Part shown: positions 1 through 64,000 of the stretch, in pieces
Numbering within the stretch: the stretch's first letter is position 1
Layout of the letters: every line of letters starts with the position of its first letter
From: Terrabacter aerolatus
GTDB taxonomy: Bacteria > Actinomycetota > Actinomycetes > Actinomycetales > Dermatophilaceae
DNA: 64,000 nt
Reading direction: 5' to 3'
Assembly: GCF_007991735.1 (NCBI RefSeq)
Contig: NZ_BJYX01000006.1
Location: 62,001 to 126,000 of the forward strand
The notes under the pieces: model-generated
The model's input: the letters and a program-made list of their open reading frames with translations, nothing else
The model's database searches: none
Told to the model about the DNA's origin: nothing
Program-made: the position numbers and the translations under genes

Positions 1-375
1 GAGGGCGAACATCGTGGCAATCGCGAGGGCCCCTGCAGTGAGCGGGACGCCGCGCGGGATCACGGGGGGCGACACGACGAGCGACCAAAGGAAGAGCAGG
101 GCCGTCACGATTGCCGTGGAGGTGGTCAGCTCGACGATCTCCTCGAAGGAGCCAAGGACGTGGCTGATCGAGTAGGGACCGACGAGGTAACCAGCGAGCA
201 TCTGGCCGACCATCGCCGCGAAGGCGAACATCGCAGTGCCTCGCAGGAAGTTCTCGTCGAGCGCGAAGTCGAGGCGGATCCACAATGCGGCGAACAGCAT
301 CACAAACCACATGAGGGCGTCGACCGCAGCCCAGCCAAGTCTGATCCAACGAGCCCTGCGTAACTGCGCTGTCAC
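1..375 (-). CDS. CapD-like membrane-bound nucleotide-sugar protein, N-terminus (partial)
   Basis: An open frame runs on the minus strand from a GTG at 375 to the left edge of the window (125 codons) without a stop. The translation starts MTAQLRRARW and shows at least three hydrophobic segments: about residues 14-32, 47-66 and 85-103. A charged motif IRLDF follows the first of these. This pattern (Arg-rich start, a first membrane helix containing an Asp, then an LRxDF-like motif) matches the membrane domain of CapD/FlaA1/WbpM-type nucleotide-sugar dehydratases, which act in polysaccharide or glycan synthesis. The Rossmann/SDR part would lie outside the window, so the enzymatic activity cannot be confirmed here. 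The family call is inference from the membrane domain alone. No convincing ribosome binding site precedes the GTG, so the exact start is uncertain. Confidence 0.55.
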   Translation of the reverse strand, partial: MTAQLRRARWIRLGWAAVDALMWFVMLFAALWIRLDFALDENFLRGTAMFAFAAMVGQMLAGYLVGPYSISHVLGSFEEIVELTTSTAIVTALLFLWSLVVSPPVIPRGVPLTAGALAIATMFAL

Positions 376-668
376 CCTGTACCCACCACGATTCCCTGAC
401 GTCCCTGAGCGCACGTGTCCTGCGCGATTTCGCGGCGGCGAAGACGACGCCCTAGGCCCACCAACGGCACCCCGGTGTCATACCGGTCAAATCACGCGCA
501 CCTGAAGGATAGCCGTGAATTGGTAAAGAGCCTGACATGTCTGGCACGTGGACGAGTCGCAGGAGTCGGAGCCTCGCTCAACTCGGGCGGCACTCCAACT
601 CCACTACGCTGCGAGCACCGGGGGACTCCCGGGTGGTTCGGCCTCGACGACCCCACTGGAGGAGCCCG
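376..668. other. Intergenic region between divergent capD-like gene and aqpZ
   Basis: About 290 bases separate the divergently transcribed CapD-like gene and the aquaporin gene. The stretch is less GC-rich than its neighbours around 480-545, where the promoters for both directions are likely to lie. A GGAGGA ribosome binding site sits at its right end, just upstream of the aquaporin start. I see no RNA gene and no convincing hairpin in it. Confidence 0.5.
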
Positions 669-1493
669 ATGTACACCCCCAAGATGAGTTCGCGCCTCGC
701 GGTCGAGGCCCTCGGGACCTTCTGGCTGGTCTTCATCGGCTGCGGGTCGGCCATCTTCAACGCGAAGTTCGCCGTGCAGGCCCTCGACGGCCAGTCGGTC
801 CAGCTGGGCATCGGCCACCTCGGCGTCGCCATCGCCTTTGGCCTCGCCGTCACAACCATGGCGTATGCCGTGGGACACGTCTCGGGAGCCCACTTCAACC
901 CGGCCGTCACCATCGGCATCGCCGTCGCGAAGCGCTTCGAGTGGCGCGACGTCCCGGCCTACGTCGGCGCGCAGCTGGTCGGTGGCCTCCTGGCAGGAGG
1001 GGCGCTCGCGGGCCTGCTGTCCTCGACCGGTCGGCCGGTGACGGGCAACCTCGCGGCCAACGGCTTCGGCGACCACTCCCCCGGCGGCTTCGCCCTCGGC
1101 GGCGTGCTCATCGTCGAGGCCCTCGTGACGGCCTTCTTCGTCTACATCATCCTCGGCGCGACCAAGGACGACGCCCCCAGGGGTTTCGCGCCGCTCGCCA
1201 TCGGCTTCGGGCTGCTGCTGGCGCACCTCGTCGCCATCCCGATCAGCAACGCCTCGATCAACCCGGCCCGGTCGACCGCCGTCGCCTTCTTCAACGGCAA
1301 CGGGGCCGTCGGACAGCTCTGGGTCTTCTGGGTCGCGCCGGTCGTCGGCGGCCTCATCGCCGGCTCGACCTTCGCCTGGATCACCGGCGAGCGCCGCGAC
1401 GACATGGACATCAGCGGCTCGACCGACATGGTCGACAACGCGGCGGTCGACGCCGAGGGACGCCCGATCCTCGACGTCGACTCCACCGACTGA
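669..1493 (+). CDS. aqpZ: Aquaporin Z-type water channel
   Basis: 274-residue membrane protein of the MIP family that lets water cross the cytoplasmic membrane by diffusion. The two family signatures are present: NPA at residues 77-79 (HFNPAVT) and NPA at 198-200 followed by Arg201 (SINPARS), which is the selectivity-filter arginine. Six hydrophobic segments fit the hourglass fold, and the length is typical apart from an acidic C-terminal tail of about 35 residues rich in Asp. The frame is open further upstream, but the ATG at 669 is chosen because GGAGGA precedes it by a normal spacing and the protein then starts just before the first helix. The filter residues suggest a strict water channel rather than a glycerol facilitator; that distinction is inference. 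Monocistronic. Confidence 0.93.
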   Translation: MYTPKMSSRLAVEALGTFWLVFIGCGSAIFNAKFAVQALDGQSVQLGIGHLGVAIAFGLAVTTMAYAVGHVSGAHFNPAVTIGIAVAKRFEWRDVPAYVGAQLVGGLLAGGALAGLLSSTGRPVTGNLAANGFGDHSPGGFALGGVLIVEALVTAFFVYIILGATKDDAPRGFAPLAIGFGLLLAHLVAIPISNASINPARSTAVAFFNGNGAVGQLWVFWVAPVVGGLIAGSTFAWITGERRDDMDISGSTDMVDNAAVDAEGRPILDVDSTD

Positions 1494-1499
1494 GCCGGT

Positions 1500-2134
1500 T
1501 CAGGCCTTCGCGGCGAACATCCCCAACCGGTCGGCCGCGAGCAGCGGGAACACCGTCGACGACGACAGCTTCGCCCGCTGCTCGAGGGCCTCGGCGAGGA
1601 TCGTGCGGTAGTCGGTCGTGCCCGCGAGGTCGCCGTTGTCGAGGTTGGCGGCGGCCAGGCCCGGCCAGCGGCCGTAGACCTTGCCTCCGCGCACGCCGCC
1701 GCCCATGAGAGGGCCCGCGCCACGTGCGACTCGAGCAGGTCCATCATGACGGTCCACTGGTCGCCGCCCTCGAGCTTCTCGCGGACCTCCCACGTCTTCC
1801 ACGCCAGTCGCGGCCAGCGCTTGAGCACGGCGTCCATGGTCGCGTCCGGGACCTTCGTCAGCGGCGCCAGCTGAGCGTCGAGCCAGGCCGTCGTCCCGGT
1901 GGCGCGGACCTCGGCGACGAGTGCCGGGGTCGGGCCGAACGTGGCGCGGCGGAGCAGGTGCAGCACGGGATCGGTCGTCGTGGCGGCCACCATCGCGCTC
2001 GGCGCCGACGTCGTCGCGGCCGAGGCTCGCGTCCCCGAGGCCACGGCGAGCGCGGCCCCGCCGCCGAGCGCGGAGAGCACGCGTCGCCGCGCCGGCGAGG
2101 CTCCGGGCAGTGAACCGGGAAGGTGCGCGTCCAT
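1500..2134 (-). pseudogene. Deletion chimera of DUF1800 and DUF1501 genes
   Basis: The minus-strand frame from an ATG at 2134 (GGGAG upstream) encodes a Tat-type signal (RRRVLSALGGG) followed by the start of a DUF1800 protein, including HLLRRATFGPTP. After about 140 residues, near 1704-1715, this similarity stops abruptly. In a different reading frame the sequence continues as the last 65-70 residues of a DUF1501 protein (GGGVRGGKVYGRWPGL, then DLAGTTDYRT, ending at 1500). DUF1800 and DUF1501 genes are usually adjacent and in this order, both being secreted proteins of unknown function. The simplest reading is a single deletion that removed the 3' part of the first gene and most of the second, leaving an out-of-frame join. 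Neither product can be made intact. Confidence 0.8.
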
Positions 2135-2223
2135 GCTCCCGACGGTACGGACCGGTTGGGGCCGAGGGGCCGAATCGGACATTTCAGTCATCGGGGCCGT
2201 CGCGACCCCGTCAGCAGCAGATC

Positions 2224-2272
2224 TGAAGCAAGAGTCTTCAATCGACGCATATGAAGTTATGATCTTCATATG
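2224..2272. promoter_or_regulatory. Tandem TGAAG-N7-CTTCA operator sites at the satD start
   Basis: Two copies of the inverted repeat TGAAG-N7-CTTCA lie at 2224-2240 and 2252-2268, with starts 28 bp apart. The second is extended to nine-base arms (CATATGAAG / CTTCATATG, 2248-2272) and its right arm contains the ATG start codon of the SatD-family gene. The region is AT-rich compared with its surroundings and there is no Shine-Dalgarno sequence before that ATG, so the promoter may overlap these sites and the transcript may be leaderless. Binding by SatD itself, which has a C-terminal helix-turn-helix, is a natural guess but is inference. Confidence 0.65.
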
Positions 2273-2920
2273 ACTCAACGTGAGAGCACGGCTTCACCGG
2301 TGGCGCTCATCGGCGACATCGTCGAGTCCCGGACCCACCGGCAACGCCAGGCGTTGCACGACGCCTTCGAAGCCGCCATCGCCCGCGCCAACACGCAGGT
2401 GCCGATCGAGGACCCTGCCGTCATCACCGTGGGAGACGAGTTCCAGGGCGTCTACCCCACGCTCGGCGCGGCCCTGCGGGCGAGCTTCGTCGTGCGAGCC
2501 GAGCTCTTCCCCCGGGCCGACATGCGCTTCGGCCTCGGGCGCGGGGCGGTCTCGACGCTGGACCCCGTGCGCGGCATCCACGACGGCCCGGCCTACTGGG
2601 CTGCTCGCGAGGCCATCACGACCGCGGAGGACCGAGCGCAGCGAGCGCAGACGCGGACGTCGCGGACGGCATACCTCGCCCCTGACGAGCCCGAGGCCAC
2701 GGTGGCAGCGGTCCGCGCAGCCCTCGATTGTCTGGACTTCATGGTTGGCTCCATGTCGACCACCTCACGCGAGATCCTCGGAGGACTCATGCACGGCCTC
2801 GCCCAGCACGACGTCGCAGACCGGGTCGGCATCAGCCCGTCCGCGGTGTCGCAGCGCGTGCGCCGCGACGGCATCGGGGTCGCGCTCGAGGCGATGGCGA
2901 CGCTCGGGGGCCTGCCGTGA
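2270..2920 (+). CDS. satD: SatD family protein with C-terminal HTH
   Basis: 216-residue SatD-family protein. The name comes from the streptococcal acid-tolerance satCDE locus; the biochemical role of the family is not established. The N-terminal part contains the family pattern VALIGDIVESRTHRQR followed by VITVGDEFQGVYP and a conserved FGLGRGAV stretch, which resembles a nucleotide-cyclase-like fold. The last 60 residues carry a helix-turn-helix (QHDVADRVGISPSAVSQRV) like those of sigma-70 region 4. The ATG at 2270 lies inside an inverted repeat and lacks a ribosome binding site, suggesting leaderless, possibly self-controlled expression. The stop codon overlaps the GTG of the following membrane-protein gene, so the two are translationally coupled and probably work together. 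Confidence 0.8.
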   Translation: MTQRESTASPVALIGDIVESRTHRQRQALHDAFEAAIARANTQVPIEDPAVITVGDEFQGVYPTLGAALRASFVVRAELFPRADMRFGLGRGAVSTLDPVRGIHDGPAYWAAREAITTAEDRAQRAQTRTSRTAYLAPDEPEATVAAVRAALDCLDFMVGSMSTTSREILGGLMHGLAQHDVADRVGISPSAVSQRVRRDGIGVALEAMATLGGLP

Positions 2921-3768
2921 CCTGGCTGTCCGTCGTCCTCGTCGGCCTCGGCGTCGGCGACATCGTCCGGTCGACCTCGTGGCGGCCGGGCCGCGTCGTC
3001 GGGCACGTCGTCGCGCCCGTCGTCATCCTGGCGCTCGCCCTGCTCGCCGGGCTGAGCTCCTGGGCCGACCTGCTCGCCCTCGTCCTCGCCGCCGCCGCGG
3101 GGGCGGCCTGGGCCGAGCTGTCCCGGCGCACCCAGATGACGGGGCGTGCCGCGCTCGCGGCGCTCGCGGTCTTCGCCGGCACGGTCGTCGGCCTCCTCGC
3201 CTTCTCCGGGGCCGCGTCCCACCCCGGCGGGGTGCTGGCCACGTGGCTGGCGTGGGCCGACCTGCCCGGTCACGGTCCGCTCCCGGTCGGGCGCGTGCTG
3301 CTGTTCACCGGGCTCGCGCTCTTCAACGTCGCGACGGCCAACATCATCGTGCGCCTCGTCCTGCTCACCATCGGCGCCCTTCGCCCCTCCGACGTCACCG
3401 ACGCGAATGCCGCCGCGGCGGCCGCAGCCGCACTCGCCGGCAGCGCCACTCCCCCGGCCCAGGGCCAGCCCGCCGACCGGCTCAAGGGCGGCCGGCTGCT
3501 CGGGCCGATGGAGCGGCTCGTCATCCTCGGGCTCGGCGTCGCCGGGGAGTTCGGGGCCGCCGGTCTCGTCATCGCCGCCAAGGGGCTGCTCCGCTTCCCC
3601 GAGATCCAGGCGGCCGCCCGCGGCAACGGCGCAGCAGCCACCGGCTCCGGTCCGCACGGCTCCTATCCCGGCGGTCCGGCGGGCATCGACGACGTCACCG
3701 AGTACTTCCTCGTCGGCAGCTTCGTCAGCTGGCTCATCGCCCTGGGCTCCCTCGCCCTCACCGTCTGA
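2917..3768 (+). CDS. Membrane protein partner of SatD
   Basis: 283-residue integral membrane protein with six to eight hydrophobic segments. The GTG start at 2917 overlaps the satD stop (GTGA). The central part has an alanine-rich cytoplasmic loop (about residues 160-195). It is followed by LGPMERLVILGLGVAGEFGA and a C-terminal FLVGSFVSWLIAL helix, a pattern seen in DUF3307-related proteins that are encoded beside SatD. I assign no activity. Coupling with satD suggests a membrane effector or sensor controlled by, or controlling, the SatD protein. The family resemblance is moderate and the role is unknown. Confidence 0.65.
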   Translation: MTWLSVVLVGLGVGDIVRSTSWRPGRVVGHVVAPVVILALALLAGLSSWADLLALVLAAAAGAAWAELSRRTQMTGRAALAALAVFAGTVVGLLAFSGAASHPGGVLATWLAWADLPGHGPLPVGRVLLFTGLALFNVATANIIVRLVLLTIGALRPSDVTDANAAAAAAAALAGSATPPAQGQPADRLKGGRLLGPMERLVILGLGVAGEFGAAGLVIAAKGLLRFPEIQAAARGNGAAATGSGPHGSYPGGPAGIDDVTEYFLVGSFVSWLIALGSLALTV

Positions 3769-3931
3769 CACCGTCCGAGGCACCCACCGGGGCCTGCGCG
3801 TGATCGTCGTCACGCCGCCCGTCCCCACGTGCGGACGGGCCCCCGCGGAGCACGGATGCGCGTCCGGCCGAGCACACCCGCACTGGTAGCGTCGGAGCGT
3901 CCAGCGCCACACCGATGTGAAGGGCCTACCT

Positions 3932-4921
3932 GTGAGCACTACCCCCGTCAAGGTCGCCGTCACCGGCGCCGCCGGCCAGATCGGCTACAGCCTCCTGTTC
4001 CGCATCGCGAGCGGCGCCCTCCTCGGGCCCGACACCCCGGTGGAGCTGCGTCTGCTCGAGATCACCCCCGCGCTCAAGGCGCTCGAGGGTGTCGTCATGG
4101 AGCTCGACGACTGCGCCTTCCCGACGCTCGCCGGCGTGCAGATCGGCGACGACGCGACGAAGGTCTTCGACGGCGTCAACCACGCCCTCCTCGTCGGCGC
4201 GCGCCCCCGCGGTCCGGGCATGGAGCGCGGTGACCTCCTCGAGGCCAACGGCGGCATCTTCGCCCCCCAGGGCAAGGCCCTCAACGAGGTCGCGGCCGAC
4301 GACATCCGCATCACCGTCACCGGCAACCCGGCCAACACCAACGCGCTCATCGCCATGAGCAACGCCCCCGACATCCCCACCGAGCGCTTCTCGGCCCTGA
4401 CGCGCCTGGACCACAACCGCGCGATCAGCCAGCTCGCCGCCAAACTCGGCGTGCCGGTCACCGAGATCAAGAAGATGACGATCTGGGGCAACCACTCCGC
4501 CACGCAGTACCCCGACCTCTTCCACGCCGAGGTCGGCGGCCGCAACGCCGCCGAGGCCGTCGGTGACCAGGACTGGCTCGCCGGCACCTTCATCCCGACC
4601 GTCGCCAAGCGCGGCGCGGCGATCATCGAGGCGCGCGGTGCGAGCTCGGCCGCGTCGGCCGCCTCGGCCACCATCGACCACGCCCGCACGTGGGTGCAGG
4701 GCACGGCCGACGGCGACTGGGTCTCGATGGCCGTGCGCTCCGACGGCTCCTACGGCGTGCAGGAGGGTCTCATCTCCTCCTTCCCCGTCACCGTCAAGGA
4801 CGGCGCGTGGAGCATCGTCCAGGGCCTCGAGATCGACGACTTCTCGCGCGGCAAGATCAACGCCTCGGTCGCCGAGCTCGCCGAGGAGCGCGACGCCGTC
4901 AAGGGTCTCGGCCTCATCTGA
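3932..4921 (+). CDS. mdh: Malate dehydrogenase
   Basis: 329-residue NAD-dependent malate dehydrogenase interconverting malate and oxaloacetate in the TCA cycle. The nucleotide-binding [17 protein letters not shown] motif lies at the N-terminus. The catalytic region is visible as [14 protein letters not shown] and [12 protein letters not shown], the latter holding the active-site histidine. [19 protein letters not shown] is the mobile-loop and substrate-binding arginine region. Length and motifs fit the actinobacterial/cytosolic-like MDH group. The GTG at 3932 is preferred over the upstream GTG at 3917 because AAGGG precedes it. A hairpin terminator follows directly. Convergent with the DUF3017-folD genes, the usual actinobacterial neighbours. 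Confidence 0.97.
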
Positions 4922-4940
4922 GCCGACCGCTCACGTCGAA

Positions 4941-4972
4941 GGGCGCCGTCCACCGCGAGGTGGGCGGCGCCC
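4941..4972. terminator. Bidirectional hairpin terminator between mdh and DUF3017
   Basis: A long GC-rich stem (GGGCGCCG-CCACC pairing with GGTGG-CGGCGCCC around a GCGAG loop, with one bulge) lies 20 bases after the mdh stop and about 40 bases after the stop of the convergent DUF3017 gene. It has no clear U-tract, as is common in high-GC actinobacteria. Confidence 0.7.
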
Positions 4973-5014
4973 TCGTCGTGCAACCGGCCTGAGCCCCGGC
5001 CGACCGCAGGCGTG

Positions 5015-5335
5015 TCAGCGGGAGGAGCGGCTGACCTGGGTCCGGTCCGGCCCGTCGGCTCGGAGGTTGACGGTCGCCGAGGCGACGAGCACTCCGAGAC
5101 CCAGGGCCAGCAGGATGGCGACGTCAAGACCTCGGGAACGCACGTTGAGCCCGCCAGCCCTCCGTGCCGGACGCGCGACGAGCCGGATCAGCGCCCCCAC
5201 GAAGAAGGCGGCGGCCATGATGCGGCCACCCCACCGCACGTCGAGGAAGGCGATGACGAACACACCCGCAGCGGCCAGGCCGGCAACGAGATACCACCAG
5301 CCGAGGACGACGAAGCCGCTACCTCGCCACTGCAT
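5015..5335 (-). CDS. DUF3017 small membrane protein
   Basis: 106-residue protein with three hydrophobic segments (about residues 9-29, 35-50 and 68-86), separated by a basic loop RLVARPARRAGGL. Small three-helix proteins with this layout are annotated DUF3017 and are regularly found immediately downstream of folD in actinobacteria, as here: the ATG at 5335 is 10 bases after the folD stop. Function is unknown. The family call rests on size, topology and position next to folD. It is probably co-transcribed with folD and ends at the shared terminator with mdh. Confidence 0.75.
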   Translation of the reverse strand: MQWRGSGFVVLGWWYLVAGLAAAGVFVIAFLDVRWGGRIMAAAFFVGALIRLVARPARRAGGLNVRSRGLDVAILLALGLGVLVASATVNLRADGPDRTQVSRSSR

Positions 5336-5345
5336 CGGGGCCGAC

Positions 5346-6221
5346 TCAGACGCCCGTGGCGGTCGAGGCCGCCATCTGGGCCTCGGCTGCCTCGACGATG
5401 TTGGTGAGCAGCATCGCGCGCGTCATCGGACCCACGCCGCCGGGGTTGGGGCTGACCCAGCCGGCCACCTCGGCGACGTCGAGCGCGACGTCGCCGGCGA
5501 TCTTGCCGTCCACGCGGCTGACACCGACGTCGAGCACCGCGGCACCCGGCTTGACCATGTCCTTCGTGACGATGCCGGGCACCCCCGCCGCCGCGATGAC
5601 GATGTCGGCCTGGCGCACCTCGGCAGCCAGGTCCTTGGTGCCGGTGTGGCACAACGTCACGGTCGCGTTCTCGCTCTTGCGCGTCAGGATGAGGCCGAGC
5701 GGGCGGCCCACCGTCAGGCCGCGGCCGATGACGACGACCTTGGCGCCCGCGATCGGCACCTCGTGCCGGCGGAGCAGCTCGATGCAGCCCATCGGCGTGC
5801 ACGGCAGCGGCGCGTGCTTTCCGAGGGCGAGCCAGCCGAGGTTCATCGGGTGCAGGCCGTCGACGTCCTTCGACGGGTCGACGCGCGAGAGCAGCGCCAT
5901 CTCGTCGAGACCCGTCGGCTGCTGCACGAGGAAGCCGGTGCACGCGGCGTCGGCGTTGAGCTCGTCGATGGCGGCCTCGACCTCGGCCTGGGTAGCCGTC
6001 GCCGGCAGGTCGCGCCGCAGGCTCGTGATCCCCAGCTCCGCGCAGTCCTTGTGCTTGGCGTTGACGTACCAGTGGCTGCCCGGGTCGTCGCCGACGAGGA
6101 CGGTGCCGAGTCCCGGAACGACCCCCCGCTCACGCAAGCGGGCGACCCGCTGGGTCAGCTCCACCTTGATCGCCTTGAGGGTGGCTTTGCCGTCGAGGAT
6201 CTGTGCCGTCACGAGGGACAT
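5346..6221 (-). CDS. folD: Bifunctional methylenetetrahydrofolate dehydrogenase/cyclohydrolase
   Basis: 291-residue FolD, which converts 5,10-methylene-THF to 10-formyl-THF via methenyl-THF using NADP. It supplies one-carbon units for purine synthesis (purN and purH lie elsewhere in this window). Family motifs are clear: [20 protein letters not shown] with the catalytic lysine, [31 protein letters not shown], and [20 protein letters not shown] for NADP binding. The C-terminus carries DVGVSR and [12 protein letters not shown]. The start at 6221 could instead be the GTG at 6212, which has AGGATG before it and gives MTAQILDGK. Followed closely by DUF3017. Confidence 0.96.
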
Positions 6222-6246
6222 CCTGCCACCCCGGGTCGCGACACGT

Positions 6247-7506
6247 TCAGGTCAGGTCGCCGAGGGGCACCTTCGGGTCGGCGAGGCGGTCGCGGTCCAC
6301 GACCGCGCGGTCGCGCACGAGGCGCTGCACGTCGTCGATGGTGTCCCACACGTTGACGTGCATGCCCGCGAGCACCCGGACGCCGTCACCTTCGGGCACC
6401 ACCCAGAACGCCATGAACTCGTTGCTCGACGGCTCGCCGCGCAGCACGACCTCGGCGTCGCTCCCGCGGGGGACGTAGCCGGCGTACTCCAGCCCGATGT
6501 CGTACTGGTCGGAGAAGAAGAACGGGATCGGGTCGTAGGTGACGTCCTGGCCGGCCATGGATCGGCCCGCCGCCAGCCCGCCGTCGTTGGCGTTGGCCCA
6601 GTGCTCGACGCGGACGTGCGTGTCGAGCGCGGTGCTGCGCCAGCTCGCGACGTCGCCGGCGGCCCACACGCCCTCGGCCGAGGTGCGCAGCGCCTCGTCG
6701 GTCGTGATGCCGTTGGCCGTCCCGATGCCGGCGCCCTCGGCGAGGCCCGTGTTGGGGGTGATCCCGACTCCCACGACGACCGCGTCGGCGGGGACGGTGT
6801 CGCCGGACTTCGTGACGACGCCCGTCACGGACGTCTCGCCCTCGAGGCGCTCGACACCCTCGCCGAAGCGGAACTCGACGCCGTGACCGCGGTGCAGGTC
6901 GGCGAACCACCCGCCGACCTGCTCGCCCATGACCCCGAGGAGCGGGGCCGCCTGCGGCTCGATGACGGTGACGCTGCAGCCCGCCTCGCGGGCGGCCGCG
7001 GCGACCTCGAGACCGATCCAGCCGGCACCGACGACGACGATGCGGGCACCGTCCGTGAACCGGGCCTTGAGGGCCTCGGACTCCTGCATCTCGCGGAGGT
7101 AGAGCACGCCGTCGAGGTTGGCGCCGGGCACGTCGAGCGCACGGGCCGACGACCCGGTGGCGATGAGCAGCTTGTCGTACGAGAGCGACCCGCCGTCGGC
7201 GAGGGTCAGCGCGTGCTTCTCGGCGTCGAGCGAGGTGGCCGGCGTGCCGAGGCGCAGCTCGACCTTCTGCTCGGAGTACCAGTCGCGGTCGTGCGTGTAG
7301 GCGGTCTCCATCTCGTCCTCGCCCTTGAGCACCGCCTTGGACAGCGGCGGCCGCTCGTAGGGCAGGCGGTCCTCCTCGGTGACGAGGACGATCTCGCCGT
7401 CGCTGTCGGTCTCCCGGATGCCCTCGACGGCCTTGGCCGCCGCCAGACCGCCGCCGACGATGACGTATGCCGTGCGCTCCTGCTGTCCGTCCGTGTCAGT
7501 GCTCAT
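6247..7506 (-). CDS. FAD-dependent ferredoxin/rubredoxin reductase family protein
   Basis: 419-residue pyridine nucleotide-disulfide oxidoreductase of the ferredoxin-NAD(P) reductase class (as in oxygenase systems). The FAD-binding [15 protein letters not shown] motif starts the protein, and [13 protein letters not shown] is characteristic of this class. The NAD(P)-binding motif [18 protein letters not shown] sits near residue 160, and the second FAD motif [11 protein letters not shown] near 290. The C-terminal reductase domain ([16 protein letters not shown]) is also present. It lacks a redox-active CxxC pair, as expected for the class. The ATG at 7506 (MSTDTDG) is chosen over an upstream in-frame start because GAAGGTG precedes it. 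No ferredoxin or oxygenase partner is adjacent, so its electron acceptor is unknown. Confidence 0.88.
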
Positions 7507-7558
7507 GAGCACACCTTCACATGCGAGCAGGTGCCCGTCGAGACCTGCCACCCTCCCC

Positions 7559-7630
7559 GTCGAGTGGCCCCGTCGTCACACGGTCGGCGCGTGCCGTCGA
7601 GCGACGGAGGAGGGTCCGGGGCCACTCGAC
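7559..7630. terminator. 13-bp inverted repeat after the ABC exporter operon
   Basis: Perfect inverted repeat with arms GTCGAGTGGCCCC (7559-7571) and its complement (7618-7630), enclosing 46 bases that can form a further small GTCG/CGAC hairpin. It lies downstream of the ABC transporter genes and upstream of the ferredoxin reductase gene, so transcription termination of the ABC operon is a reasonable role. Next to it, at 7640-7665, a 13-bp unit TCGGGTCAGGAGG is perfectly duplicated in tandem across the ABC gene stop codon. Confidence 0.5.
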
Positions 7631-7657
7631 CCGAAGATGTCGGGTCAGGAGGTCGGG

Positions 7658-9691
7658 TCAGGAGGTCCAGGCTCGCCAGAGGGCGGCATACTCCCCGTCG
7701 CGGACGACGAGCTCGTCGTGGCTGCCGAGCTCGGCCACCTGCCCGTCGATGACGACCGCGATGCGGTCGGCATCGTGCGCGGTGTGCAGGCGGTGCGCGA
7801 TGGCGACGACCGTGCGGCCCGTGAGCAGGGCGTTCATCGACCCCTCGAGGTGACGAGCGGTGCGCGGGTCGATGAGCGAGGTCGCCTCGTCGAGGACGAT
7901 CGTGTGCGGGTCGGCGAGGATGAGACGGGCGAGCGCGATCTGCTGCGCGCGCCCCGGCGTCAGCACCTGGTGTCCCGAGCCGAGCTTGGTGTCGAGCCCG
8001 TCGGGCAGCCGCTCGACCCAGTCGAGCGCGTCGACGGCACGGAGCGCCTCGCGGACCTGCTCGTCGGACGAGCCCTCCCGCGCGAGCACGACGTTGTCGC
8101 GCACCGAGCCGATGAAGACGTGGTGCTCCTGCGTCACGAGCGCGACCTCGGTGCGCAGCGCGTCGAGGGGCAGCGACGTCAGCTCGACGCCCCCCACCGT
8201 GACCGAGCCGGTACGCGGACCGTGGATGCCGGAGAGCAGACGCCCCAGCGTCGACTTGCCCGAGCCGCTCGGCCCGACGATGGCCAGCCGCTCCCCGGTC
8301 GTGAGGTCGAGGTCGATGCCGTGCAGCACGTCGTGCCCGGGCCGGTAGGCGTAGCGCAGGTCGGTGCCGACGAGCTCGGGCCCGGTCGGCCGGTCGTCGG
8401 CCGCCTCGCGGTCGGGCGGCACCGTGGCGATGCCGAGCAGACGCGTCGTCGAGGCGATGCCCACCTGCACGCGGTCGACGGTGTGCACGAGCATGTCGAA
8501 CGGGCCCCAGAGCGCCTCGGTGTAGAGGATCGCGGTCGTGATCTGTCCGAGCGTGGCCCAGCCCTGCGCATACCCGATGGCCCCGAGCAGGAGCACGAGC
8601 ACACGCGGGAGGCTGAAGGCGACGTCCATGACGACGAAGAGCAGGTTGCGCAGCGTCATCGTGTAGCGCTCGGCCTGCCCCGAGACCTCGATGTCCTCGT
8701 CACCGCGGCGCAGGCGGTGGCCCGAGAGCCCGAGCGCCTCGACGGTGCGGGCGCCCTCGACCGTCTCGGTGAGCGCGGTGTTGATGCGGGAGTAGGTCCC
8801 GCCCTCGGTGAGGTAGCCCTTCGGCGCCCGCGTCAGGTAGCGGCGCACCTGGAAGAGCGCGAGTGACATGAGCACGATCGACGGGAGCGACAGCAGTGCC
8901 GAGTTGCTCAGCATGGCGACGAGCGTCAGGACGACGGTGATGCTCGCGACGATCGCCTCGGGCAGGGCCCAGCGCACGCTCTCGCTCATCGTGCCGACGT
9001 CGCGCGTGACGCGCGTGACGAGGTCGCCGGAGCTCGCGCTCTCGACGCGCGACAGGGGCAGACGCAGGATGGCGCGGACGATGTACTCGCGTGCGGTGGC
9101 GAGCACGCTCTGGCCGAGGACGGTCGAGGAGAACTTCGCGGCGAGCGTGAAGCTGCTCTGGACGACGACGAGCCCGGCGACCACGAGCGCGGCCGAGTTG
9201 GCCCCGGCCAGCGCGGCGTCGACCCGGCCGGCCCGGACGTCGGCGACGGTCGAGTCGACGAGCTCGCCGAGCAGCCGCGGGACGAGCAGCCCGGCGGTCG
9301 CGGCGAGCGCGTTGGCGACGATGACGGCGACCACGAGCAGGCACTCCTGCGAGAGGAGGTCGCGAAGGAATCGGACGACGCGCCGGTTGTCGGCGATGGG
9401 CAGACCGGTGCGGGCGTTCATCGTGTCGGCGACGAACTCCTGCGCGCGACGCTCCCGGAGCAGGTGACGGCGGCGCAGCGCGGCGATGCGCTCGACCACC
9501 GACGCCGAGTCCGGCGGGTGCAGCTCCTCCGGGACGGCGGGGGTCACGGTCGCGGCGTCCCACGTGCGTGCCGACTCGGCGGCCAGGGCCTCGGGCAGCA
9601 GGGAGGACCGGTGCGCGGAGGTGGGCTGGACCGCGCCGAGGGGGGTCGCCGGGGCTCCGGTCGTCTCGACCGAGCTGTCGGCGCGGCTCAT
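7658..9691 (-). CDS. Heterodimeric ABC exporter, catalytic half (degenerate signature)
   Basis: 677-residue fused membrane-ATPase half transporter. An unusually long N-terminal extension (about 130 residues) precedes a six-helix exporter domain. The nucleotide-binding domain has an intact Walker A (GPSGSGKST, residues 473-481), Walker B with catalytic Glu (IVLDEATSLID, near 597-607) and H-loop His633 (AIAHRL). The signature motif, however, is LTPGRAQQ at 577-584 instead of LSGGQxQR. Its ATG overlaps the stop of the upstream half-transporter gene by four bases. The partner has the opposite defects, so the pair should form a heterodimer with one working ATP site. Substrate unknown. The genes resemble actinobacterial multidrug/siderophore exporter pairs. 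Confidence 0.88.
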   Translation of the reverse strand: MSRADSSVETTGAPATPLGAVQPTSAHRSSLLPEALAAESARTWDAATVTPAVPEELHPPDSASVVERIAALRRRHLLRERRAQEFVADTMNARTGLPIADNRRVVRFLRDLLSQECLLVVAVIVANALAATAGLLVPRLLGELVDSTVADVRAGRVDAALAGANSAALVVAGLVVVQSSFTLAAKFSSTVLGQSVLATAREYIVRAILRLPLSRVESASSGDLVTRVTRDVGTMSESVRWALPEAIVASITVVLTLVAMLSNSALLSLPSIVLMSLALFQVRRYLTRAPKGYLTEGGTYSRINTALTETVEGARTVEALGLSGHRLRRGDEDIEVSGQAERYTMTLRNLLFVVMDVAFSLPRVLVLLLGAIGYAQGWATLGQITTAILYTEALWGPFDMLVHTVDRVQVGIASTTRLLGIATVPPDREAADDRPTGPELVGTDLRYAYRPGHDVLHGIDLDLTTGERLAIVGPSGSGKSTLGRLLSGIHGPRTGSVTVGGVELTSLPLDALRTEVALVTQEHHVFIGSVRDNVVLAREGSSDEQVREALRAVDALDWVERLPDGLDTKLGSGHQVLTPGRAQQIALARLILADPHTIVLDEATSLIDPRTARHLEGSMNALLTGRTVVAIAHRLHTAHDADRIAVVIDGQVAELGSHDELVVRDGEYAALWRAWTS

Positions 9692-11586
9692 GATGACTCC
9701 TCCGAGAGGTGCGTGAGGGCGGCCGGGTCGGGGTCTGCGCCGCGCACGACCACGGAGCGGTAGGCCGCCGAGTCCGCCAGCAGGTCGGCGTGCCGCCCGT
9801 GGGCGGTGGCCACTCCGGACTCGAGCAGGATGACCTCGTCGGCATGGTGGAGCAGCAGCGGCGACGCGGTCATGACGACCGTCGTGCGCCCGGCGCGGTG
9901 CTCGCCGAGGCGGGCGGCGATCCGGGCCTCGGTGTGCGCGTCGACGGCGGAGGTGGGCTCGACGAGGACGAGGATGTCGGCGTCCGCCGCGAGGGCGCGC
10001 ATGAGGACGAGCCGCTGGCGCTGCCCACCGGACAGGCCCCGACCACGCTCCTCCAGCTCTCCCTGCCAACCGCCGGGCAACGCGTCGAAGACGTCGTCGG
10101 CCGCCGCGGTGTGGAGGGCGCGCTCGGCCTGCTCGCGGGTCAGCCGGCCCAGCGGGTCGACGGCCGAGCGCAGCGTCCCGGCGAAGACCTGTGGCGAGGT
10201 GTCGCTGACGAGGATGTGCCGGCGGACGTCGTCGAGCTCGACGCGGGACAGGTCGACCCCGCCGACGGTGACGCCCCACGGCTGGCGAGCGCGCTCCTCG
10301 TCGCGCCGGGCCTGCTCCTCGCGGGCGCGGGCCCGGGCCGAGCGCTCCCGGCGCGCCGCCCGGCCCTTGAGCTCTTCGGGGATCTCGTCGCTGACGAGCG
10401 CTCCCTCCTCGCTGGGCAGGTAGCGCCCGAGTCGGTCGGCGAGGGCGGCCGAGTCGTCGGGCACGGCCGAGACGACCATCGTCAGGACCCCGGGGCGGAT
10501 GCTCGCCCCGGACTCGGCGTCGACGATGACGGCGGAGGTGTCGAGGGAGGCCGGCTCGTCCGGGTGCACCCACGGCGGACGCTGGGAGAAGACGGCGATC
10601 GCCTTGCGCGCCGAGACGACCGAGCGGGTCCACTTCTGGGCGAACTCGACGAACGTGCGCATCGGCTGGATGAGGAAGAGGCCGTAGCCGAGGAAGCTGA
10701 CGAGCTGCCCGACGGACAGGCGCCCCTGCGCGACCTCACGCGTGCCGAGCCACATCAGGGCCACGACGAACCCGCCTGAGAGCAGGACGCCGACGGACTC
10801 GACGGCCGCGAGCCAGCGCCCGGCCGCGACCCCCGACTGGCGCACGCGCTGCGACTGTCCGGCGTAGTTGCCGCCGAACGTCTCCTCGCCGCCGATCCCG
10901 CGCAGGATGCGCAGGCCGCCGACGATGTCGGTCGCCATCGACGTCAGCTCCGAGTTGCGCGAGCGCTCGACGCCCTGCCATCGCTGCATCGGACGCAGCA
11001 GCGGCGTGCCGAGCAGCACGAGCAGCGGGGCCGACACGAGCACGAGCACGCCCATGCGCACCGACGTGCTCAGCACGATGGCGGCCACGACGAGGTAGGC
11101 GGCGAGCTGCGAGATCGCCCGGGTCGTGATCTCCATGAGGGCGCCGAACTGGTCGCCGTCGCTGCCCGAGACGGACAGCACCTCACCAGTGGGGGTGCGC
11201 CGCGTGAGCACGTGGCCGAGCTGCAGCGCCTTGCGCGTCACGAGCTTCGTCGTGCCGTACAGGGCGATGAGCCACTCGCGCACGATGACGGTGTGGAAGG
11301 CGATGCCGCTCGCCGCGCCGAACACCGTCACGGCCGCCAGGGCCAGCACCCACCGGGTGGTGGACGCGGAGTCGCCCGCGACGATGCCGGTGTCGATGGC
11401 CCGCCCCACCATCCAGGGGCCCACCGTCTGCGGCACCATCCAGATGAGCGCCACGAGCAGACCGACCCAGAACAGGCCGCCGTTCTGCCGCACCATCCAC
11501 CAGAGGAAGGCCCGCGGCGAGCGGGTGTCGGGCGCGTCGGCGCCGCGGTCGGTGTAGGCCCGGGTCTCGGGCGGGAAGTCTCGCAT
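9688..11586 (-). CDS. Heterodimeric ABC exporter, non-catalytic half (lost Walker A, Walker B Asp and H-loop)
   Basis: 632-residue half transporter: six predicted membrane helices (residues 30-310), then an ATPase domain. The signature LSGGQRQR (residues 518-525) is intact. The Walker A position reads VVSAVPDDSAALA with no glycine-rich P-loop or lysine. The Walker B position reads LVLVEPTSAVD, where the Asp is replaced by Val. The H-loop His is replaced (VMTASPLL). A highly charged Arg/Glu-rich linker (about residues 400-430) is inserted after the degenerate Walker A, before the rest of the ATPase fold. The gene is first in a two-gene operon and its stop overlaps the next start (ATGA). It would supply only the signature motif for the single active ATP site formed with its partner. 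Confidence 0.88.
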   Translation of the reverse strand: MRDFPPETRAYTDRGADAPDTRSPRAFLWWMVRQNGGLFWVGLLVALIWMVPQTVGPWMVGRAIDTGIVAGDSASTTRWVLALAAVTVFGAASGIAFHTVIVREWLIALYGTTKLVTRKALQLGHVLTRRTPTGEVLSVSGSDGDQFGALMEITTRAISQLAAYLVVAAIVLSTSVRMGVLVLVSAPLLVLLGTPLLRPMQRWQGVERSRNSELTSMATDIVGGLRILRGIGGEETFGGNYAGQSQRVRQSGVAAGRWLAAVESVGVLLSGGFVVALMWLGTREVAQGRLSVGQLVSFLGYGLFLIQPMRTFVEFAQKWTRSVVSARKAIAVFSQRPPWVHPDEPASLDTSAVIVDAESGASIRPGVLTMVVSAVPDDSAALADRLGRYLPSEEGALVSDEIPEELKGRAARRERSARARAREEQARRDEERARQPWGVTVGGVDLSRVELDDVRRHILVSDTSPQVFAGTLRSAVDPLGRLTREQAERALHTAAADDVFDALPGGWQGELEERGRGLSGGQRQRLVLMRALAADADILVLVEPTSAVDAHTEARIAARLGEHRAGRTTVVMTASPLLLHHADEVILLESGVATAHGRHADLLADSAAYRSVVVRGADPDPAALTHLSEESS

Positions 11587-11660
11587 GGCCTGTCCACCCT
11601 AGGTGGGTGCACCGACCGGCCCCCACCCATTTTCCCGACGATTCGCCCAGGGCGGACCGG

Positions 11661-11700
11661 GCTCGTCGTGGCTCGTCGTGGCTCGTCGTGGCTCGGCGTG
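11661..11700. repeat. Four tandem 10-bp units upstream of the ABC operon
   Basis: GCTCGTCGTG is repeated three times in tandem and followed by a fourth unit with one change (GCTCGGCGTG). It lies in the 169-base gap between the stop of the lipoprotein gene (11756) and the start of the ABC exporter operon (11586). It may be a slippage-prone tract in the 5' region of the exporter operon. No function is evident. Confidence 0.75.
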
Positions 11701-11755
11701 CTGTTCGCGCTGCTCCTGCTGCTCGCCCTGGCCTGCCGGGCGCGGCGCTGTCGGC

Positions 11756-13366
11756 TCAGGCCGTGGCCACCGGGCCACCGGTGCCCGTGCCCGTGCTCGC
11801 CGAGGCCCCGACCGATGCGAGGTTGCCGCGGGCCGGGTGCGCGTGGCCCATCGGTCCGGCGGCCATGGCGTGGAAGAGGTTGCTCGTGACCGTCCGGGCG
11901 AAGGCGGCCGCACGCGCGTCGATGCGCGGCCTGCTCCGTGCGCCCCGCATCCCGGCGGTCCAGGCCAACGTGCCCACGGAGAAGACACCGGCGCCGCCCG
12001 CCGTGGAGTAGTACGTCATGTCCGAGTGGGTGTCGGCCTTGCGGAACTGCGGCACCGGCGAGTGCGCGACGATCTGCAGGTTGGTGGGAGTGCCCGCGAT
12101 CGGGTAGGCGCGGTCGATCTCGGTGGCGACGAGACCGGCATACGTGCCCCCGCGGACCGCGCCCGTGCCGGCGAGGAGGAAGAAGCCGGGGTCGTGCACG
12201 ACGAGGTCGGCCTCGGCCGGGAACGCCTCGTAGAGCATGCCGGTCAGCGAGTTCTCGGGATCGGGGTGCGGTGCCTGCCGCCACTGCGCCGTCGTCTCGG
12301 CGCTGCCCCGCTGCGGGTCGGCCGTCGCGGATTTGTAGCACGTGACGAGCCGGCCGTCGGTCGAGAGGCGGGCGCGCCAGTAGACGGCGTTGGCCCCGAG
12401 GAAGGCGAGGTTGACGCCGGCGTCCCGGGCCGCCTCGACGTGCCGGCGCATGGGGACGGTCCAGTACTCGTCGTGGCCGGGCGAGACGAGGCCGTGGGCC
12501 CCGGCGAGGAGGTCGGGCTCACGGTGCAGGTCCACCGACGTGACGTAGGCCAGGTCGAGGTCGAGGCCCTCGGCGACGAGGACGACGCCCTGCTCGTAGG
12601 CCAGGACGAGGGGCGCACCGTTGCGGTCGTAGGGCCGGTCGAACGTCACCGCGCTCGCCCGCGTCGCGAAGCTCTTGTCGGGGCCCTTGTAGAGGGAGTA
12701 GCCGCCCCACTGGTTGTACGCCTGGTGGGTGGTGACCGCCGAGACGAGCACGAGGCGACCGGCGGTCGTGCGGGAGCGGACGACCATCGGCACGTACTTC
12801 GCCCGGCCGCCGGCCTCGAGCAGCAGCAGGTAGCTGCCCTCGGGCCACCCGTCCGTCCGGATGCGCAGGGACTCGGGCCAGGTGCACCGCACGGTGTGCA
12901 GGCCGTCCGTGGCCGGTCCGGGCTGCCGGTGCGCCGGAACCGCGCCGGAGGCCCAGACCTCGCGGGCTCCCGTGCCGCCGTAGCTGCCGAGGCGGTAGGC
13001 CCGGACCGTCACGGGACCCAGGGCCGAGCTGAGGTGCAGGCCGAACGTCTCGCCGGGCAGCACGCTCACGGTGTCGGTGTAGCCGGCCAGCTCGGTCTCC
13101 GAGGCGAGGTGCGCCGGGTCGATGCGCCAGGCCGTCGTGCCCGCCCGCGCGTTCTCGGCACGGACCCAGCCGGGACCCCCGGCTGGTGCCGCGGTCGCGC
13201 CCGAGGACGCAGAGCCGCCCGAGGCGGAGGGCGTCGTCGTACCGGCCGGCCCCGAGCCCGTCGCCGCCGGCGACCCGCCGCCCGTGCACGCGCCGAGCGC
13301 CAGCGCCCCGGCCCCGGTCAGGAGGGCTCGCCTCGACGGTCCCCGGGCTCCGCTCGTCTCCCCCAT
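11756..13366 (-). CDS. Tat lipoprotein with N,N-dimethylformamidase large-subunit-like domain
   Basis: 536-residue predicted exported lipoprotein. Residues 12-27 form a twin-arginine-like signal (SRRALLTGAGALALGAC) ending in a lipobox with the lipidated Cys at 27. A Gly/Ser/Thr/Pro-rich spacer of about 40 residues follows. The folded part carries motifs of the N,N-dimethylformamidase beta-subunit-like family: YRLGSYGGTGAR, TTHQAYNQWGGYSLY, VSPGHDEYWTVPMR and FLGANAVYWRAR. Proteins of this type are common in actinobacteria but few have a known substrate, and the true enzyme needs a small subunit that is absent here. I therefore assign the fold, not the activity. The ATG at 13366 gives a proper signal peptide. 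Confidence 0.78.
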   Translation of the reverse strand: MGETSGARGPSRRALLTGAGALALGACTGGGSPAATGSGPAGTTTPSASGGSASSGATAAPAGGPGWVRAENARAGTTAWRIDPAHLASETELAGYTDTVSVLPGETFGLHLSSALGPVTVRAYRLGSYGGTGAREVWASGAVPAHRQPGPATDGLHTVRCTWPESLRIRTDGWPEGSYLLLLEAGGRAKYVPMVVRSRTTAGRLVLVSAVTTHQAYNQWGGYSLYKGPDKSFATRASAVTFDRPYDRNGAPLVLAYEQGVVLVAEGLDLDLAYVTSVDLHREPDLLAGAHGLVSPGHDEYWTVPMRRHVEAARDAGVNLAFLGANAVYWRARLSTDGRLVTCYKSATADPQRGSAETTAQWRQAPHPDPENSLTGMLYEAFPAEADLVVHDPGFFLLAGTGAVRGGTYAGLVATEIDRAYPIAGTPTNLQIVAHSPVPQFRKADTHSDMTYYSTAGGAGVFSVGTLAWTAGMRGARSRPRIDARAAAFARTVTSNLFHAMAAGPMGHAHPARGNLASVGASASTGTGTGGPVATA

Positions 13367-13414
13367 GACCTGAGCCTAGGAGGAGCGCCTGAGCGAAGCC
13401 CGAAGGCCGGGACC

Positions 13415-16400
13415 TCAGCGCGCCGGCGTCGGCAGGCCCTCGTCACTGCGTGCCGCGAGGTCGCCGAGGGCCTGGGTGAAGCACTGCGCCGGGGGTGTCA
13501 CGAGCCCCGCGCCGACCTGGCCCGTGCCCGCGACCCGCCCGGCCATGCCGGTGTTGATCTGGGGCAGGATGCCGGTCCGGGCCACCGCCGCGACGTCGAT
13601 GCCGGTCGGGGTGCCGCGGAACTCGAGGATCGGCACCTGGTATGCCGTGTGCTCCCCCACCGTGATCTCGTACATCGTCTGCGTGGCCCGGAGCGCGAAC
13701 GGCACGTCACCGCCGACGAACTTCACGATCGCCGGGGCCGCGGCCATCGCGAAGCCACCGATACCGGCCGTCTCGGTGATCGCCGAGTCGCCGATGTCGG
13801 GGTTGGCGTCGTCAGGACCGTAGGAGCCGAGGAAGAGTCCCTCGGGGGTGTTGGCCGGCCCGGTGAACCAGGCGTCGCCCGTGCCCGACACGCGGATGCC
13901 GAAGTCGGTGCCGTTGCGCGCCATGGTCGTCACGACCGAGGACCCCGGGATGCCATGGGCGGCAAGGGTGCTCAGCTTGCAGGCCGGCATGCCGAGGTTG
14001 AGGAAGAAGTGCTCGTTGGCACCCGAGAAGCGCACCGCCTCGGCCACGTCGGTCGAGGACGCGTCGGCCGTGATCATCGTCGGGAGCAGCTCGCGCAGCA
14101 GCATGAGCGAGCCGGCACGGTTGCGGTTGTGGCCCTCGTCGCCCATCTGGAGCATCTGGGCGATGATCGCCTTGATGTCGATCGACCCTTGCTGCTCGAC
14201 GCGGGCCCGCACCGCCTGCTGGAGGATCGGGCCGAGCACGGTGTTCATCCACCGCAGCCGGTCGATGACCTCGGGCCCGTAGGCGCCGTAACGCAGCACC
14301 TTGCCGAGACCCTCGTTGAGCGAGCACCACGACGTGTTGTCGTGCACCTCGTCGCGCAGCTCGTAGACCCACATGGACGGGCTGATGACGCCGGCCATCG
14401 GTCCGACGGCGTCGCGGTGGTGGCACGGCTCGAGGGTGATGCCGTCACCCCTCTCCAGCTTGGCCTCGGCCTCCTCGGCGGTGTCGGCGAGGCCTTCGAA
14501 GAGCATGGCCCCGATGAGCGCGCCCTTGAGCGGCCCGGAGGCGCGGGCGAACTCGATCGGAGGACCCGCGTGCAGGAAGGTGCCGCGCTCCAGGCCGAGC
14601 GCCTCGTGTGCCGGTCGGACGTCGACGAGGTCGGCTCCGGCGGCGGTCATCCGGCGCAGCGCCTCGGCGTTGGCGGCTTCGCGCCGCGAGTCGGCGAGGA
14701 CGCGACCGAGGTCGGCTGCGGTGCCTGCCATCGGCGGCTGCCACGCCGCCTCGGTGACCGGGACCGCCTGGGCACGAAGGGCGTCCGAGAAGAGCGACAC
14801 GCCCGCCGCCGCGACGGAGACGTCGCGGCTGAGCAGTGCGTGGAGCGGCTCCCCGGCTGCGGCCGCCTGGGACCCGACCCCCGCCCAGTGGGCACTCTCC
14901 CCCGTCGAGTGGGCACTTCCACCCGTCGAGTGGGCACTTCCACCCGTCGACGGCGCGCTCACGTCGTGGCCGAGCAGGCGCAGGGCCGTGCGCGTGGCCG
15001 CGGCGTTCGACAGCTCGACGACGGCACCGGCCTCGACGAGCCGGGCGGCACTGGTCTGCAGTCCCTGCGGGTCGCCCTCGGTGCCGGTCAGGGACACGAC
15101 GACGTCGAGGTGGCGACCGTCCGCCGCAGCGGTCGCGCGCGCCGACCGGATGGCGTCGGCGAGCTCGGGAGCCGGGTCGGCGTGCGCGCCGTGGCCGAGC
15201 ACGAGGTCGAGCAGCAGCACGCCGCACGTCGGGTCGGCGGCCTCGGCGGCGATGCGCTCGAGGCGCAGCGACGGGTCGATCATCGGGTGGGCGCGGCCCT
15301 GGGTCATCGCGTCGTCGCCGAAGTCGATGACGACGTGCCCCGCGTCACGCAGGTCGGCGCCGAGGGCGAGCTCGGGCCGCAGCGGGATGTTGGAACGGAT
15401 GCCACCGACGACCTCGCCGGCCACGAGCATGGCCTCGTCGGCGAGGGTGCCTCCGCAGAACAGACCGCGAAGCGAGCTGCCCTGCGCCGCAGTGGACTCC
15501 GTCGTCGAGGCAGGATCTGAGACCTGCTCGTCGAGGACGACGGGCCTCCACGACGGCCAGGGCTCGGGCACCTCGCGACCGGTGGCGGCCAGAACGGCCT
15601 CGACCGCGGACGTCAGGTCGGGGCGACCCGCCCCGAGCGTGGCCCAGTGGACCGGCTTGCCGAGGGTCGCGGCATACGCCTCGAGGTCGGCGAGCACCTC
15701 GGGAGCGGGCGGCTTGGAGACGACGACGATCGACGTCGTCTCGGGGTCGGCGGCGAGCGCTGCGAGCGCCTGCCGCGTCGAGCGGGCCGCGACGGCGGAC
15801 GACAGGTCGCGCCCACCGACGCCGAGGCAGTGGCTGATCCCGACACCTGCGGCGTCGAGCAGGCACATGACCTGCTGCGCACCCGTGCCGGAGGCCGCGA
15901 CGAGTCCGACCGAGCCCGCCTGCACGACGTTGGCGAAGCCGAGGGCCACCCCTGCGACGACGGCGGTGCCGCAGTCCGGACCCATGACGAGCACGTCGGC
16001 GGCCGCCGCGGCGTCCTTGAGGCGGACCTCGTCCTCGACGGAGACGTTGTCGGAGAAGACCATGACCGACACCCCGGCCCGGACGGCGTCGAGGGCCTCG
16101 GTGACGGCGTGCTCGCCGGGGACCGACACGAGGGCCAGGTCCGCCCCCGAGAGCCGGATCGCCCCGCCGAGGGTCCGCGCGGCAGGTGCCTCGCCTAGAT
16201 CCCTGGAACCGCTTGCAGCAGAACGGGTCTGGGTGAGAGCAGACTCCAGGGCAGCCTGGCCGGCAGCGATGCCACCCTCGTCACCACGGATGGCGACGAC
16301 GAGGTCGTTGGGCGCCGATGCCGGCACCTCGAACCCCATGCCACGGATGACCTCGAGGTTCAGCTCGGTCGCCATCGCGACCTGGGCGGCCTCGACGCCG

Positions 16401-16486
16401 GGGGCGGCGGCGACGGTGCGCGACACCTGCATCAGGGTCACGGAGTCGAGGTAGGCACCGGTTCTCAGCTCGACGTGGTCAGCCAC
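13415..16486 (-). CDS. fdrA: FdrA-YlbE (AllF-AllG) fusion, predicted carbamoyltransferase
   Basis: 1023-residue protein joining two families that are separate genes in E. coli. Residues 1 to about 520 are FdrA-like with a succinyl-CoA-synthetase-like fold: VFSDNVSVEDEVRLKDAA, MGPDCGTAV and [26 protein letters not shown]. Residues from about 555 to the end are DUF1116/YlbE: GPLKGALIGAMLFEGLA, LEPCHHRDAVGPMAGV, SLNEGLGKVLRYGAYG and MARNGTDFGIRVSGTG. Between them lies a linker made of three copies of a seven-residue Ser-Thr-Gly-Gly unit. FdrA, YlbE and YlbF of E. coli (AllF, AllG, AllH) were reported to form oxamate carbamoyltransferase, which turns oxalurate plus phosphate into oxamate and carbamoyl phosphate. 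The GTG at 16486 has GGAG upstream and overlaps the DUF2877 stop by eight bases. Its substrate here may be ureidomalonate; that is inference. Confidence 0.88.
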   Translation of the reverse strand: MADHVELRTGAYLDSVTLMQVSRTVAAAPGVEAAQVAMATELNLEVIRGMGFEVPASAPNDLVVAIRGDEGGIAAGQAALESALTQTRSAASGSRDLGEAPAARTLGGAIRLSGADLALVSVPGEHAVTEALDAVRAGVSVMVFSDNVSVEDEVRLKDAAAAADVLVMGPDCGTAVVAGVALGFANVVQAGSVGLVAASGTGAQQVMCLLDAAGVGISHCLGVGGRDLSSAVAARSTRQALAALAADPETTSIVVVSKPPAPEVLADLEAYAATLGKPVHWATLGAGRPDLTSAVEAVLAATGREVPEPWPSWRPVVLDEQVSDPASTTESTAAQGSSLRGLFCGGTLADEAMLVAGEVVGGIRSNIPLRPELALGADLRDAGHVVIDFGDDAMTQGRAHPMIDPSLRLERIAAEAADPTCGVLLLDLVLGHGAHADPAPELADAIRSARATAAADGRHLDVVVSLTGTEGDPQGLQTSAARLVEAGAVVELSNAAATRTALRLLGHDVSAPSTGGSAHSTGGSAHSTGESAHWAGVGSQAAAAGEPLHALLSRDVSVAAAGVSLFSDALRAQAVPVTEAAWQPPMAGTAADLGRVLADSRREAANAEALRRMTAAGADLVDVRPAHEALGLERGTFLHAGPPIEFARASGPLKGALIGAMLFEGLADTAEEAEAKLERGDGITLEPCHHRDAVGPMAGVISPSMWVYELRDEVHDNTSWCSLNEGLGKVLRYGAYGPEVIDRLRWMNTVLGPILQQAVRARVEQQGSIDIKAIIAQMLQMGDEGHNRNRAGSLMLLRELLPTMITADASSTDVAEAVRFSGANEHFFLNLGMPACKLSTLAAHGIPGSSVVTTMARNGTDFGIRVSGTGDAWFTGPANTPEGLFLGSYGPDDANPDIGDSAITETAGIGGFAMAAAPAIVKFVGGDVPFALRATQTMYEITVGEHTAYQVPILEFRGTPTGIDVAAVARTGILPQINTGMAGRVAGTGQVGAGLVTPPAQCFTQALGDLAARSDEGLPTPAR
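14887..14949. repeat. Three 21-bp tandem repeats at the FdrA/YlbE junction
   Basis: Three consecutive 21-bp units (AGTGGGCACTTCCACCCGTC plus G; the first unit has three changes, the last two are identical) encode the seven-residue repeat Ser-Ala-His-Ser-Thr-Gly-Gly in the linker between the two domains of the fusion protein. The unit length keeps the frame, so copy-number change would only lengthen or shorten the linker. Confidence 0.9.
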
Positions 16487-17393
16487 GGTGGGCTCCTTCG
16501 TGGGGTTGTGGTCGGGTTCGGGAGGCGGACAGGTGGGCGTCGACCGCGCGCAGAGCGCCGCTGACGCCGGACAGCAGGTCGTGGCCGGAGGAGTGCCCGA
16601 TGGCGAGCACCCGACCGACGAGGTAAGTGAGGTCGGTGAGGTCGGTGAGGTCGGCACGCTCGGCGCTCGCGGGCGCCCCGGACGCGACGGCGGCATCCCC
16701 CGACCCGGCCCCGACGACGAGGGTGACGAGGCGCGCGACCTCCGGCACGGCATACCCCGTCCCGGCGGCGACGAGGAGGGCGGCGGACAGGCTCGTCGTC
16801 AGCGGCAGCGCGCCGAGGACGGCCGTGCGCACCGACGAGAGGCCGCAGCGGGACTCGGGCAGGTCGATCGCGCCGAGGGTGAGGAGGACACCGCACAGCG
16901 CGTCGTCGCCGCTCGGGGTCAGACCGCGCCCGACGCCGACGAGGCCGCGGACGGCCGGGTCGACCGGTCGGCCCGCGAGCGCGGCCGCGGTGAGGTCCTG
17001 GGCGAGGTCGCCGAGGACCCCGGCGTCCGGGAGCACGCCCTCGGCGCCGGTCCTGCGCTGCGCAGGACGCACCCTGCCCGGCCGCAGCACCCGCGCGGCG
17101 ACCACGTCGGCTCGCGGCAGGCGCACGCGGCCCCCTCCGACGACCACCTCGGCGCCGGGCTCCACGCCCCAGCGGACCTCGGTCGACGGGACGGCGAGCC
17201 GGATCCCGATGGGCAGCGCGACCGCGTCGGAGGCGAGCACGGCGAGGACCCGCTCGTGCGCGCCGAGGTCGAGGTAGAGGCACGTCGGGAACGCCGCCAG
17301 CACCCGGCAGCGCCGCGGCGCTCCCGCGACCTCGGCGGCGACGAGCGGCGACACGGCGCCCGGCAGCAGCGTCAGGTCGAGACCCTCGCCCAT
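16479..17393 (-). CDS. allH: DUF2877 / AllH-like subunit
   Basis: 304-residue protein of the DUF2877 family (E. coli YlbF/AllH). The diagnostic stretch is GLVGVGRGLTPSGDDALCGVLL near residues 175-195, followed by VRTAVLGALPLTTSLSAALL and IGHSSGHDLLSGV near the C-terminus. AllH is the third component reported for oxamate carbamoyltransferase. The ATG at 17393 is chosen because GGAGG precedes it with good spacing. Longer in-frame starts would overlap the divergent PucR gene. The stop overlaps the start of the FdrA-YlbE fusion, so the two proteins are made together, as the three-part E. coli enzyme would require. Confidence 0.86.
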   Translation of the reverse strand: MGEGLDLTLLPGAVSPLVAAEVAGAPRRCRVLAAFPTCLYLDLGAHERVLAVLASDAVALPIGIRLAVPSTEVRWGVEPGAEVVVGGGRVRLPRADVVAARVLRPGRVRPAQRRTGAEGVLPDAGVLGDLAQDLTAAALAGRPVDPAVRGLVGVGRGLTPSGDDALCGVLLTLGAIDLPESRCGLSSVRTAVLGALPLTTSLSAALLVAAGTGYAVPEVARLVTLVVGAGSGDAAVASGAPASAERADLTDLTDLTYLVGRVLAIGHSSGHDLLSGVSGALRAVDAHLSASRTRPQPHEGAHRG

Positions 17394-17562
17394 CCACACC
17401 TCCGCCGTCAGACCCGTGCGACCCGGGTGAGCCGTCAAGACCCGGGTGACCCGTGCCGCCCTGCCGTGACCCTGACCCTGACCGGAGCCGGGTCGGGCGC
17501 CCTCGGGGCCCGCGGACGCGGACCGTTGCGGTGACGCTACCGACGCTGGGTATGGTGCGCTC

Positions 17563-19290
17563 ATGGTGAAAGTTGCCAACGATCCGCCCCTGCCCGAGGG
17601 TGACTTGCCAGCCGCGGGGCGCGTCGGCGACCCCGAGCCCGAGGTCTCGGGCATCTCCTTGCGGCTCATCGCGGGGCTCGCCGCCACGGCTCACGGAGTC
17701 GTCCGCGCCGACGCCTACCGGCTCGACGTCAGCGTCGACAGCACGACCCAGCTCCGGTCGGCCCTGCGGGACGCGGGCGCGGGCGCCCGCCTGACCCACC
17801 GTCTCGTCCTCGCCGACGCCGCGGCCCTGGCAGACCAGGACGGCGACCCGGCCACCCTCGGCGAGGTTGTGGCGCTGCTCGACACCGGCGGCGCCGCCGG
17901 TCTCGTCGTCTCGGGGCTCAGCGGCACCCCGCTCGCGGCCCTCGTGGCCGCAGCCGAGTCGACCGGCCTGCCGCTCATCGACGTGCCCCTCGACCACATC
18001 GCCACCTTCACCACCGAGGTGCTGAGCGCGATCCTCGAGCACCAGACGGCGATCCTGCGCCGGCTCGAGGACGCCGACCGCGCGCTCGTCCAGATCGTCC
18101 TCGCCGGCGGCTCCCTCGACGACCTCTGCGAGCAGGTCGTCGGCTTCCTCGACGGCGCCGCCATGGTGACCACGACCGACGGGCGCGTCATCGCGCGCGC
18201 CGGCTCGCAGCGCGAGCTCGACCACGCCTTGTCGCTCGAGTGCTTCGACCGCACCGGCCGCCTGCTCACCGAGGCCGAGCCGATGGGGCCGCGCCCCGAC
18301 GGGCCGACGGCCAACCGCTCCGCCGTGCGCATCGTCGCCGGCCACCTCGACCACGGCGTGCTCATGGCGTTCTGCAGCCACCGGCACCTCACCGTCGACG
18401 ACGTGCGCCTGCTCGAGCGCGCAGCCACCGTCGCCGCCCTCGCCATCACCAAGGACCAGGCGGTCTCGGCGGTCGAGAGCAAGTACCGCGCCGAGTTCCT
18501 CCGCGACGCCCTGGCCGGCCGGGCCGGCTCCCCCGCCGACGCCGTCGCCCACGCGAGCTCGCTCGGCTGGGACATCGACCGACCGATGGTCGTCGTCGTC
18601 GCCGAGACCGACGAGGACGACGACCGCTCGACCCGCGACGCCGACGAGGTGCGCTTCCTCCAGCAGCGCTTCGCCCGGGCCTGGACCCACGCCGTGGCGG
18701 TGCGTGACGCCCGTTCTCCCGTCATGGGATTCAGCCGCGAGGTCGTCGCGCTGATCGGCGTCCCGGCCGAGGCGGAGACCGAGCAGGTCATGCGCATCGT
18801 CGGCGAGTACGTCCGGGTCGTGCGCGGCGACGGTGGCGGTGGCCGCCGGTCCTTCTCCGCCGGGGTGTCGCGGCCGATCACGTCGCCGGCCGGCCTGCCC
18901 CATGCGTACGACGAGGCGCTCTCGGCCGTCACCGTCGGCCGGCAGATGCACGGCGACGGGGCCCTGACCCACGTCGACGGCCTCGGCATCTACCGCCTGC
19001 TGGCGCTCATCCCCGACGGCGCCGACCTGCGCCGTTTCGTCCACGAGTCGCTGCGCGAGCTGGCCACCGACGACTCACCCGAGTACGCCGGGCTGCGCCA
19101 GACCCTGAGCATCCTCATCGACACCAACATGAACGTCGCCGAGACCGCGCGGCTGCTCTTCTTCCACTACAACACGCTGCGCTACCGCATCGGCAAGCTC
19201 GAGAAGATCCTCGGCCCCTTCACGACCGACGCCGACCTGCGCCTGACGCTCGCCCTCGCGCTCAAGATCCACCAGATGCGCGGCATCTGA
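17563..19290 (+). CDS. pucR: PucR family transcriptional regulator
   Basis: 575-residue regulator with a PucR-type N-terminal domain (residues 30-160), a middle GGDEF-like region, and a C-terminal PucR helix-turn-helix. The last includes the family hallmark MNVAETARLLFFHYNTLRYRIGKLEKILG. PucR proteins control purine, allantoin and related nitrogen-compound catabolism. The gene is divergent from allH and followed by the permease gene, so it is the obvious local regulator of the cluster. The ATG at 17563 has no clear ribosome binding site, and GTG at 17566 is an alternative. A GTTGCCAAC sequence at 17572-17580, similar to sequences in other cluster promoters, lies within its first codons. Confidence 0.92.
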   Translation: MVKVANDPPLPEGDLPAAGRVGDPEPEVSGISLRLIAGLAATAHGVVRADAYRLDVSVDSTTQLRSALRDAGAGARLTHRLVLADAAALADQDGDPATLGEVVALLDTGGAAGLVVSGLSGTPLAALVAAAESTGLPLIDVPLDHIATFTTEVLSAILEHQTAILRRLEDADRALVQIVLAGGSLDDLCEQVVGFLDGAAMVTTTDGRVIARAGSQRELDHALSLECFDRTGRLLTEAEPMGPRPDGPTANRSAVRIVAGHLDHGVLMAFCSHRHLTVDDVRLLERAATVAALAITKDQAVSAVESKYRAEFLRDALAGRAGSPADAVAHASSLGWDIDRPMVVVVAETDEDDDRSTRDADEVRFLQQRFARAWTHAVAVRDARSPVMGFSREVVALIGVPAEAETEQVMRIVGEYVRVVRGDGGGGRRSFSAGVSRPITSPAGLPHAYDEALSAVTVGRQMHGDGALTHVDGLGIYRLLALIPDGADLRRFVHESLRELATDDSPEYAGLRQTLSILIDTNMNVAETARLLFFHYNTLRYRIGKLEKILGPFTTDADLRLTLALALKIHQMRGI

Positions 19291-19613
19291 CCGCGGCCCC
19301 ACTCGTCGCGTATGCCGTGTCGCGCGGTTCCGGGGGAGGCCGGCACCACCGGTTCGGTCCGGCGAGTCGTGCCGGGTCCTCCGGCCGTTCACCCGTCCGA
19401 ACACGGAACGCCCCCTCCGGTCCCCAGCCCCACGCCCGGCGGGGCGCGACGCCGGAGAGGGACCACACGGCATACGTCATCTCATGCCAGTGCGGCGCGG
19501 GCGGCGTGTATCAACGTTTGACGAACGCAATCCCCTGAGTGGGTAGTAGTTTTCGGCCATCCCGGAGTGGGACGTGACCCACATCACCGCATGGGGCAAC
19601 CATAGGAGTCGGA
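19291..19613. other. Intergenic region upstream of the NCS2 permease
   Basis: This 323-base gap contains a 12-bp perfect inverted repeat (CGTATGCCGTGT at 19309-19320 and its complement at 19465-19476) built from the octamer that recurs across the window. Closer to the permease gene lies an AT-richer stretch (19535-19560, with GTAGTAGTTTTCGG) that probably holds the promoter. A good ribosome binding site (TAGGAG) precedes the permease ATG. No gene is evident. Confidence 0.6.
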
Positions 19614-21110
19614 ATGGCTTTGGGCTTGGGCTGGAAACTGCACGGGGACGGCAAGACGATGGGCCCCGACGACGTCGTGGCTCCTTACGAACGGCTGTCG
19701 TGGGGCAAGACGGTCGGTCTCGGCGCGCAGCACGTCGTGGCGATGTTCGGGGCGACCTTCGTCTTCCCGCTGGTCATGGGTCTCAACCCCCAGCTCGCGA
19801 TCATGATGAGCGGCATCGCGACGATCTGCTTCCTGCTGATCGTCAACGGAAAGGTCCCGAGCTACCTCGGCACGTCGGCGAGCTTCGTCGGTGCCGTGGC
19901 GGCCATCCGGGCGCAGGGCGGCACCTCCCAGGAGGTCACCGGCGCCATCCTCGTCGCCGGCGTCGTGCTCGCGCTCGTCGGCGTGGCGATCCACTTCGTC
20001 GGCTCGTCGGTGCTGCACAAGGTGCTGCCGCCGGTCGTGACGGGCGCCGTCGTCATGCTCATCGGCTTCAACCTCGCGCCGGTCGTCGCCAACATCTACT
20101 GGCCCCAGGACCAGTGGGTCGCGCTGCTCGTCATGACGTTCACCATCATCTGCGCGGTCGCCTTCAAGGGCTTCGCCTCGCGCATCGCGGTGTTCCTCGC
20201 GCTCATCTTCGGCTACGTCATCTCGTGGCTGTTCGACAAGATGTTCGGCCAGATCACCTCGTTCGACGCCGGTGCCGGCAAGGTCACGACGCACTTCCGC
20301 ACGAACTTCGACAACCTCGCGGCCCAGCCGTGGTTCGGCCTGCCGCCGTCGACCGGCACGCTCGGCCCCGACGGCAAGGCCATGGTCGGCATCCACGCGC
20401 CGTCGTTCTCGGTCGCGGCGATCCTGCTCGTGCTCCCCGCTGTCATCGCGCTCATCGCCGAGAACACCGGTCACGTCAAGGCCGTCGCCGAGATGACCAA
20501 GACCAACCTCGACCCCTACATGGGTCGCGCCATCGCCGCCGACGGCATCGGCACGGTCATCGCGAGCTCGGTCGGTGGTTCGCCCACGACGACGTACGCC
20601 GAGAACATCGGCGTCATGGCCGCCACCCGCGTCTACTCGACGGCGGCCTACTACGTCGCCGCGATCGTCGCGATCGTCTTCGGCCTCTCCCCGAAGTTCG
20701 GGGCGCTCGTGGCCTCGGTGCCGGGTGGCGTCCTCGGCGGCATCACCGTCGTGCTCTACGGCATGATCGGCCTGCTCGGCGCGAAGATCTGGAAGGAGAA
20801 CGGGGTCGACTTCGGCAACCCGATCAACCTCGTCCCGGTCGCAGCCGGCATCGTCATCGGCATCGGCAACGTGTCGCTCGTCTTCACCTCGGACTTCACG
20901 CTCGGCGGCATCGCGCTCGGCACGATCGTCGCCGTCGTCGCCTACCACGTGGCCCGCGCCCTCGCGCCGGCCGACCTGCGTGCCCGCGCCGACGCCGCAG
21001 GAGGCACGATGATCTCGCTGGGCGAACGGGAAGGGGACTACGGCGACGCCGACGGCATCGACGACCTCTACCAGGACCAGCCGGGCGGACCGGACCTGCG
21101 CCGCCGCTGA
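19614..21110 (+). CDS. NCS2 (uracil-xanthine permease family) transporter, uracil-like
   Basis: 498-residue membrane transporter of the nucleobase:cation symporter-2 family with 12-14 hydrophobic segments. The substrate-site region reads SSVGGSPTTTYAENIGVMAATRVYST. This matches uracil/pyrimidine permeases (UraA, PyrP, RutG type: TTY-ENIGVMA) and not xanthine/urate members, which carry an NxGxxxxTxxxSR pattern. The start of the protein (GLGAQHVVAMFGATFVFPLVMGLNP) and SGIATICFLLIVNGKVPSYLGTS-like region are also characteristic. A 60-residue insert rich in Gly and charged residues lies between helices in the middle. It sits directly upstream of the molybdenum hydroxylase genes, pointing to pyrimidine uptake for the cluster. 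Uracil specificity is inference. Confidence 0.92.
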   Translation: MALGLGWKLHGDGKTMGPDDVVAPYERLSWGKTVGLGAQHVVAMFGATFVFPLVMGLNPQLAIMMSGIATICFLLIVNGKVPSYLGTSASFVGAVAAIRAQGGTSQEVTGAILVAGVVLALVGVAIHFVGSSVLHKVLPPVVTGAVVMLIGFNLAPVVANIYWPQDQWVALLVMTFTIICAVAFKGFASRIAVFLALIFGYVISWLFDKMFGQITSFDAGAGKVTTHFRTNFDNLAAQPWFGLPPSTGTLGPDGKAMVGIHAPSFSVAAILLVLPAVIALIAENTGHVKAVAEMTKTNLDPYMGRAIAADGIGTVIASSVGGSPTTTYAENIGVMAATRVYSTAAYYVAAIVAIVFGLSPKFGALVASVPGGVLGGITVVLYGMIGLLGAKIWKENGVDFGNPINLVPVAAGIVIGIGNVSLVFTSDFTLGGIALGTIVAVVAYHVARALAPADLRARADAAGGTMISLGEREGDYGDADGIDDLYQDQPGGPDLRRR

Positions 21111-21190
21111 CTCATCACCCAGCACCACCGCAGCACCGGCCCGTGGGCCTCCGATCTCGCATCGGGGGCCCACGGTCGTTCACGGCAGAA

Positions 21191-21224
21191 GTTGCCAAAA
21201 GCCCACGTGCAGCGATGCACAACG
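21191..21224. promoter_or_regulatory. Candidate cluster operator upstream of the Mo-hydroxylase operon
   Basis: GTTGCCA (21191-21197) and TGCACAAC (21216-21223) form a spaced GTTG...CAAC pair, and GCAGCGATGCACAACG (21209-21224) aligns base for base in length with GCAGCATGTGACAACG before hyuA and GCAGGAGGTGACAACG before carbamate kinase. It lies 45-75 bases before the first gene of the operon. Regulation by the PucR protein is inference. Confidence 0.5.
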
Positions 21225-21266
21225 ATCACTAGTCCCCACCGGGGGTCGGAAGGCAGGATCGGTTCG

Positions 21267-22151
21267 GTGAAGCCCGCCCCCTTCGAGCACCAAGCACCGC
21301 TCACCGTCGAGCAGGCCGTCTCCGTCCTCACCGAGGTCGGGTACGACGGCAAGGTCCTCGCCGGCGGTCAGAGCCTCATCCCCATCCTCAACATGCGCCT
21401 CGCCTCGCCGGGCCATCTCGTGGACATCAACCGCGTCGCCGGGCTCGACACCGTCGAGGTGACGCCGGACTCGGTCCGGGTGGGTGCCCTCGTGCGCCAT
21501 GCCGGCCTCGAGCGCTCCGAGAGTGCGTATGCCGTGCTCCCCCTCCTGCGCCAGGCGCTCGTCAACGTCGCCCACCCCGCGATCCGCAACCGTGGCACGA
21601 CCGTCGGCTCCATCGCGCACGCCGACGCGGCCGGCGAGATGCCGGCGATCCTCGCCCTCACCGACGGCGTCGTCGAGGTCGCGGGGCCGGCCGGCTCGCG
21701 CGAGATCGCCTGGTCGGACTTCTTCCTCGGAGCCCTCGAGACCTCGCTCGCCGCCGAGGAGCTCGCGGTGGCCGTGCGCTTCGGTCGCTTCCCCGACGGG
21801 ACGGGCACGGCGTTCACCGAGGCCGCCAGACGGCACGGCGACTACGCCATGGCCGGTGTCGGGGTCGCCGTGACGCTCGCCGACGGGGTGGTCTCGGCCG
21901 CCCGCGCGTCGTTCGTGTCGGTAACGGACGTGCCCTCGGTCCTCGACCTCGCCCCGGCCCTCGGTGGCGTCGAGCCGGGCACGTCCGCGTGGGACTCGGC
22001 GCTCGACGATGCCGCCGAGGCGGTGCGCGGGCACGTCGAGCCCGAGGGCGACATCCACGCGAGCGCCGACTACCGCCGCATGCTCGTCACGGAGCTGACC
22101 CGCCGGGTCCTCCCCCAGGCCGCCGACCGCGCAGGAGCCAGCGATGACTGA
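21267..22151 (+). CDS. Molybdenum hydroxylase, FAD-binding medium subunit
   Basis: 294-residue FAD subunit of a xanthine dehydrogenase/CO dehydrogenase-type enzyme (CoxM/CutM class). It passes electrons from the iron-sulfur subunit to the acceptor. The FAD-binding motifs are VLAGGQSLIPILNMRLASP near residue 30 and IRNRGTTVGSIAHADAAGEMPAIL near residue 110, both typical. The GTG at 21267 starts the protein just before the KPAPFEHQAP segment normal for the family, with GGAAGG and CAGGA upstream; longer frames begin in the promoter region. Its stop overlaps the next start (8 bases), giving the gene order medium-small-large. Confidence 0.93.
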   Translation: MKPAPFEHQAPLTVEQAVSVLTEVGYDGKVLAGGQSLIPILNMRLASPGHLVDINRVAGLDTVEVTPDSVRVGALVRHAGLERSESAYAVLPLLRQALVNVAHPAIRNRGTTVGSIAHADAAGEMPAILALTDGVVEVAGPAGSREIAWSDFFLGALETSLAAEELAVAVRFGRFPDGTGTAFTEAARRHGDYAMAGVGVAVTLADGVVSAARASFVSVTDVPSVLDLAPALGGVEPGTSAWDSALDDAAEAVRGHVEPEGDIHASADYRRMLVTELTRRVLPQAADRAGASDD

Positions 22152-22698
22152 CACGACCAGCGAGACCCTCCACGACGTGACGGTCTCGGTCAACGGGGTG
22201 CGCCACTCGGCCACCGTGCCCGCGCGCCGCCTGCTGTCGGACTTCCTGCGCCACGACCTCGAGCTGACCGGCACCCACGTCGGCTGCGAGCACGGGGTCT
22301 GCGGTGCCTGCACCGTCCTCGTCGACGGCGCACCGATGCGCTCGTGCCTGATGTTCGCCGTCACCGCGCAGGACCACGCCATCACGACCGTCGAGGGCCT
22401 GTGCTCGGCGCCCGACGCCCGCGTCGCCCCGACCGGCGAGTCGATGAACCCGGTGCAGCAGGCGTTCGCCGAGTGCCACGGCCTCCAGTGCGGCTTCTGC
22501 ACGCCGGGCTTCCTGACGACCGTCACGGCCTACCTCGACGAGAACCCGTCGCCGACGAGCGAGCAGGCGCGAGAGGCGATCTCGGGCAACCTGTGCCGCT
22601 GCACCGGCTACCAGAACATCGTCAAGAGCGTCTTGCGCGCCGCCGAGATCCGGGCCGAGCGGGCCGGTTCCGACGTCACGACCGAGGAGCAGGCATGA
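22144..22698 (+). CDS. Molybdenum hydroxylase, [2Fe-2S] small subunit
   Basis: 184-residue iron-sulfur subunit (CoxS/CutS class) with two [2Fe-2S] clusters. The plant-ferredoxin-type cluster ligands are Cys48, Cys53, Cys56 and Cys68 (GCEHGVCGACTVLVDG). The second cluster ligands are Cys116, Cys119, Cys151 and Cys153 (CGFCTPG and NLCRCTGYQNIV). All eight are present and the length is normal. It overlaps both neighbours by a few bases, showing tight co-translation with the FAD and molybdenum subunits. Confidence 0.96.
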   Translation: MTDTTSETLHDVTVSVNGVRHSATVPARRLLSDFLRHDLELTGTHVGCEHGVCGACTVLVDGAPMRSCLMFAVTAQDHAITTVEGLCSAPDARVAPTGESMNPVQQAFAECHGLQCGFCTPGFLTTVTAYLDENPSPTSEQAREAISGNLCRCTGYQNIVKSVLRAAEIRAERAGSDVTTEEQA

Positions 22699-25127
22699 CG
22701 ACGCAGATGTTCGGCGCGCCGATCCGACGCAAGGAGGACCCGCGCCTCGTCACCGGCGGCGGGCGCTACCTCGACGACCTCGGGCACGACGCCCTCGCCG
22801 CCGCGTTCGTCCGCAGCCCGCACGCGCACGCCCGCATCGTCGACATCGACGCGTCCGAGGCCATCGAGGTCGAGGGCGTCGTCGGCATCTACGTCCACGA
22901 GGACCTCCCGGGTCGCGTCGGTGAGCCCCTGCCCCTGCTCATCCCCCACCCGACCCTGACCCACGGGCGCACCGGCTACGCCCTGGCCAAGGACGAGGTC
23001 AACCACGTCGGCGAACCGATCGTCATGGTCGTGGCCACCGACCGCTACATCGCCGAGGACGCCTGCCAGCGCATCAGGGTCACCTACGACACGCTGCCCG
23101 TCGTGGTCGGCATCGAGGCCGCGCGGTCCGGCGAGCTGCTCGTCCACGACGACGTGCCCGACAACGTCGCGGCCCACATGCTCCAGGAGGTCGGCGACGT
23201 CGACGCCGCGATGGCCGCAGCGCCGCACACGCTGACGCTCGACCTCGACATCGAGCGCAGCGCCTGCATGCCGATGGAGGGCAAGGGCGTCTACGCGCGC
23301 TGGGACCGCGACCGCGACGAGCTGCGCATGTACTCCTCGACCCAGACCTCGACCGGCGTGCGCGCGGCCGTCGCCGCCAAGCTCGGCCTGCCCCTGGCCA
23401 AGGTCGAGTGCATCGCCCCCGACGTGGGGGGAGGTTTCGGCGTCAAGATCGTCCACCCGTGGCCCGAGGAGGTCCTCGTCCCGTGGGCCGCGATCCTGCT
23501 CGGCCGTCCGGTCAAGTGGGCCGAGGACCGTCGCGAGCACTTCATCAGCGCCGCCCACGAGCGCGGCCAGCTCCAGCAGGTCACCGTCGGCTTCGACGAC
23601 GAGGGCCACCTGCTCGCGCTCGACGTCAAGCTCTGGCACGACAACGGCGCCTACACCCCCTACGGCATCATCGTCCCGATCATCACCTCGACCCAGCTGC
23701 TCGGCCCCTACAAGCCGGGCACCTACCGGTGCGAGTTCTGGTCGCTCTACACCAACACCGTCCTCGTGACGCCCTATCGCGGCGCCGGCCGCCCGCAGGG
23801 CTGCTTCGCGATGGAGCGCACCATGGACGCGATCGCCGACGAGCTCGGCCTCGACCGCGCCGAGGTGCGCTCGCGCAACTTCATCCTCCCGGCCGAGATG
23901 CCGTGGGACCACGGGCTGCTCTTCCAGGACGGCCGTCCGCTCAAGTACGACTCGGGCGACTTCCCGGCCAGCCTCGCCAAGCTCAAGCAGCTCGTCGGCT
24001 GGGACGACTTCGCCGACTACCGCCGCCAGGCCGAGGCCGAGGGACGCAAGGTCGGGCTCGGGATCGGCTGCTACGTCGAGGGCACCGGCGTCGGGCCCTA
24101 CGAGGGCGGCCACATCCAGATCGAGACGAGCGGTCGCGTCAACGTCTCGACGGGCCTGACCTCACAGGGCCAGGGGCACGAGACCGTCTTCGCGCAGATC
24201 GTCGCGCAGGAGCTCGGCGTGCGGATGGAGGACGTCTTCGTCACCACCGGCGACACCCGCAAGATGGCGTATGCCGTGGGCACGTTCGCGTCGCGCGCCG
24301 CGGTCATGAGCGGCAGCGCCATCGCCCTCGCCGCCCGCAACGTCCGGGCCAAGGCGCTGCGCATCGCCGCGGACGCCCTCGAGGTGTCGCCCGAGGACCT
24401 CGAGATCGTCGAGGGCACGGTGCGCGTCAAGGGCGCCCCCGCGACGTCGATGAGCCTCGGCACCGTGTCGGTCCTCTCGAACCCGCTGCGCTACGCCTTC
24501 GACGAGGCGGCCCAGGCCGCAACGCAGTTCGCCGGCACCTTCGACCCCGACAAGCCGCCGGTGGCCGACGACGAGGAGCCGGGACTCGAGGGCAAGGACT
24601 TCTACTCCCCCACCCAGGCGACCTTCGCCAACGGCATGCACGCGGCGATCGTCGAGACCGACCCCGTCACCGCCGAGATCAGGATCCTGCGCTACTGCGT
24701 CATCCACGACTGCGGCACCATGATCAACCCGATGATCGTCGAGGGCCAGGTCCACGGCGGCGTCGCCCAGGGCGTCGGTGGCGCGCTCTACGAGCGAATG
24801 GCCTACGACGAGTCGGGGCAGCTGCTCAACGCGAGCTTCATGGACTTCCTCATGCCCTACGCGTCCGAGGTGCCGACCATCGAGGCCGACCACCTCGAGA
24901 CCCCGTCACCGCTGAACCCCTTGGGCATCAAGGGCGCCGGCGAGGCGGGGTGCATCCCGGTGTCGGCCGTCATCGCGTCGGCCATCGAGGACGCCGAGGG
25001 CTTCCCGATCACGCGGATGCCGATCTCGCCCTACGACCTCTGGGAGCTGCGCCGCCGCCACGCGGACGGCGAGATCCCCAGCCTGCACCGCCTCTCCCGC
25101 ACGTCATCGAAGGAGCCGACCGCATGA
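22695..25127 (+). CDS. Molybdenum hydroxylase, molybdopterin large subunit (non-CODH type)
   Basis: 810-residue catalytic subunit binding the molybdopterin cofactor. Family motifs: RKEDPRLVTGGGRYLDD at the N-terminus, GGGFGVK (about 246), LTSQGQGHETVFAQIVAQELG, and GIKGAGEAG with the catalytic Glu at 750. The active-site loop reads PYRGAGRPQ near residue 360. It lacks the AYxCSFR cysteine of true (form I) CO dehydrogenase, so this is a hydroxylase of an organic substrate in the broad CoxL family. Given the uracil-like permease and barbiturase-family gene nearby, hydroxylation of uracil/thymine to barbiturate is a candidate reaction; a purine is the alternative. No XdhC-type maturation gene is visible in the window. 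Confidence 0.92.
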   Translation: MTTQMFGAPIRRKEDPRLVTGGGRYLDDLGHDALAAAFVRSPHAHARIVDIDASEAIEVEGVVGIYVHEDLPGRVGEPLPLLIPHPTLTHGRTGYALAKDEVNHVGEPIVMVVATDRYIAEDACQRIRVTYDTLPVVVGIEAARSGELLVHDDVPDNVAAHMLQEVGDVDAAMAAAPHTLTLDLDIERSACMPMEGKGVYARWDRDRDELRMYSSTQTSTGVRAAVAAKLGLPLAKVECIAPDVGGGFGVKIVHPWPEEVLVPWAAILLGRPVKWAEDRREHFISAAHERGQLQQVTVGFDDEGHLLALDVKLWHDNGAYTPYGIIVPIITSTQLLGPYKPGTYRCEFWSLYTNTVLVTPYRGAGRPQGCFAMERTMDAIADELGLDRAEVRSRNFILPAEMPWDHGLLFQDGRPLKYDSGDFPASLAKLKQLVGWDDFADYRRQAEAEGRKVGLGIGCYVEGTGVGPYEGGHIQIETSGRVNVSTGLTSQGQGHETVFAQIVAQELGVRMEDVFVTTGDTRKMAYAVGTFASRAAVMSGSAIALAARNVRAKALRIAADALEVSPEDLEIVEGTVRVKGAPATSMSLGTVSVLSNPLRYAFDEAAQAATQFAGTFDPDKPPVADDEEPGLEGKDFYSPTQATFANGMHAAIVETDPVTAEIRILRYCVIHDCGTMINPMIVEGQVHGGVAQGVGGALYERMAYDESGQLLNASFMDFLMPYASEVPTIEADHLETPSPLNPLGIKGAGEAGCIPVSAVIASAIEDAEGFPITRMPISPYDLWELRRRHADGEIPSLHRLSRTSSKEPTA

Positions 25128-25783
25128 AGATCACCGGATCCGCCACCCTCGCGGCCGACCCGCAGCAGGTGTGGGACGCCTTCCACGACCCGGCCGTGCT
25201 CGCGCGCTGCCTGCCGGGCTGCGAGCGCCTCACCGAGCTCGGCCCCGACCACTACGCCATGACCGTCACGGCGGGTGTCGCCGCCATCAAGGGCACCTAC
25301 GACGGCGAGGTGTCGCTGCGCGACCCGCAGCACCCCGGCTCGTTCACGATGAAGGCCTCCGGTGCGGGAGCGCCGGGGACCGTCGACGCCGACGTCGTCG
25401 TGCGGCTCGCGCCGTCGAGCGCCGGTGGCACCGACCTCACCTACGACGCCGACGCCTCCGTGGGCGGCGTCATCGGCGGCGTCGGCCAGCGGATGCTCGC
25501 CGGCGTCACGAAGAAGATGGCGGGCCAGTTCTTCTCGGCCGTCGACGCCGACATCTCCGGTGTCCGCGTCGCAGCCCCGAGCGCTCCGGCCGGCGTCACG
25601 CCGACGGCAGCACCCGGCATACCCGGTCAGGTGCCCGCACCCGGCACCCCGGTGTCGTATGCCGGCCGGCCGGCCCCCACCGGCGCGTTCGCCGGGCGTG
25701 AGTACGCCCTCGGGGTCGTCACCGGCGGGGTCGTCGCGCTCGTCGGGGTCGTCGTCGGCTGGGCCATCGGACGGAAGGGCTGA
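25124..25783 (+). CDS. coxG: CoxG-like SRPBCC protein with C-terminal membrane anchor
   Basis: 219-residue protein: an SRPBCC/CoxG domain (residues 1-145, with AFHDPAVLARCLPGCERL and VTAGVAAIKGTYDGEVSL), a Pro/Ala-rich linker (150-190), and a C-terminal hydrophobic tail (ALGVVTGGVVALVGVVVGWAI) ending in basic residues. CoxG of CO dehydrogenase has been described as a membrane-attached carrier that brings menaquinone to the enzyme. The same layout here suggests that this molybdenum hydroxylase delivers electrons to the quinone pool rather than to NAD or oxygen. The start overlaps the end of the large-subunit gene. Confidence 0.88.
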   Translation: MKITGSATLAADPQQVWDAFHDPAVLARCLPGCERLTELGPDHYAMTVTAGVAAIKGTYDGEVSLRDPQHPGSFTMKASGAGAPGTVDADVVVRLAPSSAGGTDLTYDADASVGGVIGGVGQRMLAGVTKKMAGQFFSAVDADISGVRVAAPSAPAGVTPTAAPGIPGQVPAPGTPVSYAGRPAPTGAFAGREYALGVVTGGVVALVGVVVGWAIGRKG

Positions 25784-25785
25784 CG

Positions 25786-26709
25786 ATGCGTGCCTTCACC
25801 GCCGCGGCCGTCCAGGTCGCCCCCGTCCCGGCCCCGCTGAGCGCCGAGACGATCCGCACCAACCTCGAGACGTGCGTCGAGATGACGCGCCGCTGCGTCG
25901 AGGCCACCGGCGCCGAGCTCGTCGTCCTGCCCGAGACGGCGAGCACCGGCTTCACCCCGGGATGCTCCAAGGAGGAGCTCTGGGACCTCGTCACCGAGCT
26001 GCCGGGCGCGATGATCGAGCCGATCCAGGCCGTCGCGCGCGAGCTCGGAGTCCACGTCTGCTTCGGCACCTACGAGCGCGGCCCGGAGCGCGGCGTCGTC
26101 TACAACTCGTCGGTGCTCGTCGGACCGTCGGGCGACCTGCTCGGGACCTACCGCAAGACCCACCCGTTCTGCTCCGAGATCGTCACCGGCGGCGGGTGGG
26201 TCACGCCCGGCGACACGGTCACGGTGTGCGACACCGAGCTCGGCCGCATCGGCATGATCATCTGCTTCGACGGCGACTACCCCGAGCTGTCGCGCATCCA
26301 GGCCGTGCAGGGCGCCGAGGTGATCTGCCGCCCGTCGGCGCTGCTGCGCTCCGCCGACATCTGGGACCTCACGTCGCGGGCGCGGGCCTACGACAACCAC
26401 GTCTACGTCATCGGCGCCAACGCCGTGGGGACCGACCCGGCCGGCGTGCTCTACTTCGGCAACTCGCACATCGTGACGCCGATCGGGCACATCGTGGCCA
26501 AGGCCGCGACGCATCCCGGCTGGGTCACCGCTCGGCTCGACCCGGCCGAGGCGCTGTCGTCGCTGACTCCGGGCTCGAACGTCGGCCAGGCCTTCGACCA
26601 CCTGCGCGACCGCAATCTCGACCTCATCCGCAACCACCGTGCCGAGCTCGAGGGCGCCGCGGAGACGTCGTTCCCGCACGCGCCGATCCACCGCGGCGAC
26701 GCCGGCTGA
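25786..26709 (+). CDS. Nitrilase-superfamily carbon-nitrogen hydrolase (amidase)
   Basis: 307-residue C-N hydrolase. The catalytic triad is complete: Glu50 (VVLPETAST), Lys124 (YRKTHPF) and Cys160 (GMIICFDGDYPEL). Members hydrolyse amides, N-carbamoyl compounds or nitriles; the sequence does not fix the substrate. It starts two bases after the coxG stop, so it is the last gene of the permease/Mo-hydroxylase run. In the proposed pathway it could hydrolyse the amide left after carbamoyl transfer (malonamate to malonate plus ammonia) or hydrolyse a ureido acid directly. Both are inference. Confidence 0.9.
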   Translation: MRAFTAAAVQVAPVPAPLSAETIRTNLETCVEMTRRCVEATGAELVVLPETASTGFTPGCSKEELWDLVTELPGAMIEPIQAVARELGVHVCFGTYERGPERGVVYNSSVLVGPSGDLLGTYRKTHPFCSEIVTGGGWVTPGDTVTVCDTELGRIGMIICFDGDYPELSRIQAVQGAEVICRPSALLRSADIWDLTSRARAYDNHVYVIGANAVGTDPAGVLYFGNSHIVTPIGHIVAKAATHPGWVTARLDPAEALSSLTPGSNVGQAFDHLRDRNLDLIRNHRAELEGAAETSFPHAPIHRGDAG

Positions 26710-26726
26710 CGCTCCGGGCTGCGCCG

Positions 26727-26819
26727 CCGACCGACGACCGTTGGTCGACCTCCCGTGTCGTCGGCGGCGCGTCGGCCGGCGTGTCCCGGCACGCGTCGCA
26801 CCAACGGTCGTCCGTCGGC
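26727..26819. repeat. 95-bp inverted-repeat element, copy A
   Basis: Left arm at 26727-26746 contains GACGACCGTTGGT and the right arm at 26800-26819 is its complement (ACCAACGGTCGTC...), pairing over about 20 bases with one mismatch. It occupies most of the gap between the amidase gene and the convergent regulator gene. Two further copies lie at 56383-56476 and 57426-57520. Confidence 0.85.
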
Positions 26820-26860
26820 GTCCCGGCTCAGCGCGGCGACCCGGGCACGGCCATGCCGCC

Positions 26861-27211
26861 TCAGCCGCCACCGGCCTCGAAGCGCCGGAGCAGCTCCCGG
26901 ATCGCGGCCATCTCCTCGTCGAGGGCCCGACGTCCGGAGCGCGTGATGGTGACCCAGGTGCGCGGCCGCTTGCCCGCATAGCCCTTCTCGACGTGGACGA
27001 GCCCGCTGCCGGCGAGGACCTCGATGTGGCGGCCGAGGTTGCCGTCGGTGAGCTGGAGCAGCTTCTTGAGGTAGGTGAAGTCGGCCTTCTCCGTCTCGGC
27101 CAGCACGGCGAGGATGCCGAGGCGGGCCTTCTGGTGCACGACGTCGTCGAGCCCGCTCGTCGGGTGCGGCTCGGCGGCGTCAGGCGCCGGTGGAGGCGTC
27201 GCGGCCGTCAC
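26861..27211 (-). CDS. Winged-helix transcriptional regulator
   Basis: 116-residue regulator with a winged-helix domain of the short stand-alone type. RLGILAVLAETEKADFTYLKKLLQLTDGNLGRHIEVLAGSGLV forms the helix-turn-helix region (quoted only as a landmark between residues 30 and 75), and a GKRPRTWVTITRSGR wing follows. The GTG at 27211 overlaps the stop of the upstream membrane-protein gene (GTGA), so the two form an operon. A palindrome in the promoter of that operon (28030-28046) is a probable binding site, which would make the system self-regulated. The signal is unknown. Confidence 0.85.
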   Translation of the reverse strand: MTAATPPPAPDAAEPHPTSGLDDVVHQKARLGILAVLAETEKADFTYLKKLLQLTDGNLGRHIEVLAGSGLVHVEKGYAGKRPRTWVTITRSGRRALDEEMAAIRELLRRFEAGGG

Positions 27212-27987
27212 GGGGACGGCGCCGGCGTGGTCGGCGTGGCCGGAGGAGCGATGGCTCGGGAGCGGTGGGCACGCCATCCGACGACGAACATCGCGACACC
27301 GAGGATGACCTGGGCCGCGGTGTCACCCTTGCCGCCGACCGCGCTGACGACGTCGGTGGAGGCGCCGAGCAGGCCGAGCAGGTCGTAGAGGCGGTTGGCG
27401 AAGACGAAGAGGCCGGCCATGACCGTCACGACGCCGAAGGCCAGGATCCACAGGGCGAGCCGCAGGTTGTGCCGCCGCCACGCGATGAGCAGCAGCGCCA
27501 CCGCGATGAAGGCGCTCGGGGCGAGGAAGGTGAGGATCGTGAGCGGCGGCCACATCGGCAGGAGCAGACCGCTGTAGGCGAACAGGACGTAGACGCCGAC
27601 GGCACCGGCGATCCAGGCCCCGGCACCCGACCCCACGCCGTGCCGGCGGCTGCGCCAACCGAACCAGACCCCGATGACGAGCAGTCCCACGGCGCCGACG
27701 GTGCCCCAGTAGCGGTCGACGAAGCTCGTGAAGGCCAGCTCGTCGGGAGTGGCGCTGCGGCTCTCGCCGGGGCCGAGGTCGTGGAACTCCACCCACTGCC
27801 CGATCTCGTTGAGCACGGCGGCCCCGACCGTCAACGGACCGAGCACGAGGAGCGGGATCGCGACCCCCTGCTGGTCGGCGCGCGCCGTGCGTCGCACCTG
27901 CTCGGTGCGCGAGAGCAGCTCCCGGGCCTCGTCGGGGTCCAGTCGGGGTGTGCTGCTCGTCGGGTCCGGCTGGTTCGTCTCGTTCAC
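27208..27987 (-). CDS. Multi-pass membrane protein, partner of the winged-helix regulator
   Basis: 259-residue integral membrane protein. The N-terminal 45 residues are polar with a DPDEARELLSRTEQVRRTARADQ segment. Five to six hydrophobic helices follow, then a short Pro-rich tail. The GTG at 27987 has a strong GAGGAGG ribosome binding site. Pairs of a small winged-helix regulator and a membrane protein of this kind are common in actinobacteria and often of unknown role. No catalytic motif is visible. Co-expression with the regulator is shown by the four-base overlap. Confidence 0.75.
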   Translation of the reverse strand: MNETNQPDPTSSTPRLDPDEARELLSRTEQVRRTARADQQGVAIPLLVLGPLTVGAAVLNEIGQWVEFHDLGPGESRSATPDELAFTSFVDRYWGTVGAVGLLVIGVWFGWRSRRHGVGSGAGAWIAGAVGVYVLFAYSGLLLPMWPPLTILTFLAPSAFIAVALLLIAWRRHNLRLALWILAFGVVTVMAGLFVFANRLYDLLGLLGASTDVVSAVGGKGDTAAQVILGVAMFVVGWRAHRSRAIAPPATPTTPAPSP

Positions 27988-28029
27988 GGCTGCCTCCTCG
28001 GTGGGAGCCCCCTGGCATCCCGTGCGAGC

Positions 28030-28059
28030 ACTCTGCATTGCAGAGTAGTCACGTGTCAA
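28030..28059 (-). promoter_or_regulatory. Promoter with palindromic operator for the membrane protein/regulator operon
   Basis: On the minus strand a perfect -35 hexamer TTGACA (28059-28054) is followed, about 8 bases later, by the palindrome ACTCTGCA-A-TGCAGAGT (28046-28030), which covers the spacer and -10 region. A bound repressor there would block RNA polymerase. The downstream gene pair includes a winged-helix regulator that is the likely ligand. Confidence 0.7.
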
Positions 28060-28086
28060 GAGTTCTCGGCCCTCGCGACTCACACG

Positions 28087-28644
28087 TCAGTCGTCAGGGG
28101 GCAGCACCATCGGCGCAGGAGCCGTCGTGGGCTCGGCGCCACGTCGCGCGCTCGACGTCCAGTCGTAGACCACCGAGGTCCGTAGCAGCACGTCAGGCAG
28201 CGAGCGGTTCTCGGCGCTGACCAGGACCCAGAAGAGCAGCACCGGGAACGCCACGCACAGCAGCGCCCGCAGCAGAGCGCGCACGAAACCGACACCGCCC
28301 GCCCCTTCCCCCACGACCCGCAGCCCGAGCAGCCGGTTGCCCACCGTGCGCCCCGTCGTCGCCCACGCCACCGTGAGGTATGCCGTGAGCACCCCGAGCG
28401 CGCAGACGAGCAGTCTCAGCCCGCCCGGGTCCGGGAAGCGGAACGACGCGGGACCGAGCACGAAGAGGGCACCGGACCACACGGCATACCCCAGCCCCAC
28501 GGCCGCGAACGCGACGACGAGGTCGACGGCTCCCGCAGTCGCCCGCGTGACGATGCCGGCACGGTGGCCCTGGACCGAACGCGCAGGCCCGGGGAGGACG
28601 ATGCGGGAGACGGGGCCGCGGCCGGGAGGGGGCGAGGTCGTCAC
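28087..28644 (-). CDS. RDD family membrane protein
   Basis: 185-residue protein with the RDD-family layout: an Arg/Asp region at the start of the first helix (RATAGAVDLVVAFAAVGLGYAVW, residues 28-50), a second helix near residue 70, the conserved TTGRTVGNRLLGLRVV stretch, and a last helix before NRSLPDVLLRTSVVYDW. RDD proteins are small membrane proteins, some reported to act as ion exchangers; no activity can be read here. The GTG at 28644 lies 11 bases after the stop of the nonapeptide-repeat protein, so they form an operon. The start is tentative because no clear ribosome binding site is seen. Confidence 0.82.
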   Translation of the reverse strand: MTTSPPPGRGPVSRIVLPGPARSVQGHRAGIVTRATAGAVDLVVAFAAVGLGYAVWSGALFVLGPASFRFPDPGGLRLLVCALGVLTAYLTVAWATTGRTVGNRLLGLRVVGEGAGGVGFVRALLRALLCVAFPVLLFWVLVSAENRSLPDVLLRTSVVYDWTSSARRGAEPTTAPAPMVLPPDD

Positions 28645-28655
28645 GGTGAGCCGGC

Positions 28656-29582
28656 TCAGACCGTCGTGCCGGGGATCACCGGGCGCACGGGCGCCTCCGC
28701 GCTCGGCAGGGCCGGTCCCGGCGTGCGGGGGCGACGGTGGAGCATCCGGTCGACGACGTGGGCGACCCGCTCGTCGGCACTGACTCCCTGCCACCGCACC
28801 TCGCGCAGGCTCTCGGAGGCCATCGCCCCCGAGGAGCTCTGGATGATGCCGGGCAGGTCGATCCCCTCGACGACGTACTCGGCGAGCGCGACGAGGTCGA
28901 GCCGCGCGACGACGGCGTCGAGGTCGAGCCTTGCGGCGATCGCGTCGATGTCGACGCGGTCGATGATCGCCCCGACGTCGACCCGCGCCACGACCTCGTC
29001 CACGTCGACCCGCTCGAGGATCGCCCCGACGTCGACCCGCGCCACCGCACGGTCCAGGTCCGCCCGCGCCACGACCTCGTCCACGTCGACCCGCTCGAGG
29101 ATCGCCCCGACGTCGACCCGCCGGACGACGGCGTCGACGTCCACGCGCTCGACCGCTCGGTCGAGGTCGACGGCACGCACGACCGCGTCGAGGTCGACGT
29201 GGTCGATGACGACGTCGGTCACGTCCACGAGGTCGAGCGCGACCTCGACCACCGCTGCCGCCACTCTGCGGGCCACCTCGAGCGTGCGACGGTTGAGGTC
29301 ACGCCGCCGCGAGCGCCCGCTCCGGAGCACGTCCTGCGACCAGTCAGCCTGCAGCGCGCGGTCGGCCAGACGGCTCACGGTCGCTGTCACCGGTCCCGTG
29401 ACGAGCCCCGCGAGAGCCCTGGTGACGAGGGCAGGCGGCCGGACGCGCTCGGCGGCACGCACCGCGACCTCGGCACCGACCGACGCGAGACCGAGGACCA
29501 GGTCGGCCACGTCAGCCGGGGTCAGGGGGTCGTACCGCGTGACGGCCCCACCCCCGTCCTCGTGCGCCGCCGTGCTCTCCAT
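28656..29582 (-). CDS. Nonapeptide-repeat protein
   Basis: 308-residue protein without a signal peptide. Residues 129-236 consist of 12 contiguous nine-residue repeats with the consensus VDVDAVVAR (V/L at 1, Asp at 2, V/L/I at 3, aliphatic at 6 and 7, Arg at 9). The upstream part (30-125) is helical and rich in Ala, Val and Arg. The tail is Pro-rich. The regular nine-residue period suggests a solenoid or a long amphipathic helix bundle. A block of about 50 bases is duplicated exactly 81 bp apart, so the array has grown recently. The gene precedes an RDD gene. Function unknown. The ATG at 29582 has GGGA upstream. Confidence 0.8.
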   Translation of the reverse strand: MESTAAHEDGGGAVTRYDPLTPADVADLVLGLASVGAEVAVRAAERVRPPALVTRALAGLVTGPVTATVSRLADRALQADWSQDVLRSGRSRRRDLNRRTLEVARRVAAAVVEVALDLVDVTDVVIDHVDLDAVVRAVDLDRAVERVDVDAVVRRVDVGAILERVDVDEVVARADLDRAVARVDVGAILERVDVDEVVARVDVGAIIDRVDIDAIAARLDLDAVVARLDLVALAEYVVEGIDLPGIIQSSSGAMASESLREVRWQGVSADERVAHVVDRMLHRRPRTPGPALPSAEAPVRPVIPGTTV

Positions 29583-29777
29583 GCGTCGTCCCATCACGCG
29601 CTGCGGCGCGGCCCGGGCGGGCGACGCCGATGACTCGTTCCACGCCCAGCATGCGTCCGACCCCTGCCGCCGGGCATCACCCTCGGCGAGTGAAGCCCGC
29701 CACGCCGCCGCGCCCTCGACCCAGCCTGAGGACCCGGTACCCGGTTCTGGTGAGGGTTGGCGCGGAACGGGGCAGGT

Positions 29778-29796
29778 GTTGGCAGCATGTGACAAC
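29778..29796. promoter_or_regulatory. Candidate cluster operator upstream of hyuA
   Basis: GTTGGCAGCATGTGACAAC is an imperfect inverted repeat (GTTGGCA / TGACAAC around a five-base centre), 35 bases before the hyuA ATG. Nearly the same sequence, with one extra base, lies before the carbamate kinase gene. There is no ribosome binding site before the hyuA ATG, so a leaderless transcript is possible. Confidence 0.55.
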
Positions 29797-29831
29797 GCCC
29801 GGTGACCGCCCGCGCCGGTTGAATCCTCACC

Positions 29832-31976
29832 ATGACAGCAGGCATCTCCCCCGGCCGCCGGATCCGCATCGGCATCGACACCGGCGGCACGTTCACCGAC
29901 GTCGTCGCCCTCGACGAGGACTCGGGCGAGCTCGTCACGACCAAGACGCCCTCGACGCCGAGCAACCCCGCCGACGGCTTCCTCACCGGCGTCCGCAAGG
30001 TCCTCGACCTCATGGGCGCGAGCGGCGACGACATCAGCGCCGTCTCGCACGGCACGACCGTCGCGACGAACAAGCTCCTCGAGGGCAAGGTGGAGGCGCT
30101 CGGCTTCGTCACGACGGAGGGCTACGAGTTCATCCTCGAGATCGCCCGTCAGGCCGTGCCCGACGGCTACGGCAACTCCTACTTCTGGGTCAAGCCCGCG
30201 CGCATCGTGCCGGCCGACTACGTCAAGACCGTCGGCGGCCGCCTGGACTTCGAGGGCAACGAGATCCGCCCGTTCGACGAGGAGCGCGCCGTCACCGTCG
30301 CCCGCTGGTTCAAGGAGCGGGGCATCACGACGATCGCCGTCTGCTTCCTGCACTCCTACGCCGACGACAGCCACGAGCTCGCCATGCGCGAGGTCCTGCG
30401 CCGCGAGCACCCCGGGGCCGTCGTCTCGATCAGCTCGGAGGTGCTGCGCGAGTACCGCGAGTACGAGCGCTCCATGACGACCCTCGTCGACGCCGCGGTC
30501 AAGCCCAACGTGTCGCGCTACGTCGCCAACATCCACCAGCGGCTCGACGAGTTCGTCGGCAGCAGCGAGAAGCTGCCCTTCTACATCATGAAGTCCAACG
30601 GCGGCGTGCTCTCCGCCGACGAGGTCGTGCACCAGCCGATCACGACGGTCCTCTCCGGACCTGCCGCCGGTGCACTCGGCGCCGGCCTCATCGCCGGCCG
30701 CGCCGGCTTCGACAAGGTCCTGACCTGCGACGGCGGCGGCACCTCGACCGACGTCTCCGTCGTCCTCGCCGGAGAGCCGACGCTGACGACCGAGGGCACC
30801 GTCGGTGCCTACCCGAGCAAGATCCCCATGATCGACGTCGTCACCGTGGGCGCCGGCGGCGGCTCCATCGCATGGATCTCCCCCGAGGGCTCGCTCAAGG
30901 TCGGACCCCAGTCCGCGGGCGCCGACCCCGGACCGCTCTGCTACGCCAAGGGCGGCACCGAGCCGACCATCACCGACGCGCACGTGACCCTCGGCCGCAT
31001 CCCCCCGCACCTGCTCGGCGGCGAGATCCCCCTCGACGTCGACGCTGCCCGGGCCGGGATCACCGAGCTCGCCGCGAGGCTCGGTCTCGACTTCGAGCGC
31101 TGCGCCACGGGCATCCTCGAGATCTCCGCATGGAACCAGGCCAACGCCCTGCGCCAGGTGAGCGTCAAGCGAGGTCTCGACGTGCGTGACTTCATGCTCG
31201 CCACCTTCGGCGGGTCCGGGTCGCTGCTCGCCTGCCGCCTCGTCGACATCCTCGGCCTCGCCGGCGTCGTCGTGCCGCAGAACCCCGGCAACGTCTCCGC
31301 CTTCGGCCTGCTCACCGTGGACGTCAAGAACGACTACGTCCAGACCGCCGTCTCTCGCCACGCCTCGCTCGACCACGCCGCGGTGCAGAAGACGTTCGAC
31401 GACCTGACGGCCAAGGCCGCGGGCGCCCTCGACGCCGAAGGCTTCCCGCGCGACAGCCACCGCTACACCCGCACCGTCGACCTGCGCTACTTCGGCCAGG
31501 CCTACGAGGTCCGCGTCGCCGCGCCCGAGGGCGACGTCGACGAGGCGTATGCCGCGGGCGTCGCGTCGCGCTTCCACGACGAGCACCGCGCCCTCTACGG
31601 CTACGACTTCCGCAGCGACCCGACGCAGCAGGTCGAGTGGGTCAACCTGCGCGTCACCGGCGTCGGGCCCATCACGCGCCCGGAGCTGCGCGAGCTCGCC
31701 GAGGCCACCGGCGCCGCCGACGTGCGCGAGCGGGCCCACCGGTCCGTCAGGCCGGTGTGCTTCGACGCCGAGACCGGCTACGTCGAGACCGACGTGTGGT
31801 GGCGTCCCGACCTCCTCGCCGGCGACACCATCGAGGGTCCGGCGATCGTCGAGGAGTTCGGCTCGACCGTGCCGGTCCACCCCGGCTTCGTCGTCCGTGT
31901 CGACACGCTCGGCAACCTCGTCATCACCAAGAGCGCCGACCAGACCACCGCCCCCACGACCGAGATGGAGGCCTGA
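29832..31976 (+). CDS. hyuA: Hydantoinase/oxoprolinase subunit A
   Basis: 714-residue HyuA-family protein with an actin/hexokinase-like ATPase fold. IGIDTGGTFTDVVALDEDSGEL at the N-terminus is the first phosphate-binding motif. Also present are VSHGTTVATNKLLEGK, LSGPAAGALGAGLIA, TCDGGGTSTDVSVV and GAGGGSIAWI. Together with subunit B these enzymes use ATP to open or carboxylate cyclic amides and ketones (hydantoin, oxoproline, acetophenone and acetone types); the exact substrate cannot be read from sequence. It begins an operon hyuA-hyuB-NmrA and carries in its upstream region the sequence shared with other cluster promoters. The following hyuB start is preceded by GGAGG within the end of hyuA. 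Confidence 0.93.
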   Translation: MTAGISPGRRIRIGIDTGGTFTDVVALDEDSGELVTTKTPSTPSNPADGFLTGVRKVLDLMGASGDDISAVSHGTTVATNKLLEGKVEALGFVTTEGYEFILEIARQAVPDGYGNSYFWVKPARIVPADYVKTVGGRLDFEGNEIRPFDEERAVTVARWFKERGITTIAVCFLHSYADDSHELAMREVLRREHPGAVVSISSEVLREYREYERSMTTLVDAAVKPNVSRYVANIHQRLDEFVGSSEKLPFYIMKSNGGVLSADEVVHQPITTVLSGPAAGALGAGLIAGRAGFDKVLTCDGGGTSTDVSVVLAGEPTLTTEGTVGAYPSKIPMIDVVTVGAGGGSIAWISPEGSLKVGPQSAGADPGPLCYAKGGTEPTITDAHVTLGRIPPHLLGGEIPLDVDAARAGITELAARLGLDFERCATGILEISAWNQANALRQVSVKRGLDVRDFMLATFGGSGSLLACRLVDILGLAGVVVPQNPGNVSAFGLLTVDVKNDYVQTAVSRHASLDHAAVQKTFDDLTAKAAGALDAEGFPRDSHRYTRTVDLRYFGQAYEVRVAAPEGDVDEAYAAGVASRFHDEHRALYGYDFRSDPTQQVEWVNLRVTGVGPITRPELRELAEATGAADVRERAHRSVRPVCFDAETGYVETDVWWRPDLLAGDTIEGPAIVEEFGSTVPVHPGFVVRVDTLGNLVITKSADQTTAPTTEMEA

Positions 31977-31977
31977 C

Positions 31978-34008
31978 ATGTGCTTCTCCTGCCAGACCGC
32001 GGCGACCCGCCTCGCCCCCGTCGACGCCGCCACCGGCTCACTGCACCCTGACGGCTCGGCCACCCACGACGGCGCCCCGGTGAACCCCGCAGGTCTCCCC
32101 ACGGCATACGAGCACGGCAACCGCCTGACGCCGGAGGGCAGCTCGGTCGACCCCATCCTCGTCGAGATCGTCGAGGGCACCCTCGCGAGCGTCGAGATGG
32201 AGGTCGAGACGGCCATCGCGCGCACGTCCCGCTCCCCCATGATCCGCGACGCGCACGACTTCCGCGCCGGCATCCACGACCGGCAGCTGCGCAAGCTGAC
32301 CGGCCGCTCCTACAGCGCGCTCGTGCACCCCATCGCCCGTGACTTCCCGCTGGCGGAGATGAGCGAGGGCGACGTCTTCTTCCACAACGACGTCTACGAG
32401 TCCGAGGGCGGCATCGGCCACCTGCCCGACCTCTGCGTCACCGTCCCGGTCTTCTCCGGCGGCGAGGTCGTCGCGTTCGTCCAGGCGTTCGGCCACCACG
32501 ACGACATCGGCGGCGCCGTGCCCGGATCGATGCCGAGCAACGCGCAGACGGTGTTCGAGGAGGGCCTGTCGGTCCCACCGATCAAGCTGTGGGACAAGGG
32601 AGTTCCCAACCAGGCGGCGCTGCGCATCATGACGCGCAACAGCCGCATGCCCGACAGCCTCGCGGCCGACCTCGACGCCGAGTGCTCGGCCTGCCTCATG
32701 GGCGCGCGTCGCCTCTCCGAGCTCTTCGAGCGCTACGGCCGCGACACCATCGAGGCCGCCTTCGACGCGATCCTCGACAAGACGACCGAGACCTACCGCC
32801 GCGAGATCCTCAGCAAGATCCCCGACGGCACCTACGTCTGGGAGGACTACGCCGAGCACGACGGCGTCGACGAGCCGATGCTGCACACGCAGCGGATCAC
32901 GCTGACGAAGGTTTCGACCGGCGGCCCCGGCCCCGGCGACGGAGGCCCCAAGCTCATCATCGACTTCACCGGCACCGCCAAGCAGGCCAAGGGCCCGATC
33001 AACCACTGCGGCGACTACGTCGGCGGCAACTTCCTCAAGAAGTGGCTCGCGCCGATCCTGCGCAACCTCGCCGACACCCCCGAGCGGATGGCCGAGCTCG
33101 ACGTCAACGAGGGCATCGTGCCCCTCATCGAGATGAAGTTCCCCGAGAAGGGGACGCTGCTCACGCCGATCTACCCCGCGCCGACCAACGCCCGCACGTT
33201 CGTCATCCTGCGCCTGCTCGGCGTGCTCGCCGGCGTCGTCGCCAAGGCCGTCGACGGCAAGATGCCCGCCGACCAGGAGACGATCCGCTACACCGGCGTC
33301 TACGGCAAGGACCGCGACGGCAACGACTACCTCATGCGCGAGGTGCTCGGCGGCGGCTCGGGTGGTCGCTACTACGCCGACGGCGAGGACACCATCCACG
33401 TCGTCCCCGACAGTCGCAACCTGCCGACCGAGTTCACCGAGAGCCGGTTCCCGTTCATCGTCGAGCGCCTCGGCCTCGCGGTCGACTCCGGCGGCGCGGG
33501 CCGCCACCGCGGCGGTCTCGGCTACGAGAAGCACATCCGGATGCTCAAGGACGCTCACTTCATGTCGATCGCCGACCGCTCGATCCTCGCCTGCTGGGGC
33601 GTCAAGGGCGGCAAGGCCGGCCGTCCCTTCGAGGTCACCGTCGACGTGGGCGGACCCGAGGAGCGCACCGTCGACGCCCTCGCCGACGCCGAGGTCGTCA
33701 AGGCCGGACAGGTGATCCGGATCCGGACCACGGGCGGTGGCGGTTGGGGCGACCCGCTCGAGCGTCCGTACGACGAGATCGAGCGCGACCTGCGCTGGGG
33801 CAAGGTCTCGTTCGACGGCGCGCGCCGCGACTACGGCGTCGTCGCGACCGGCGACCTCGACGAGCCGGTCATCGACGCGGCCGCGTCGGACGCCCTGCGC
33901 GAGCAGCTGCGCGCCGACCGTGCGGACGAGCAGCCGTTCTTCGACCGCGGTCCGGGCTACGCGACGCTCGCCGCGGGACAGACTGCGGCGGATGTCGACT
34001 GGGTCTGA
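31978..34008 (+). CDS. hyuB: Hydantoinase/oxoprolinase subunit B
   Basis: 676-residue HyuB-family protein, partner of HyuA. Family landmarks: ARTSRSPMIRDAHDFRAGIHD, FFHNDVYESEGGIGHLPD, AFGHHDDIGGAVPGSMP, and FPFIVERLGLAVDSGGAGRHRGG, then TTGGGGWGDPLERP. It is longer than usual at the N-terminus, adding about 55 residues that begin MCFSCQ, a CxxC pair at residues 2 and 5 that could bind metal. The ATG at 31978 has GGAGG upstream and begins one base after the hyuA stop. The substrate is unknown; a cyclic ureide related to the pyrimidine or hydantoin family would fit the cluster. Confidence 0.93.
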   Translation: MCFSCQTAATRLAPVDAATGSLHPDGSATHDGAPVNPAGLPTAYEHGNRLTPEGSSVDPILVEIVEGTLASVEMEVETAIARTSRSPMIRDAHDFRAGIHDRQLRKLTGRSYSALVHPIARDFPLAEMSEGDVFFHNDVYESEGGIGHLPDLCVTVPVFSGGEVVAFVQAFGHHDDIGGAVPGSMPSNAQTVFEEGLSVPPIKLWDKGVPNQAALRIMTRNSRMPDSLAADLDAECSACLMGARRLSELFERYGRDTIEAAFDAILDKTTETYRREILSKIPDGTYVWEDYAEHDGVDEPMLHTQRITLTKVSTGGPGPGDGGPKLIIDFTGTAKQAKGPINHCGDYVGGNFLKKWLAPILRNLADTPERMAELDVNEGIVPLIEMKFPEKGTLLTPIYPAPTNARTFVILRLLGVLAGVVAKAVDGKMPADQETIRYTGVYGKDRDGNDYLMREVLGGGSGGRYYADGEDTIHVVPDSRNLPTEFTESRFPFIVERLGLAVDSGGAGRHRGGLGYEKHIRMLKDAHFMSIADRSILACWGVKGGKAGRPFEVTVDVGGPEERTVDALADAEVVKAGQVIRIRTTGGGGWGDPLERPYDEIERDLRWGKVSFDGARRDYGVVATGDLDEPVIDAAASDALREQLRADRADEQPFFDRGPGYATLAAGQTAADVDWV

Positions 34009-34010
34009 GC

Positions 34011-34847
34011 GTGACGACGTTTCTCGTGATCGGCGCGGCCGGCAAGACCGGCCGCGCCGTCACGCGCTGCCTCACGTCACAGGGAGCCGTCGTGCGCGCT
34101 GCCGTGCGATCGCCGGAGCGGGCCGAGACAGCGTATGCCGTTGGGGCCCGGTCGATCTCGGTCGTTGACCTCGCCACGGGCCTGGGCCTCGACGAGGCCG
34201 TGGCGGGTGTCGACGGCGTCTACCACCTGGCGCCCAACGTGCACCCCGACGAGGTGGCCATGGCAGACCGGGTCGCCGGCGCCGCCGCCCGGGCAGGCTT
34301 GTCCCGCTTCGTCTTCCACTCCGTGCTGCATCCCGACGACGCGTCGATGCCGCACCACCTGCGCAAGGCGGAGGCCGAGAAGGTCGTGCGCACCCACCTG
34401 CCCGGAGCAACGGTCCTGCGCCCCGCGGCATACCACCAGAACCTCGTCGGGCCGGCCGTCTCGGGCAGGCTGGCCGTGCCGTACTCGCTCGACGCGCCGT
34501 TCACGAACGTCGACCTCGAGGACGTGGCCGAGGTGGCGGCCACGGTGCTGACCCATTCAGGGCACGAGGGTGTCACCTACGACCTCGCGGGGCCCGAGGT
34601 GCTCTCGGTGCGCGACCAGGCGGCCGTGGCCACGGACGTTCTCGGGCACCGCGTCGAGGCCGTCCGCGTCGACGTCGCGGAATGGGCCGCCGGGCCGGGT
34701 GCCACCCTGTCACCGCAGGCGCGGGCCGACCTCCTGGCCATGTTCGCCGCCTATGACCGCGCCGGTCTCGTCGGCGACCCGTCCACGCTCCGACGCCTGA
34801 TGGGACGCGAGCCCCGCACGTGGGGGCAGGCCCTCTCCGCGGTCTGA
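34011..34847 (+). CDS. NmrA-like NAD(P)-binding protein
   Basis: 278-residue atypical short-chain dehydrogenase of the NmrA/HSCARG type. The nucleotide-binding motif is degenerate but clear (FLVIGAAGKTGRAVTRCL, residues 4-21), followed by RFVFHSVLHPDDA and ATVLRPAAYHQNLVG. The usual catalytic Tyr-x-x-x-Lys of SDRs is not obvious, so it may sense NAD(P) rather than catalyse. It starts with a GTG two bases after the hyuB stop and so belongs to the hyu operon. Role unknown. Confidence 0.85.
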   Translation: MTTFLVIGAAGKTGRAVTRCLTSQGAVVRAAVRSPERAETAYAVGARSISVVDLATGLGLDEAVAGVDGVYHLAPNVHPDEVAMADRVAGAAARAGLSRFVFHSVLHPDDASMPHHLRKAEAEKVVRTHLPGATVLRPAAYHQNLVGPAVSGRLAVPYSLDAPFTNVDLEDVAEVAATVLTHSGHEGVTYDLAGPEVLSVRDQAAVATDVLGHRVEAVRVDVAEWAAGPGATLSPQARADLLAMFAAYDRAGLVGDPSTLRRLMGREPRTWGQALSAV

Positions 34848-34883
34848 CGACCCGCAGGTTCGACTCGCCGGCGAGGCCCGGCC

Positions 34884-35129
34884 TCAGTCGATGTCGCGTT
34901 CCTCGATGGTCTGGCGCACCGTGCTCGTCGGCGTCGACGCGCCGCTGGGCCGCTCCTCGCGGGTGATGATGCGCTGACGCTGCGTGCCCTTGCGGGCGTG
35001 CCAGATGATCCCGCCCCCGGCCACCATGAGGATGACCCCGACGATGGGCAGGCTGATGACCGACGTGTTGGCCCGGACCGCGAAGGTCAGGATCGCCCCC
35101 ACGACGGCGAGCAGGACTCCGACTCCCAC
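34884..35129 (-). CDS. Small DUF6458-like membrane protein
   Basis: 81-residue protein with two hydrophobic helices (residues 2-20 and 26-43) separated by a short loop RANTSVISLP. A basic, Thr/Ser-rich tail (GTQRQRIITREERPSG...) ends in acidic residues. This layout is that of small actinobacterial proteins annotated DUF6458. It has a GTG start with GAGAGG upstream. It lies on the opposite strand between the hyu operon and the carbamate kinase operon and is probably unrelated to the pathway. Confidence 0.7.
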   Translation of the reverse strand: MGVGVLLAVVGAILTFAVRANTSVISLPIVGVILMVAGGGIIWHARKGTQRQRIITREERPSGASTPTSTVRQTIEERDID

Positions 35130-35238
35130 GGGTGGTCACCTCTCGGCTCGAGCGAAGCGCCCCTGACAGCGCCTCACGACATTATCGTCCCCGTACCCGG
35201 CGGACCACCACGGGCCGTCCGACCCGACGGCATACATC

Positions 35239-35277
35239 TGCCAATGTCGGGGCCCGCGTTGGGCAGGAGGTGACAAC
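35239..35277. promoter_or_regulatory. Candidate cluster operator upstream of carbamate kinase
   Basis: TGCCAA (35239-35244) and GTTGGGCAGGAGGTGACAAC (35258-35277), the latter matching the sequence before hyuA (29778-29796) apart from the centre. A -10-like TAGGCT at 35300-35305 lies seven bases before an ATG at 35312, so transcription may start at or near that ATG. Confidence 0.55.
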
Positions 35278-35311
35278 GCGCCCGCTCCGCCGCGCTCCCT
35301 AGGCTCACGCC

Positions 35312-35335
35312 ATGACGACCGAGGACGCGCCGTGA
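35312..35335 (+). CDS. Possible seven-codon leader ORF before carbamate kinase
   Basis: ATG at 35312 opens a frame encoding MTTEDAP whose TGA overlaps the GTG start of carbamate kinase (GTGA). It lies seven bases after a TAGGCT -10-like hexamer, which would allow leaderless translation. A short coupled leader of this kind could set translation of carbamate kinase. It could also be chance. Confidence 0.3.
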   Translation: MTTEDAP

Positions 35336-36279
35336 GGGTGCTCGTGGCGCTGGGCGGCAACGCCATGATCGGGCCCGACGGCAGCGCGACGCCCCAGGCC
35401 CAGCTGCATGCCATCGCCGGCGCCAGCCGCCATCTCGCCGAGCTCGTCGCGGCCGGCCACGAGGTCGTCGTGACGCACGGCAACGGGCCCCAGGTGGGCA
35501 ACCTCCTCGTCAAGAACGAGCTGGCCGCGCACGTCGTGCCGCCGGTGCCGCTCGACTGGTGCGGCGCGCAGACGCAGGGGACGATCGGCTTCACGCTCCT
35601 CGACACCCTCGAGACCGCGCTCGCCGAACGGGGCGTCGAGCGCCCCGTCGCGGCGATCATCACGCGCACCCTCGTCGACGCCGACGACCCCGGCTTCACC
35701 CACCCGACGAAGCCGATCGGGCGCTTCCTCCCGCGCGAGCAGGCCCAGACCCTCATCGACCACGGCGAGCGCTGGGAGGACCGCGGCGACAAGGGCTGGC
35801 GACGGGTCGTGGCCTCCCCCGAGCCCGTCGAGGTCCTCGAGACCCACACGCTCCACACACTCCTCGCCGCCGGATACGTCGTCGTCACGGCCGGCGGCGG
35901 GGGCATCCCCGTGGTCCGCGACGCGGACGGCGCGGTGCGCGGTGTCGAGGCAGTCATCGACAAGGACCTCACGGCAGCCCTGCTCGCCCGCGCTGTCCAC
36001 GCCGACGTGCTCGTCATCGCCACCGACGTCGCCCATGCCGTCGCGGCCTGGGGCACGCCAGAGGCCCACGACATCGGCCGCGTCACGCTCGCGGAGATGG
36101 AGACGTATGCCGCCGACGGGCACTTCGCGTCGGGCTCCATGGGCCCGAAGGTCGAGGCGGCTCTGCGCTTCGTCCGGTCGGGCGGTTCGCGCTCGATCAT
36201 CACGGCCCTCGACCAGCTCGCTCCGGCCATCGACGGCCACGTCGGGACCGTCATCGAAAACCCTGAAAGAGAAAGGTGA
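35332..36279 (+). CDS. arcC: Carbamate kinase
   Basis: 315-residue carbamate kinase of the amino-acid kinase fold; it uses carbamoyl phosphate and ADP to make ATP, CO2 and ammonia. Family motifs: [11 protein letters not shown] at the N-terminus, [19 protein letters not shown], the [15 protein letters not shown] segment, [27 protein letters not shown] and [17 protein letters not shown]. Its presence in a catabolic cluster with FdrA/YlbE/DUF2877 mirrors the E. coli allantoin region, where a carbamate kinase (YbcF/AllK) lies with the same families. The GTG at 35332 follows a possible leader. The barbiturase-family gene begins six bases after its stop. Confidence 0.95.
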
Positions 36280-36284
36280 TTCAC

Positions 36285-37421
36285 GTGCCCGAAGCCATTG
36301 AGGTGCGCAAGGTCCCGATCCACTCGGTCGCCGACGCGTCGGAGCTCGCCAAGCTCATCGACGACGGTGTCATGGAGGCGAGCCGTGTCGTCGCCATCAT
36401 CGGCAAGACCGAGGGCAACGGCGGCGTCAACGACTACACCCGCATCATCGCCGACCGCGCCTTCCGCGAGGTCCTCGTCGAGAAGGGTGCACCGGCCGAC
36501 CAGGTCAAGCAGGTCCCGATCGTCTGGTCCGGTGGCACCGACGGCATCATCAGCCCCCACGCGACGATCTTCGCGACCGTGCCGGCCGAACGCGCCGAGC
36601 AGTCCGACGAGCCTCGGCTGACCGTGGGGTTCGCCATGAGCGAGCCGATCAAGCCGGAGGAGATCGGCTACGTCGCCATGGTGAGCAAGGTCGCCGACGC
36701 CGTGAAGGTCGCGATGGAGCGCGCCGGCATCACCGACCCGGCCGACGTGCACTACGTCCAGACCAAGACGCCGCTGCTGACGATCCACACGATCCGCGAC
36801 GCGAAGTCCCGCGGCCACGAGGTCTGGACCGAGCACACGCACGAGTCGATGGACCTCTCCAACGGCACGACCGGCCTCGGCATCGCCGTCGCGCTCGGCG
36901 AGATCGAGATGCCGACCGACGCCGACATCATGCACAACCGGTCGCTCTTCTCCTCCGTGGCCTCGTGCTCCTCGGGTGTCGAGCTCGACCAGGCGCAGGT
37001 CGTCGTGGTCGGCAACGCCAAGGGCGTCGGCGGCCGCTACCGCATCGGTCACTCCGTCATGCAGGACGCCCTCGACGCGGACGGCGTCTGGGGCGCGATC
37101 AAGGACGCCGGGCTCGACCTGCCGGAGCGCCCGCACAGCAGCGACATCCAGGGCCGGCTCGTCAACGTGTTCCTCAAGTGCGAGGTGAGCCAGGACGGCA
37201 CCGTGCACGGCCGCCGCAACGCGATGCTCGACGACTCGGACGTGCACTGGCACCGTCAGATCAAGTCGGCGGTCGGCGGCGTGACGGCGTCCGTGACCGG
37301 TGACCCGGCCGTCTTCGTGTCGGTGTCGGCCGCCCACCAGGGCCCCGACGGTGGCGGCCCGGTCGCCGCGATCGTCGACCTCGGCGAGGGCGAGCCCACC
37401 GGCTACCGCTGGGCCCGCTGA
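36285..37421 (+). CDS. Ring-opening amidohydrolase, barbiturase/cyanuric acid hydrolase family
   Basis: 378-residue enzyme of the small barbiturase/cyanuric acid hydrolase family, which hydrolyses a cyclic ureide or triazine ring without the usual amidohydrolase metal site. The three-fold internal symmetry is visible as three Lys/Ser regions: Lys41 ([10 protein letters not shown]) with Ser82 ([12 protein letters not shown]), Lys161 (VQTKTPLL) with the Ser227-229 region ([11 protein letters not shown]), and Lys298 (NVFLKCEV) with the Ser346-348 region ([13 protein letters not shown]). GTG at 36285 is preferred because GAAAGGTGA precedes it. Barbiturate (to ureidomalonate) is more likely than cyanurate, given the pyrimidine-type permease and Mo hydroxylase. 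Sequence alone does not separate the two activities. Confidence 0.9.
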
Positions 37422-37470
37422 CACCCAGCCACCGTCGAGAGGCCACGAACGGCCTCGCCGCCCCGCGCCC

Positions 37471-37553
37471 CCGCAACACATCCCGCAACACACCGAGCAG
37501 GTGGCAACCATGCCGGCTGCAACCGTCGAGGTTGGCCGCTGCTCGGTGTGTTG
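37471..37553. terminator. 15-bp inverted repeat between convergent barbiturase and purH genes
   Basis: CAACACACCGAGCAG (37486-37500) pairs perfectly with 37539-37553, enclosing a second GGCAACC/GGTTGGC pair. The left arm is preceded by another copy of CCGCAACACA (37471-37480). It fills the gap between two convergent genes and probably ends transcription from both sides. Confidence 0.65.
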
Positions 37554-37562
37554 TGGGGGGCG

Positions 37563-39197
37563 TCAGTGGGCGAAGTGGCGGGTGCCCGTGAAGTACATCG
37601 TCACGCCGGCCGCCTTGGCCGCCTCGATGATCTCCTCGTCGCGGATCGAGCCGCCGGGGGCCACGACGGCACGCACCCCCGCGTCGAGCAGGATCTGCAG
37701 GCCGTCGGCGAACGGGAAGAAGGCGTCGGACGCGGCGACCGAGCCACGGGCACGGTCCTCCCCCGCGCGGCGCACGGCGAGGTAGCAGGAGTCGACGCGG
37801 TTGACCTGGCCCATGCCGACACCGACTGCGGCACCGTCCTTGGCCAGCAGGATCGCGTTGGACTTCACGGCGCGGATGGCGCGCCAGGCGAACTGCAGGT
37901 CGGCGATCGTCGCGTCGTCCGCGGCCTCGCCGGAGACGAGACGCCAGTTCGCCGCGTCGTCGCCGCCGGTCACGGTGTCGCCCTCGCCGCGGACGACGGC
38001 GTCGACCTTGTCGACCGACTGCACGAGCAGACCACCGCTGACGGCGCGCGTCTCGATGGGGTCGGCCGCCTCGGCCATGCCGGCCGGCAGGCGCAGCACC
38101 CGCAGGTTCTTCTTCGCCGTGAGGATCTCGAGGGCCTCGGGCTCGTAGTCGGGCGCGATGATGACCTCGGTGAAGACCGGCTTGGCCGCCGCCGCCATGG
38201 CCGCCGTCACGGTGCGGTTGGAGGCGATGATGCCGCCGTAGGCGCTCACGGGGTCGGTGGCGTGGGCACGCTCGTAGGCCTCCTCGATCGTGGCGCCCAC
38301 GGCGATGCCGCACGGGTTGGCGTGCTTGATGATCGCGACGGTCGGCTGGTCGCCGTGGTCGTGTGCGGCACGCACGGCGGCGTCGGTGTCGACGTAGTTG
38401 TTGTAGGACATCTCCTTGCCGTGCAGCTGCTCGGCCGAGGCCACGCCGGGACGCCAGTGACGGTAGAGCGCCGCCTGCTGGTGCGGGTTCTCCCCGTAGC
38501 GCAGCGCCGCCGCGCGGTCGAAGCTCGCGCCCGTCCACGCCGGGAAGCCGGTGCCGTCGGTCGTGTCGGCGTAGGCGTTGCCCATCCAGCTCGCCACGGC
38601 GACGTCGTAGGAGGCCGTGTGCACGAACGCCTCGGCGGCGAGCCGCTGACGCTGGGCCAGCGTGAAGCCGCCCGCCCCCAGGGCCTCGACGACCTGGGCG
38701 TATGCCGTGGGGCTCGTCACGATCGCGACGCTCGGGTGGTTCTTGGCCGCGGCACGCACCATCGACGGGCCGCCGATGTCGATCTGCTCGATGCACTCGT
38801 CGGGCGTCGCGCCGGAGGCGACGGTCTCGCGGAACGGGTAGAGGTTGACGACGACGAGCTCGAACGGCTCGACCCCGAGGTCGGCGAGCTGCTGGACGTG
38901 ATCGTCCTTGCGGGTGTCGGCGAGGATGCCGGCGTGCACCTTGGGATGCAGCGTCTTGACGCGTCCCTCGAGGCACTCCGGGAAGCCCGTGAGCTCCTCG
39001 ACCGGCGTCACGTCGATGCCGAGCGCCGCGATGGTCTTCGCGGTCGAGCCGGTCGACACGATGCCGACGCCCGCCGCGTCGAGGGCGCGGGCGAGGTCCT
39101 CGAGGCCGGTCTTGTCGTAGACGGAGACGAGCGCCCGCTTGATCGGGCGGCGGCCGCCCGGGTCGGTGGACGGCGCGGCGGACGGGGCAGCAGTCAT
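37563..39197 (-). CDS. purH: AICAR transformylase/IMP cyclohydrolase
   Basis: 544-residue bifunctional PurH, which carries out the last two steps of IMP synthesis. The cyclohydrolase domain is at the N-terminus ([74 protein letters not shown]). The transformylase domain follows ([69 protein letters not shown]). The ATG at 39197 is preferred over the GTG at 39206 because AGGAG is then nine bases upstream. A ZTP riboswitch lies in its leader. purN is immediately upstream. Confidence 0.98.
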
Positions 39198-39269
39198 GGG
39201 GTGCACTCCTGGTTCGGTGACATCGGTCGCGGCGTGCCGCGGGTCGGGTGGACCCGACGGCTTCCGTTC

Positions 39270-39343
39270 TCGCGAGGCACCCAGGCGGTCGATGCTCCCG
39301 ACGTCACTCCCCGGTGGTGTCCCACCCGCGCCAGTCGTGTGAG
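39270..39343 (-). promoter_or_regulatory. ZTP riboswitch (pfl motif) in the purH leader
   Basis: Read on the minus strand, the purN-purH gap contains the pfl hallmarks in order: CGACTGGCG, GGTGGGACACCACCGGGGAG forming the first stem-loop, a variable stem, and CGACCGCCTGGGTGCC. These are the conserved elements of the RNA that binds ZMP/ZTP, the intermediate consumed by PurH. A -10 hexamer TAGGCT (39352-39347) would start the RNA exactly at its 5' edge. Downstream, GTCGGGTccACCCGAC (39258-39243) can form a hairpin that could serve as the expression platform. Confidence 0.88.
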
Positions 39344-39356
39344 TTCAGCCTAGCGG

Positions 39357-40019
39357 TCAGCGCGCGCCGATCCGAACCCGTCGACCCTCGACGACGAACC
39401 CCTCACGGGCCAGCCGGCTGACGACGTCGACGAGCAGGTCGCGCTCCTGGACCTTGATCCGCTCGTGCAGGCTCTCCTCGGTGTCGTCGTCCTCGACGGC
39501 CACGACCCGCTGCTCGATGATCGGCCCGGTGTCGACGCCGGCGTCGACGACGTGACAGGTCGTGCCCGTCACCTTGACGCCGTAGGCGAGGGCATCACGG
39601 ACGCCGTGCGCGCCGGGGAAGCTCGGCAGCAGCGCGGGGTGGGTGTTGACGACGGGCTGCGCGCCCAGCGTCGCCGGCCCGAGGATCCGCATGAAGCCGG
39701 CCGTGACGACGAACCGCGGGCCCGCCGCGGCGACCCGTTCGGCGAGCGCGAGGTCCCAGGCGCCACGGTCCTCGAAGTCGGCCGGGCGCACGACGAAGGT
39801 CGGGATGCCGGCCTGCTCTGCCCGCTGCACTCCCTGGCAGGCGCGGTCGGCCCCGACGGCGGCGATGCGCACGCCGTAGGCCGGGTCGACGGCCGCGTCG
39901 AGGAGCGCCTGCAGGAGCGTCCCTGACCCCGAGACGAGCACGACGACCGGCACGGGCTGCCCCGGAGAGCTCTCGGATCGTGCGGTGGCTGGGGCGACGG
40001 CACGGGGATCAGAGGTCAC
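39357..40019 (-). CDS. purN: Phosphoribosylglycinamide formyltransferase
   Basis: 220-residue PurN, which adds the first formyl group in purine synthesis using 10-formyl-THF. The phosphate-binding SGSGTLLQALLDA motif is near residue 31, and the catalytic residues Asn125, His127 (NTHPALLPSFPGAHG) and Asp163 (DAGVDTGPII) are all present. An N-terminal Ser/Pro-rich extension of about 20 residues precedes the fold. The ATG at 40019 was taken; a start a few codons later is possible. It lies just upstream of purH with a separate riboswitch-controlled promoter between them. Confidence 0.96.
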   Translation of the reverse strand: MTSDPRAVAPATARSESSPGQPVPVVVLVSGSGTLLQALLDAAVDPAYGVRIAAVGADRACQGVQRAEQAGIPTFVVRPADFEDRGAWDLALAERVAAAGPRFVVTAGFMRILGPATLGAQPVVNTHPALLPSFPGAHGVRDALAYGVKVTGTTCHVVDAGVDTGPIIEQRVVAVEDDDTEESLHERIKVQERDLLVDVVSRLAREGFVVEGRRVRIGAR

Positions 40020-40095
40020 GCGCCGGAGTGTAGCGACTGCCCCGGAGGCCGCCCCCGGTCATCGGGCGGCCGCCGCATGGGCGAGGATGGGCCGC

Positions 40096-40488
40096 ATGAC
40101 CGAGCCCCAGCTGGAGCAGGAGATCGCCTACGCGCGCGAGAAGGCCAAGCGCACGCTGCCTGTCGCCCTGCTCGTGCTGCTGGGCCTCGTCGCGATGTAC
40201 CTCCCGCTGCCCAAGCGGTTCGTGGCCTTCCTGCCGCTCGTGCTCGCCGTCGTGCTGACCGTGCGCCTGCTCCGGTTCCTGTCGGCGCGCCCCGGCAAGG
40301 AGAAGATCTGGCCGGCCGTCACGCTCGTCATCGCCGGGACGCTGCTGTCGACGCTGTCGCTGCAGATCGTCTTCTACGACGCCGTCAGCTCGTACGAGCA
40401 GTGCCTGGCCGGCGCCCAGACGAGCCTCGCCCAGGCCAGCTGCGTCCAGCTGAGGGATGCCGGGATGTTCGGTCTCGTCGTGCGCTGA
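40096..40488 (+). CDS. Small three-helix membrane protein
   Basis: 130-residue protein with an N-terminal basic segment (EIAYAREKAKRT) and hydrophobic helices at about residues 21-35, 43-59 and 74-92. A C-terminal domain of about 35 residues has two cysteines (EQCLAGAQ...ASCVQLRD) that could be disulfide-linked outside the membrane. The ATG at 40096 has AGGATGGG upstream and the gene is divergent from purN. No family is recognised with confidence. Confidence 0.7.
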   Translation: MTEPQLEQEIAYAREKAKRTLPVALLVLLGLVAMYLPLPKRFVAFLPLVLAVVLTVRLLRFLSARPGKEKIWPAVTLVIAGTLLSTLSLQIVFYDAVSSYEQCLAGAQTSLAQASCVQLRDAGMFGLVVR

Positions 40489-40518
40489 GCCCGACCCCGG
40501 GCCACCGTGCTGGACGCG

Positions 40519-41799
40519 TCAGTCCTCGTCGGTGACGGCAGCCTCGGTCGTGGACTCGTCGGCGCGGTCCCGACGCCGCTCGAGCAGCACGGCAGCGCCG
40601 GCGAAGAGCAGTGCCCCGGCGACGACCTCTGCCGTCAGGGCCGCGGCGAAGGACCACAGCGGCACGCCGACCGCCGAGAGACGGTCGACCCCGACGGCAC
40701 CGTTGCCGAGGGCGCTCAGCGCGACCACGACGACGACGGCCAGGAGTGCGGCCGTCGCGGTGGCGGCCAGGCGTGCCCGTACGTTGCCGAAGAACTCCAG
40801 CTCGGCGTCGACGCGCCGACCGAGCCACGCGCCGAGGAGCACGGGCACCAGCAGGACGGCATACGCCATCGCGGGGTAGTCGGCCGCCTGCGGGAGGGCG
40901 CCGAGCACCGGCACGAGCGGTAGCAGGCCCGGATGGGCGGCAGCGGGGGTGATGGTCGAGCCCAGCGCCACCTGGAAGCCGGGTCCCGCGAGGAACGACA
41001 GCGCCCACGTGGCGGTGTTGCCCAGGAGGGCCAGCTGCGCGAGACCGATGACGACGAGCGCGCCGAAGTTGGCGCCGTACTGGTCCTGCACGTCGGCCAC
41101 CGCGGACCACGACACGACGAGGCGCAGCAGCACGACGACGAACCCGACGGCCAGCAGGGCACCGGCACCGCGCCACCCCGTGCGCCAGACCGTCGGGAGC
41201 CACGTCGGTCCCCGACGGAACCACGTGCGGACGAAGGCGGGCGCCGTGTCGTCCTCGGGGCGCAGCAGCACGAAGCCGAGGGCCGACAGGGGTACGAGGA
41301 GCGACCCGATGACCGCCGCCACGCCGGGCGTCGCGGGACCACCGAGGGTGAAGAGGGCGAGCACCGCCGAGACCAGGCCGTAGCCGACGAGGAAGCCGGG
41401 CACGACACCCCACTGGGCGACCCGGCTCCAGTCGGCCGTCCCCACCCGCAGCCGCTCCGTCGCCGCGAGGCGGCGCACCCAGCGGGTCGCCATGTAGACG
41501 AAGACGAGCAGGAGCAGCAGCGGCGTCACGGAGATCGCGACCGTGCCGGTGCCGACCGACTGGCCGTGCCCGAGGAACCAGATCGCGCTCGCCAGCGACA
41601 CCGCGGAGAACCAGCCGACCGAGCTCTCCGGCGCAGCCACCCAGCCGATGAGGGCGGGCAGCACGACGACCGACCACGTGCCGACCGCAGCGAGGGCTCC
41701 CGCCCGCAGCGCGGCGGGCACGGCGGTCGAGGGACTGACCGACGAGGTCGTCGCCGCTGAGGTCGTGGTGGTCGTGCTCGGCGGGGCCAGTGGTCTCAC
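40519..41799 (-). CDS. DUF6350 (PerM-like) membrane protein
   Basis: 426-residue integral membrane protein with about ten hydrophobic segments, starting with AGALAAVGTWSVVVLPALIGWVA. Landmarks include SVGWFSAVSLASAIWFLGHG, NTATWALSFLAGPGFQVALGSTITPAAA, and PQAADYPAMAYAVLLVPVLLGAW. Proteins of this kind, annotated DUF6350 or cell division protein PerM-like, lie next to purN-purH and sucC-sucD in many actinobacteria, as here. A direct role is not established. The start at GTG 41799 is chosen so that a short polar N-terminus precedes the first helix; earlier starts would run into the divergent deacetylase promoter. Confidence 0.78.
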   Translation of the reverse strand: MRPLAPPSTTTTTSAATTSSVSPSTAVPAALRAGALAAVGTWSVVVLPALIGWVAAPESSVGWFSAVSLASAIWFLGHGQSVGTGTVAISVTPLLLLLVFVYMATRWVRRLAATERLRVGTADWSRVAQWGVVPGFLVGYGLVSAVLALFTLGGPATPGVAAVIGSLLVPLSALGFVLLRPEDDTAPAFVRTWFRRGPTWLPTVWRTGWRGAGALLAVGFVVVLLRLVVSWSAVADVQDQYGANFGALVVIGLAQLALLGNTATWALSFLAGPGFQVALGSTITPAAAHPGLLPLVPVLGALPQAADYPAMAYAVLLVPVLLGAWLGRRVDAELEFFGNVRARLAATATAALLAVVVVVALSALGNGAVGVDRLSAVGVPLWSFAAALTAEVVAGALLFAGAAVLLERRRDRADESTTEAAVTDED

Positions 41800-42014
41800 T
41801 CCTGCGCTGCGGATCGGTGCCGGGGTCCGGTGCTTCGTCCCATGGTCACAAGATCCCCGCCGCGGAGCGAGCGCCCACGCCGGTGGCGGTCCGCCCAGCC
41901 GCACGTGCCGCAGCTGCCGCGGGTGTGCGCCACAGGTGTGAGCCACGGATCTCGGCAATCGCCATCGGCGCCTCCGACGCGCGCGCACACTGGAGGTGAA
42001 AGGGATGAACCACC

Positions 42015-42719
42015 ATGAGCAGCAAGATCCTCCACCTCCTGACGCCCCTGCTCGCAGCACTCGCGCTCACCGCCCCGCTGGCAGCCCCGGCCTCGTCGCC
42101 GGCGCCGTCCGGGTCGAGATCGCCGGTCGCCACGGCACCGACGGACGTCGCGGTCGCCCCGGTGGCCTACGCCGGCACCGTCTACTTCACCTTCGACGAC
42201 GGACCGCACCCCACGTGGACTCCCCGGATGCTCGCCGTCCTGCGCAAGTACGGCGTCCACGCCGTCTTCTTCGAGGTCGGCCAGAACGTCTCGTGGTACC
42301 CCTCGATCACCCGCAGCCTGCGCTCCTACGGCAACCTCATCGGCAACCACACGTGGAGCCACCCCGACCTCACGACGCTGTCGACCGCATCCGTCACCTG
42401 GCAGCTGAACCGGATGGAGTCGTCGCTGGGCTACCGGCCGCGCTGCGTCAGGCCGCCCTACGGGGCCACGAACTCGCGCATCGCCACGATCATCGCCAAC
42501 CGCGGCCAGCGCCAGATCCTCTGGACCGTCGACCCCCGCGACTGGTCGCGCCCCGGCACGTGGACCATCGTCAACCGGGTGCTGGCCAACGTCCGCCCCG
42601 GCTCGCGCATCCTCATGCACGACGGCGGCGGTGACCGCTCCCAGAGCGTCGCGGCCCTCGACCTGCTCATCCCGAGGCTCCGCGCCCGTGGCTACGTCAT
42701 CGGCCTGATGGCCTGCTGA
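42015..42719 (+). CDS. Secreted polysaccharide deacetylase (CE4)
   Basis: 234-residue exported enzyme of carbohydrate esterase family 4, removing N- or O-acetyl groups from cell-wall polymers such as peptidoglycan or chitin-like chains. A signal peptide occupies residues 1-25 (ALALTAPLAAPA). The NodB motifs are complete: TFDDGP with Asp61 and Asp62, HTWSHP with metal ligands His112 and His116, RPPYGAT near 147, and a C-terminal RILMHDGGG motif. The protein is short, containing only the NodB domain. AAAGGG lies upstream of the ATG. A strong terminator follows the gene. Confidence 0.92.
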   Translation: MSSKILHLLTPLLAALALTAPLAAPASSPAPSGSRSPVATAPTDVAVAPVAYAGTVYFTFDDGPHPTWTPRMLAVLRKYGVHAVFFEVGQNVSWYPSITRSLRSYGNLIGNHTWSHPDLTTLSTASVTWQLNRMESSLGYRPRCVRPPYGATNSRIATIIANRGQRQILWTVDPRDWSRPGTWTIVNRVLANVRPGSRILMHDGGGDRSQSVAALDLLIPRLRARGYVIGLMAC

Positions 42720-42728
42720 CCACCCCTC

Positions 42729-42797
42729 GCGTATGCCGTCCGGCCCGGCCCGCGACCGCCCGCGGAGGGCGACGCGCCCCGGCGACACGGCATACGC
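42729..42797. repeat. Inverted pair of the recurrent octamer after the deacetylase gene
   Basis: GCGTATGCCGT (42729-42739) and its exact complement (42787-42797) form an 11-bp inverted repeat around 47 bases. The core octamer is the same as that found throughout the window. It lies between the deacetylase stop and the strong terminator hairpin. Confidence 0.8.
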
Positions 42798-42813
42798 CGT
42801 CGGTCCTGGACGG

Positions 42814-42851
42814 CCGAGCGGGCGGCCACCGTGAGGTGACCGCCCGCTCGG
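42814..42851. terminator. Strong bidirectional terminator between deacetylase and sucD
   Basis: A 17-bp stem with one mismatch (CCGAGCGGGCGG-CACC paired with GGTG-CCGCCCGCTCGG) and a four-base GTGA loop, located between two convergent genes and followed by GAAACG. Confidence 0.9.
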
Positions 42852-42869
42852 AAACGCTTGTCGCTCAGG

Positions 42870-43763
42870 TCAGCTCGCGATGCCCTTCATGATCTCGCGC
42901 ATGAGGTCAGCCGTCTCGGACGGCGTCTTGCCGACCTTGACGCCGGCGGCCTCCAGGGCCTCCTTCTTGGCCTGCGCCGTGCCCGAGGAGCCCGACACGA
43001 TGGCGCCGGCGTGGCCCATCGTCTTGCCCTCGGGGGCGGTGAAGCCGGCGACGTAGCCGACGACCGGCTTGGTCACGTGCTCCTTGATGTAGGCCGCGGC
43101 GCGCTCCTCGGCATCGCCACCGATCTCGCCGATCATGACGATCGCATCGGTGTCGGGGTCGTTCTGGAACGCCTCGAGGCAGTCGATGTGCGTCGTGCCG
43201 ATGATCGGGTCGCCGCCGATGCCGACAGCCGAGCTGAAGCCGAAGTCACGCAGCTCGTACATCATCTGGTAGGTCAGCGTGCCCGACTTCGAGACGAGGC
43301 CGATGCGGCCCGTGCCCGAGATGTCGGCGGGGATGATGCCGGCGTTGGAGACGCCCGGGGTGATGAGCCCGGGGCAGTTGGGGCCGACGATGCGCGTCGT
43401 GCCCTTCTCCTTGGCGTAGTTGTAGAACTCCGCGGTGTCCTTGACGGCGACACCCTCGGTGATGACGACCGCGAGCGGGATGCCGGCGTCGATCGCCTCG
43501 ACGGCGGCGGCCTTGGTGAACTGCGCGGGCACGAAGATGACGGACACGTTGGCGCCGGTGGCCTCGATGGCCTCCTGGACCGTGCCGTAGACGGGGACGG
43601 AGACGCCGCCCTCGAAGTCGACGGTCGTGCCGGCCTTGCGGGGGTTGACGCCACCGACGATGTCGGTGCCGGACTTGAGCATGCGCTGGGTGTGCTTCAT
43701 GCCCTCGGACCCGGTCATGCCCTGGACGATGACCTTCGAGTCGGCGTTGAGGAAGATAGCCAT
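42870..43763 (-). CDS. sucD: Succinate-CoA ligase alpha subunit
   Basis: 297-residue SucD, which with SucC converts succinyl-CoA to succinate with substrate-level phosphorylation in the TCA cycle. Motifs: [67 protein letters not shown] and [21 protein letters not shown] with the active-site histidine that is phosphorylated. Normal length. It lies 32 bases downstream of sucC, and its own terminator follows. Confidence 0.98.
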
Positions 43764-43795
43764 GGTTGTCGTTCTCGCTTCTCTGGGCGCGGTGG

Positions 43796-44980
43796 TCAGT
43801 TGGCGGGCCGGGCGGCGAGCTCGGCGGCGCGGCGCGCGGCGCCGTCCATCGTCGGCTCGACCGTCACGAGCGGGTGGTTGCGCTCCTGGAGGATGCGGCG
43901 ACCCTCCTCGACGTTGTTGCCGTCGAGGCGCACGACGAGCGGGCGGTTCTCCTCGTCACCGAGCGCGTCGAGCGCGCCGACGATGCCGTTGGCGACCGCG
44001 TCGCAGGAGGTGATGCCACCGAAGACGTTGACGAAGACGCTCTTGACCTGCGGGTCCGACAGGATGATGTGCAGGCCGTTGGCCATGACCTCGGCGCTGG
44101 CACCGCCGCCGATGTCGAGGAAGTTGGCCGGCTTCTGGCCGCCGAACTCCTCACCGGCGTAGGCGACGACGTCGAGGGTGCTCATGACGAGGCCCGCGCC
44201 GTTGCCGATGATGCCGACGGAGCCGTCGAGCTTGACGTAGTTGAGGTTCTTCTCCTTGGCGGCCGCCTCGAGCGGGTCGGCGTGCGCCGTGTCCTCGAGG
44301 GCCTCGTGGTCCGCGTGGCGGAAGCCGGCGTTCTCGTCGAGCGTCACCTTGCCGTCGAGGGCCACGATGTCGCCGTCCTCGGTCTTGACGAGCGGGTTGA
44401 CCTCGACGAGCGTCGCGTCCTCCTCGCGGTAGACGGTCCACAGCTTCTGGATGACGTCGGCGATCGCGGCCTTGTCGGCGTCGTCGAAGCCGGCGGCGTC
44501 GACGATCTCCTGCGCCTTGGCCGCGTCGATGCCCGTGTTGGGGTCGACCGCGATCCGGGCGAGGGCCTCGGGGCGCTCGACGGCGAGCTCCTCGATCTCC
44601 ATGCCGCCCTCCTTGGAGCACATGGCGAGGTAGGTGCGGTTGGCCCGGTCGAGCAGGACCGAGAAGTAGTACTCCTCGGCGATGCGAGCGCCCTGGGCGA
44701 CCATCACGGTGCCGACGGTGTGGCCCTTGATGTCCATGCCGAGGATCGCCTCGGCGGCGGCCTGCGCCTCGTCGGGGCTCTTCGTCACCTTGACGCCGCC
44801 GGCCTTGCCGCGGCCGCCGGTCTTCACCTGCGCCTTGACGACGGTGACGCCGCCCGACTTCGGCCCGATCTTCTCGGCGGCCGCTCGGGCCTCCTCGGGG
44901 GTGGTGGCGATGGCGCCGGCCAGCACGGGCACCCCGTGCTTCTCGAACATGTCGCGGGCTTGGTACTCGAAGAGATCCAC
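43796..44980 (-). CDS. sucC: Succinate-CoA ligase beta subunit
   Basis: 394-residue SucC with an ATP-grasp fold. Motifs: [19 protein letters not shown] at the N-terminus, [41 protein letters not shown] with metal and nucleotide ligands, and [14 protein letters not shown] plus [14 protein letters not shown] near the C-terminus. The GTG at 44980 gives the standard N-terminus. A TAGAGT -10-like hexamer lies about 130 bases upstream (near 45110). The two genes form the sucC-sucD operon found in most actinobacteria. Confidence 0.98.
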
Positions 44981-45252
44981 GGGTGGGGTCCGTCCTCGTC
45001 GTCGATTCGTGTCGTCGTCGATCGCGTCGCTGCAGCGTCCCGGGGCACCCGTGCTCGCGCTCGGACGGGCCCTGCGCCGTGGCGCAACCGAATCAGGCTG
45101 TCGCTCGGACTCTAGTGGCTGGCGCGGGTGGCAGCGGCATCGGGTCCGGCCGACCGGACAAAGATCACACCCGTGGTGTGCGTCCGCCCGGGCGTCGTGC
45201 GCCGGTGCCCGGGCCCCGGCCTTCCGGAGCGACGCACGCTGACTCGGGCGCC

Positions 45253-46188
45253 TCAGGCGGCTGCCAGCCGCAGGGCCTCCAGGACGCGACGGCGGACCAG
45301 CTCGGGGCGCCCGAGATCGGCCCAGACGAGGCGGACCACGACCCAGCCCGCCCGACGGAGCGCGTCCTCGCGCTGCTTCTCCTCGAAGAGCGCCCGTGCG
45401 TCGGCGTACTTGACCGCGCCGTCGAACTCGACGAGCACCCGGGTGCCCCGGATCCGGAAGTCCGCCCGGAACCGTCGCCCCTCCACCGCGATCTCGACCT
45501 GCGGGTCGATCTGGTGACCCAGCGCCCGCAGGAGGTAGGCCGTCCGCGTCTCCCCCGGCGACTCGTGCCGCCCGTCGGCGCTGCCGATCGCCGCCCGGAC
45601 AGGTCCGATGCCGCGACGGTCCGTGAGGGCGACGACGGCGCCCGCGAGCTGCTCCGGCGTGACGAGCCGGCGAGCCAGGGCGGCGTCGGCAGGCACGAGG
45701 GCCGCCTCGGGACCGGCGAGGAGCCCGGCCTGGACGATCGCGTGCGCAAGGGGGACCGCCGCCGGTCGGACCGGCTCACCGGGCAGGTCGCGCGACGTGG
45801 TGAGGCCCCGCACCGGGCGGTGCACCACGAGCCCCGCCCGGCGTGACGCCACCCCGCAGTCGGTGCTCGTCGGCGGCCGCGTCGACGTGAGGTGCACCGT
45901 GGCGAGGTCGGCTGCCCAGGTCGGCAGGTCCCGGACGAGCAGCAGGGAATGGTGGCTGATCGCCGCGCGGCCGATGAGCTGACGCCCGAGCGCGAGGGCG
46001 GTCTGGACGTGTCGCCGGGTCGGACTCAGCGGCTCGCTCGGGTCGTCGCACACGGCATACCACCCCCGGGTGAGGCGGCGGCACCGTCCGGCGCGGGCGA
46101 GGCGGGCGAGCGCGTGCGAGTCGAGGCCGTGCCGTCGCGCGTCCGCGGCACTGAAGACGCCGTTGGCGCCCAGCAGGTGCAGGTCCAT
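45253..46188 (-). CDS. AbiEi-like N-terminal plus DUF559 nuclease-like protein
   Basis: 311-residue protein with two parts. Residues 1-60 form a winged-helix segment like the AbiEi antitoxin family ([35 protein letters not shown]). The last 110 residues resemble DUF559, a Vsr/PD-(D/E)xK-type fold: [24 protein letters not shown] followed by [21 protein letters not shown], carrying a possible Asp...Glu-x-Asp metal site. Such proteins occur in several copies in many actinobacteria and their role is unknown; DNA repair or phage defence have been considered for the component families. No toxin gene is adjacent. A paralogue with the same layout lies at 56448-57377. Confidence 0.82.
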
Positions 46189-46367
46189 GACCCGACGCTC
46201 GCTGTCCCACGCCCGTCAGGACAGGGCGGTGCGGGCGCCTGTGGACGACGCTCGTCGCGGCCACGGGCTGTGGACGAGGTCAGCGTGCGCCCGCGCGGAG
46301 CCGCGGCGTCCGCAGCCGGGACGCCGGTGGCCTCCAGCGCGCACGCTGACGGCGCGCCCCCTCGGCG

Positions 46368-46838
46368 TCAGGCGGGGTGGACGTGCTCGCGCACCCAGCT
46401 GACGATCTCCATCGTCGTGGCGCCGGGCGTGAAGACCTTGGCGACGCCGAGCTTCTCGAGCTCGGCGATGTCGTCGTCGGGGATGATGCCGCCGCCGAAG
46501 ACGACGATGTCGCTCGCGTCGCGCTCCGCGAGCAGCTCGACGACCCGCGCGAAGAGGGTCAGGTGCGCCCCGGACAGGACCGAGAGGCCCACGACGTCGG
46601 CGTCCTCTTGGATGGCCGCCTCGACGATCTGCTCGGGCGTCTGGTGCAGCCCGGTGTAGATGACCTCCATGCCGGCGTCGCGCAGCGCCCGCGCCACGAC
46701 CTTGGCGCCGCGGTCGTGGCCGTCGAGGCCGGGCTTGGCCACGACGACCCGGATGACGTCGGTCGACACGGCGCCCGCGGGGGCCACACCTTCGTCGGCA
46801 GTCACGGCAACGGCGTCGGCACCCTGGGACTCGCTCAT
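46368..46838 (-). CDS. Cobalamin B12-binding subunit of an acyl-CoA mutase
   Basis: 156-residue stand-alone B12-binding domain. The base-off/His-on signature is present: [23 protein letters not shown] (DxHxxG), [13 protein letters not shown] and [20 protein letters not shown]. Proteins of this size are the small subunits of isobutyryl-CoA, methylmalonyl-CoA or related mutases (IcmB/HcmB type), whose catalytic subunit is encoded separately; none lies in this window. Location near sucCD fits a role in feeding succinyl-CoA or branched-chain intermediates into the TCA cycle. The ATG at 46838 (MSESQG) is chosen because earlier starts overlap the divergent lipase gene. Confidence 0.9.
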
Positions 46839-46917
46839 GCCGGGCACTCTAGCCAGCCCGGTGAGACGCGACGCGCAATAGTGATGCATCGCCCACCCGT
46901 CGGGGTACGTTCGGCTC

Positions 46918-47913
46918 GTGGCACTGGCAGCGCGTGCGGCGACGACGCCGCGACAGGCAGGCACCTCGACGGGTGTCGCGAGGAGGCCCCGCGCGTTCCT
47001 CGCGGCCGTCGGGGAGGTCGCCGGCGCCCTCCTGACGCCCACGGGACTCGCCGGGGCGGCGCTCGAGGCCTCGTGGATGGGCCTGCACCTCGGGCTCTAC
47101 CCGCTCGGCCTGCTGGGACCCCGCGCGAGCGACCGCCGCCACGGCTACCGCCTCGGGCACCTGCCGCCGAGCCAGCGCGGGCTCGCCATCCAGAACGTCG
47201 AGGCGGCCGAGACGCCGATCCTGCTCGTTCACGGCATGGTCGACAACCGCTCGATCTTCACGGTCCTGCGCCGCGGCCTCGTCCGGCGCGGCTTCGGACG
47301 CATCGAGACGATCAACTACTCCATCTTCACCGGCGACGTCCGGGCGGCCGCCGCCGATCTCGGCGCCGAGGTGGAGCGGATCGTCGAGGAGACCGGCTAC
47401 GAGCGGATCCACGTCATCGGGCACTCGATGGGCGGCCTCATCGCGCGCTACTACGTGACCCGACTCGGCGGCGACCAGCACGTGCACACCCTCGTCACCC
47501 TGGGCACACCGCACCAGGGCAGCTACCTCGCCTACACGTGGAACAACGGCCTGACCCGGCAGCTGCGTCCGGGAAGCGCCCTCATGAAGGAGCTCGCCGC
47601 CCCCGTCGCCGAGTGCCAGACCCGCTTCCTCGTCTACTGGTCCGACCTCGACCAGGTCGTCGTGCCGCAGCACAACGCCGCCCTGCACCACCCGGACCTC
47701 AACGTCCACAACGTCGCCCTGCACGGCGTCGGCCACATGAGCCTGCCGATCACGAGCAGCGTCGTGCACGGCATCTCCACCGCCCTGGCCCACCTCGACA
47801 CCTCGGGCGCCACGGTGACGCCGGGCGTCAGCTCGCTGGGCAGCAGGCGCGCGTCGGCGGTGCGCAAGCCACGCACGGGCTCCCCCGCGGGCCGCGTCGA
47901 CCCCGCCGGCTGA
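46918..47913 (+). CDS. Lipase/esterase-like alpha/beta hydrolase
   Basis: 331-residue alpha/beta hydrolase of the class 2-like lipase group. The oxyanion region reads [15 protein letters not shown], the nucleophile is in [13 protein letters not shown], and the triad is completed by an Asp in [11 protein letters not shown] and a His in [10 protein letters not shown]. The N-terminal 70 residues include a hydrophobic stretch that may anchor or export the protein. A basic Ser/Arg-rich tail ends the protein. The GTG at 46918 lies only 80 bases from the divergent B12-subunit gene. Substrate unknown; acyl esters or triacylglycerols are plausible. Confidence 0.85.
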
Positions 47914-48222
47914 CACCCGGCAGCCTGACGGGCGGCCAGCGCCCCGTGGCACCGATGGTTCGGGGTGGCGTGGGCGGCATGGGTGGCACGGTTGGAGGGC
48001 GGCACCGAGCCCTGTCAGCGCGCCGCCGGGTCGTCCTCAGGATCCACCCAGAATCGCCTGTGGACATGCTTCTGCGCCGTGCCCGGATGCCCTAGTGTCA
48101 TCCGGAGTCGCGACCTCCACCGCGATGCAGGACCGTCCAGACCAGTGGCGTGATTTTGGATAACGAAATGGTCACGTTAGGCTGGCGGCCCGCACCATCT
48201 GTGACCGATAGGTAACTCTTTC
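47914..48222. other. Intergenic region upstream of the M23 peptidase gene
   Basis: This 309-base gap holds the promoter of the M23 peptidase gene in its last 70 bases, which are clearly less GC-rich than the rest. I see no gene or RNA in the first 230 bases. Confidence 0.6.
48156..48216 (+). promoter_or_regulatory. Promoter and paired GTAAC-like repeats of the M23 peptidase gene
   Basis: TTGGAT (48156-48161) and TAGGCT (48178-48183) with 16-base spacing form a good sigma-70-type promoter. Two direct-repeat pairs with the same six-base spacing overlap it: ATAAC-N6-GTCAC (48160-48175) and GTGAC-N6-GTAAC (48201-48216). Similar direct repeats have been described for the cell-wall response regulator MtrA in actinobacteria, and cell-wall hydrolase genes are among its targets. 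The assignment is tentative. Confidence 0.5.
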
Positions 48223-49059
48223 GTGCCCAAAACCAGTTACGCCGGCCGGCACCGCCCGGCAGCCAAGCCTTCACGGGGTCGACAGTTCGTCGTCCCCGTC
48301 GCTCTGCTCTCCTCGACCGTCGCCGGTGGCCTCGTCATCCGCGACGCCGGCGCCAGCGAGCTCAGCCCCGAGGCCGCTGCCATGAAGAACGTCTCCAACT
48401 CGGTCGCCGGTCTCGGACTGACCGCGGACCCGGAGGCCGTGACCGCCGCAGCCGCCAACCGTGCGGGCGCCCGCTCCTCGCGCGACATGGTCCGCGACGC
48501 CAAGACCATCATCGTCGGCGCCTCCCAGACGGCGACGCAGACCGCCGCCGAGGCCCAGGCCGCCGCCGCGAAGGCCGCCGCCGACCAGGCCGCGGCGCAG
48601 AAGGCCAAGGCCGCCGCCGCCGCGAAGGCCAAGCAGGACGCCGCCGCACGAGCACTGGCCCAGGCACACCGCTGGGTCTCCCCGGTCTCGGGCTACACCC
48701 TCACGTCCGGCTTCGGCTTCCGCTGGGGCAAGATGCATCCGGCGCAGGACCTCGCGTGCCCGGTCGGCAGCTCGGTCCACTCCCTCTCGAGCGGCACGGT
48801 GGTCTTCGCCGGCCGGTCCACCGAGGGCTACGGCAACTTCGTCAAGATCCGCTACTGGGACGGCACCGTCTCGTGGATGGCGCACAACAGCCGACTGCTC
48901 GTGTCCGTCGGCGAGCAGGTCTCCCCCGGCCAGATCGTGGCCTACAGCGGCAGCACCGGCAACTCCACCGGCCCGCACGTCCACCTCGAGATCCACCCCG
49001 GAGACGGCTCCGCGGTGCCCCCGCTCGTCTGGCTCGCCCAGCGCGGCGTCACGCTCTGA
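48223..49059 (+). CDS. M23 family metallopeptidase (LytM-type cell-wall hydrolase)
   Basis: 278-residue exported peptidoglycan endopeptidase. A hydrophobic segment (residues 22-38) serves as signal or anchor. Residues 100-148 form a nearly pure Ala/Lys/Gln/Glu helix, probably a coiled coil or wall-spanning stalk. The M23 domain follows with metal ligands His172 and Asp176 (MHPAQDLAC), His221, and the HxH pair His252/His254 (GPHVHLEIHP). All catalytic residues are present. The GTG at 48223 is the first in-frame start after a promoter with paired repeats. A strong terminator follows. Confidence 0.93.
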   Translation: MPKTSYAGRHRPAAKPSRGRQFVVPVALLSSTVAGGLVIRDAGASELSPEAAAMKNVSNSVAGLGLTADPEAVTAAAANRAGARSSRDMVRDAKTIIVGASQTATQTAAEAQAAAAKAAADQAAAQKAKAAAAAKAKQDAAARALAQAHRWVSPVSGYTLTSGFGFRWGKMHPAQDLACPVGSSVHSLSSGTVVFAGRSTEGYGNFVKIRYWDGTVSWMAHNSRLLVSVGEQVSPGQIVAYSGSTGNSTGPHVHLEIHPGDGSAVPPLVWLAQRGVTL

Positions 49060-49075
49060 CCGAGGCCCCCTCGGC

Positions 49076-49108
49076 ACGAGGCCCGTCCCTTCACGGGGCG
49101 GGCCTCGT
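49076..49108 (+). terminator. Terminator after the M23 peptidase gene
   Basis: Stem ACGAGGCCCG-CCC paired with GGG-CGGGCCTCGT around a TTCAC loop, beginning 17 bases after the stop codon. Confidence 0.85.
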
Positions 49109-49274
49109 CGCGTACCTCCCTGCCGGCCCGACGGTCAGGCGCCCGTCACGAGTCGGCGCCGGGCGCCGTATGCCGTTGCCGCGCAGGCGAACCCGCGGGA
49201 CGAGCGAAACGAGCCCACCCGGCACACGCGACGGCTGACAGCCCGGCAGATCCGCGGCGACAGCGGCGACAGTG

Positions 49275-51764
49275 TCAGAGCTTGACGAGCGGGGCGTAGC
49301 GGAGCAGGAGTCGCTTCGTGCCGGTGTCGGCCCCGAAGTCGACGTGCGCCATCGACTTGTCGCCCTCACCTTCGACCCGCACGACGGTCCCGAGACCGAA
49401 GGAGTCGTGCGTGACGCGGTCGCCGGACTGCAGCGCGATGACAGGCCGCTTGCCGGCGCTGCGCACCCCCGGGCGCGAGGCCAGGGTCGCCACGGCGGGA
49501 CGGTCGGAGCCGCGCGCGCCGCTGAACGACGGGCCGAGCCGCTGCCAGTCGAGCAGGTCGCCCGGGATCTCGTCGAGGAAGCGCGACGGAGGGTTGTACT
49601 GCGGCGCACCCCACGCCGACCGGACGGCCGCCCGTGAGAGGTAGAGCCGCTCGCGCGCCCGGGTGATGCCGACGTAGGCGAGGCGGCGCTCCTCCTCGAG
49701 CTCCTTCGGGTCCCCGAGCGCCCGCATGTGCGGGAAGGTGCCGTCCTCCATGCCGGTGAGGAAGACGACGGGGAACTCCAGCCCCTTGGCCGTGTGCAGG
49801 GTCATGAGGGTGACGACGCCCTGGGCCTTGGCCTCGGGCTCGTCGGGGATCTCGTCGGCGTCGGCCACGAGGGAGACCTGCTCGAGGAACTCCTCGAGCG
49901 CGCCCGCGGGACCGACGTCCTCGGGCTCGACGCCCGGGGCCAGCTCGCCGCCGGACTCCTCGAGCTCCGTGGCGCGACGGTCGTCGTACTCTTGGGCGAC
50001 CGCGACGAGCTCGGCGAGGTTCTCGACGCGCGTCTCGTCCTGCGGGTCGTGGCTCGCGCGCAGCTCGGCGAGGTAGCCGCTCTCCTCGAGGGTCATCTCG
50101 AGCAGGGCCGCGACGCTGTCGTCGGCCTCGTAGGACGTGCGGAGCTTCTCGAGCAGGGCCGTGAAGCCGTTGATGGCGGCGACGGAGCGCGTGGCGATGC
50201 CCGGGGCGTCCTCGGCCCGTCCGAGCGCCGCGACGAACGGGATGCGCTCGCGCTCGGCGAGGGCCGCCACGCACGCCTCGGCCCGGTCGCCGATGCCGCG
50301 CTTGGGGGTGTTGAGGATGCGGCGCAGGTTGACCGTGTCGGTGGGGTTGGACACGACCCGGAGATACGCCAGGGCGTCCTTGACCTCGCGCCGCTCGTAG
50401 AAGCGCGTGCCGCCGACCACCTTGTAGGGCAGGCCGACCCGCACGAGCACCTCCTCGATGGCGCGGCTCTGGGCGTTGGTGCGGTAGAAGACGGCGACGT
50501 CGCCGGGCTTGACGCCCTGGTCGGCGAGGTCGTCGATCTCCTTGGCCACGAAGGCGGCCTCGTCGTGCTCGTTGTCGCCGACGTAGCCGGTGATCATCGC
50601 GCCGTCGCCCGAGTCGGTCCAGAGGTTCTTGGCCCGGCGCCCCTCGTTGCGGGCGATGACGGAGTTGGCGGCACGCAGGATGCGCTGCGTCGAGCGGTAG
50701 TTCTGCTCGAGCAGGATGGTGCGCGCGTCGGGGTAGTCCTGCTCGAACTCGAGGATGTTGCGGATCGTCGCGCCGCGGAAGGCGTAGATCGACTGGTCGG
50801 AGTCGCCGACGACGCACAGCTCGGCCGGCGGCACGGCATACGTGCCCTCGGGTCCCGAAACCTCGCCGACGAGCTCCTTGATGAGCTGGTACTGCGCCTG
50901 GTTGGTGTCCTGGTACTCGTCGACGAGCACGTGCCGGAACCGGCGGCGGTAGTACTCCGCGACGTCGGGGAAGGCCTGGAGGATGTTGACGGTCATCATG
51001 ATGATGTCGTCGAAGTCGAGCGCGTTGGCCTGGCGCAGGCGGCGCTGGTACTGGGTGTAGGCGTCGGAGACGGTGCGCTCGTAGTGGTTGCCCTCGGTGA
51101 CCTGGGCCGCGTACGTCTCCTCGTCGATGAGGTCGTTCTTGAGGTTGCTGACCTGCGCCGAGAACCCGCGCGGCGGGTAGCGCTTGGGGTCGAGGTCGAG
51201 GTCGCGCAGGACGAGGCTCATGAGGCGCTGGCTGTCGGCGGCGTCGTAGATCGAGAACGTCGACCTCATGCCGACCTTGGCCGCCTCGCGGCGCAGGATG
51301 CGCACGCAGGCCGAGTGGAAGGTCATGACCCACATAGCACGGGCTCGCGGGCCGACGAGCGCGGCGACCCGCTCACGCATCTCGGCCGCCGCCTTGTTGG
51401 TGAAGGTGATGGCGAGGATCTGGCCCGGCTGGGCACCCCGCTCGCCGAGCAGCCACGCGATGCGATGGGTCAGCACGCGGGTCTTGCCCGAGCCCGCACC
51501 GGCCACGATGAGCAGCGGGGTGCCCTCGTGCACGACGGCCTCGCGCTGCTGCGGGTTGAGCCCCTCGAGCAGCACGGCCGGGTCGAGGTCGTGGCGGTCC
51601 TGGGCAGCCCCCGCGACGCCGCCACGAGCCGCGGCCTCGGCCCACGTCGGGACGCCCTGCTCGGTGACGTCGCCGCCACGCCCGGTGCGGGTGGACCCGC
51701 CCGAGGGGCCGCCCTGACCGTGCTCGAAACCGGGGATGGGGAGGTCGTCGAAGAGCGTGCTCAT
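49275..51764 (-). CDS. pcrA: ATP-dependent DNA helicase PcrA/UvrD
   Basis: 829-residue superfamily 1A helicase acting in nucleotide excision repair, replication restart and removal of RecA filaments. Motifs: the Q motif LNPQQREAV, Walker A AGAGSGKTR (residues 88-96), FTNKAAAEMRERV, DEYQDTNQAQYQL, VGDSDQSIYAFRGA, QNYRST, VTLMTLHTAKGLEF and YVGITRARERLYL. The N-terminus has a 60-residue Gly/Thr-rich extension, and the C-terminal tail (SGDRVTHDSFGLGTVVRVEG) forms the Tudor-like domain that contacts RNA polymerase. Monocistronic and divergent from the GNAT gene. Confidence 0.97.
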   Translation of the reverse strand: MSTLFDDLPIPGFEHGQGGPSGGSTRTGRGGDVTEQGVPTWAEAAARGGVAGAAQDRHDLDPAVLLEGLNPQQREAVVHEGTPLLIVAGAGSGKTRVLTHRIAWLLGERGAQPGQILAITFTNKAAAEMRERVAALVGPRARAMWVMTFHSACVRILRREAAKVGMRSTFSIYDAADSQRLMSLVLRDLDLDPKRYPPRGFSAQVSNLKNDLIDEETYAAQVTEGNHYERTVSDAYTQYQRRLRQANALDFDDIIMMTVNILQAFPDVAEYYRRRFRHVLVDEYQDTNQAQYQLIKELVGEVSGPEGTYAVPPAELCVVGDSDQSIYAFRGATIRNILEFEQDYPDARTILLEQNYRSTQRILRAANSVIARNEGRRAKNLWTDSGDGAMITGYVGDNEHDEAAFVAKEIDDLADQGVKPGDVAVFYRTNAQSRAIEEVLVRVGLPYKVVGGTRFYERREVKDALAYLRVVSNPTDTVNLRRILNTPKRGIGDRAEACVAALAERERIPFVAALGRAEDAPGIATRSVAAINGFTALLEKLRTSYEADDSVAALLEMTLEESGYLAELRASHDPQDETRVENLAELVAVAQEYDDRRATELEESGGELAPGVEPEDVGPAGALEEFLEQVSLVADADEIPDEPEAKAQGVVTLMTLHTAKGLEFPVVFLTGMEDGTFPHMRALGDPKELEEERRLAYVGITRARERLYLSRAAVRSAWGAPQYNPPSRFLDEIPGDLLDWQRLGPSFSGARGSDRPAVATLASRPGVRSAGKRPVIALQSGDRVTHDSFGLGTVVRVEGEGDKSMAHVDFGADTGTKRLLLRYAPLVKL

Positions 51765-51844
51765 GATCGGTCAAGCCTACGTCGAACCACCCACAGCACC
51801 CGACCACGGCGCACAGCGGGTCGGGCCGGGAGAGGATGGGCGAC

Positions 51845-52333
51845 GTGACCCACTTCCAGATCCGTGAGGCCTCCGCCGACGACGTCCCCGAGCTCCTGCG
51901 CCTCGTGCGGGAGCTGGCCGCCTACGAGAAGGAGCCCGAGTCCGCCACGGCGACGCCCGAGCAGTTCCGCGAGGCCCTCTTCCCCACCCACGGCGACCCC
52001 ACGGCATACGCCCACGTCGGGGTCCGCGAGGGCAGGGTCGTCGCGATGGCGATCTGGTTCCGCAGCTTCTCGACGTGGACCGGACAGGCGGGGATCTGGC
52101 TCGAGGACCTCTTCGTCGAGCCCGCCCACCGGGGCCACGGCCTCGGCAGGGCCCTGCTGGCCCACCTCGCGCAGCTGTGCGTCGGACGCGGCTGGACCCG
52201 GCTCGAGTGGACGGTCCTCGACTGGAACACCCCCTCGATCGACTTCTACCGCGCCCACGGGGCGCAGCCGCTCGACGACTGGACGACGTTCCGCCTCGAC
52301 GGCGACGCGCTCTCGCGACTGTCGGGCCCGTAG
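51845..52333 (+). CDS. GNAT acetyltransferase, diamine N-acetyltransferase-like
   Basis: 162-residue GNAT-family enzyme. The acetyl-CoA-binding region reads LEDLFVEPAHRGHGLGRALLAHLAQLC, and WTVLDWNTPSIDFYRAHGAQPLDDW near the C-terminus is the pattern of spermidine/diamine acetyltransferase-like proteins (SSAT group). Substrate is inferred from family only. The GTG at 51845 is preferred over the ATG at 51836 because the purine-rich GGGAGAGGATGG then serves as ribosome binding site. The next gene begins directly after its stop. Confidence 0.87.
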   Translation: MTHFQIREASADDVPELLRLVRELAAYEKEPESATATPEQFREALFPTHGDPTAYAHVGVREGRVVAMAIWFRSFSTWTGQAGIWLEDLFVEPAHRGHGLGRALLAHLAQLCVGRGWTRLEWTVLDWNTPSIDFYRAHGAQPLDDWTTFRLDGDALSRLSGP

Positions 52334-53781
52334 GTGCGCAACCCGTCACGCCGGATGGGCTCGGCCGACGTCCTGTGGCTCAACATGGACCGGCCGACCA
52401 ACCTCATGGTCATCGTCTCGGTCGTGCTGCTCGAGTCCGTGCCGGACTGGGACCGCGTGCTCGCCGTGCTGCGCACCCGCATCCTCGAGCCGTACCCCGT
52501 CTTCAGCCAGCGGCCCCGACGGCCCCGGCACGCCCTCGGCCCGTACCGCTGGGAGGACGACCCCGACTTCGACCTCGAGCACCACGTGCACCGGACCACC
52601 CTCTCCGGCCGCGGCACCCCGGCCCAGGCCGACGCCGAGCTGCAGGCCTACATCGAGGACCGGCTGCCGCACGGCTTCGACCGGACGCGCCCGCTCTGGA
52701 GGTGCACCTCGTCGACGGGCACGGAGCGGGGGCCGCACTCGTCTTCCGCATCCACCACGCGCTGGCCGACGGGATCGCCCTGACCCGCGTGCTGCTCGGG
52801 CTCACCGAGGACGCCGACGGGACGCCCGGTGACCTCGTCGGGCCGCCGGCCACCACCGACCTCGCGACCATGCCTCTGGGTGAGCCGTCGTCCACCGGGC
52901 CGGTGGCCTCCGGTCTGCGGCTGGCGCGAGCCACGACTCGATCGGCGTGGGATCGCCTGCGCTCCAAAGGTGCCCGAGCCGCGGTAACGGACGCTGCCGG
53001 TCTCACCCTGCGCACCGGACAGGTCGTCTCGGACCTCCTCCTCACGACCAACCCGTCGAGCGCCGTCGGCGGCGTGCCGGGTCGGCGCAAGCGCGTCGTG
53101 TGGACCCAGCCGCTGCCGCTGCCCGGCCTCAAGCAGGTCGGCCGGCTCGTCGGCGCCACCCTCAACGACGTGCTCCTGAGCGCGGTCGCGGGCGCCCTGC
53201 ACGCCTACCAGGACGAGCACGGTCGAGACCCGGTCGACCTCGTGACGATGGTGCCGGTCAACGTCCGTCCGCTCGACGAGCCGCTGCCGCGCGAGCTCGG
53301 CAACCGCTTCGCCCTCGTCTTCCTCCGCTTCCCCAGCCGTGACGCGACGCCCCTCGGACGCCTGGCCCTGTCCAAGGCGCGGATGGACTGGCTCAAGGCC
53401 TCCCCCGAGGCGGCCCTGACCTTCGCGCTCATCTCGGTCATCGGCCGCTTCCCTGCGGCGTTGGAGCGCAGGGTCGTCGACTTCTTCGCGGACAAGGCGA
53501 TCGGGGTCACGACCAACGTCGCCGGCCCGCGGGAGGTGCGCCTCCTCGCGGGGGTGCCCGTGACCGGCGTGCTCGGCTGGGTGCCCGGATCGGGCCGGCA
53601 CACGCTCGGCTTCTGCATCGTCACCTACGACGACGCCGTCCGCGTCGGGATCATGGCCGACGAGTCGGTCGTCCCCGACCCGGAGTCGCTTCTGGTCGCC
53701 CTCGAGGACGAGGTCGCGCTGCTCGTGCGCATCGGAGCAGCGGGCCCCACCACCCCGAGACGCAGGCGACGCCGGACGTAG
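52334..53781 (+). pseudogene. Wax ester synthase/diacylglycerol acyltransferase with a frameshift
   Basis: The product would be about 480 residues of the WS/DGAT family, which makes wax esters or triacylglycerol from acyl-CoA. The first 122 codons (GTG at 52334, starting MRNPSRRMGSADVLWL and running to FDRTRPLW) are in one frame. From 52699 onward the expected continuation EVHLVDGHG and the catalytic HHALADG motif are in the -1 frame and run to 53781. Adding one G in the TGGAGG at 52697-52702 would restore the gene. Both halves are well conserved, so the mutation is recent, a sequencing error, or a rare recoding event; no slippery heptamer is visible. As read, the gene is broken. Confidence 0.85.
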
Positions 53782-53791
53782 GCTGGCGAGC

Positions 53792-54775
53792 ATGATCCGA
53801 GCGACCAGCGTCTTCGTCTCCGAGCCCGGCGACCGCAGCGTCCTGCAGGTCCGTGACCACGACCTCCCCGACCCGGCCGAGGGCGAGGTGCAGGTCGAGG
53901 TGGCCGCCGCGGGCGTCAACTTCATCGACGTCTACAAGCGGCAGGGCGTCTATCCCGTCCAGACGCCGTTCGTCCTCGGCGAGGAGGGCGCCGGCACCGT
54001 CACGGCGCTCGGTGCCGGAGTCTCCGGCCTCTCCGTGGGCGACCGCGTCGCCTGGTGCCAGTCGTCGGGCAGCGAGTCCACGGTCGTCAACAAGCCCGCA
54101 CGGCTCCTCGTCCCCGTCCCCGACGGCGTCGACCTCGAGATCGCCGCCGCAGCCATGCTGCAGGGCCTGACCGCCCACTACCTCGTCACGAGCACGTATG
54201 CCGTGGGCCCGGGGACCGTCGCCCTCGTGCACGCCGCGGCGGGCGGGGTCGGACAGCTGCTCGTGCAGATGGTCACGGCTCGTGGCGGCGTCGTCGTCGC
54301 GACGGCCGGCTCCGACGAGAAGCTCGAGATCGCCAAGGCGCTCGGCGCGCAGCGCCTCATCAACTACTCGGAGGTCGACGACCTGGCCGGCGCCGTCCGC
54401 GACGCGGCCGGACGGGGCGTCGACGTGGCCTACGACGGCGTCGGCAGGTCGACGTTCGACGCCTCGCTCGCCTCGCTGCGCCCGCGCGGGATGATGGTCC
54501 TCTTCGGCGGCGCGAGCGGGCAGGTGCCGCCCTTCGACATCCAGCGGCTCAACAGCGGCGGGTCGCTCTTCCTGACCCGTCCGACCCTGGCGAACTACGT
54601 CGCGGAGCGCGAGGAGTACGAGTGGCGCGCCGGTCAGGTGCTCGGCGCCGTGGCCGACGGCTCGCTGAAGATCGAGGTGGGCGGCCGCTACCCGCTCGCC
54701 GAGGCGCCAGCGGCCTACGAGGCCCTCGAAGGGCGCCGGACCACGGGCAAGCTCATCCTGGTGCCCACCGCATGA
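53792..54775 (+). CDS. qor: Quinone oxidoreductase (MDR/zinc-free)
   Basis: 327-residue medium-chain reductase of the QOR type, which reduces quinones with NADPH. Landmarks: VAAAGVNFIDVYKRQGVYPVQTPFVLGEEGAG, AAMLQGLTAHYL, the NADPH motif HAAAGGVGQLLVQMVTARGG near residue 150, and LFGGASGQVPPFDIQRLN. No zinc ligands are present. The stop overlaps the ATG of the next gene (ATGA), linking it with an amidohydrolase. Confidence 0.94.
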   Translation: MIRATSVFVSEPGDRSVLQVRDHDLPDPAEGEVQVEVAAAGVNFIDVYKRQGVYPVQTPFVLGEEGAGTVTALGAGVSGLSVGDRVAWCQSSGSESTVVNKPARLLVPVPDGVDLEIAAAAMLQGLTAHYLVTSTYAVGPGTVALVHAAAGGVGQLLVQMVTARGGVVVATAGSDEKLEIAKALGAQRLINYSEVDDLAGAVRDAAGRGVDVAYDGVGRSTFDASLASLRPRGMMVLFGGASGQVPPFDIQRLNSGGSLFLTRPTLANYVAEREEYEWRAGQVLGAVADGSLKIEVGGRYPLAEAPAAYEALEGRRTTGKLILVPTA

Positions 54776-56349
54776 GCCGCACGCTCCTGCGTCACGAGCG
54801 CATCTGGACCGGCGACACCGAGAACCCGTGGACCGACGCCCTGCTCGTGCAGGACGGTCGGATCGTCGCGGTCGGCTCCGACGCGGTCGAGGCGGCCGGG
54901 GCCTCCGGTGACGCGGACGCCGTCCGCCTGCCCGGTGCGGTCGTCATGCCGGGGTTGCACGACGCCCACATCCACACCGAGTGGCTCGCGCGCGACCTCT
55001 CGTCGGTCGACCTGCGCGAGGCGCGGTCGCTCGAGGAGACGCTGGAGCTCGTGCGGGCGCACGCCCAGGGGCTGCCCGAGGGAGAGTGGCTGCACAGCGG
55101 GCGCTGGAACCACAACCGGTGGGCCGTGCCCGCGCAGCCCGACCGGCATGCGCTCGACACCGTGTCGGCAGGTCGCGTCGCCGCGCTGTCGAGCGTCGAC
55201 GGGCACACGATCTGGGCCAACTCCCTTGCGCTGCAACGGGCGGGTATCAACCGCGACACCCCGGACCCCGTCGGCGGCGAGATCGTCAGGGACGCCGACG
55301 GCGAGCCCACCGGCATCCTGCGCGAGTCGGCTCAGGAGCTGCTCGACGTCATCCCCCGGGAGGAGTCCCCGCTGCGCCCGTGGCTCGAGCGGTGCCAGGA
55401 CTGGCTCCTGTCGGTCGGCCTGACGAGCATCACCGACATCGACGGCGAGGACGCCAGGGCGGCCTACGCCGAGATGCACGCCGACGGGGCGCTGCGCCTC
55501 CGCGTCACCAAGTGCACCCGCGACCCCGACCTCGAGCTCGCGATCTCCGAGGGCCGCCGGTCGGGCCAGGGCGACGACGTCTTCCGTGCCGGGCCGGTCA
55601 AGTTCTTCAGCGACGGCGCGCTCGGGTCGCACACGGCCCACATGACCGAGCCCTTCATCGGCCACGAGGGCTGCGGCATCGCCGCCATGCCCTACGAGGT
55701 GCTCCTCGAACGCACCCTCCTCGCCGCCCGCAACGGCCTCGACGTCGTGACCCACGCCATCGGCGACGAGGCCAACCGCCTCGTGCTCGGGACGTTCGAG
55801 GCCGTGCGCGCCGACGGGCTCGACACGCGGCTGCGGGTCGAGCACGCGCAGCACGTGCTGCCGGTCGACATCCCCCGTTTCCGGGCCCTCGACGTCGTCG
55901 CCTCCATGCAGCCGACGCACTGCACCGCCGACCTCGAGCTCGCCGACGAGATCATCGGCCCGCGCCGGCTCGCGTCCTACGCCTGGCGCAGCTTCCTCGA
56001 CGCCGGCGTGCGCGTGGCGTTCGGTTCCGACGCGCCCGTCGAGGACCCCAACCCCTTCTACGGGCTCCACGCCGCGGTGACGCGTCAGCGACCCGACGGT
56101 CAGCCCATCGGCGGATGGCGGCCCGAGGAGCGTGTCACCCTCAGCGAGGCCGTCCACGCCTTCACGGTGGTCGCGCACGAGTCGGTGGGCCGGACCGACG
56201 TCGGCCGCCTCGTGCCCGGTCAGCTGGCCGACCTCGTGGCGGTCGACCGCGACCTGTGGGCCCTGGAGGAGTCCTCCCCCGCCGACATCCGGGGCGCCGT
56301 CGTGATCCAGACCTGGGTCGGCGGCGACCTGGCCTACGAGCGGTCCTGA
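54772..56349 (+). CDS. YtcJ-like amidohydrolase
   Basis: 525-residue metal-dependent amidohydrolase of the YtcJ/AepA (amidohydrolase 3) group. The metal-binding HxH is His66-x-His68 (LHDAHIHTEW). Further landmarks are FFSDGALGSHTAHMTEPF, VVTHAIGDEANRLVLGTFE, RVEHAQHVLP, PTHCTADLELA and FGSDAPVEDPNPFYGLHAAVTRQ with the catalytic Asp. Members remove formyl or acyl groups from N-substituted amines; the substrate cannot be read. It is translationally coupled with qor. Confidence 0.92.
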   Translation: MSRTLLRHERIWTGDTENPWTDALLVQDGRIVAVGSDAVEAAGASGDADAVRLPGAVVMPGLHDAHIHTEWLARDLSSVDLREARSLEETLELVRAHAQGLPEGEWLHSGRWNHNRWAVPAQPDRHALDTVSAGRVAALSSVDGHTIWANSLALQRAGINRDTPDPVGGEIVRDADGEPTGILRESAQELLDVIPREESPLRPWLERCQDWLLSVGLTSITDIDGEDARAAYAEMHADGALRLRVTKCTRDPDLELAISEGRRSGQGDDVFRAGPVKFFSDGALGSHTAHMTEPFIGHEGCGIAAMPYEVLLERTLLAARNGLDVVTHAIGDEANRLVLGTFEAVRADGLDTRLRVEHAQHVLPVDIPRFRALDVVASMQPTHCTADLELADEIIGPRRLASYAWRSFLDAGVRVAFGSDAPVEDPNPFYGLHAAVTRQRPDGQPIGGWRPEERVTLSEAVHAFTVVAHESVGRTDVGRLVPGQLADLVAVDRDLWALEESSPADIRGAVVIQTWVGGDLAYERS

Positions 56350-56382
56350 GGCACACGGCATACGCCCTCGGGTGTCCGACGT

Positions 56383-56476
56383 GCCGAGGGACGACCGTTG
56401 GCCCTCGACCCACGGCGACACGCCACGGGGACACGCCGCGGGCTCGGTCATCGGCCACCAACGGTCGTCCGTCGGC
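56383..56476. repeat. 95-bp inverted-repeat element, copy B
   Basis: The left arm (56383-56401) ends in GGACGACCGTTGG and the right arm (56457-56476) is its complement. The interior shares the blocks CGACCC-CG and GACACGC with copy C. The right arm overlaps the last codons of the AbiEi/DUF559 gene, whose C-terminus (RRTTVGGR) it encodes. Confidence 0.85.
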
Positions 56477-57377
56477 GGAGCGGTCCACGGCGGCCCAGCA
56501 GCTCGCCTCCCAGCGTGACGTCCTGCAGGGTCGCCGCGCGGCTCAGGACGGACGCGACCCATTCCTGGTCGAACATCGCCTGCACCCACGACACCCGGAT
56601 GACCAGCCAACCGTCGAGGACGAGCTCGTCGTAGCGCCAGCAGTCGGCGTCGATGGCCCGCGCACTCGTGTGGAACTCGTGGCTGTCGCCCTCGACGACG
56701 AGCCGGAGCTCGCGGTCGACGAGGTCGGGACGGATCCGGCGCCCTCCGACACGGAGTCTCACCTGGGGCCGCAGGCGCAGGCCGGGCACGTCGATCGAGA
56801 TCGCCCGGATCACGGACTCGAAGGCGTTGGCCGGGCGGTCGCTGGCGAACCAGGCCACCTCGAGCGCGGCATCACGCCCGCGTCCGGGCAGACGGTCGGC
56901 GGCGCGCATGAGCTCGGGGTGAGTGACCCGTCCCGACCTCAGCGCCGAGTCGGCCACGGCGAGCGCCTCGTCGAAGGGAAGGGTCGTGGCACAGTCCATG
57001 ACCGTTCGCAGCGGTGTCGTGCGCCAGCCGTCGACCTCGCGGGGCAGGAGTCGCTGCCATCTGATCCGCGTCGACTGCTGGTCGTCGACCCTCACCTTGC
57101 GGCCCCGCGGCACGACGAGCTCCGGTCGGTCGGGAAGGGTCTTGAGTGACCAGCCGTACGAGGCCGCCGCGCTCCGGAGCCCGGCGACGGCGGTCAGGCG
57201 ATGGGCCTGCACCCGGGCGTCGTCCACCACGTCCGGGAGCACGTAGCGGCCCCGCGCCACCCGCCGGACCTGGCCGGTCCGCAACGCATGGTCCAGCGCC
57301 GCCCGTCCGGTGGCAGCCTTGAGCTGGCCATGGTCGGCGACCCCACCCAGCCGATGCATCGCCGTGATGATGTCCAC
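56448..57377 (-). CDS. AbiEi-like N-terminal plus DUF559 nuclease-like protein, second copy
   Basis: 309-residue protein with the same layout as the one at 45253-46188 but clearly diverged. The N-terminus forms a winged helix (GGVADHGQLKAATGRAALDHALRTGQ then RRVARGRYVLP). The middle carries TPLRTVMDCATTLPFDEALAVADSALR. The C-terminal DUF559-like part reads RRIRPDLVDRELRLVVEGDSHEFH with the possible Asp...Glu-x-Asp site, followed by ILRVSW-like WLVIRVSW. The gene lies between two copies of a 95-bp inverted-repeat element, one of which supplies its last codons, so it may have moved or been captured together with them. Start is the GTG at 57377. Confidence 0.82.
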   Translation of the reverse strand: MDIITAMHRLGGVADHGQLKAATGRAALDHALRTGQVRRVARGRYVLPDVVDDARVQAHRLTAVAGLRSAAASYGWSLKTLPDRPELVVPRGRKVRVDDQQSTRIRWQRLLPREVDGWRTTPLRTVMDCATTLPFDEALAVADSALRSGRVTHPELMRAADRLPGRGRDAALEVAWFASDRPANAFESVIRAISIDVPGLRLRPQVRLRVGGRRIRPDLVDRELRLVVEGDSHEFHTSARAIDADCWRYDELVLDGWLVIRVSWVQAMFDQEWVASVLSRAATLQDVTLGGELLGRRGPLRRRTTVGGR

Positions 57378-57425
57378 CCCGGCAGCGTGCCCCGGGCAGG
57401 GCCGCCTGCGCAGACGCCATCCACA

Positions 57426-57520
57426 GCCGCGCGACGACCGTTGGTCCCCGACCCGCGACGACGCGCCGTGGAGACACGCGTGACGTAGCTGGCTGCGGCG
57501 ACCAACGGTCGTCCGTCGGC
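57426..57520. repeat. 95-bp inverted-repeat element, copy C
   Basis: Left arm 57426-57444 (GCGACGACCGTTGGT) and right arm 57501-57520 (ACCAACGGTCGTCCGTCGGC). It is upstream of the AbiEi/DUF559 gene and in the same orientation as copy B on its other side. Confidence 0.85.
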
Positions 57521-57540
57521 GATCGGCAACGAGCGGCAGG

Positions 57541-57750
57541 TCAGCCGGGGACGACGGCGAGGAGCAGCGTCGCGAACCAGGTCAGCCCGCCGACGACGAG
57601 CAGGAAGATGCCGATGACGGCCATGTTGCCGGCGCCGTCGGCACGCGACACACGGCGCCGCCGGCGACCGACCACGACGAGGGTGAGGCCGACGACGAGC
57701 CACACGAGCCCGATGAGCAGACCGGCGAGGACGCCTGCGTCCCAACGCAT
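57541..57750 (-). CDS. Small two-helix membrane protein
   Basis: 69-residue protein with hydrophobic helices at residues 6-27 and 44-67, separated by a strongly basic loop GRRRRRVSRADGAG. It follows the 117-residue membrane protein gene on the same strand with 27 bases between them. No family recognised. Confidence 0.6.
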   Translation of the reverse strand: MRWDAGVLAGLLIGLVWLVVGLTLVVVGRRRRRVSRADGAGNMAVIGIFLLVVGGLTWFATLLLAVVPG

Positions 57751-57777
57751 CTCAGTCGCTCTCGCCCGAGTGTGACG

Positions 57778-58131
57778 TCACCAGATGGCGGCGACGAGGA
57801 CGTTGACGACCGCGGCCCCACCGGCGATGTCGAGCAGGTTGCCGGTGTCCTTGCCCTTGCGGCCCCGTGCGGCGCCCATCTCGGCGGCGGCCAGCACGAC
57901 GATCGCCACGACGAGCTTCACGGCGATCTTCGCGTGGTTGACGGTGTGGTCGGCGTCGTTGATCGCCTCGGCGATGCCCACGAGGGCCAGCCCGGTGACC
58001 AGCTGCGCCCGTGCGCCCCAGACGATCGGCGCGATGACGGTGCGGCCGCTGCGGACGGCGATCCAGCCTCCGACGACCGCGGCCATGCCGAGCAGGTGCA
58101 GGGCGACGAGGAGGTTGTAGACGAAGTCCAT
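57778..58131 (-). CDS. Small integral membrane protein
   Basis: 117-residue protein with four hydrophobic helices (FVYNLLVALHLLGMAAVVGGWIAV, APIVWGARAQLVTGLALVGIAEAI, KIAVKLVVAIVVLAAAEMGAA, and NLLDIAGGAAVVNVLVAAIW). His residues occur in helix 1 and at the start of helix 3, a pattern seen in small haem-binding or copper-resistance-type membrane proteins, but this is only a resemblance. The ATG at 58131 has GTAGG upstream. Function unknown. Confidence 0.65.
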   Translation of the reverse strand: MDFVYNLLVALHLLGMAAVVGGWIAVRSGRTVIAPIVWGARAQLVTGLALVGIAEAINDADHTVNHAKIAVKLVVAIVVLAAAEMGAARGRKGKDTGNLLDIAGGAAVVNVLVAAIW

Positions 58132-58181
58132 GGCCGACATCCTACGGAGCGTCGTACATCCCGGGACGACGCCCCTCCGGC

Positions 58182-58892
58182 TCAGGCCTCGGACGGCGGC
58201 ACGAGGGCGTGGAGCGCGGCGAGGTGCCGCCAGGACGAGCTGAGCCGGTAGTCGGGAACCTGCTCGACCGGCACCCACCGGGCGTCGGACGTCGTGCCAC
58301 CCACGTCGTGGATGACGACCTCGGTCGGCTCGGGACAGGTCGCCCCGTAGACGATCCGGACCGCGTGGAAGTCCTCGAGCACACCCGACGGGGCACGTCC
58401 CACCCAGTGCTGGGACTGCACCGCGAGGAGGTCGCCGAGCTCGATCCGCTGCCCCGTCTCCTCCCACACCTCGCGATGCACCCCGTCGACCGGCGACTCA
58501 CCGTCGTCGAGGCCACCACCCGGCAGGCCCCAGTCGCCGACGACGTGGGTCTGCGAGCTGAACTGGGTCAGCAGCACCCCGCGCACGCTCGTCACGACGG
58601 CGTAGGCCGCGACCCGCTGGAACGGCTCCCCCACCTCGTGCTCACCGACGCCGTCGTCCCGCGGGACCCTCTCGAGCCGAGGGCGTATGCCGTCGAGCCG
58701 GCGCACGCGGTAGGCGACCTCGAGCGTCCCGTCGTCACGCAGGCCGGTGGAGACCGGTGACTCGATGATCCACCCGGCGGCTCCGAGCACGACGTCCGGG
58801 TGCTCGCCGTGGCCGAGTGGCGCCTCGGTCAGACGACGCCCGTTCGCGTCGAGGGCGACGACGACGAGGCCGCCGGGCACGTTGGTCCTCAT
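58182..58892 (-). CDS. Nudix hydrolase
   Basis: 236-residue protein. An N-terminal segment of about 95 residues with no recognised domain precedes a Nudix domain whose box is complete (GGGLDDGESPVDGVHREV then WEETGQRIEL). It would hydrolyse a nucleoside diphosphate linked to another group; the substrate is unknown. The ATG at 58892 overlaps the stop of the glycosyltransferase gene (ATGA), so it is translated after it. Confidence 0.88.
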   Translation of the reverse strand: MRTNVPGGLVVVALDANGRRLTEAPLGHGEHPDVVLGAAGWIIESPVSTGLRDDGTLEVAYRVRRLDGIRPRLERVPRDDGVGEHEVGEPFQRVAAYAVVTSVRGVLLTQFSSQTHVVGDWGLPGGGLDDGESPVDGVHREVWEETGQRIELGDLLAVQSQHWVGRAPSGVLEDFHAVRIVYGATCPEPTEVVIHDVGGTTSDARWVPVEQVPDYRLSSSWRHLAALHALVPPSEA

Positions 58893-60022
58893 CGCGTCAT
58901 CACCTTCGCCAGGTCGATGGCGCGGTCGTACTCCGCCACGGCGAGCGCGGCGACCTGTGACCACTCCTGCGCCGGCGGGTTGGCGAGGTTCCATGCCCTC
59001 ATCCGGGCGACGTCGTCCGGAGCTTTGACCAGACGTGCGATTGCGGACGACATCTGCGAGTCACTCGACACGACAAGACCGTTCACGCCGTCGATCACGA
59101 ACTCACCCACACCGGAACCAGATCGGCCGATCACCGGCAGCCCGACGGTCCGCGCCTCGAGGGCTGCGATCCCGAACGACTCGAGACGCGCCGGTGACAG
59201 GTAGACGTCGGCTGCGGCATACAGCCCGCGCAGCTCGTCGCGGGGCACCCGGCCCGGCAGGGACACCCAGTCGAGCCGGCGATCGCGCACCAGCGCCTCG
59301 ACCTTGCGCCGGTCGGGCCCGTCCCCGAGCACCGTCAGCGAGACCAACCCCGGGCCGGCGGCCCGCTCGGCCTCGGCCACGAGCTCGACGAGCGCCGCGG
59401 GACGTTTGCGGGCCGCGAGACGCATCGCGGTGACGAGGCGCAGCGGCCCGGGCTCGCGCACGGCCGGCTCGACGGACCAGCGCGTCACGTCGATGCCGTT
59501 CGGGAGCACGCCGACGCAGGCTCCGGGTCCGACCAGCCCGCGCAAGGGCTCGGCCGCGACGTCGGAGACGGCCGACATGGCCACCCCTCGCGACGCCCAC
59601 CCGCGCACGAAGCGGGCCGCCCGGAAGACGGGCGTGACCCCGGCGAGCATGCAGTGCCACGTCATCGCCGTCGGCAGGCCGAGACCGACGGTGACCCGGG
59701 TGCTGTCCCAGGCGAACGGCGAGACCACCCCGGTCTGGACGTGGGCCACGTCGAACCGGCCGGCGACCAGTCGGCGCCGCAGCTCCGTCGGAGCGAACGG
59801 GTTGACGGGGAGCTCCCACGGCATCCGGGCCGCGAGCCGGTGCACGGGCACGCCGTCGACGACCGTGACGGCTCCGTGCATCTCGCCCGCGGCGCCCCGC
59901 GTGGCCGTGAAGACCTCGACGTCGTGGCCGGCGGCGACGAGGTGCTGCGCGAGGTCGTGCGTCTGGACCTCGATCCCGCCCAGCCGGGGCAGGTAACAGT
60001 CCGAGAGCAGCGCCACCTTCAC
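58889..60022 (-). CDS. GT4 family glycosyltransferase
   Basis: 377-residue glycosyltransferase with a GT-B fold. The N-terminal MKVALLSDCYLPRLGGIEVQTHDLAQHL motif and the C-terminal Glu-containing motif SPARLESFGIAALEARTVGLPVI are typical of family GT4, which transfers sugars from nucleotide or lipid donors. VLPNGIDVTRW and TAMRLAARKRP are also characteristic. It resembles phosphatidylinositol mannosyltransferase-like and MshA-like enzymes, but the substrate is not settled. The GTG at 60022 was chosen to give the usual start. It is divergent from a PIG-L deacetylase gene, a combination also seen in thiol or glycolipid pathways. Confidence 0.9.
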   Translation of the reverse strand: MKVALLSDCYLPRLGGIEVQTHDLAQHLVAAGHDVEVFTATRGAAGEMHGAVTVVDGVPVHRLAARMPWELPVNPFAPTELRRRLVAGRFDVAHVQTGVVSPFAWDSTRVTVGLGLPTAMTWHCMLAGVTPVFRAARFVRGWASRGVAMSAVSDVAAEPLRGLVGPGACVGVLPNGIDVTRWSVEPAVREPGPLRLVTAMRLAARKRPAALVELVAEAERAAGPGLVSLTVLGDGPDRRKVEALVRDRRLDWVSLPGRVPRDELRGLYAAADVYLSPARLESFGIAALEARTVGLPVIGRSGSGVGEFVIDGVNGLVVSSDSQMSSAIARLVKAPDDVARMRAWNLANPPAQEWSQVAALAVAEYDRAIDLAKVMTR

Positions 60023-60057
60023 GGAAGACACTGTGCCATGGGACAAGATGGGTGACT

Positions 60058-60879
60058 GTGCCCCACACCCTGCTCGCCTTCCATGCGCACCCTGACGACG
60101 AGGCCCTCCTGACCTCGGGCACCATGGCGCGCGCCGCCGCGGAGGGCCACCGGGTCATCGTCGTCGTCGCCACCGACGGCGAGCTCGGTCTGGCCGCGAG
60201 CGAGTTCACCGGCGAGGGCGCCCTGGCGGCCACCCGGATGCACGAGCTGCGCGCGAGCGCAGCGGCCCTCGGCGTCTCGCGGGTCGAGCACCTCGGCTAC
60301 GCCGACAGCGGTCTCGGCCCCGAGGTGGCGCCCGACCCTCCGGGGGCCACGCGGTTCGTGCGCGCCGACGTCGAGGAGGCGGCCCGACGGCTCGCCGCGA
60401 TCCTGCGCGAGGAGCAGGTCGACGTGCTCCTGCACTACGAGCCCAACGGCGGCTACGGCCACCCGGACCACCGTCAGGTGCACCGGGTGGGCCAGCGAGC
60501 AGCCGAGCTCGCCGGGACCCCGAAGGTCCTGGAGGCGACGGTCCCCCGCGACACGATCTGCCGCGCGATCGACCTCGCCGCGCGGGTCTACCGGTTCCCT
60601 CCCGAGTTCGACCGGTCGAGCTTCGACGGTGCCTTCTCGGCGCGGAGCGAGATCACGCACCGCATCGGCGTGCGTCGCCACATCACGGCGAAGCGGGCCT
60701 CGATGCGCGCCCACGCGTCACAGGCCACGGCCGACGGCGGCGCGGACCGCACCCTCGCCGCCTTCCTGCGCATCCCTCGCCCGCTCTACGACCTCGTCTT
60801 CGGGCGCGAGTGGTTCGTCGACCGGTCGTTGCCGCCGGGGTCACCGATCCGCCGCGACGTCTTCGACGGGCTCGCCTGA
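60058..60879 (+). CDS. PIG-L family N-acetylglucosaminyl deacetylase
   Basis: 273-residue PIG-L/LmbE deacetylase. The zinc site is formed by HAHPDDEAL (His11, Asp14) and by the later HPDHRQVHRVG motif. Members include MshB (mycothiol synthesis), Mca (mycothiol conjugate amidase) and lipid-linked GlcNAc deacetylases. The length and the motif NGGYGHPDHRQVH fit the MshB/Mca side, but I cannot decide between them. The GTG at 60058 gives a typical N-terminus. It is divergent from the GT4 gene. Confidence 0.87.
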   Translation: MPHTLLAFHAHPDDEALLTSGTMARAAAEGHRVIVVVATDGELGLAASEFTGEGALAATRMHELRASAAALGVSRVEHLGYADSGLGPEVAPDPPGATRFVRADVEEAARRLAAILREEQVDVLLHYEPNGGYGHPDHRQVHRVGQRAAELAGTPKVLEATVPRDTICRAIDLAARVYRFPPEFDRSSFDGAFSARSEITHRIGVRRHITAKRASMRAHASQATADGGADRTLAAFLRIPRPLYDLVFGREWFVDRSLPPGSPIRRDVFDGLA

Positions 60880-60881
60880 GC

Positions 60882-60925
60882 CCGTTCGTGGCCTCGACGG
60901 TTCCTCGCGGGCCGTTCGTGGCCTC
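60882..60925. repeat. 14-bp direct repeat in the PIG-L/ATPase gap
   Basis: CCGTTCGTGGCCTC occurs at 60882-60895 and again at 60912-60925, 30 bp apart, just after the PIG-L stop. Confidence 0.8.
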
Positions 60926-60994
60926 TCGCCGGGTGGGCTGTGATGCCGGTCCCCAACGTCGTCCGCCCGGTCCGCAGGGGCGGATGATGAGGGT

Positions 60995-63325
60995 GTGACC
61001 TGGTGGCGCGGCCGCTCACCGGCGGTGTTCTTCGTCGCCTCGGCCGTCCTGCTGGCCGGTGGCGCGATCGCCGCCGTCTCGGGTGCCGATGCCGTGTCGC
61101 GGGCCCTCTGGGTCGCCGCGACCGTGCTCGGTCTGGGGCTCTCGCTCCTGTGGACCGTGCGGTCCGTGGCCGAGCGCCGCGCGAGCGTCGACGTCATCGC
61201 CGTCCTCGCGCTGGCCGGCGCCCTGTGGGTCGGTGAGGAGTTCGCCGGCGCGATGGTGACCCTGATGCTGGCGAGCGGACGGCTGCTCGAGGACCGGGCC
61301 GCCGCCCGCGCCGACCGGGAGCTGCGGCTGCTCGTCGAACGCACCCCGCGCACGGCCCGACGCCGCACCGGCGACCGGGTCGACGGCATACCGGTCGAGG
61401 CGGTCTCTCCCGGAGACGTGCTCGTCGTCGGCACCGGTGAGGTCGTCCCCGTCGACGGGCGGCTGCTCGCGACCGGGACCTTCGACGAGTCGGCACTCAC
61501 CGGCGAGCCGATGCCCGTCGAACGCCCGAGTGGCGACGACGTGCGCAGCGGAGTGGTCAACGCCGGACCGCCGGTCGACCTCGTGGCCACCTCGTCGGCG
61601 TCGGAGTCGACCTACGCCAACGTCGTCCGTCTCGTCGAGCAGGCCCAGGCGACGTCGGCGCCGTTCGTGCGGACCGCCGACCGCTTCGCGGTGCTCTTCG
61701 TGCCGCTGACGCTCGTGCTGGCCGGACTCGCCTGGGCCCTGGCGGGATCCCCGGTCCGCGCCGTCGCGGTGCTCGTCGTCGCGACCCCGTGCCCACTGCT
61801 GCTCGCCGCTCCGGTCGCGATCATGTCCGGCCTGTCACGCGCCTCCCGCATCGGCGTCGTCGTCAAGGGTGGGGCGGCGCTCGAGGCCCTGGCCGCCGGC
61901 GAGGTCGTGCTCTTCGACAAGACCGGCACGCTCACGCACGGCCGGCCGGAGCTCGCCTCGGTGGTCACCGCACCGGGCGCACCACCCGCGCAGGACGTCC
62001 TGCGCCTCGCAGCATCCCTGAACCAGGTCTCGCCCCACCCGCTCGCGAGCGCGCTCGTCGGGGCCGCGCGCCGCCGCGACCTGGACCTCGAGCTGCCGAC
62101 CGGCGTTCGCGAGGTCCACGGCTACGGCCTCGAAGGCCTCGTCGGCGACGTCGTGGTCCGGCTCGGCAAGGCGCGCTGGATCGTCGGCGACGACGACCCC
62201 ACGTGGCTCCGACAGGTGCGCCGTCGCGCCGCGCTCGACGGTTGCCTGACGGTCTTCGTCGCCGTCGCCGGGCGACCGGCCGGCGCCTTCCTCCTCGAGG
62301 ATCCCGTGCGGCCCGACGCACCGCGCATGCTCGCCGCCCTCAAGGAGGTCGGCATCCGCCGCACCGTCCTGCTCACCGGCGACCGGGCGGACATCGCCGA
62401 GACCGTGGGGCGCATCGTCGGCGTCGACGCCGTGCTGGCCGACCGCGACCCCGCCGACAAGCTGGCCGCGATCCGCGACGAGTCGGCGGCGGCGCGCACG
62501 ATCATGGTCGGCGACGGCGTCAACGACGCCCCCGCCCTCGCGGCGGCGGGGGTGGGGGTCGCCCTGGCGGCGCGCGGGGCGACCGCCTCGTCGGAGGCCG
62601 CGGACGTCGTGCTCACCGTCGACCGGGTCGACGCGATCGCCGACGCGATCCTCATCGCCCGGCGCTCGCGGCGGATCGCCCTCGAGGCGGTGCTCGTCGG
62701 CATGGGCCTCTCGCTCGTCGCCATGCTCGCGGCAGCCGCAGGGCTGCTCCCGCCGGCGGCTGGTGCGGTGCTCCAGGAGGGCATCGACGTGCTCGCCATC
62801 GGGATCGCGCTGCGGGCCCTGCTGCCCAGCCGCCTGCACTCCGTGCCCATGTCGCAGGAGGACGTCGCCACGGCACGTCGTCTCCGCAGCGGTCACGACG
62901 TCGCCATCGCCGCCGTCGAGCAGATCCGCACCGTGGCCGACGACCTGCGCACGCGCGACTGCCGCCTCGAGCCCGTGCGCACGCTGCTGTCCCGTCTCGA
63001 GGAGGACCTCATCCCGCACGAGAGGGACGACGAGGAGGAGCTGATGCCCCTCGTGGCCCGGGCGCTCGGTGGTGCGGCCACCGCGACCATGCGCCGGACC
63101 CACGCCGAGATCGAGCACCAGGTCTCTCGGCTGCATCGTCTCCTCGACGGCATCGACCCGGAGCACGTGGCACCCGAGGACGTCACGGAGCTGCGCCGGC
63201 TGCTCTACGGCCTCTACGCCGTGTGCCGCCTGCACAACAGCCAGGAGGAGGAAGGCGCGTTCGCGCTCGTCCCCGCCGGACCCTCCCCGACGCGCAGGAG
63301 CGGCAGGCGTCGTGCGCCCGGCTGA
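60995..63325 (+). CDS. P1B-type ATPase with C-terminal hemerythrin domain
   Basis: 776-residue heavy-metal P-type ATPase. The actuator motif is ESALTGEP, the metal-site motif in the membrane is ATPCPLLLAAPVA (Cys266), the phosphorylation motif is DKTGTLTHG (Asp308), and the hinge motif is MVGDGVNDAPALA. There is no N-terminal metal-binding domain. From about residue 620 the protein continues as a hemerythrin HHE domain with His near 634 (SGHDVA), 675 (PHERDDEEE), 701-706 (RTHAEIEHQ) and 745 (LHNSQEEE), the expected di-iron ligands. This combination defines P1B-5 ATPases, linked to Ni2+/Fe2+ efflux with sensing of oxygen or metal by the tail. GTG at 60995 was taken. Monocistronic. Confidence 0.88.
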   Translation: MTWWRGRSPAVFFVASAVLLAGGAIAAVSGADAVSRALWVAATVLGLGLSLLWTVRSVAERRASVDVIAVLALAGALWVGEEFAGAMVTLMLASGRLLEDRAAARADRELRLLVERTPRTARRRTGDRVDGIPVEAVSPGDVLVVGTGEVVPVDGRLLATGTFDESALTGEPMPVERPSGDDVRSGVVNAGPPVDLVATSSASESTYANVVRLVEQAQATSAPFVRTADRFAVLFVPLTLVLAGLAWALAGSPVRAVAVLVVATPCPLLLAAPVAIMSGLSRASRIGVVVKGGAALEALAAGEVVLFDKTGTLTHGRPELASVVTAPGAPPAQDVLRLAASLNQVSPHPLASALVGAARRRDLDLELPTGVREVHGYGLEGLVGDVVVRLGKARWIVGDDDPTWLRQVRRRAALDGCLTVFVAVAGRPAGAFLLEDPVRPDAPRMLAALKEVGIRRTVLLTGDRADIAETVGRIVGVDAVLADRDPADKLAAIRDESAAARTIMVGDGVNDAPALAAAGVGVALAARGATASSEAADVVLTVDRVDAIADAILIARRSRRIALEAVLVGMGLSLVAMLAAAAGLLPPAAGAVLQEGIDVLAIGIALRALLPSRLHSVPMSQEDVATARRLRSGHDVAIAAVEQIRTVADDLRTRDCRLEPVRTLLSRLEEDLIPHERDDEEELMPLVARALGGAATATMRRTHAEIEHQVSRLHRLLDGIDPEHVAPEDVTELRRLLYGLYAVCRLHNSQEEEGAFALVPAGPSPTRRSGRRRAPG

Positions 63326-63484
63326 CCTCGCCCGGTGCGTATGCCGTGTCGTGCCGACGCTGCCGCCGGGCCACGGGTGCCCCGCGGTCCCGCGAGGGAG
63401 CAGCCGGGACACCTGCCCCGTCCCCACCGCCATACTGGGCGTGCCGCACCACGCGGCGTCAGCAGACCGGCGACGGAGGCTCGG

Positions 63485-64000
63485 ATGACGGCTGAGCTGG
63501 AGCACACGTGGGTGGCCCACTACGCCAAGGGGGTGCCCGCCGAGATCGATCCGCCCACCGAGTCGCTCGTGGACCTGCTGGACACGGCCGTCGCCACCCA
63601 CGGCCCCCGCCCGGCGCTCGAGTTCTTCGGCGCCGAGGTGACCTACACCGAGCTGGGGCGGCGCGTCGGGCTGGCGGCGGAGGGGCTGCGACGCCTCGGG
63701 GTGGAGGCGGGCGACCGCGTGGCCCTCGTGCTGCCCAACTGCCCCGACCACATCGTGGCGTTCCACGCCGTGCTCCGGCTCGGGGCCGTCGTCGTCGAGC
63801 ACAACCCGCTCTACACGCCCACGGAGATGGCCCACCAGTTCGGTGACCACGGGGCGCGCGTCGCCATCGCGTGGGACAGGGTCGCCGGTGCGGTCGCCGG
63901 TCTGCCGGGAGTCGAGCACGTGGTCGCCGTCGACCTGACGGCCTCGATGCCGTGGACGAAGCGGATCGCCCTGCGGCTGCCGGTGCGCCGTGCCCGCGAG
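63485..64000 (+). CDS. Long-chain acyl-CoA ligase, N-terminus (partial)
   Basis: An open frame starting at ATG 63485 (GGAGG upstream) runs to the right edge of the window (172 codons). The translation has the N-terminal features of the AMP-binding superfamily: DLLDTAVATHGPRPALEFFGAEVTYTELGRRVGLAAEGLRRLGV, then GDRVALVLPNCPDHIVAFHAVLRLGAVVVEHNPLYTP, typical of FadD-type long-chain fatty acid-CoA ligases. The catalytic core lies outside the window, so the assignment rests on these motifs only. Confidence 0.85.
   Translation, partial: MTAELEHTWVAHYAKGVPAEIDPPTESLVDLLDTAVATHGPRPALEFFGAEVTYTELGRRVGLAAEGLRRLGVEAGDRVALVLPNCPDHIVAFHAVLRLGAVVVEHNPLYTPTEMAHQFGDHGARVAIAWDRVAGAVAGLPGVEHVVAVDLTASMPWTKRIALRLPVRRARE

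Follow-up and report, generated by a model that had tools for sequence, protein, structure and literature searches.

A probable carbamoyl-phosphate variant of the oxidative pyrimidine pathway in a gene cluster of Terrabacter aerolatus

Barbiturase and ureidomalonase form an established pathway that yields malonate and urea (PMC3758960). AllFGH of E. coli is an oxamic transcarbamylase (PMC11326118). Organic-nitrogen loci of nitrifiers contain biuH together with allFGHK, for which the authors propose oxalurate as substrate (PMC12625717). A conserved gene cluster of the soil actinobacterium Terrabacter aerolatus, located in a 64-kb window (the whole stretch of DNA that was analysed), likely encodes an oxidative pyrimidine pathway in a variant that proceeds through carbamoyl phosphate. 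The initial annotation had hypothesised a phosphorolytic cleavage of ureidomalonate with ATP recovery, which is well supported by comparative genomics.

Profile searches of the window recovered the cluster genes, from the AllF-AllG fusion to barbiturase, where they had been placed before. Counterparts of all three subunits of the oxamic transcarbamylase AllFGH were found. The AllF-AllG fusion (FdrA-YlbE/DUF1116; 13415..16486, reverse strand) matched PF00549, PF06545, PDB 3dmy ‘Protein fdrA’ and 3clq. By translation, AllF probably starts at about 16486; the open reading frame runs to 16753, and 16487-16753 is probably an overextension into AllH. The N-terminus of AllH (DUF2877; 16479..17687, reverse strand; PF11392, 61.5 bits) is probably overextended as well. 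A PucR/CdaR-type regulator with HTH_30 and GGDEF_2 (17563..19290) is divergent from allH and, like all genes that follow, on the forward strand. The nearest named model of the NCS2 nucleobase permease (19614..21110) is RutG, with 344 bits at a cut-off of 759. The Mo hydroxylase comprises a CoxM-like FAD subunit (21192..22151; PF00941, PF03450), a CoxS-like 2Fe-2S subunit (22144..22698; PF01799, PF00111) and the large subunit CoxL with MoCoBD domains (22695..25127, start at 22695). The presence of a CoxG-like protein stood, but by translation its true frame is 25124..25783, whereas 25171-25701 is an arginine-rich frame that had been taken for it. The name CoxG is taken from the COXG match of the gene at the matching position in G001 (L054:16374-17126). 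A nitrilase-superfamily amidase (25786..26709; PF00795, no NCBIfam model above cut-off) is proposed as candidate malonamate amidohydrolase. HyuA, of the ATP-dependent hydantoinase/oxoprolinase family (29832..31976; PF05378, PF01968, PF19278), is followed by HyuB (32146..34008, start approximate in a frame open from 31549; PF02538). The genes named in the initial annotation were correct, but one had been overlooked: downstream of HyuB and ahead of carbamate kinase lies a gene for an NmrA-like NAD(P)-binding protein (34011..34847; 83% identity to L094:7706-8542, positional counterpart in G122 matching PF05368). Carbamate kinase (35332..36279; TIGR00746, 359 bits, cut-off 358) is the sole match in the T. 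aerolatus genome at E ≤ 1e-20.

This arrangement is far from chance. Gene presence across genomes was counted by tblastn or HMM searches, and the regions of 17 of the 21 other barbiturase genomes of the order were examined (all except G016, G056, G093 and G163). In 15 of these 17 genomes, PucR, NCS2, CoxMSL, HyuAB, carbamate kinase, barbiturase and AllFG were all on a single contig; among the 15, AllH was unmatched in five and the nitrilase in three. The other two, G006 and G262, have barbiturase on a separate contig from the rest of the set.

The ring-opening enzyme (36276..37421; PF09663) passes the NCBIfam cyanuric acid amidohydrolase model with 468 bits at a cut-off of 360. Cyanurate hydrolysis was ruled out by signature residues and phylogeny. 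Barbiturases (AtzD/Bar group VI) are defined by N, H, K, V and S/A at AtzD positions 195, 321, 325, 345 and 346. The alignment gave N196, H326, K330, V350 and S351 for the window protein, the barbiturase residue at all five sites. The protein shares 82% identical amino acids with PDB entry 5hwe, which was deposited under the name ‘Barbiturase’. Both belong to a 52-row tree group with a support of 100/100, and all 52 rows have N-H-K-V at four key sites. The three solved cyanurate hydrolases have R-T-R-G-G at the signature sites and lie outside the group; a grouping with these enzymes, raised as a possible objection in the initial annotation, was thus not observed. By signature and phylogeny, the AtzD-family protein of the window is a barbiturase.

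CoxL exceeds the cut-off of the NCBIfam aerobic CO dehydrogenase model CODH_aero_grp5 (1543 bits, cut-off 950). The large subunit of aerobic CO dehydrogenases has the active-site motif CSFR. The window protein has PYRGAGR instead, and among PDB entries 6-hydroxypseudooxynicotine dehydrogenase and quinoline 2-oxidoreductase scored highest, above CO dehydrogenase. CO oxidation was set aside on this motif and ranking. CoxMSL is proposed as candidate oxidase of uracil to barbiturate. An oxidising enzyme is clustered with barbiturase in the window, as in the classical pathway, with uracil as presumed substrate of the hydroxylase.

Protein families, barbiturase identity, gene linkage and the swap against a Rhodococcus amidase are read from sequence. 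We infer the individual steps. Uracil would be imported by the NCS2 permease and oxidised by CoxMSL to barbiturate, which barbiturase would open to ureidomalonate. The AllF-AllG fusion, proposed to provide subunits of a candidate ureidomalonate transcarbamoylase, would together with AllH transform ureidomalonate and phosphate into malonamate and carbamoyl phosphate. Carbamate kinase, working in the direction of ATP formation, would convert carbamoyl phosphate and ADP to ATP, NH3 and CO2. The use of phosphate in place of water for ureidomalonate cleavage would mean that the cell could recover one ATP. Malonamate would be hydrolysed to malonate by the nitrilase-type amidase, or by the amidase-signature enzyme present in many relatives. 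A family III CoA-transferase (CoAT3) would activate malonate, and an AccDA-like protein would probably decarboxylate it. The net ATP gain is conditional: HyuAB may cancel it by spending ATP on the same molecule, and the label ‘ATP-conserving’ holds only if HyuAB spends no ATP on that flux.

The second amidase is located at most 2.5 kb from the CoxL–HyuA span in 34 of 39 regions. Among the five regions without an amidase, two end inside CoxL, and ten open reading frames tested from G001 and G049 were no amidases. A hint of malonamidase was sought for the amidase of G178, and the 33 PDB sequences listed were other amidase-signature enzymes. Literature searches on uracil dehydrogenase, pyrimidine catabolism and malonamate/malonamidase yielded nothing usable among the matches listed. 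For CoAT3, the best model was succinate–glutarate CoA-transferase, below cut-off; in the PDB ranking an unnamed CaiB/BaiF protein and formyl-CoA transferase stood above succinate–hydroxymethylglutarate CoA-transferase. The T. aerolatus genome encodes CoAT3-AccDA at L328, on a contig other than that of the cluster. The AllFGH variant and the Rhodococcus variant alike have CoxMSL-HyuAB and CoAT3-AccDA, the latter variant in three erythropolis-type regions and G338. The sharing of Mo hydroxylase, HyuAB, CoAT3 and AccDA-like protein with these loci suggests a degradation via malonate.

A survey of barbiturase, FdrA/YlbE/DUF2877 and carbamate kinase, as suggested in the initial annotation, revealed a near-perfect co-occurrence of barbiturase and AllG, with a swap in Rhodococcus. 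AllG, not AllH, served as marker; AllH was traced in part of the genomes. The order sample of 297 genomes includes 22 with barbiturase, all of which have AllG, versus 8 of the 275 others (Fisher 6e-27). The phylum sample of 396 genomes likewise includes 22 of barbiturase type, again all with AllG, versus 27 of the 374 others (Fisher 7e-23). Both values ignore kinship, and three barbiturase genomes are common to both samples. This amounts to 41 of 41 distinct genomes. Five genomes have an AtzD homologue of another type; none of them has AllG, and three are less than 90% complete. A set of 80 named barbiturase loci was also examined: AllG was present in 48 of 49 source genomes that were searched, and carbamate kinase was within about 10 kb in 78 of the 80 loci (exceptions L164 and L166). 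Of the 22 order genomes, 17 have barbiturase and AllG on a shared contig, 19-48 kb apart; so do 14 of 19 further phylum genomes, with distances of 4-18 kb. The latter include runs such as BAR-NCS2-CK-AllH-AllF-AllG.

In the AllG tree (midpoint root), a branch with 100/98 support separates E. coli AllG from 56 rows of non-Rhodococcus barbiturase genomes and three rows of genomes without barbiturase. Identical sequences were counted once and L218-L225 omitted as duplicates of order loci; L234 had no match. The extra, weaker AllG copies of some barbiturase genomes, for example G319 and G307, are outside the row set.

Rhodococcus differs. PF09663 was detected in 12 of 28 genomes, and AllG was absent from 10 of these 12. 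Carbamate kinase was not detected at E ≤ 1e-20 in G338 and G731, while the 11 other genomes searched were all positive. An amidase follows barbiturase in all 11 loci that are long enough (10 genomes) and is a candidate ureidomalonase; one example is L166:11141-12745. To our knowledge, no sequence is known for this activity. AllFGH with carbamate kinase seems to take the step that the amidase takes in Rhodococcus, given that erythropolis-type loci are otherwise alike and given co-occurrence and swap. These two observations support the earlier proposal that FdrA-YlbE/DUF2877 proteins take the place of ureidomalonase. Within 84 kb of the T. aerolatus contig, neither the Rhodococcus candidate ureidomalonase nor a second amidase-signature query gave a match, and no amidase of the Rhodococcus type adjoins barbiturase.

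A ureidomalonase encoded elsewhere in the genome would yield malonate and urea and leave AllFGH and carbamate kinase to another role. This would follow the established pathway (PMC3758960), and the Rhodococcus genomes G734 and G736 do have barbiturase, amidase and AllG, although their AllG falls outside the barbiturase-linked group. Such an arrangement is nevertheless very unlikely, given the constant position of the Rhodococcus amidase and the absence of AllG from 10 of 12 Rhodococcus barbiturase genomes, and of carbamate kinase from the two searched, where elsewhere both are usual. In the 80 named loci, the best non-self matches listed for this amidase were 37-43% identical and mostly the amidase of the CoxL–HyuA interval; L138 is a case with an amidase after barbiturase. 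Equally remote is ordinary purine catabolism from allantoin to oxalurate, with the locus as a shared nucleobase-catabolic neighbourhood. The E. coli activity (PMC11326118), the PucR-type regulator and a uricase in 18 of the 41 barbiturase genomes are consistent with it. However, uricase is lacking in the T. aerolatus genome and in 23 of the 41; AllD, which in E. coli, G715 and G723 adjoins the AllFGH genes, had no match in 84 kb of the T. aerolatus contig; and the barbiturase-linked AllG rows form a group of their own. Oxalurate from purines is made unlikely by these three observations.

AllFGH could instead serve HyuAB: CoxMSL would oxidise a hydantoin-like ring to parabanate, HyuAB with ATP would open it to oxalurate, AllFGH would form oxamate and carbamoyl phosphate, the amidase would release oxalate, and barbiturase would feed in separately. 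HyuA and HyuB were present in 17 of 17 order genomes examined besides T. aerolatus. Some relatives without barbiturase show that AllFG, of the barbiturase-linked group or its neighbour, can accompany a Mo hydroxylase and HyuAB alone. Among phylum genomes that have AllG and no PF09663 match, the regions of 20 out of 27 were examined. G042 and G156, in the barbiturase-linked AllG group, have CoxMSL, HyuAB, AllFG and carbamate kinase, and G376, G477 and G498, in the neighbouring group, have CoxMSL-HyuAB-AllFG runs; none of the five has a PF09663 match genome-wide. Still, this explanation is unlikely. HyuAB is conserved in both the AllFGH and the Rhodococcus type and does not track AllFGH, because the erythropolis-type genomes G338, G731, G732 and G742 have HyuAB, CoxMSL and barbiturase without AllG. 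AllG accompanied barbiturase in every barbiturase genome of both samples. CoAT3 scored 304 bits with the succinate–glutarate versus 238 with the oxalate model, both below cut-off and with a mixed PDB ranking, and the AccDA-like protein fits malonyl-CoA better than oxalyl-CoA. A ring substrate other than uracil, for example xanthine-like or synthetic, would leave the AllFGH chemistry as proposed, with barbiturase opening the oxidised product. The substrate of a Mo hydroxylase cannot be inferred from sequence, the permeases adjoining barbiturase in G006 and G262 are just 25-27% identical to that of the window, and in the distant G353 the permease adjoining barbiturase is nearer to xanthine permeases (pbuX 247 bits versus RutG 108). 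Its probability is also low, since the permeases of the window and of L166 are RutG-like, a cytosine-deaminase-like gene adjoins barbiturase in G645 and G653, and pyrimidines are the starting point of the known oxidative pathway (PMC3758960).

A broader view is slightly more likely than not. In Actinobacteria of at least two classes, a dedicated AllFGH group, acting as ureidomalonate transcarbamoylase, would complete the oxidative breakdown of uracil, with carbamoyl phosphate and ATP as yield rather than urea; Rhodococcus would use an amidase at that step. HyuAB would be a second, ATP-driven ring opener, acting on other oxidised pyrimidines (for instance thymine-derived 5-methylbarbiturate) and feeding AllFGH. 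If true, AllFGH, in the literature cited here an oxalurate enzyme only, would have a second physiological substrate, and a pathway so far described as ending in urea would have an energy-recovering branch. Gene candidates are gained for ureidomalonase, the uracil dehydrogenase gene set and the malonate-consuming module.

Among known systems, the AtzD/TrzD cyanuric acid hydrolase pathway shares the protein family of the ring opener, including the NCBIfam hydrolase match above cut-off, but differs by its R-T-R-G-G specificity residues, against N-H-K-V-S in the window, and by its separate position in the tree. The nitrifier loci resemble the cluster in having AllFGHK near further genes of ureide metabolism and, in some cases, a cytosine permease; they differ in that the word ‘barbiturase’ is absent from the main text of their description (PMC12625717). 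E. coli AllFGH with the carbamate kinase AllK (YbcF) has the same protein families, and carbamoyl phosphate is the predicted product in Terrabacter too. AllF and AllG are separate in E. coli and fused in Terrabacter, with identities of 37% for AllF and 47% for AllG. The E. coli genes are located among allantoin genes, whereas those of Terrabacter accompany barbiturase and Mo hydroxylase and belong to a separate AllG group. The oxidative pyrimidine pathway of Rhodococcus is related through the barbiturase, 82% identical to 5hwe, and through CoxMSL, HyuAB and the CoAT3-AccDA pair, which erythropolis-type genomes have as well. In Terrabacter, for which no urea is predicted, the place of the single amidase beside barbiturase in Rhodococcus is taken by AllFGH and carbamate kinase together with a second amidase.

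The ring-opening enzyme encoded in the window is a predicted barbiturase. In the PDB it best matches 5hwe 'Barbiturase', at 82% identity and 676 bits, and cyanurate hydrolases reach at most 316 bits. The protein is 99% identical to the barbiturase of Terrabacter tumescens JCM 1365. All five residues of the barbiturase signature (N, H, K, V and S/A at AtzD positions 195, 321, 325, 345 and 346; Peat et al. 2013, PMC3758960) are present. The phylogenetic analysis of 61 AtzD-family sequences (PF09663) agrees with this assignment: a group of 52 rows including 5hwe and the window protein was separated at 100/100 support. All 52 have N-H-K-V and, at the last signature position, S, G or A. The three solved cyanurate hydrolases, AtzD, TrzD and that of Moorella, have R-T-R-G-G and fall outside. 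A third family type in the loci L023 (G108), L215 and L216 has a gap at one of the five specificity positions and N, K, G and G at the others; judged by these residues, it is neither a barbiturase nor a cyanurate hydrolase. An amidase adjoins the third-type gene in L215 to L217.

The minus strand of the window (G000:C6:62001-126000; 72.6% G+C, genome of 4.42 Mb) codes for an AllF-AllG fusion and AllH. A divergent series encodes, in order, PucR, an NCS2 permease, CoxM, CoxS, CoxL, CoxG, a nitrilase-family amidase, HyuA, HyuB, an NmrA-like protein, carbamate kinase (CK) and barbiturase. It is broken in T. aerolatus between the nitrilase and HyuA by oppositely oriented genes (HTH, unknown and RDD; 26861-28794). 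The NmrA-like NAD(P)-binding gene (34011-34847, plus strand) lies directly after HyuB; a homologue with 44-45% identity is also located behind HyuB in erythropolis-type Rhodococcus. Downstream of AllF-AllG, an N,N-dimethylformamidase beta-subunit-like protein is encoded (11756-13366, minus strand), with no homologue seen across the relatives' regions examined.

The initial annotation proposed that AllFGH replaces ureidomalonase and that CK recovers ATP, and suggested a survey for co-occurrence of these genes with barbiturase. In two genome samples, of the order and of the phylum, AllG was present in all barbiturase-type genomes. In the order sample, PF09663 was detected in 22 of 297 genomes and AllG in 30, with both in all 22 PF09663 genomes. 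In the phylum sample, PF09663 was present in 27 of 396 genomes and AllG in 49. Among these 27, 22 are of the barbiturase type and all 22 encode AllG. The other five have AtzD types that are 36-41% identical to the window protein (tblastn), and none encodes AllG; three of the five genomes are less than 90% complete. G000, G001 and G017 are common to both samples, which leaves 41 distinct barbiturase genomes. Among the 80 closest named barbiturase loci, CK is near barbiturase in 78 (exceptions L164 and L166). AllG was present in 48 of 49 genomes searched from this set; Rhodococcus sp. IEGM 1409 is the sole genome without it.

In the order sample, barbiturase and AllG share a contig in 17 of 22 genomes, 19-48 kb apart. 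They are on separate contigs in the broken assemblies G016, G056 and G163; in G006 and G262, barbiturase is on another contig next to a different permease. The spacing is 4-18 kb on one contig in 14 of 19 further phylum genomes. G353, from a distant class, has a packed run of barbiturase, NCS2 permease, CK, AllH, AllF, AllG, CoxM, CoxS and CoxL with an amidase and HyuA, and other genomes of distant classes have portions of it. G642 encodes barbiturase, AllH, AllF, AllG and a distant Mo hydroxylase (large subunit 29%); CK was not found within the 15 kb examined. The AllG tree comprised 90 rows, was rooted at the midpoint only and left out weaker second copies of some barbiturase genomes. A branch with 100/98 support has all 56 rows from non-Rhodococcus barbiturase genomes on one side, where three rows from genomes without barbiturase also fall: L047 (G156), L048 (G042) and L053, which has a very long branch. 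The opposite side holds E. coli AllG, the AllD-linked AllG of G715 and G723 and three rows from the Rhodococcus barbiturase genomes G734 and G736. By this phylogeny, the AllG proteins of barbiturase genomes outside Rhodococcus are a separate group.

Judged by motif and PDB ranking, the Mo hydroxylase CoxMSL is similar to heterocycle hydroxylases; its NCBIfam name is CO dehydrogenase, and we infer uracil as its substrate. HyuAB complicates the proposed pathway. It accompanies CoxMSL in both pathway variants, that with AllFGH and that of Rhodococcus, and in clusters without barbiturase. Its substrate may be a further oxidised pyrimidine, or it may spend ATP on opening barbiturate. L250-L252 (G376, G477, G498) contain a CoxMSL-HyuAB-AllFG run in genomes without any PF09663 match, in which HyuAB is a candidate for ring opening. 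The NCS2 permeases of the window and of L166 resemble RutG. Those adjoining barbiturase in G353 (L231:12531-14165, pbuX-like, unlike that of the window) and G006 (L089:10816-12204, 27% identical to it) are perhaps barbiturate importers. Cytosine-deaminase-like amidohydrolases adjoining barbiturase in L240 (6203-7486; 198 bits, an unnamed amidohydrolase model scoring 219) and L242 (11898-13292; 233 bits) are below the curated cut-off and would channel cytosine into the pathway.

A second amidase is expected only if malonamate is formed. Of 39 regions, 34 have one by CoxL or HyuA, of the nitrilase type in 15 and the amidase-signature type in 19; none was found in the regions of L107, G001, G049, G006 and G262. 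Malonate would be transformed to malonyl-CoA and acetyl-CoA by a family III CoA-transferase (CoAT3) and an AccD-AccA fusion (AccDA), encoded in 45 and 20 of the 80 named loci. The CoAT3 best matches a succinate-glutarate model (304 bits, versus 238 for CoA:oxalate), all below cut-offs. The PDB ranking is mixed: an unnamed CaiB/BaiF protein and formyl-CoA transferase outrank succinate-hydroxymethylglutarate CoA-transferase. AccDA matches the transferase subunits of acetyl-CoA carboxylase; a biotin carboxylase domain was not found in the same protein. The pair in T. aerolatus (L328:7043-9561, contig C5) is likely a malonate-using module. G042, without barbiturase, also has the pair, which is therefore not exclusive to the barbiturase route.

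In the literature searched, no proposal of a role of AllFGH in barbiturate degradation was found, nor any paper on barbiturase together with fdrA or on the combined pathway; subscription papers including Seffernick 2012 were outside this search, which therefore does not establish that the proposal is new.

Rhodococcus is a natural control for the variant with AllFGH and CK. The strain used by Soong et al. was reportedly R. erythropolis JCM 3132. The barbiturase-ureidomalonase route yields malonate and urea (Soong et al. 2001, as cited in PMC3758960), and JCM 3132, identical with CCM2595, is reported to use pyrimidines (PMC3961730). PF09663 occurs in 12 of 28 Rhodococcus genomes, in one of them as a fragment cut by the end of a contig, and only G734 and G736 of these 12 encode AllG. 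One amidase-signature protein directly follows barbiturase in all 11 sufficiently long loci from 10 genomes (8 of 8 long regions, 3 of 4 short loci; the remaining L293 ends too early). These amidases are 75-98% identical to the homologue of IEGM 1409 (L166:11141-12745), also directly after barbiturase, and are a gene candidate for ureidomalonase. CK was absent at E ≤ 1e-20 from the two Rhodococcus genomes searched, G338 and G731, and present in the 11 other genomes of that search. CoxMSL, HyuAB, NmrA, CoAT3 and AccDA are also found in three erythropolis-type long regions (G731, G732, G742) and, spread over two contigs, in G338; neither CoxMSL nor HyuAB was matched in the other five long regions. 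Given this distribution, the amidase and AllFGH with CK look like alternatives at one step, with the remaining genes common to both.
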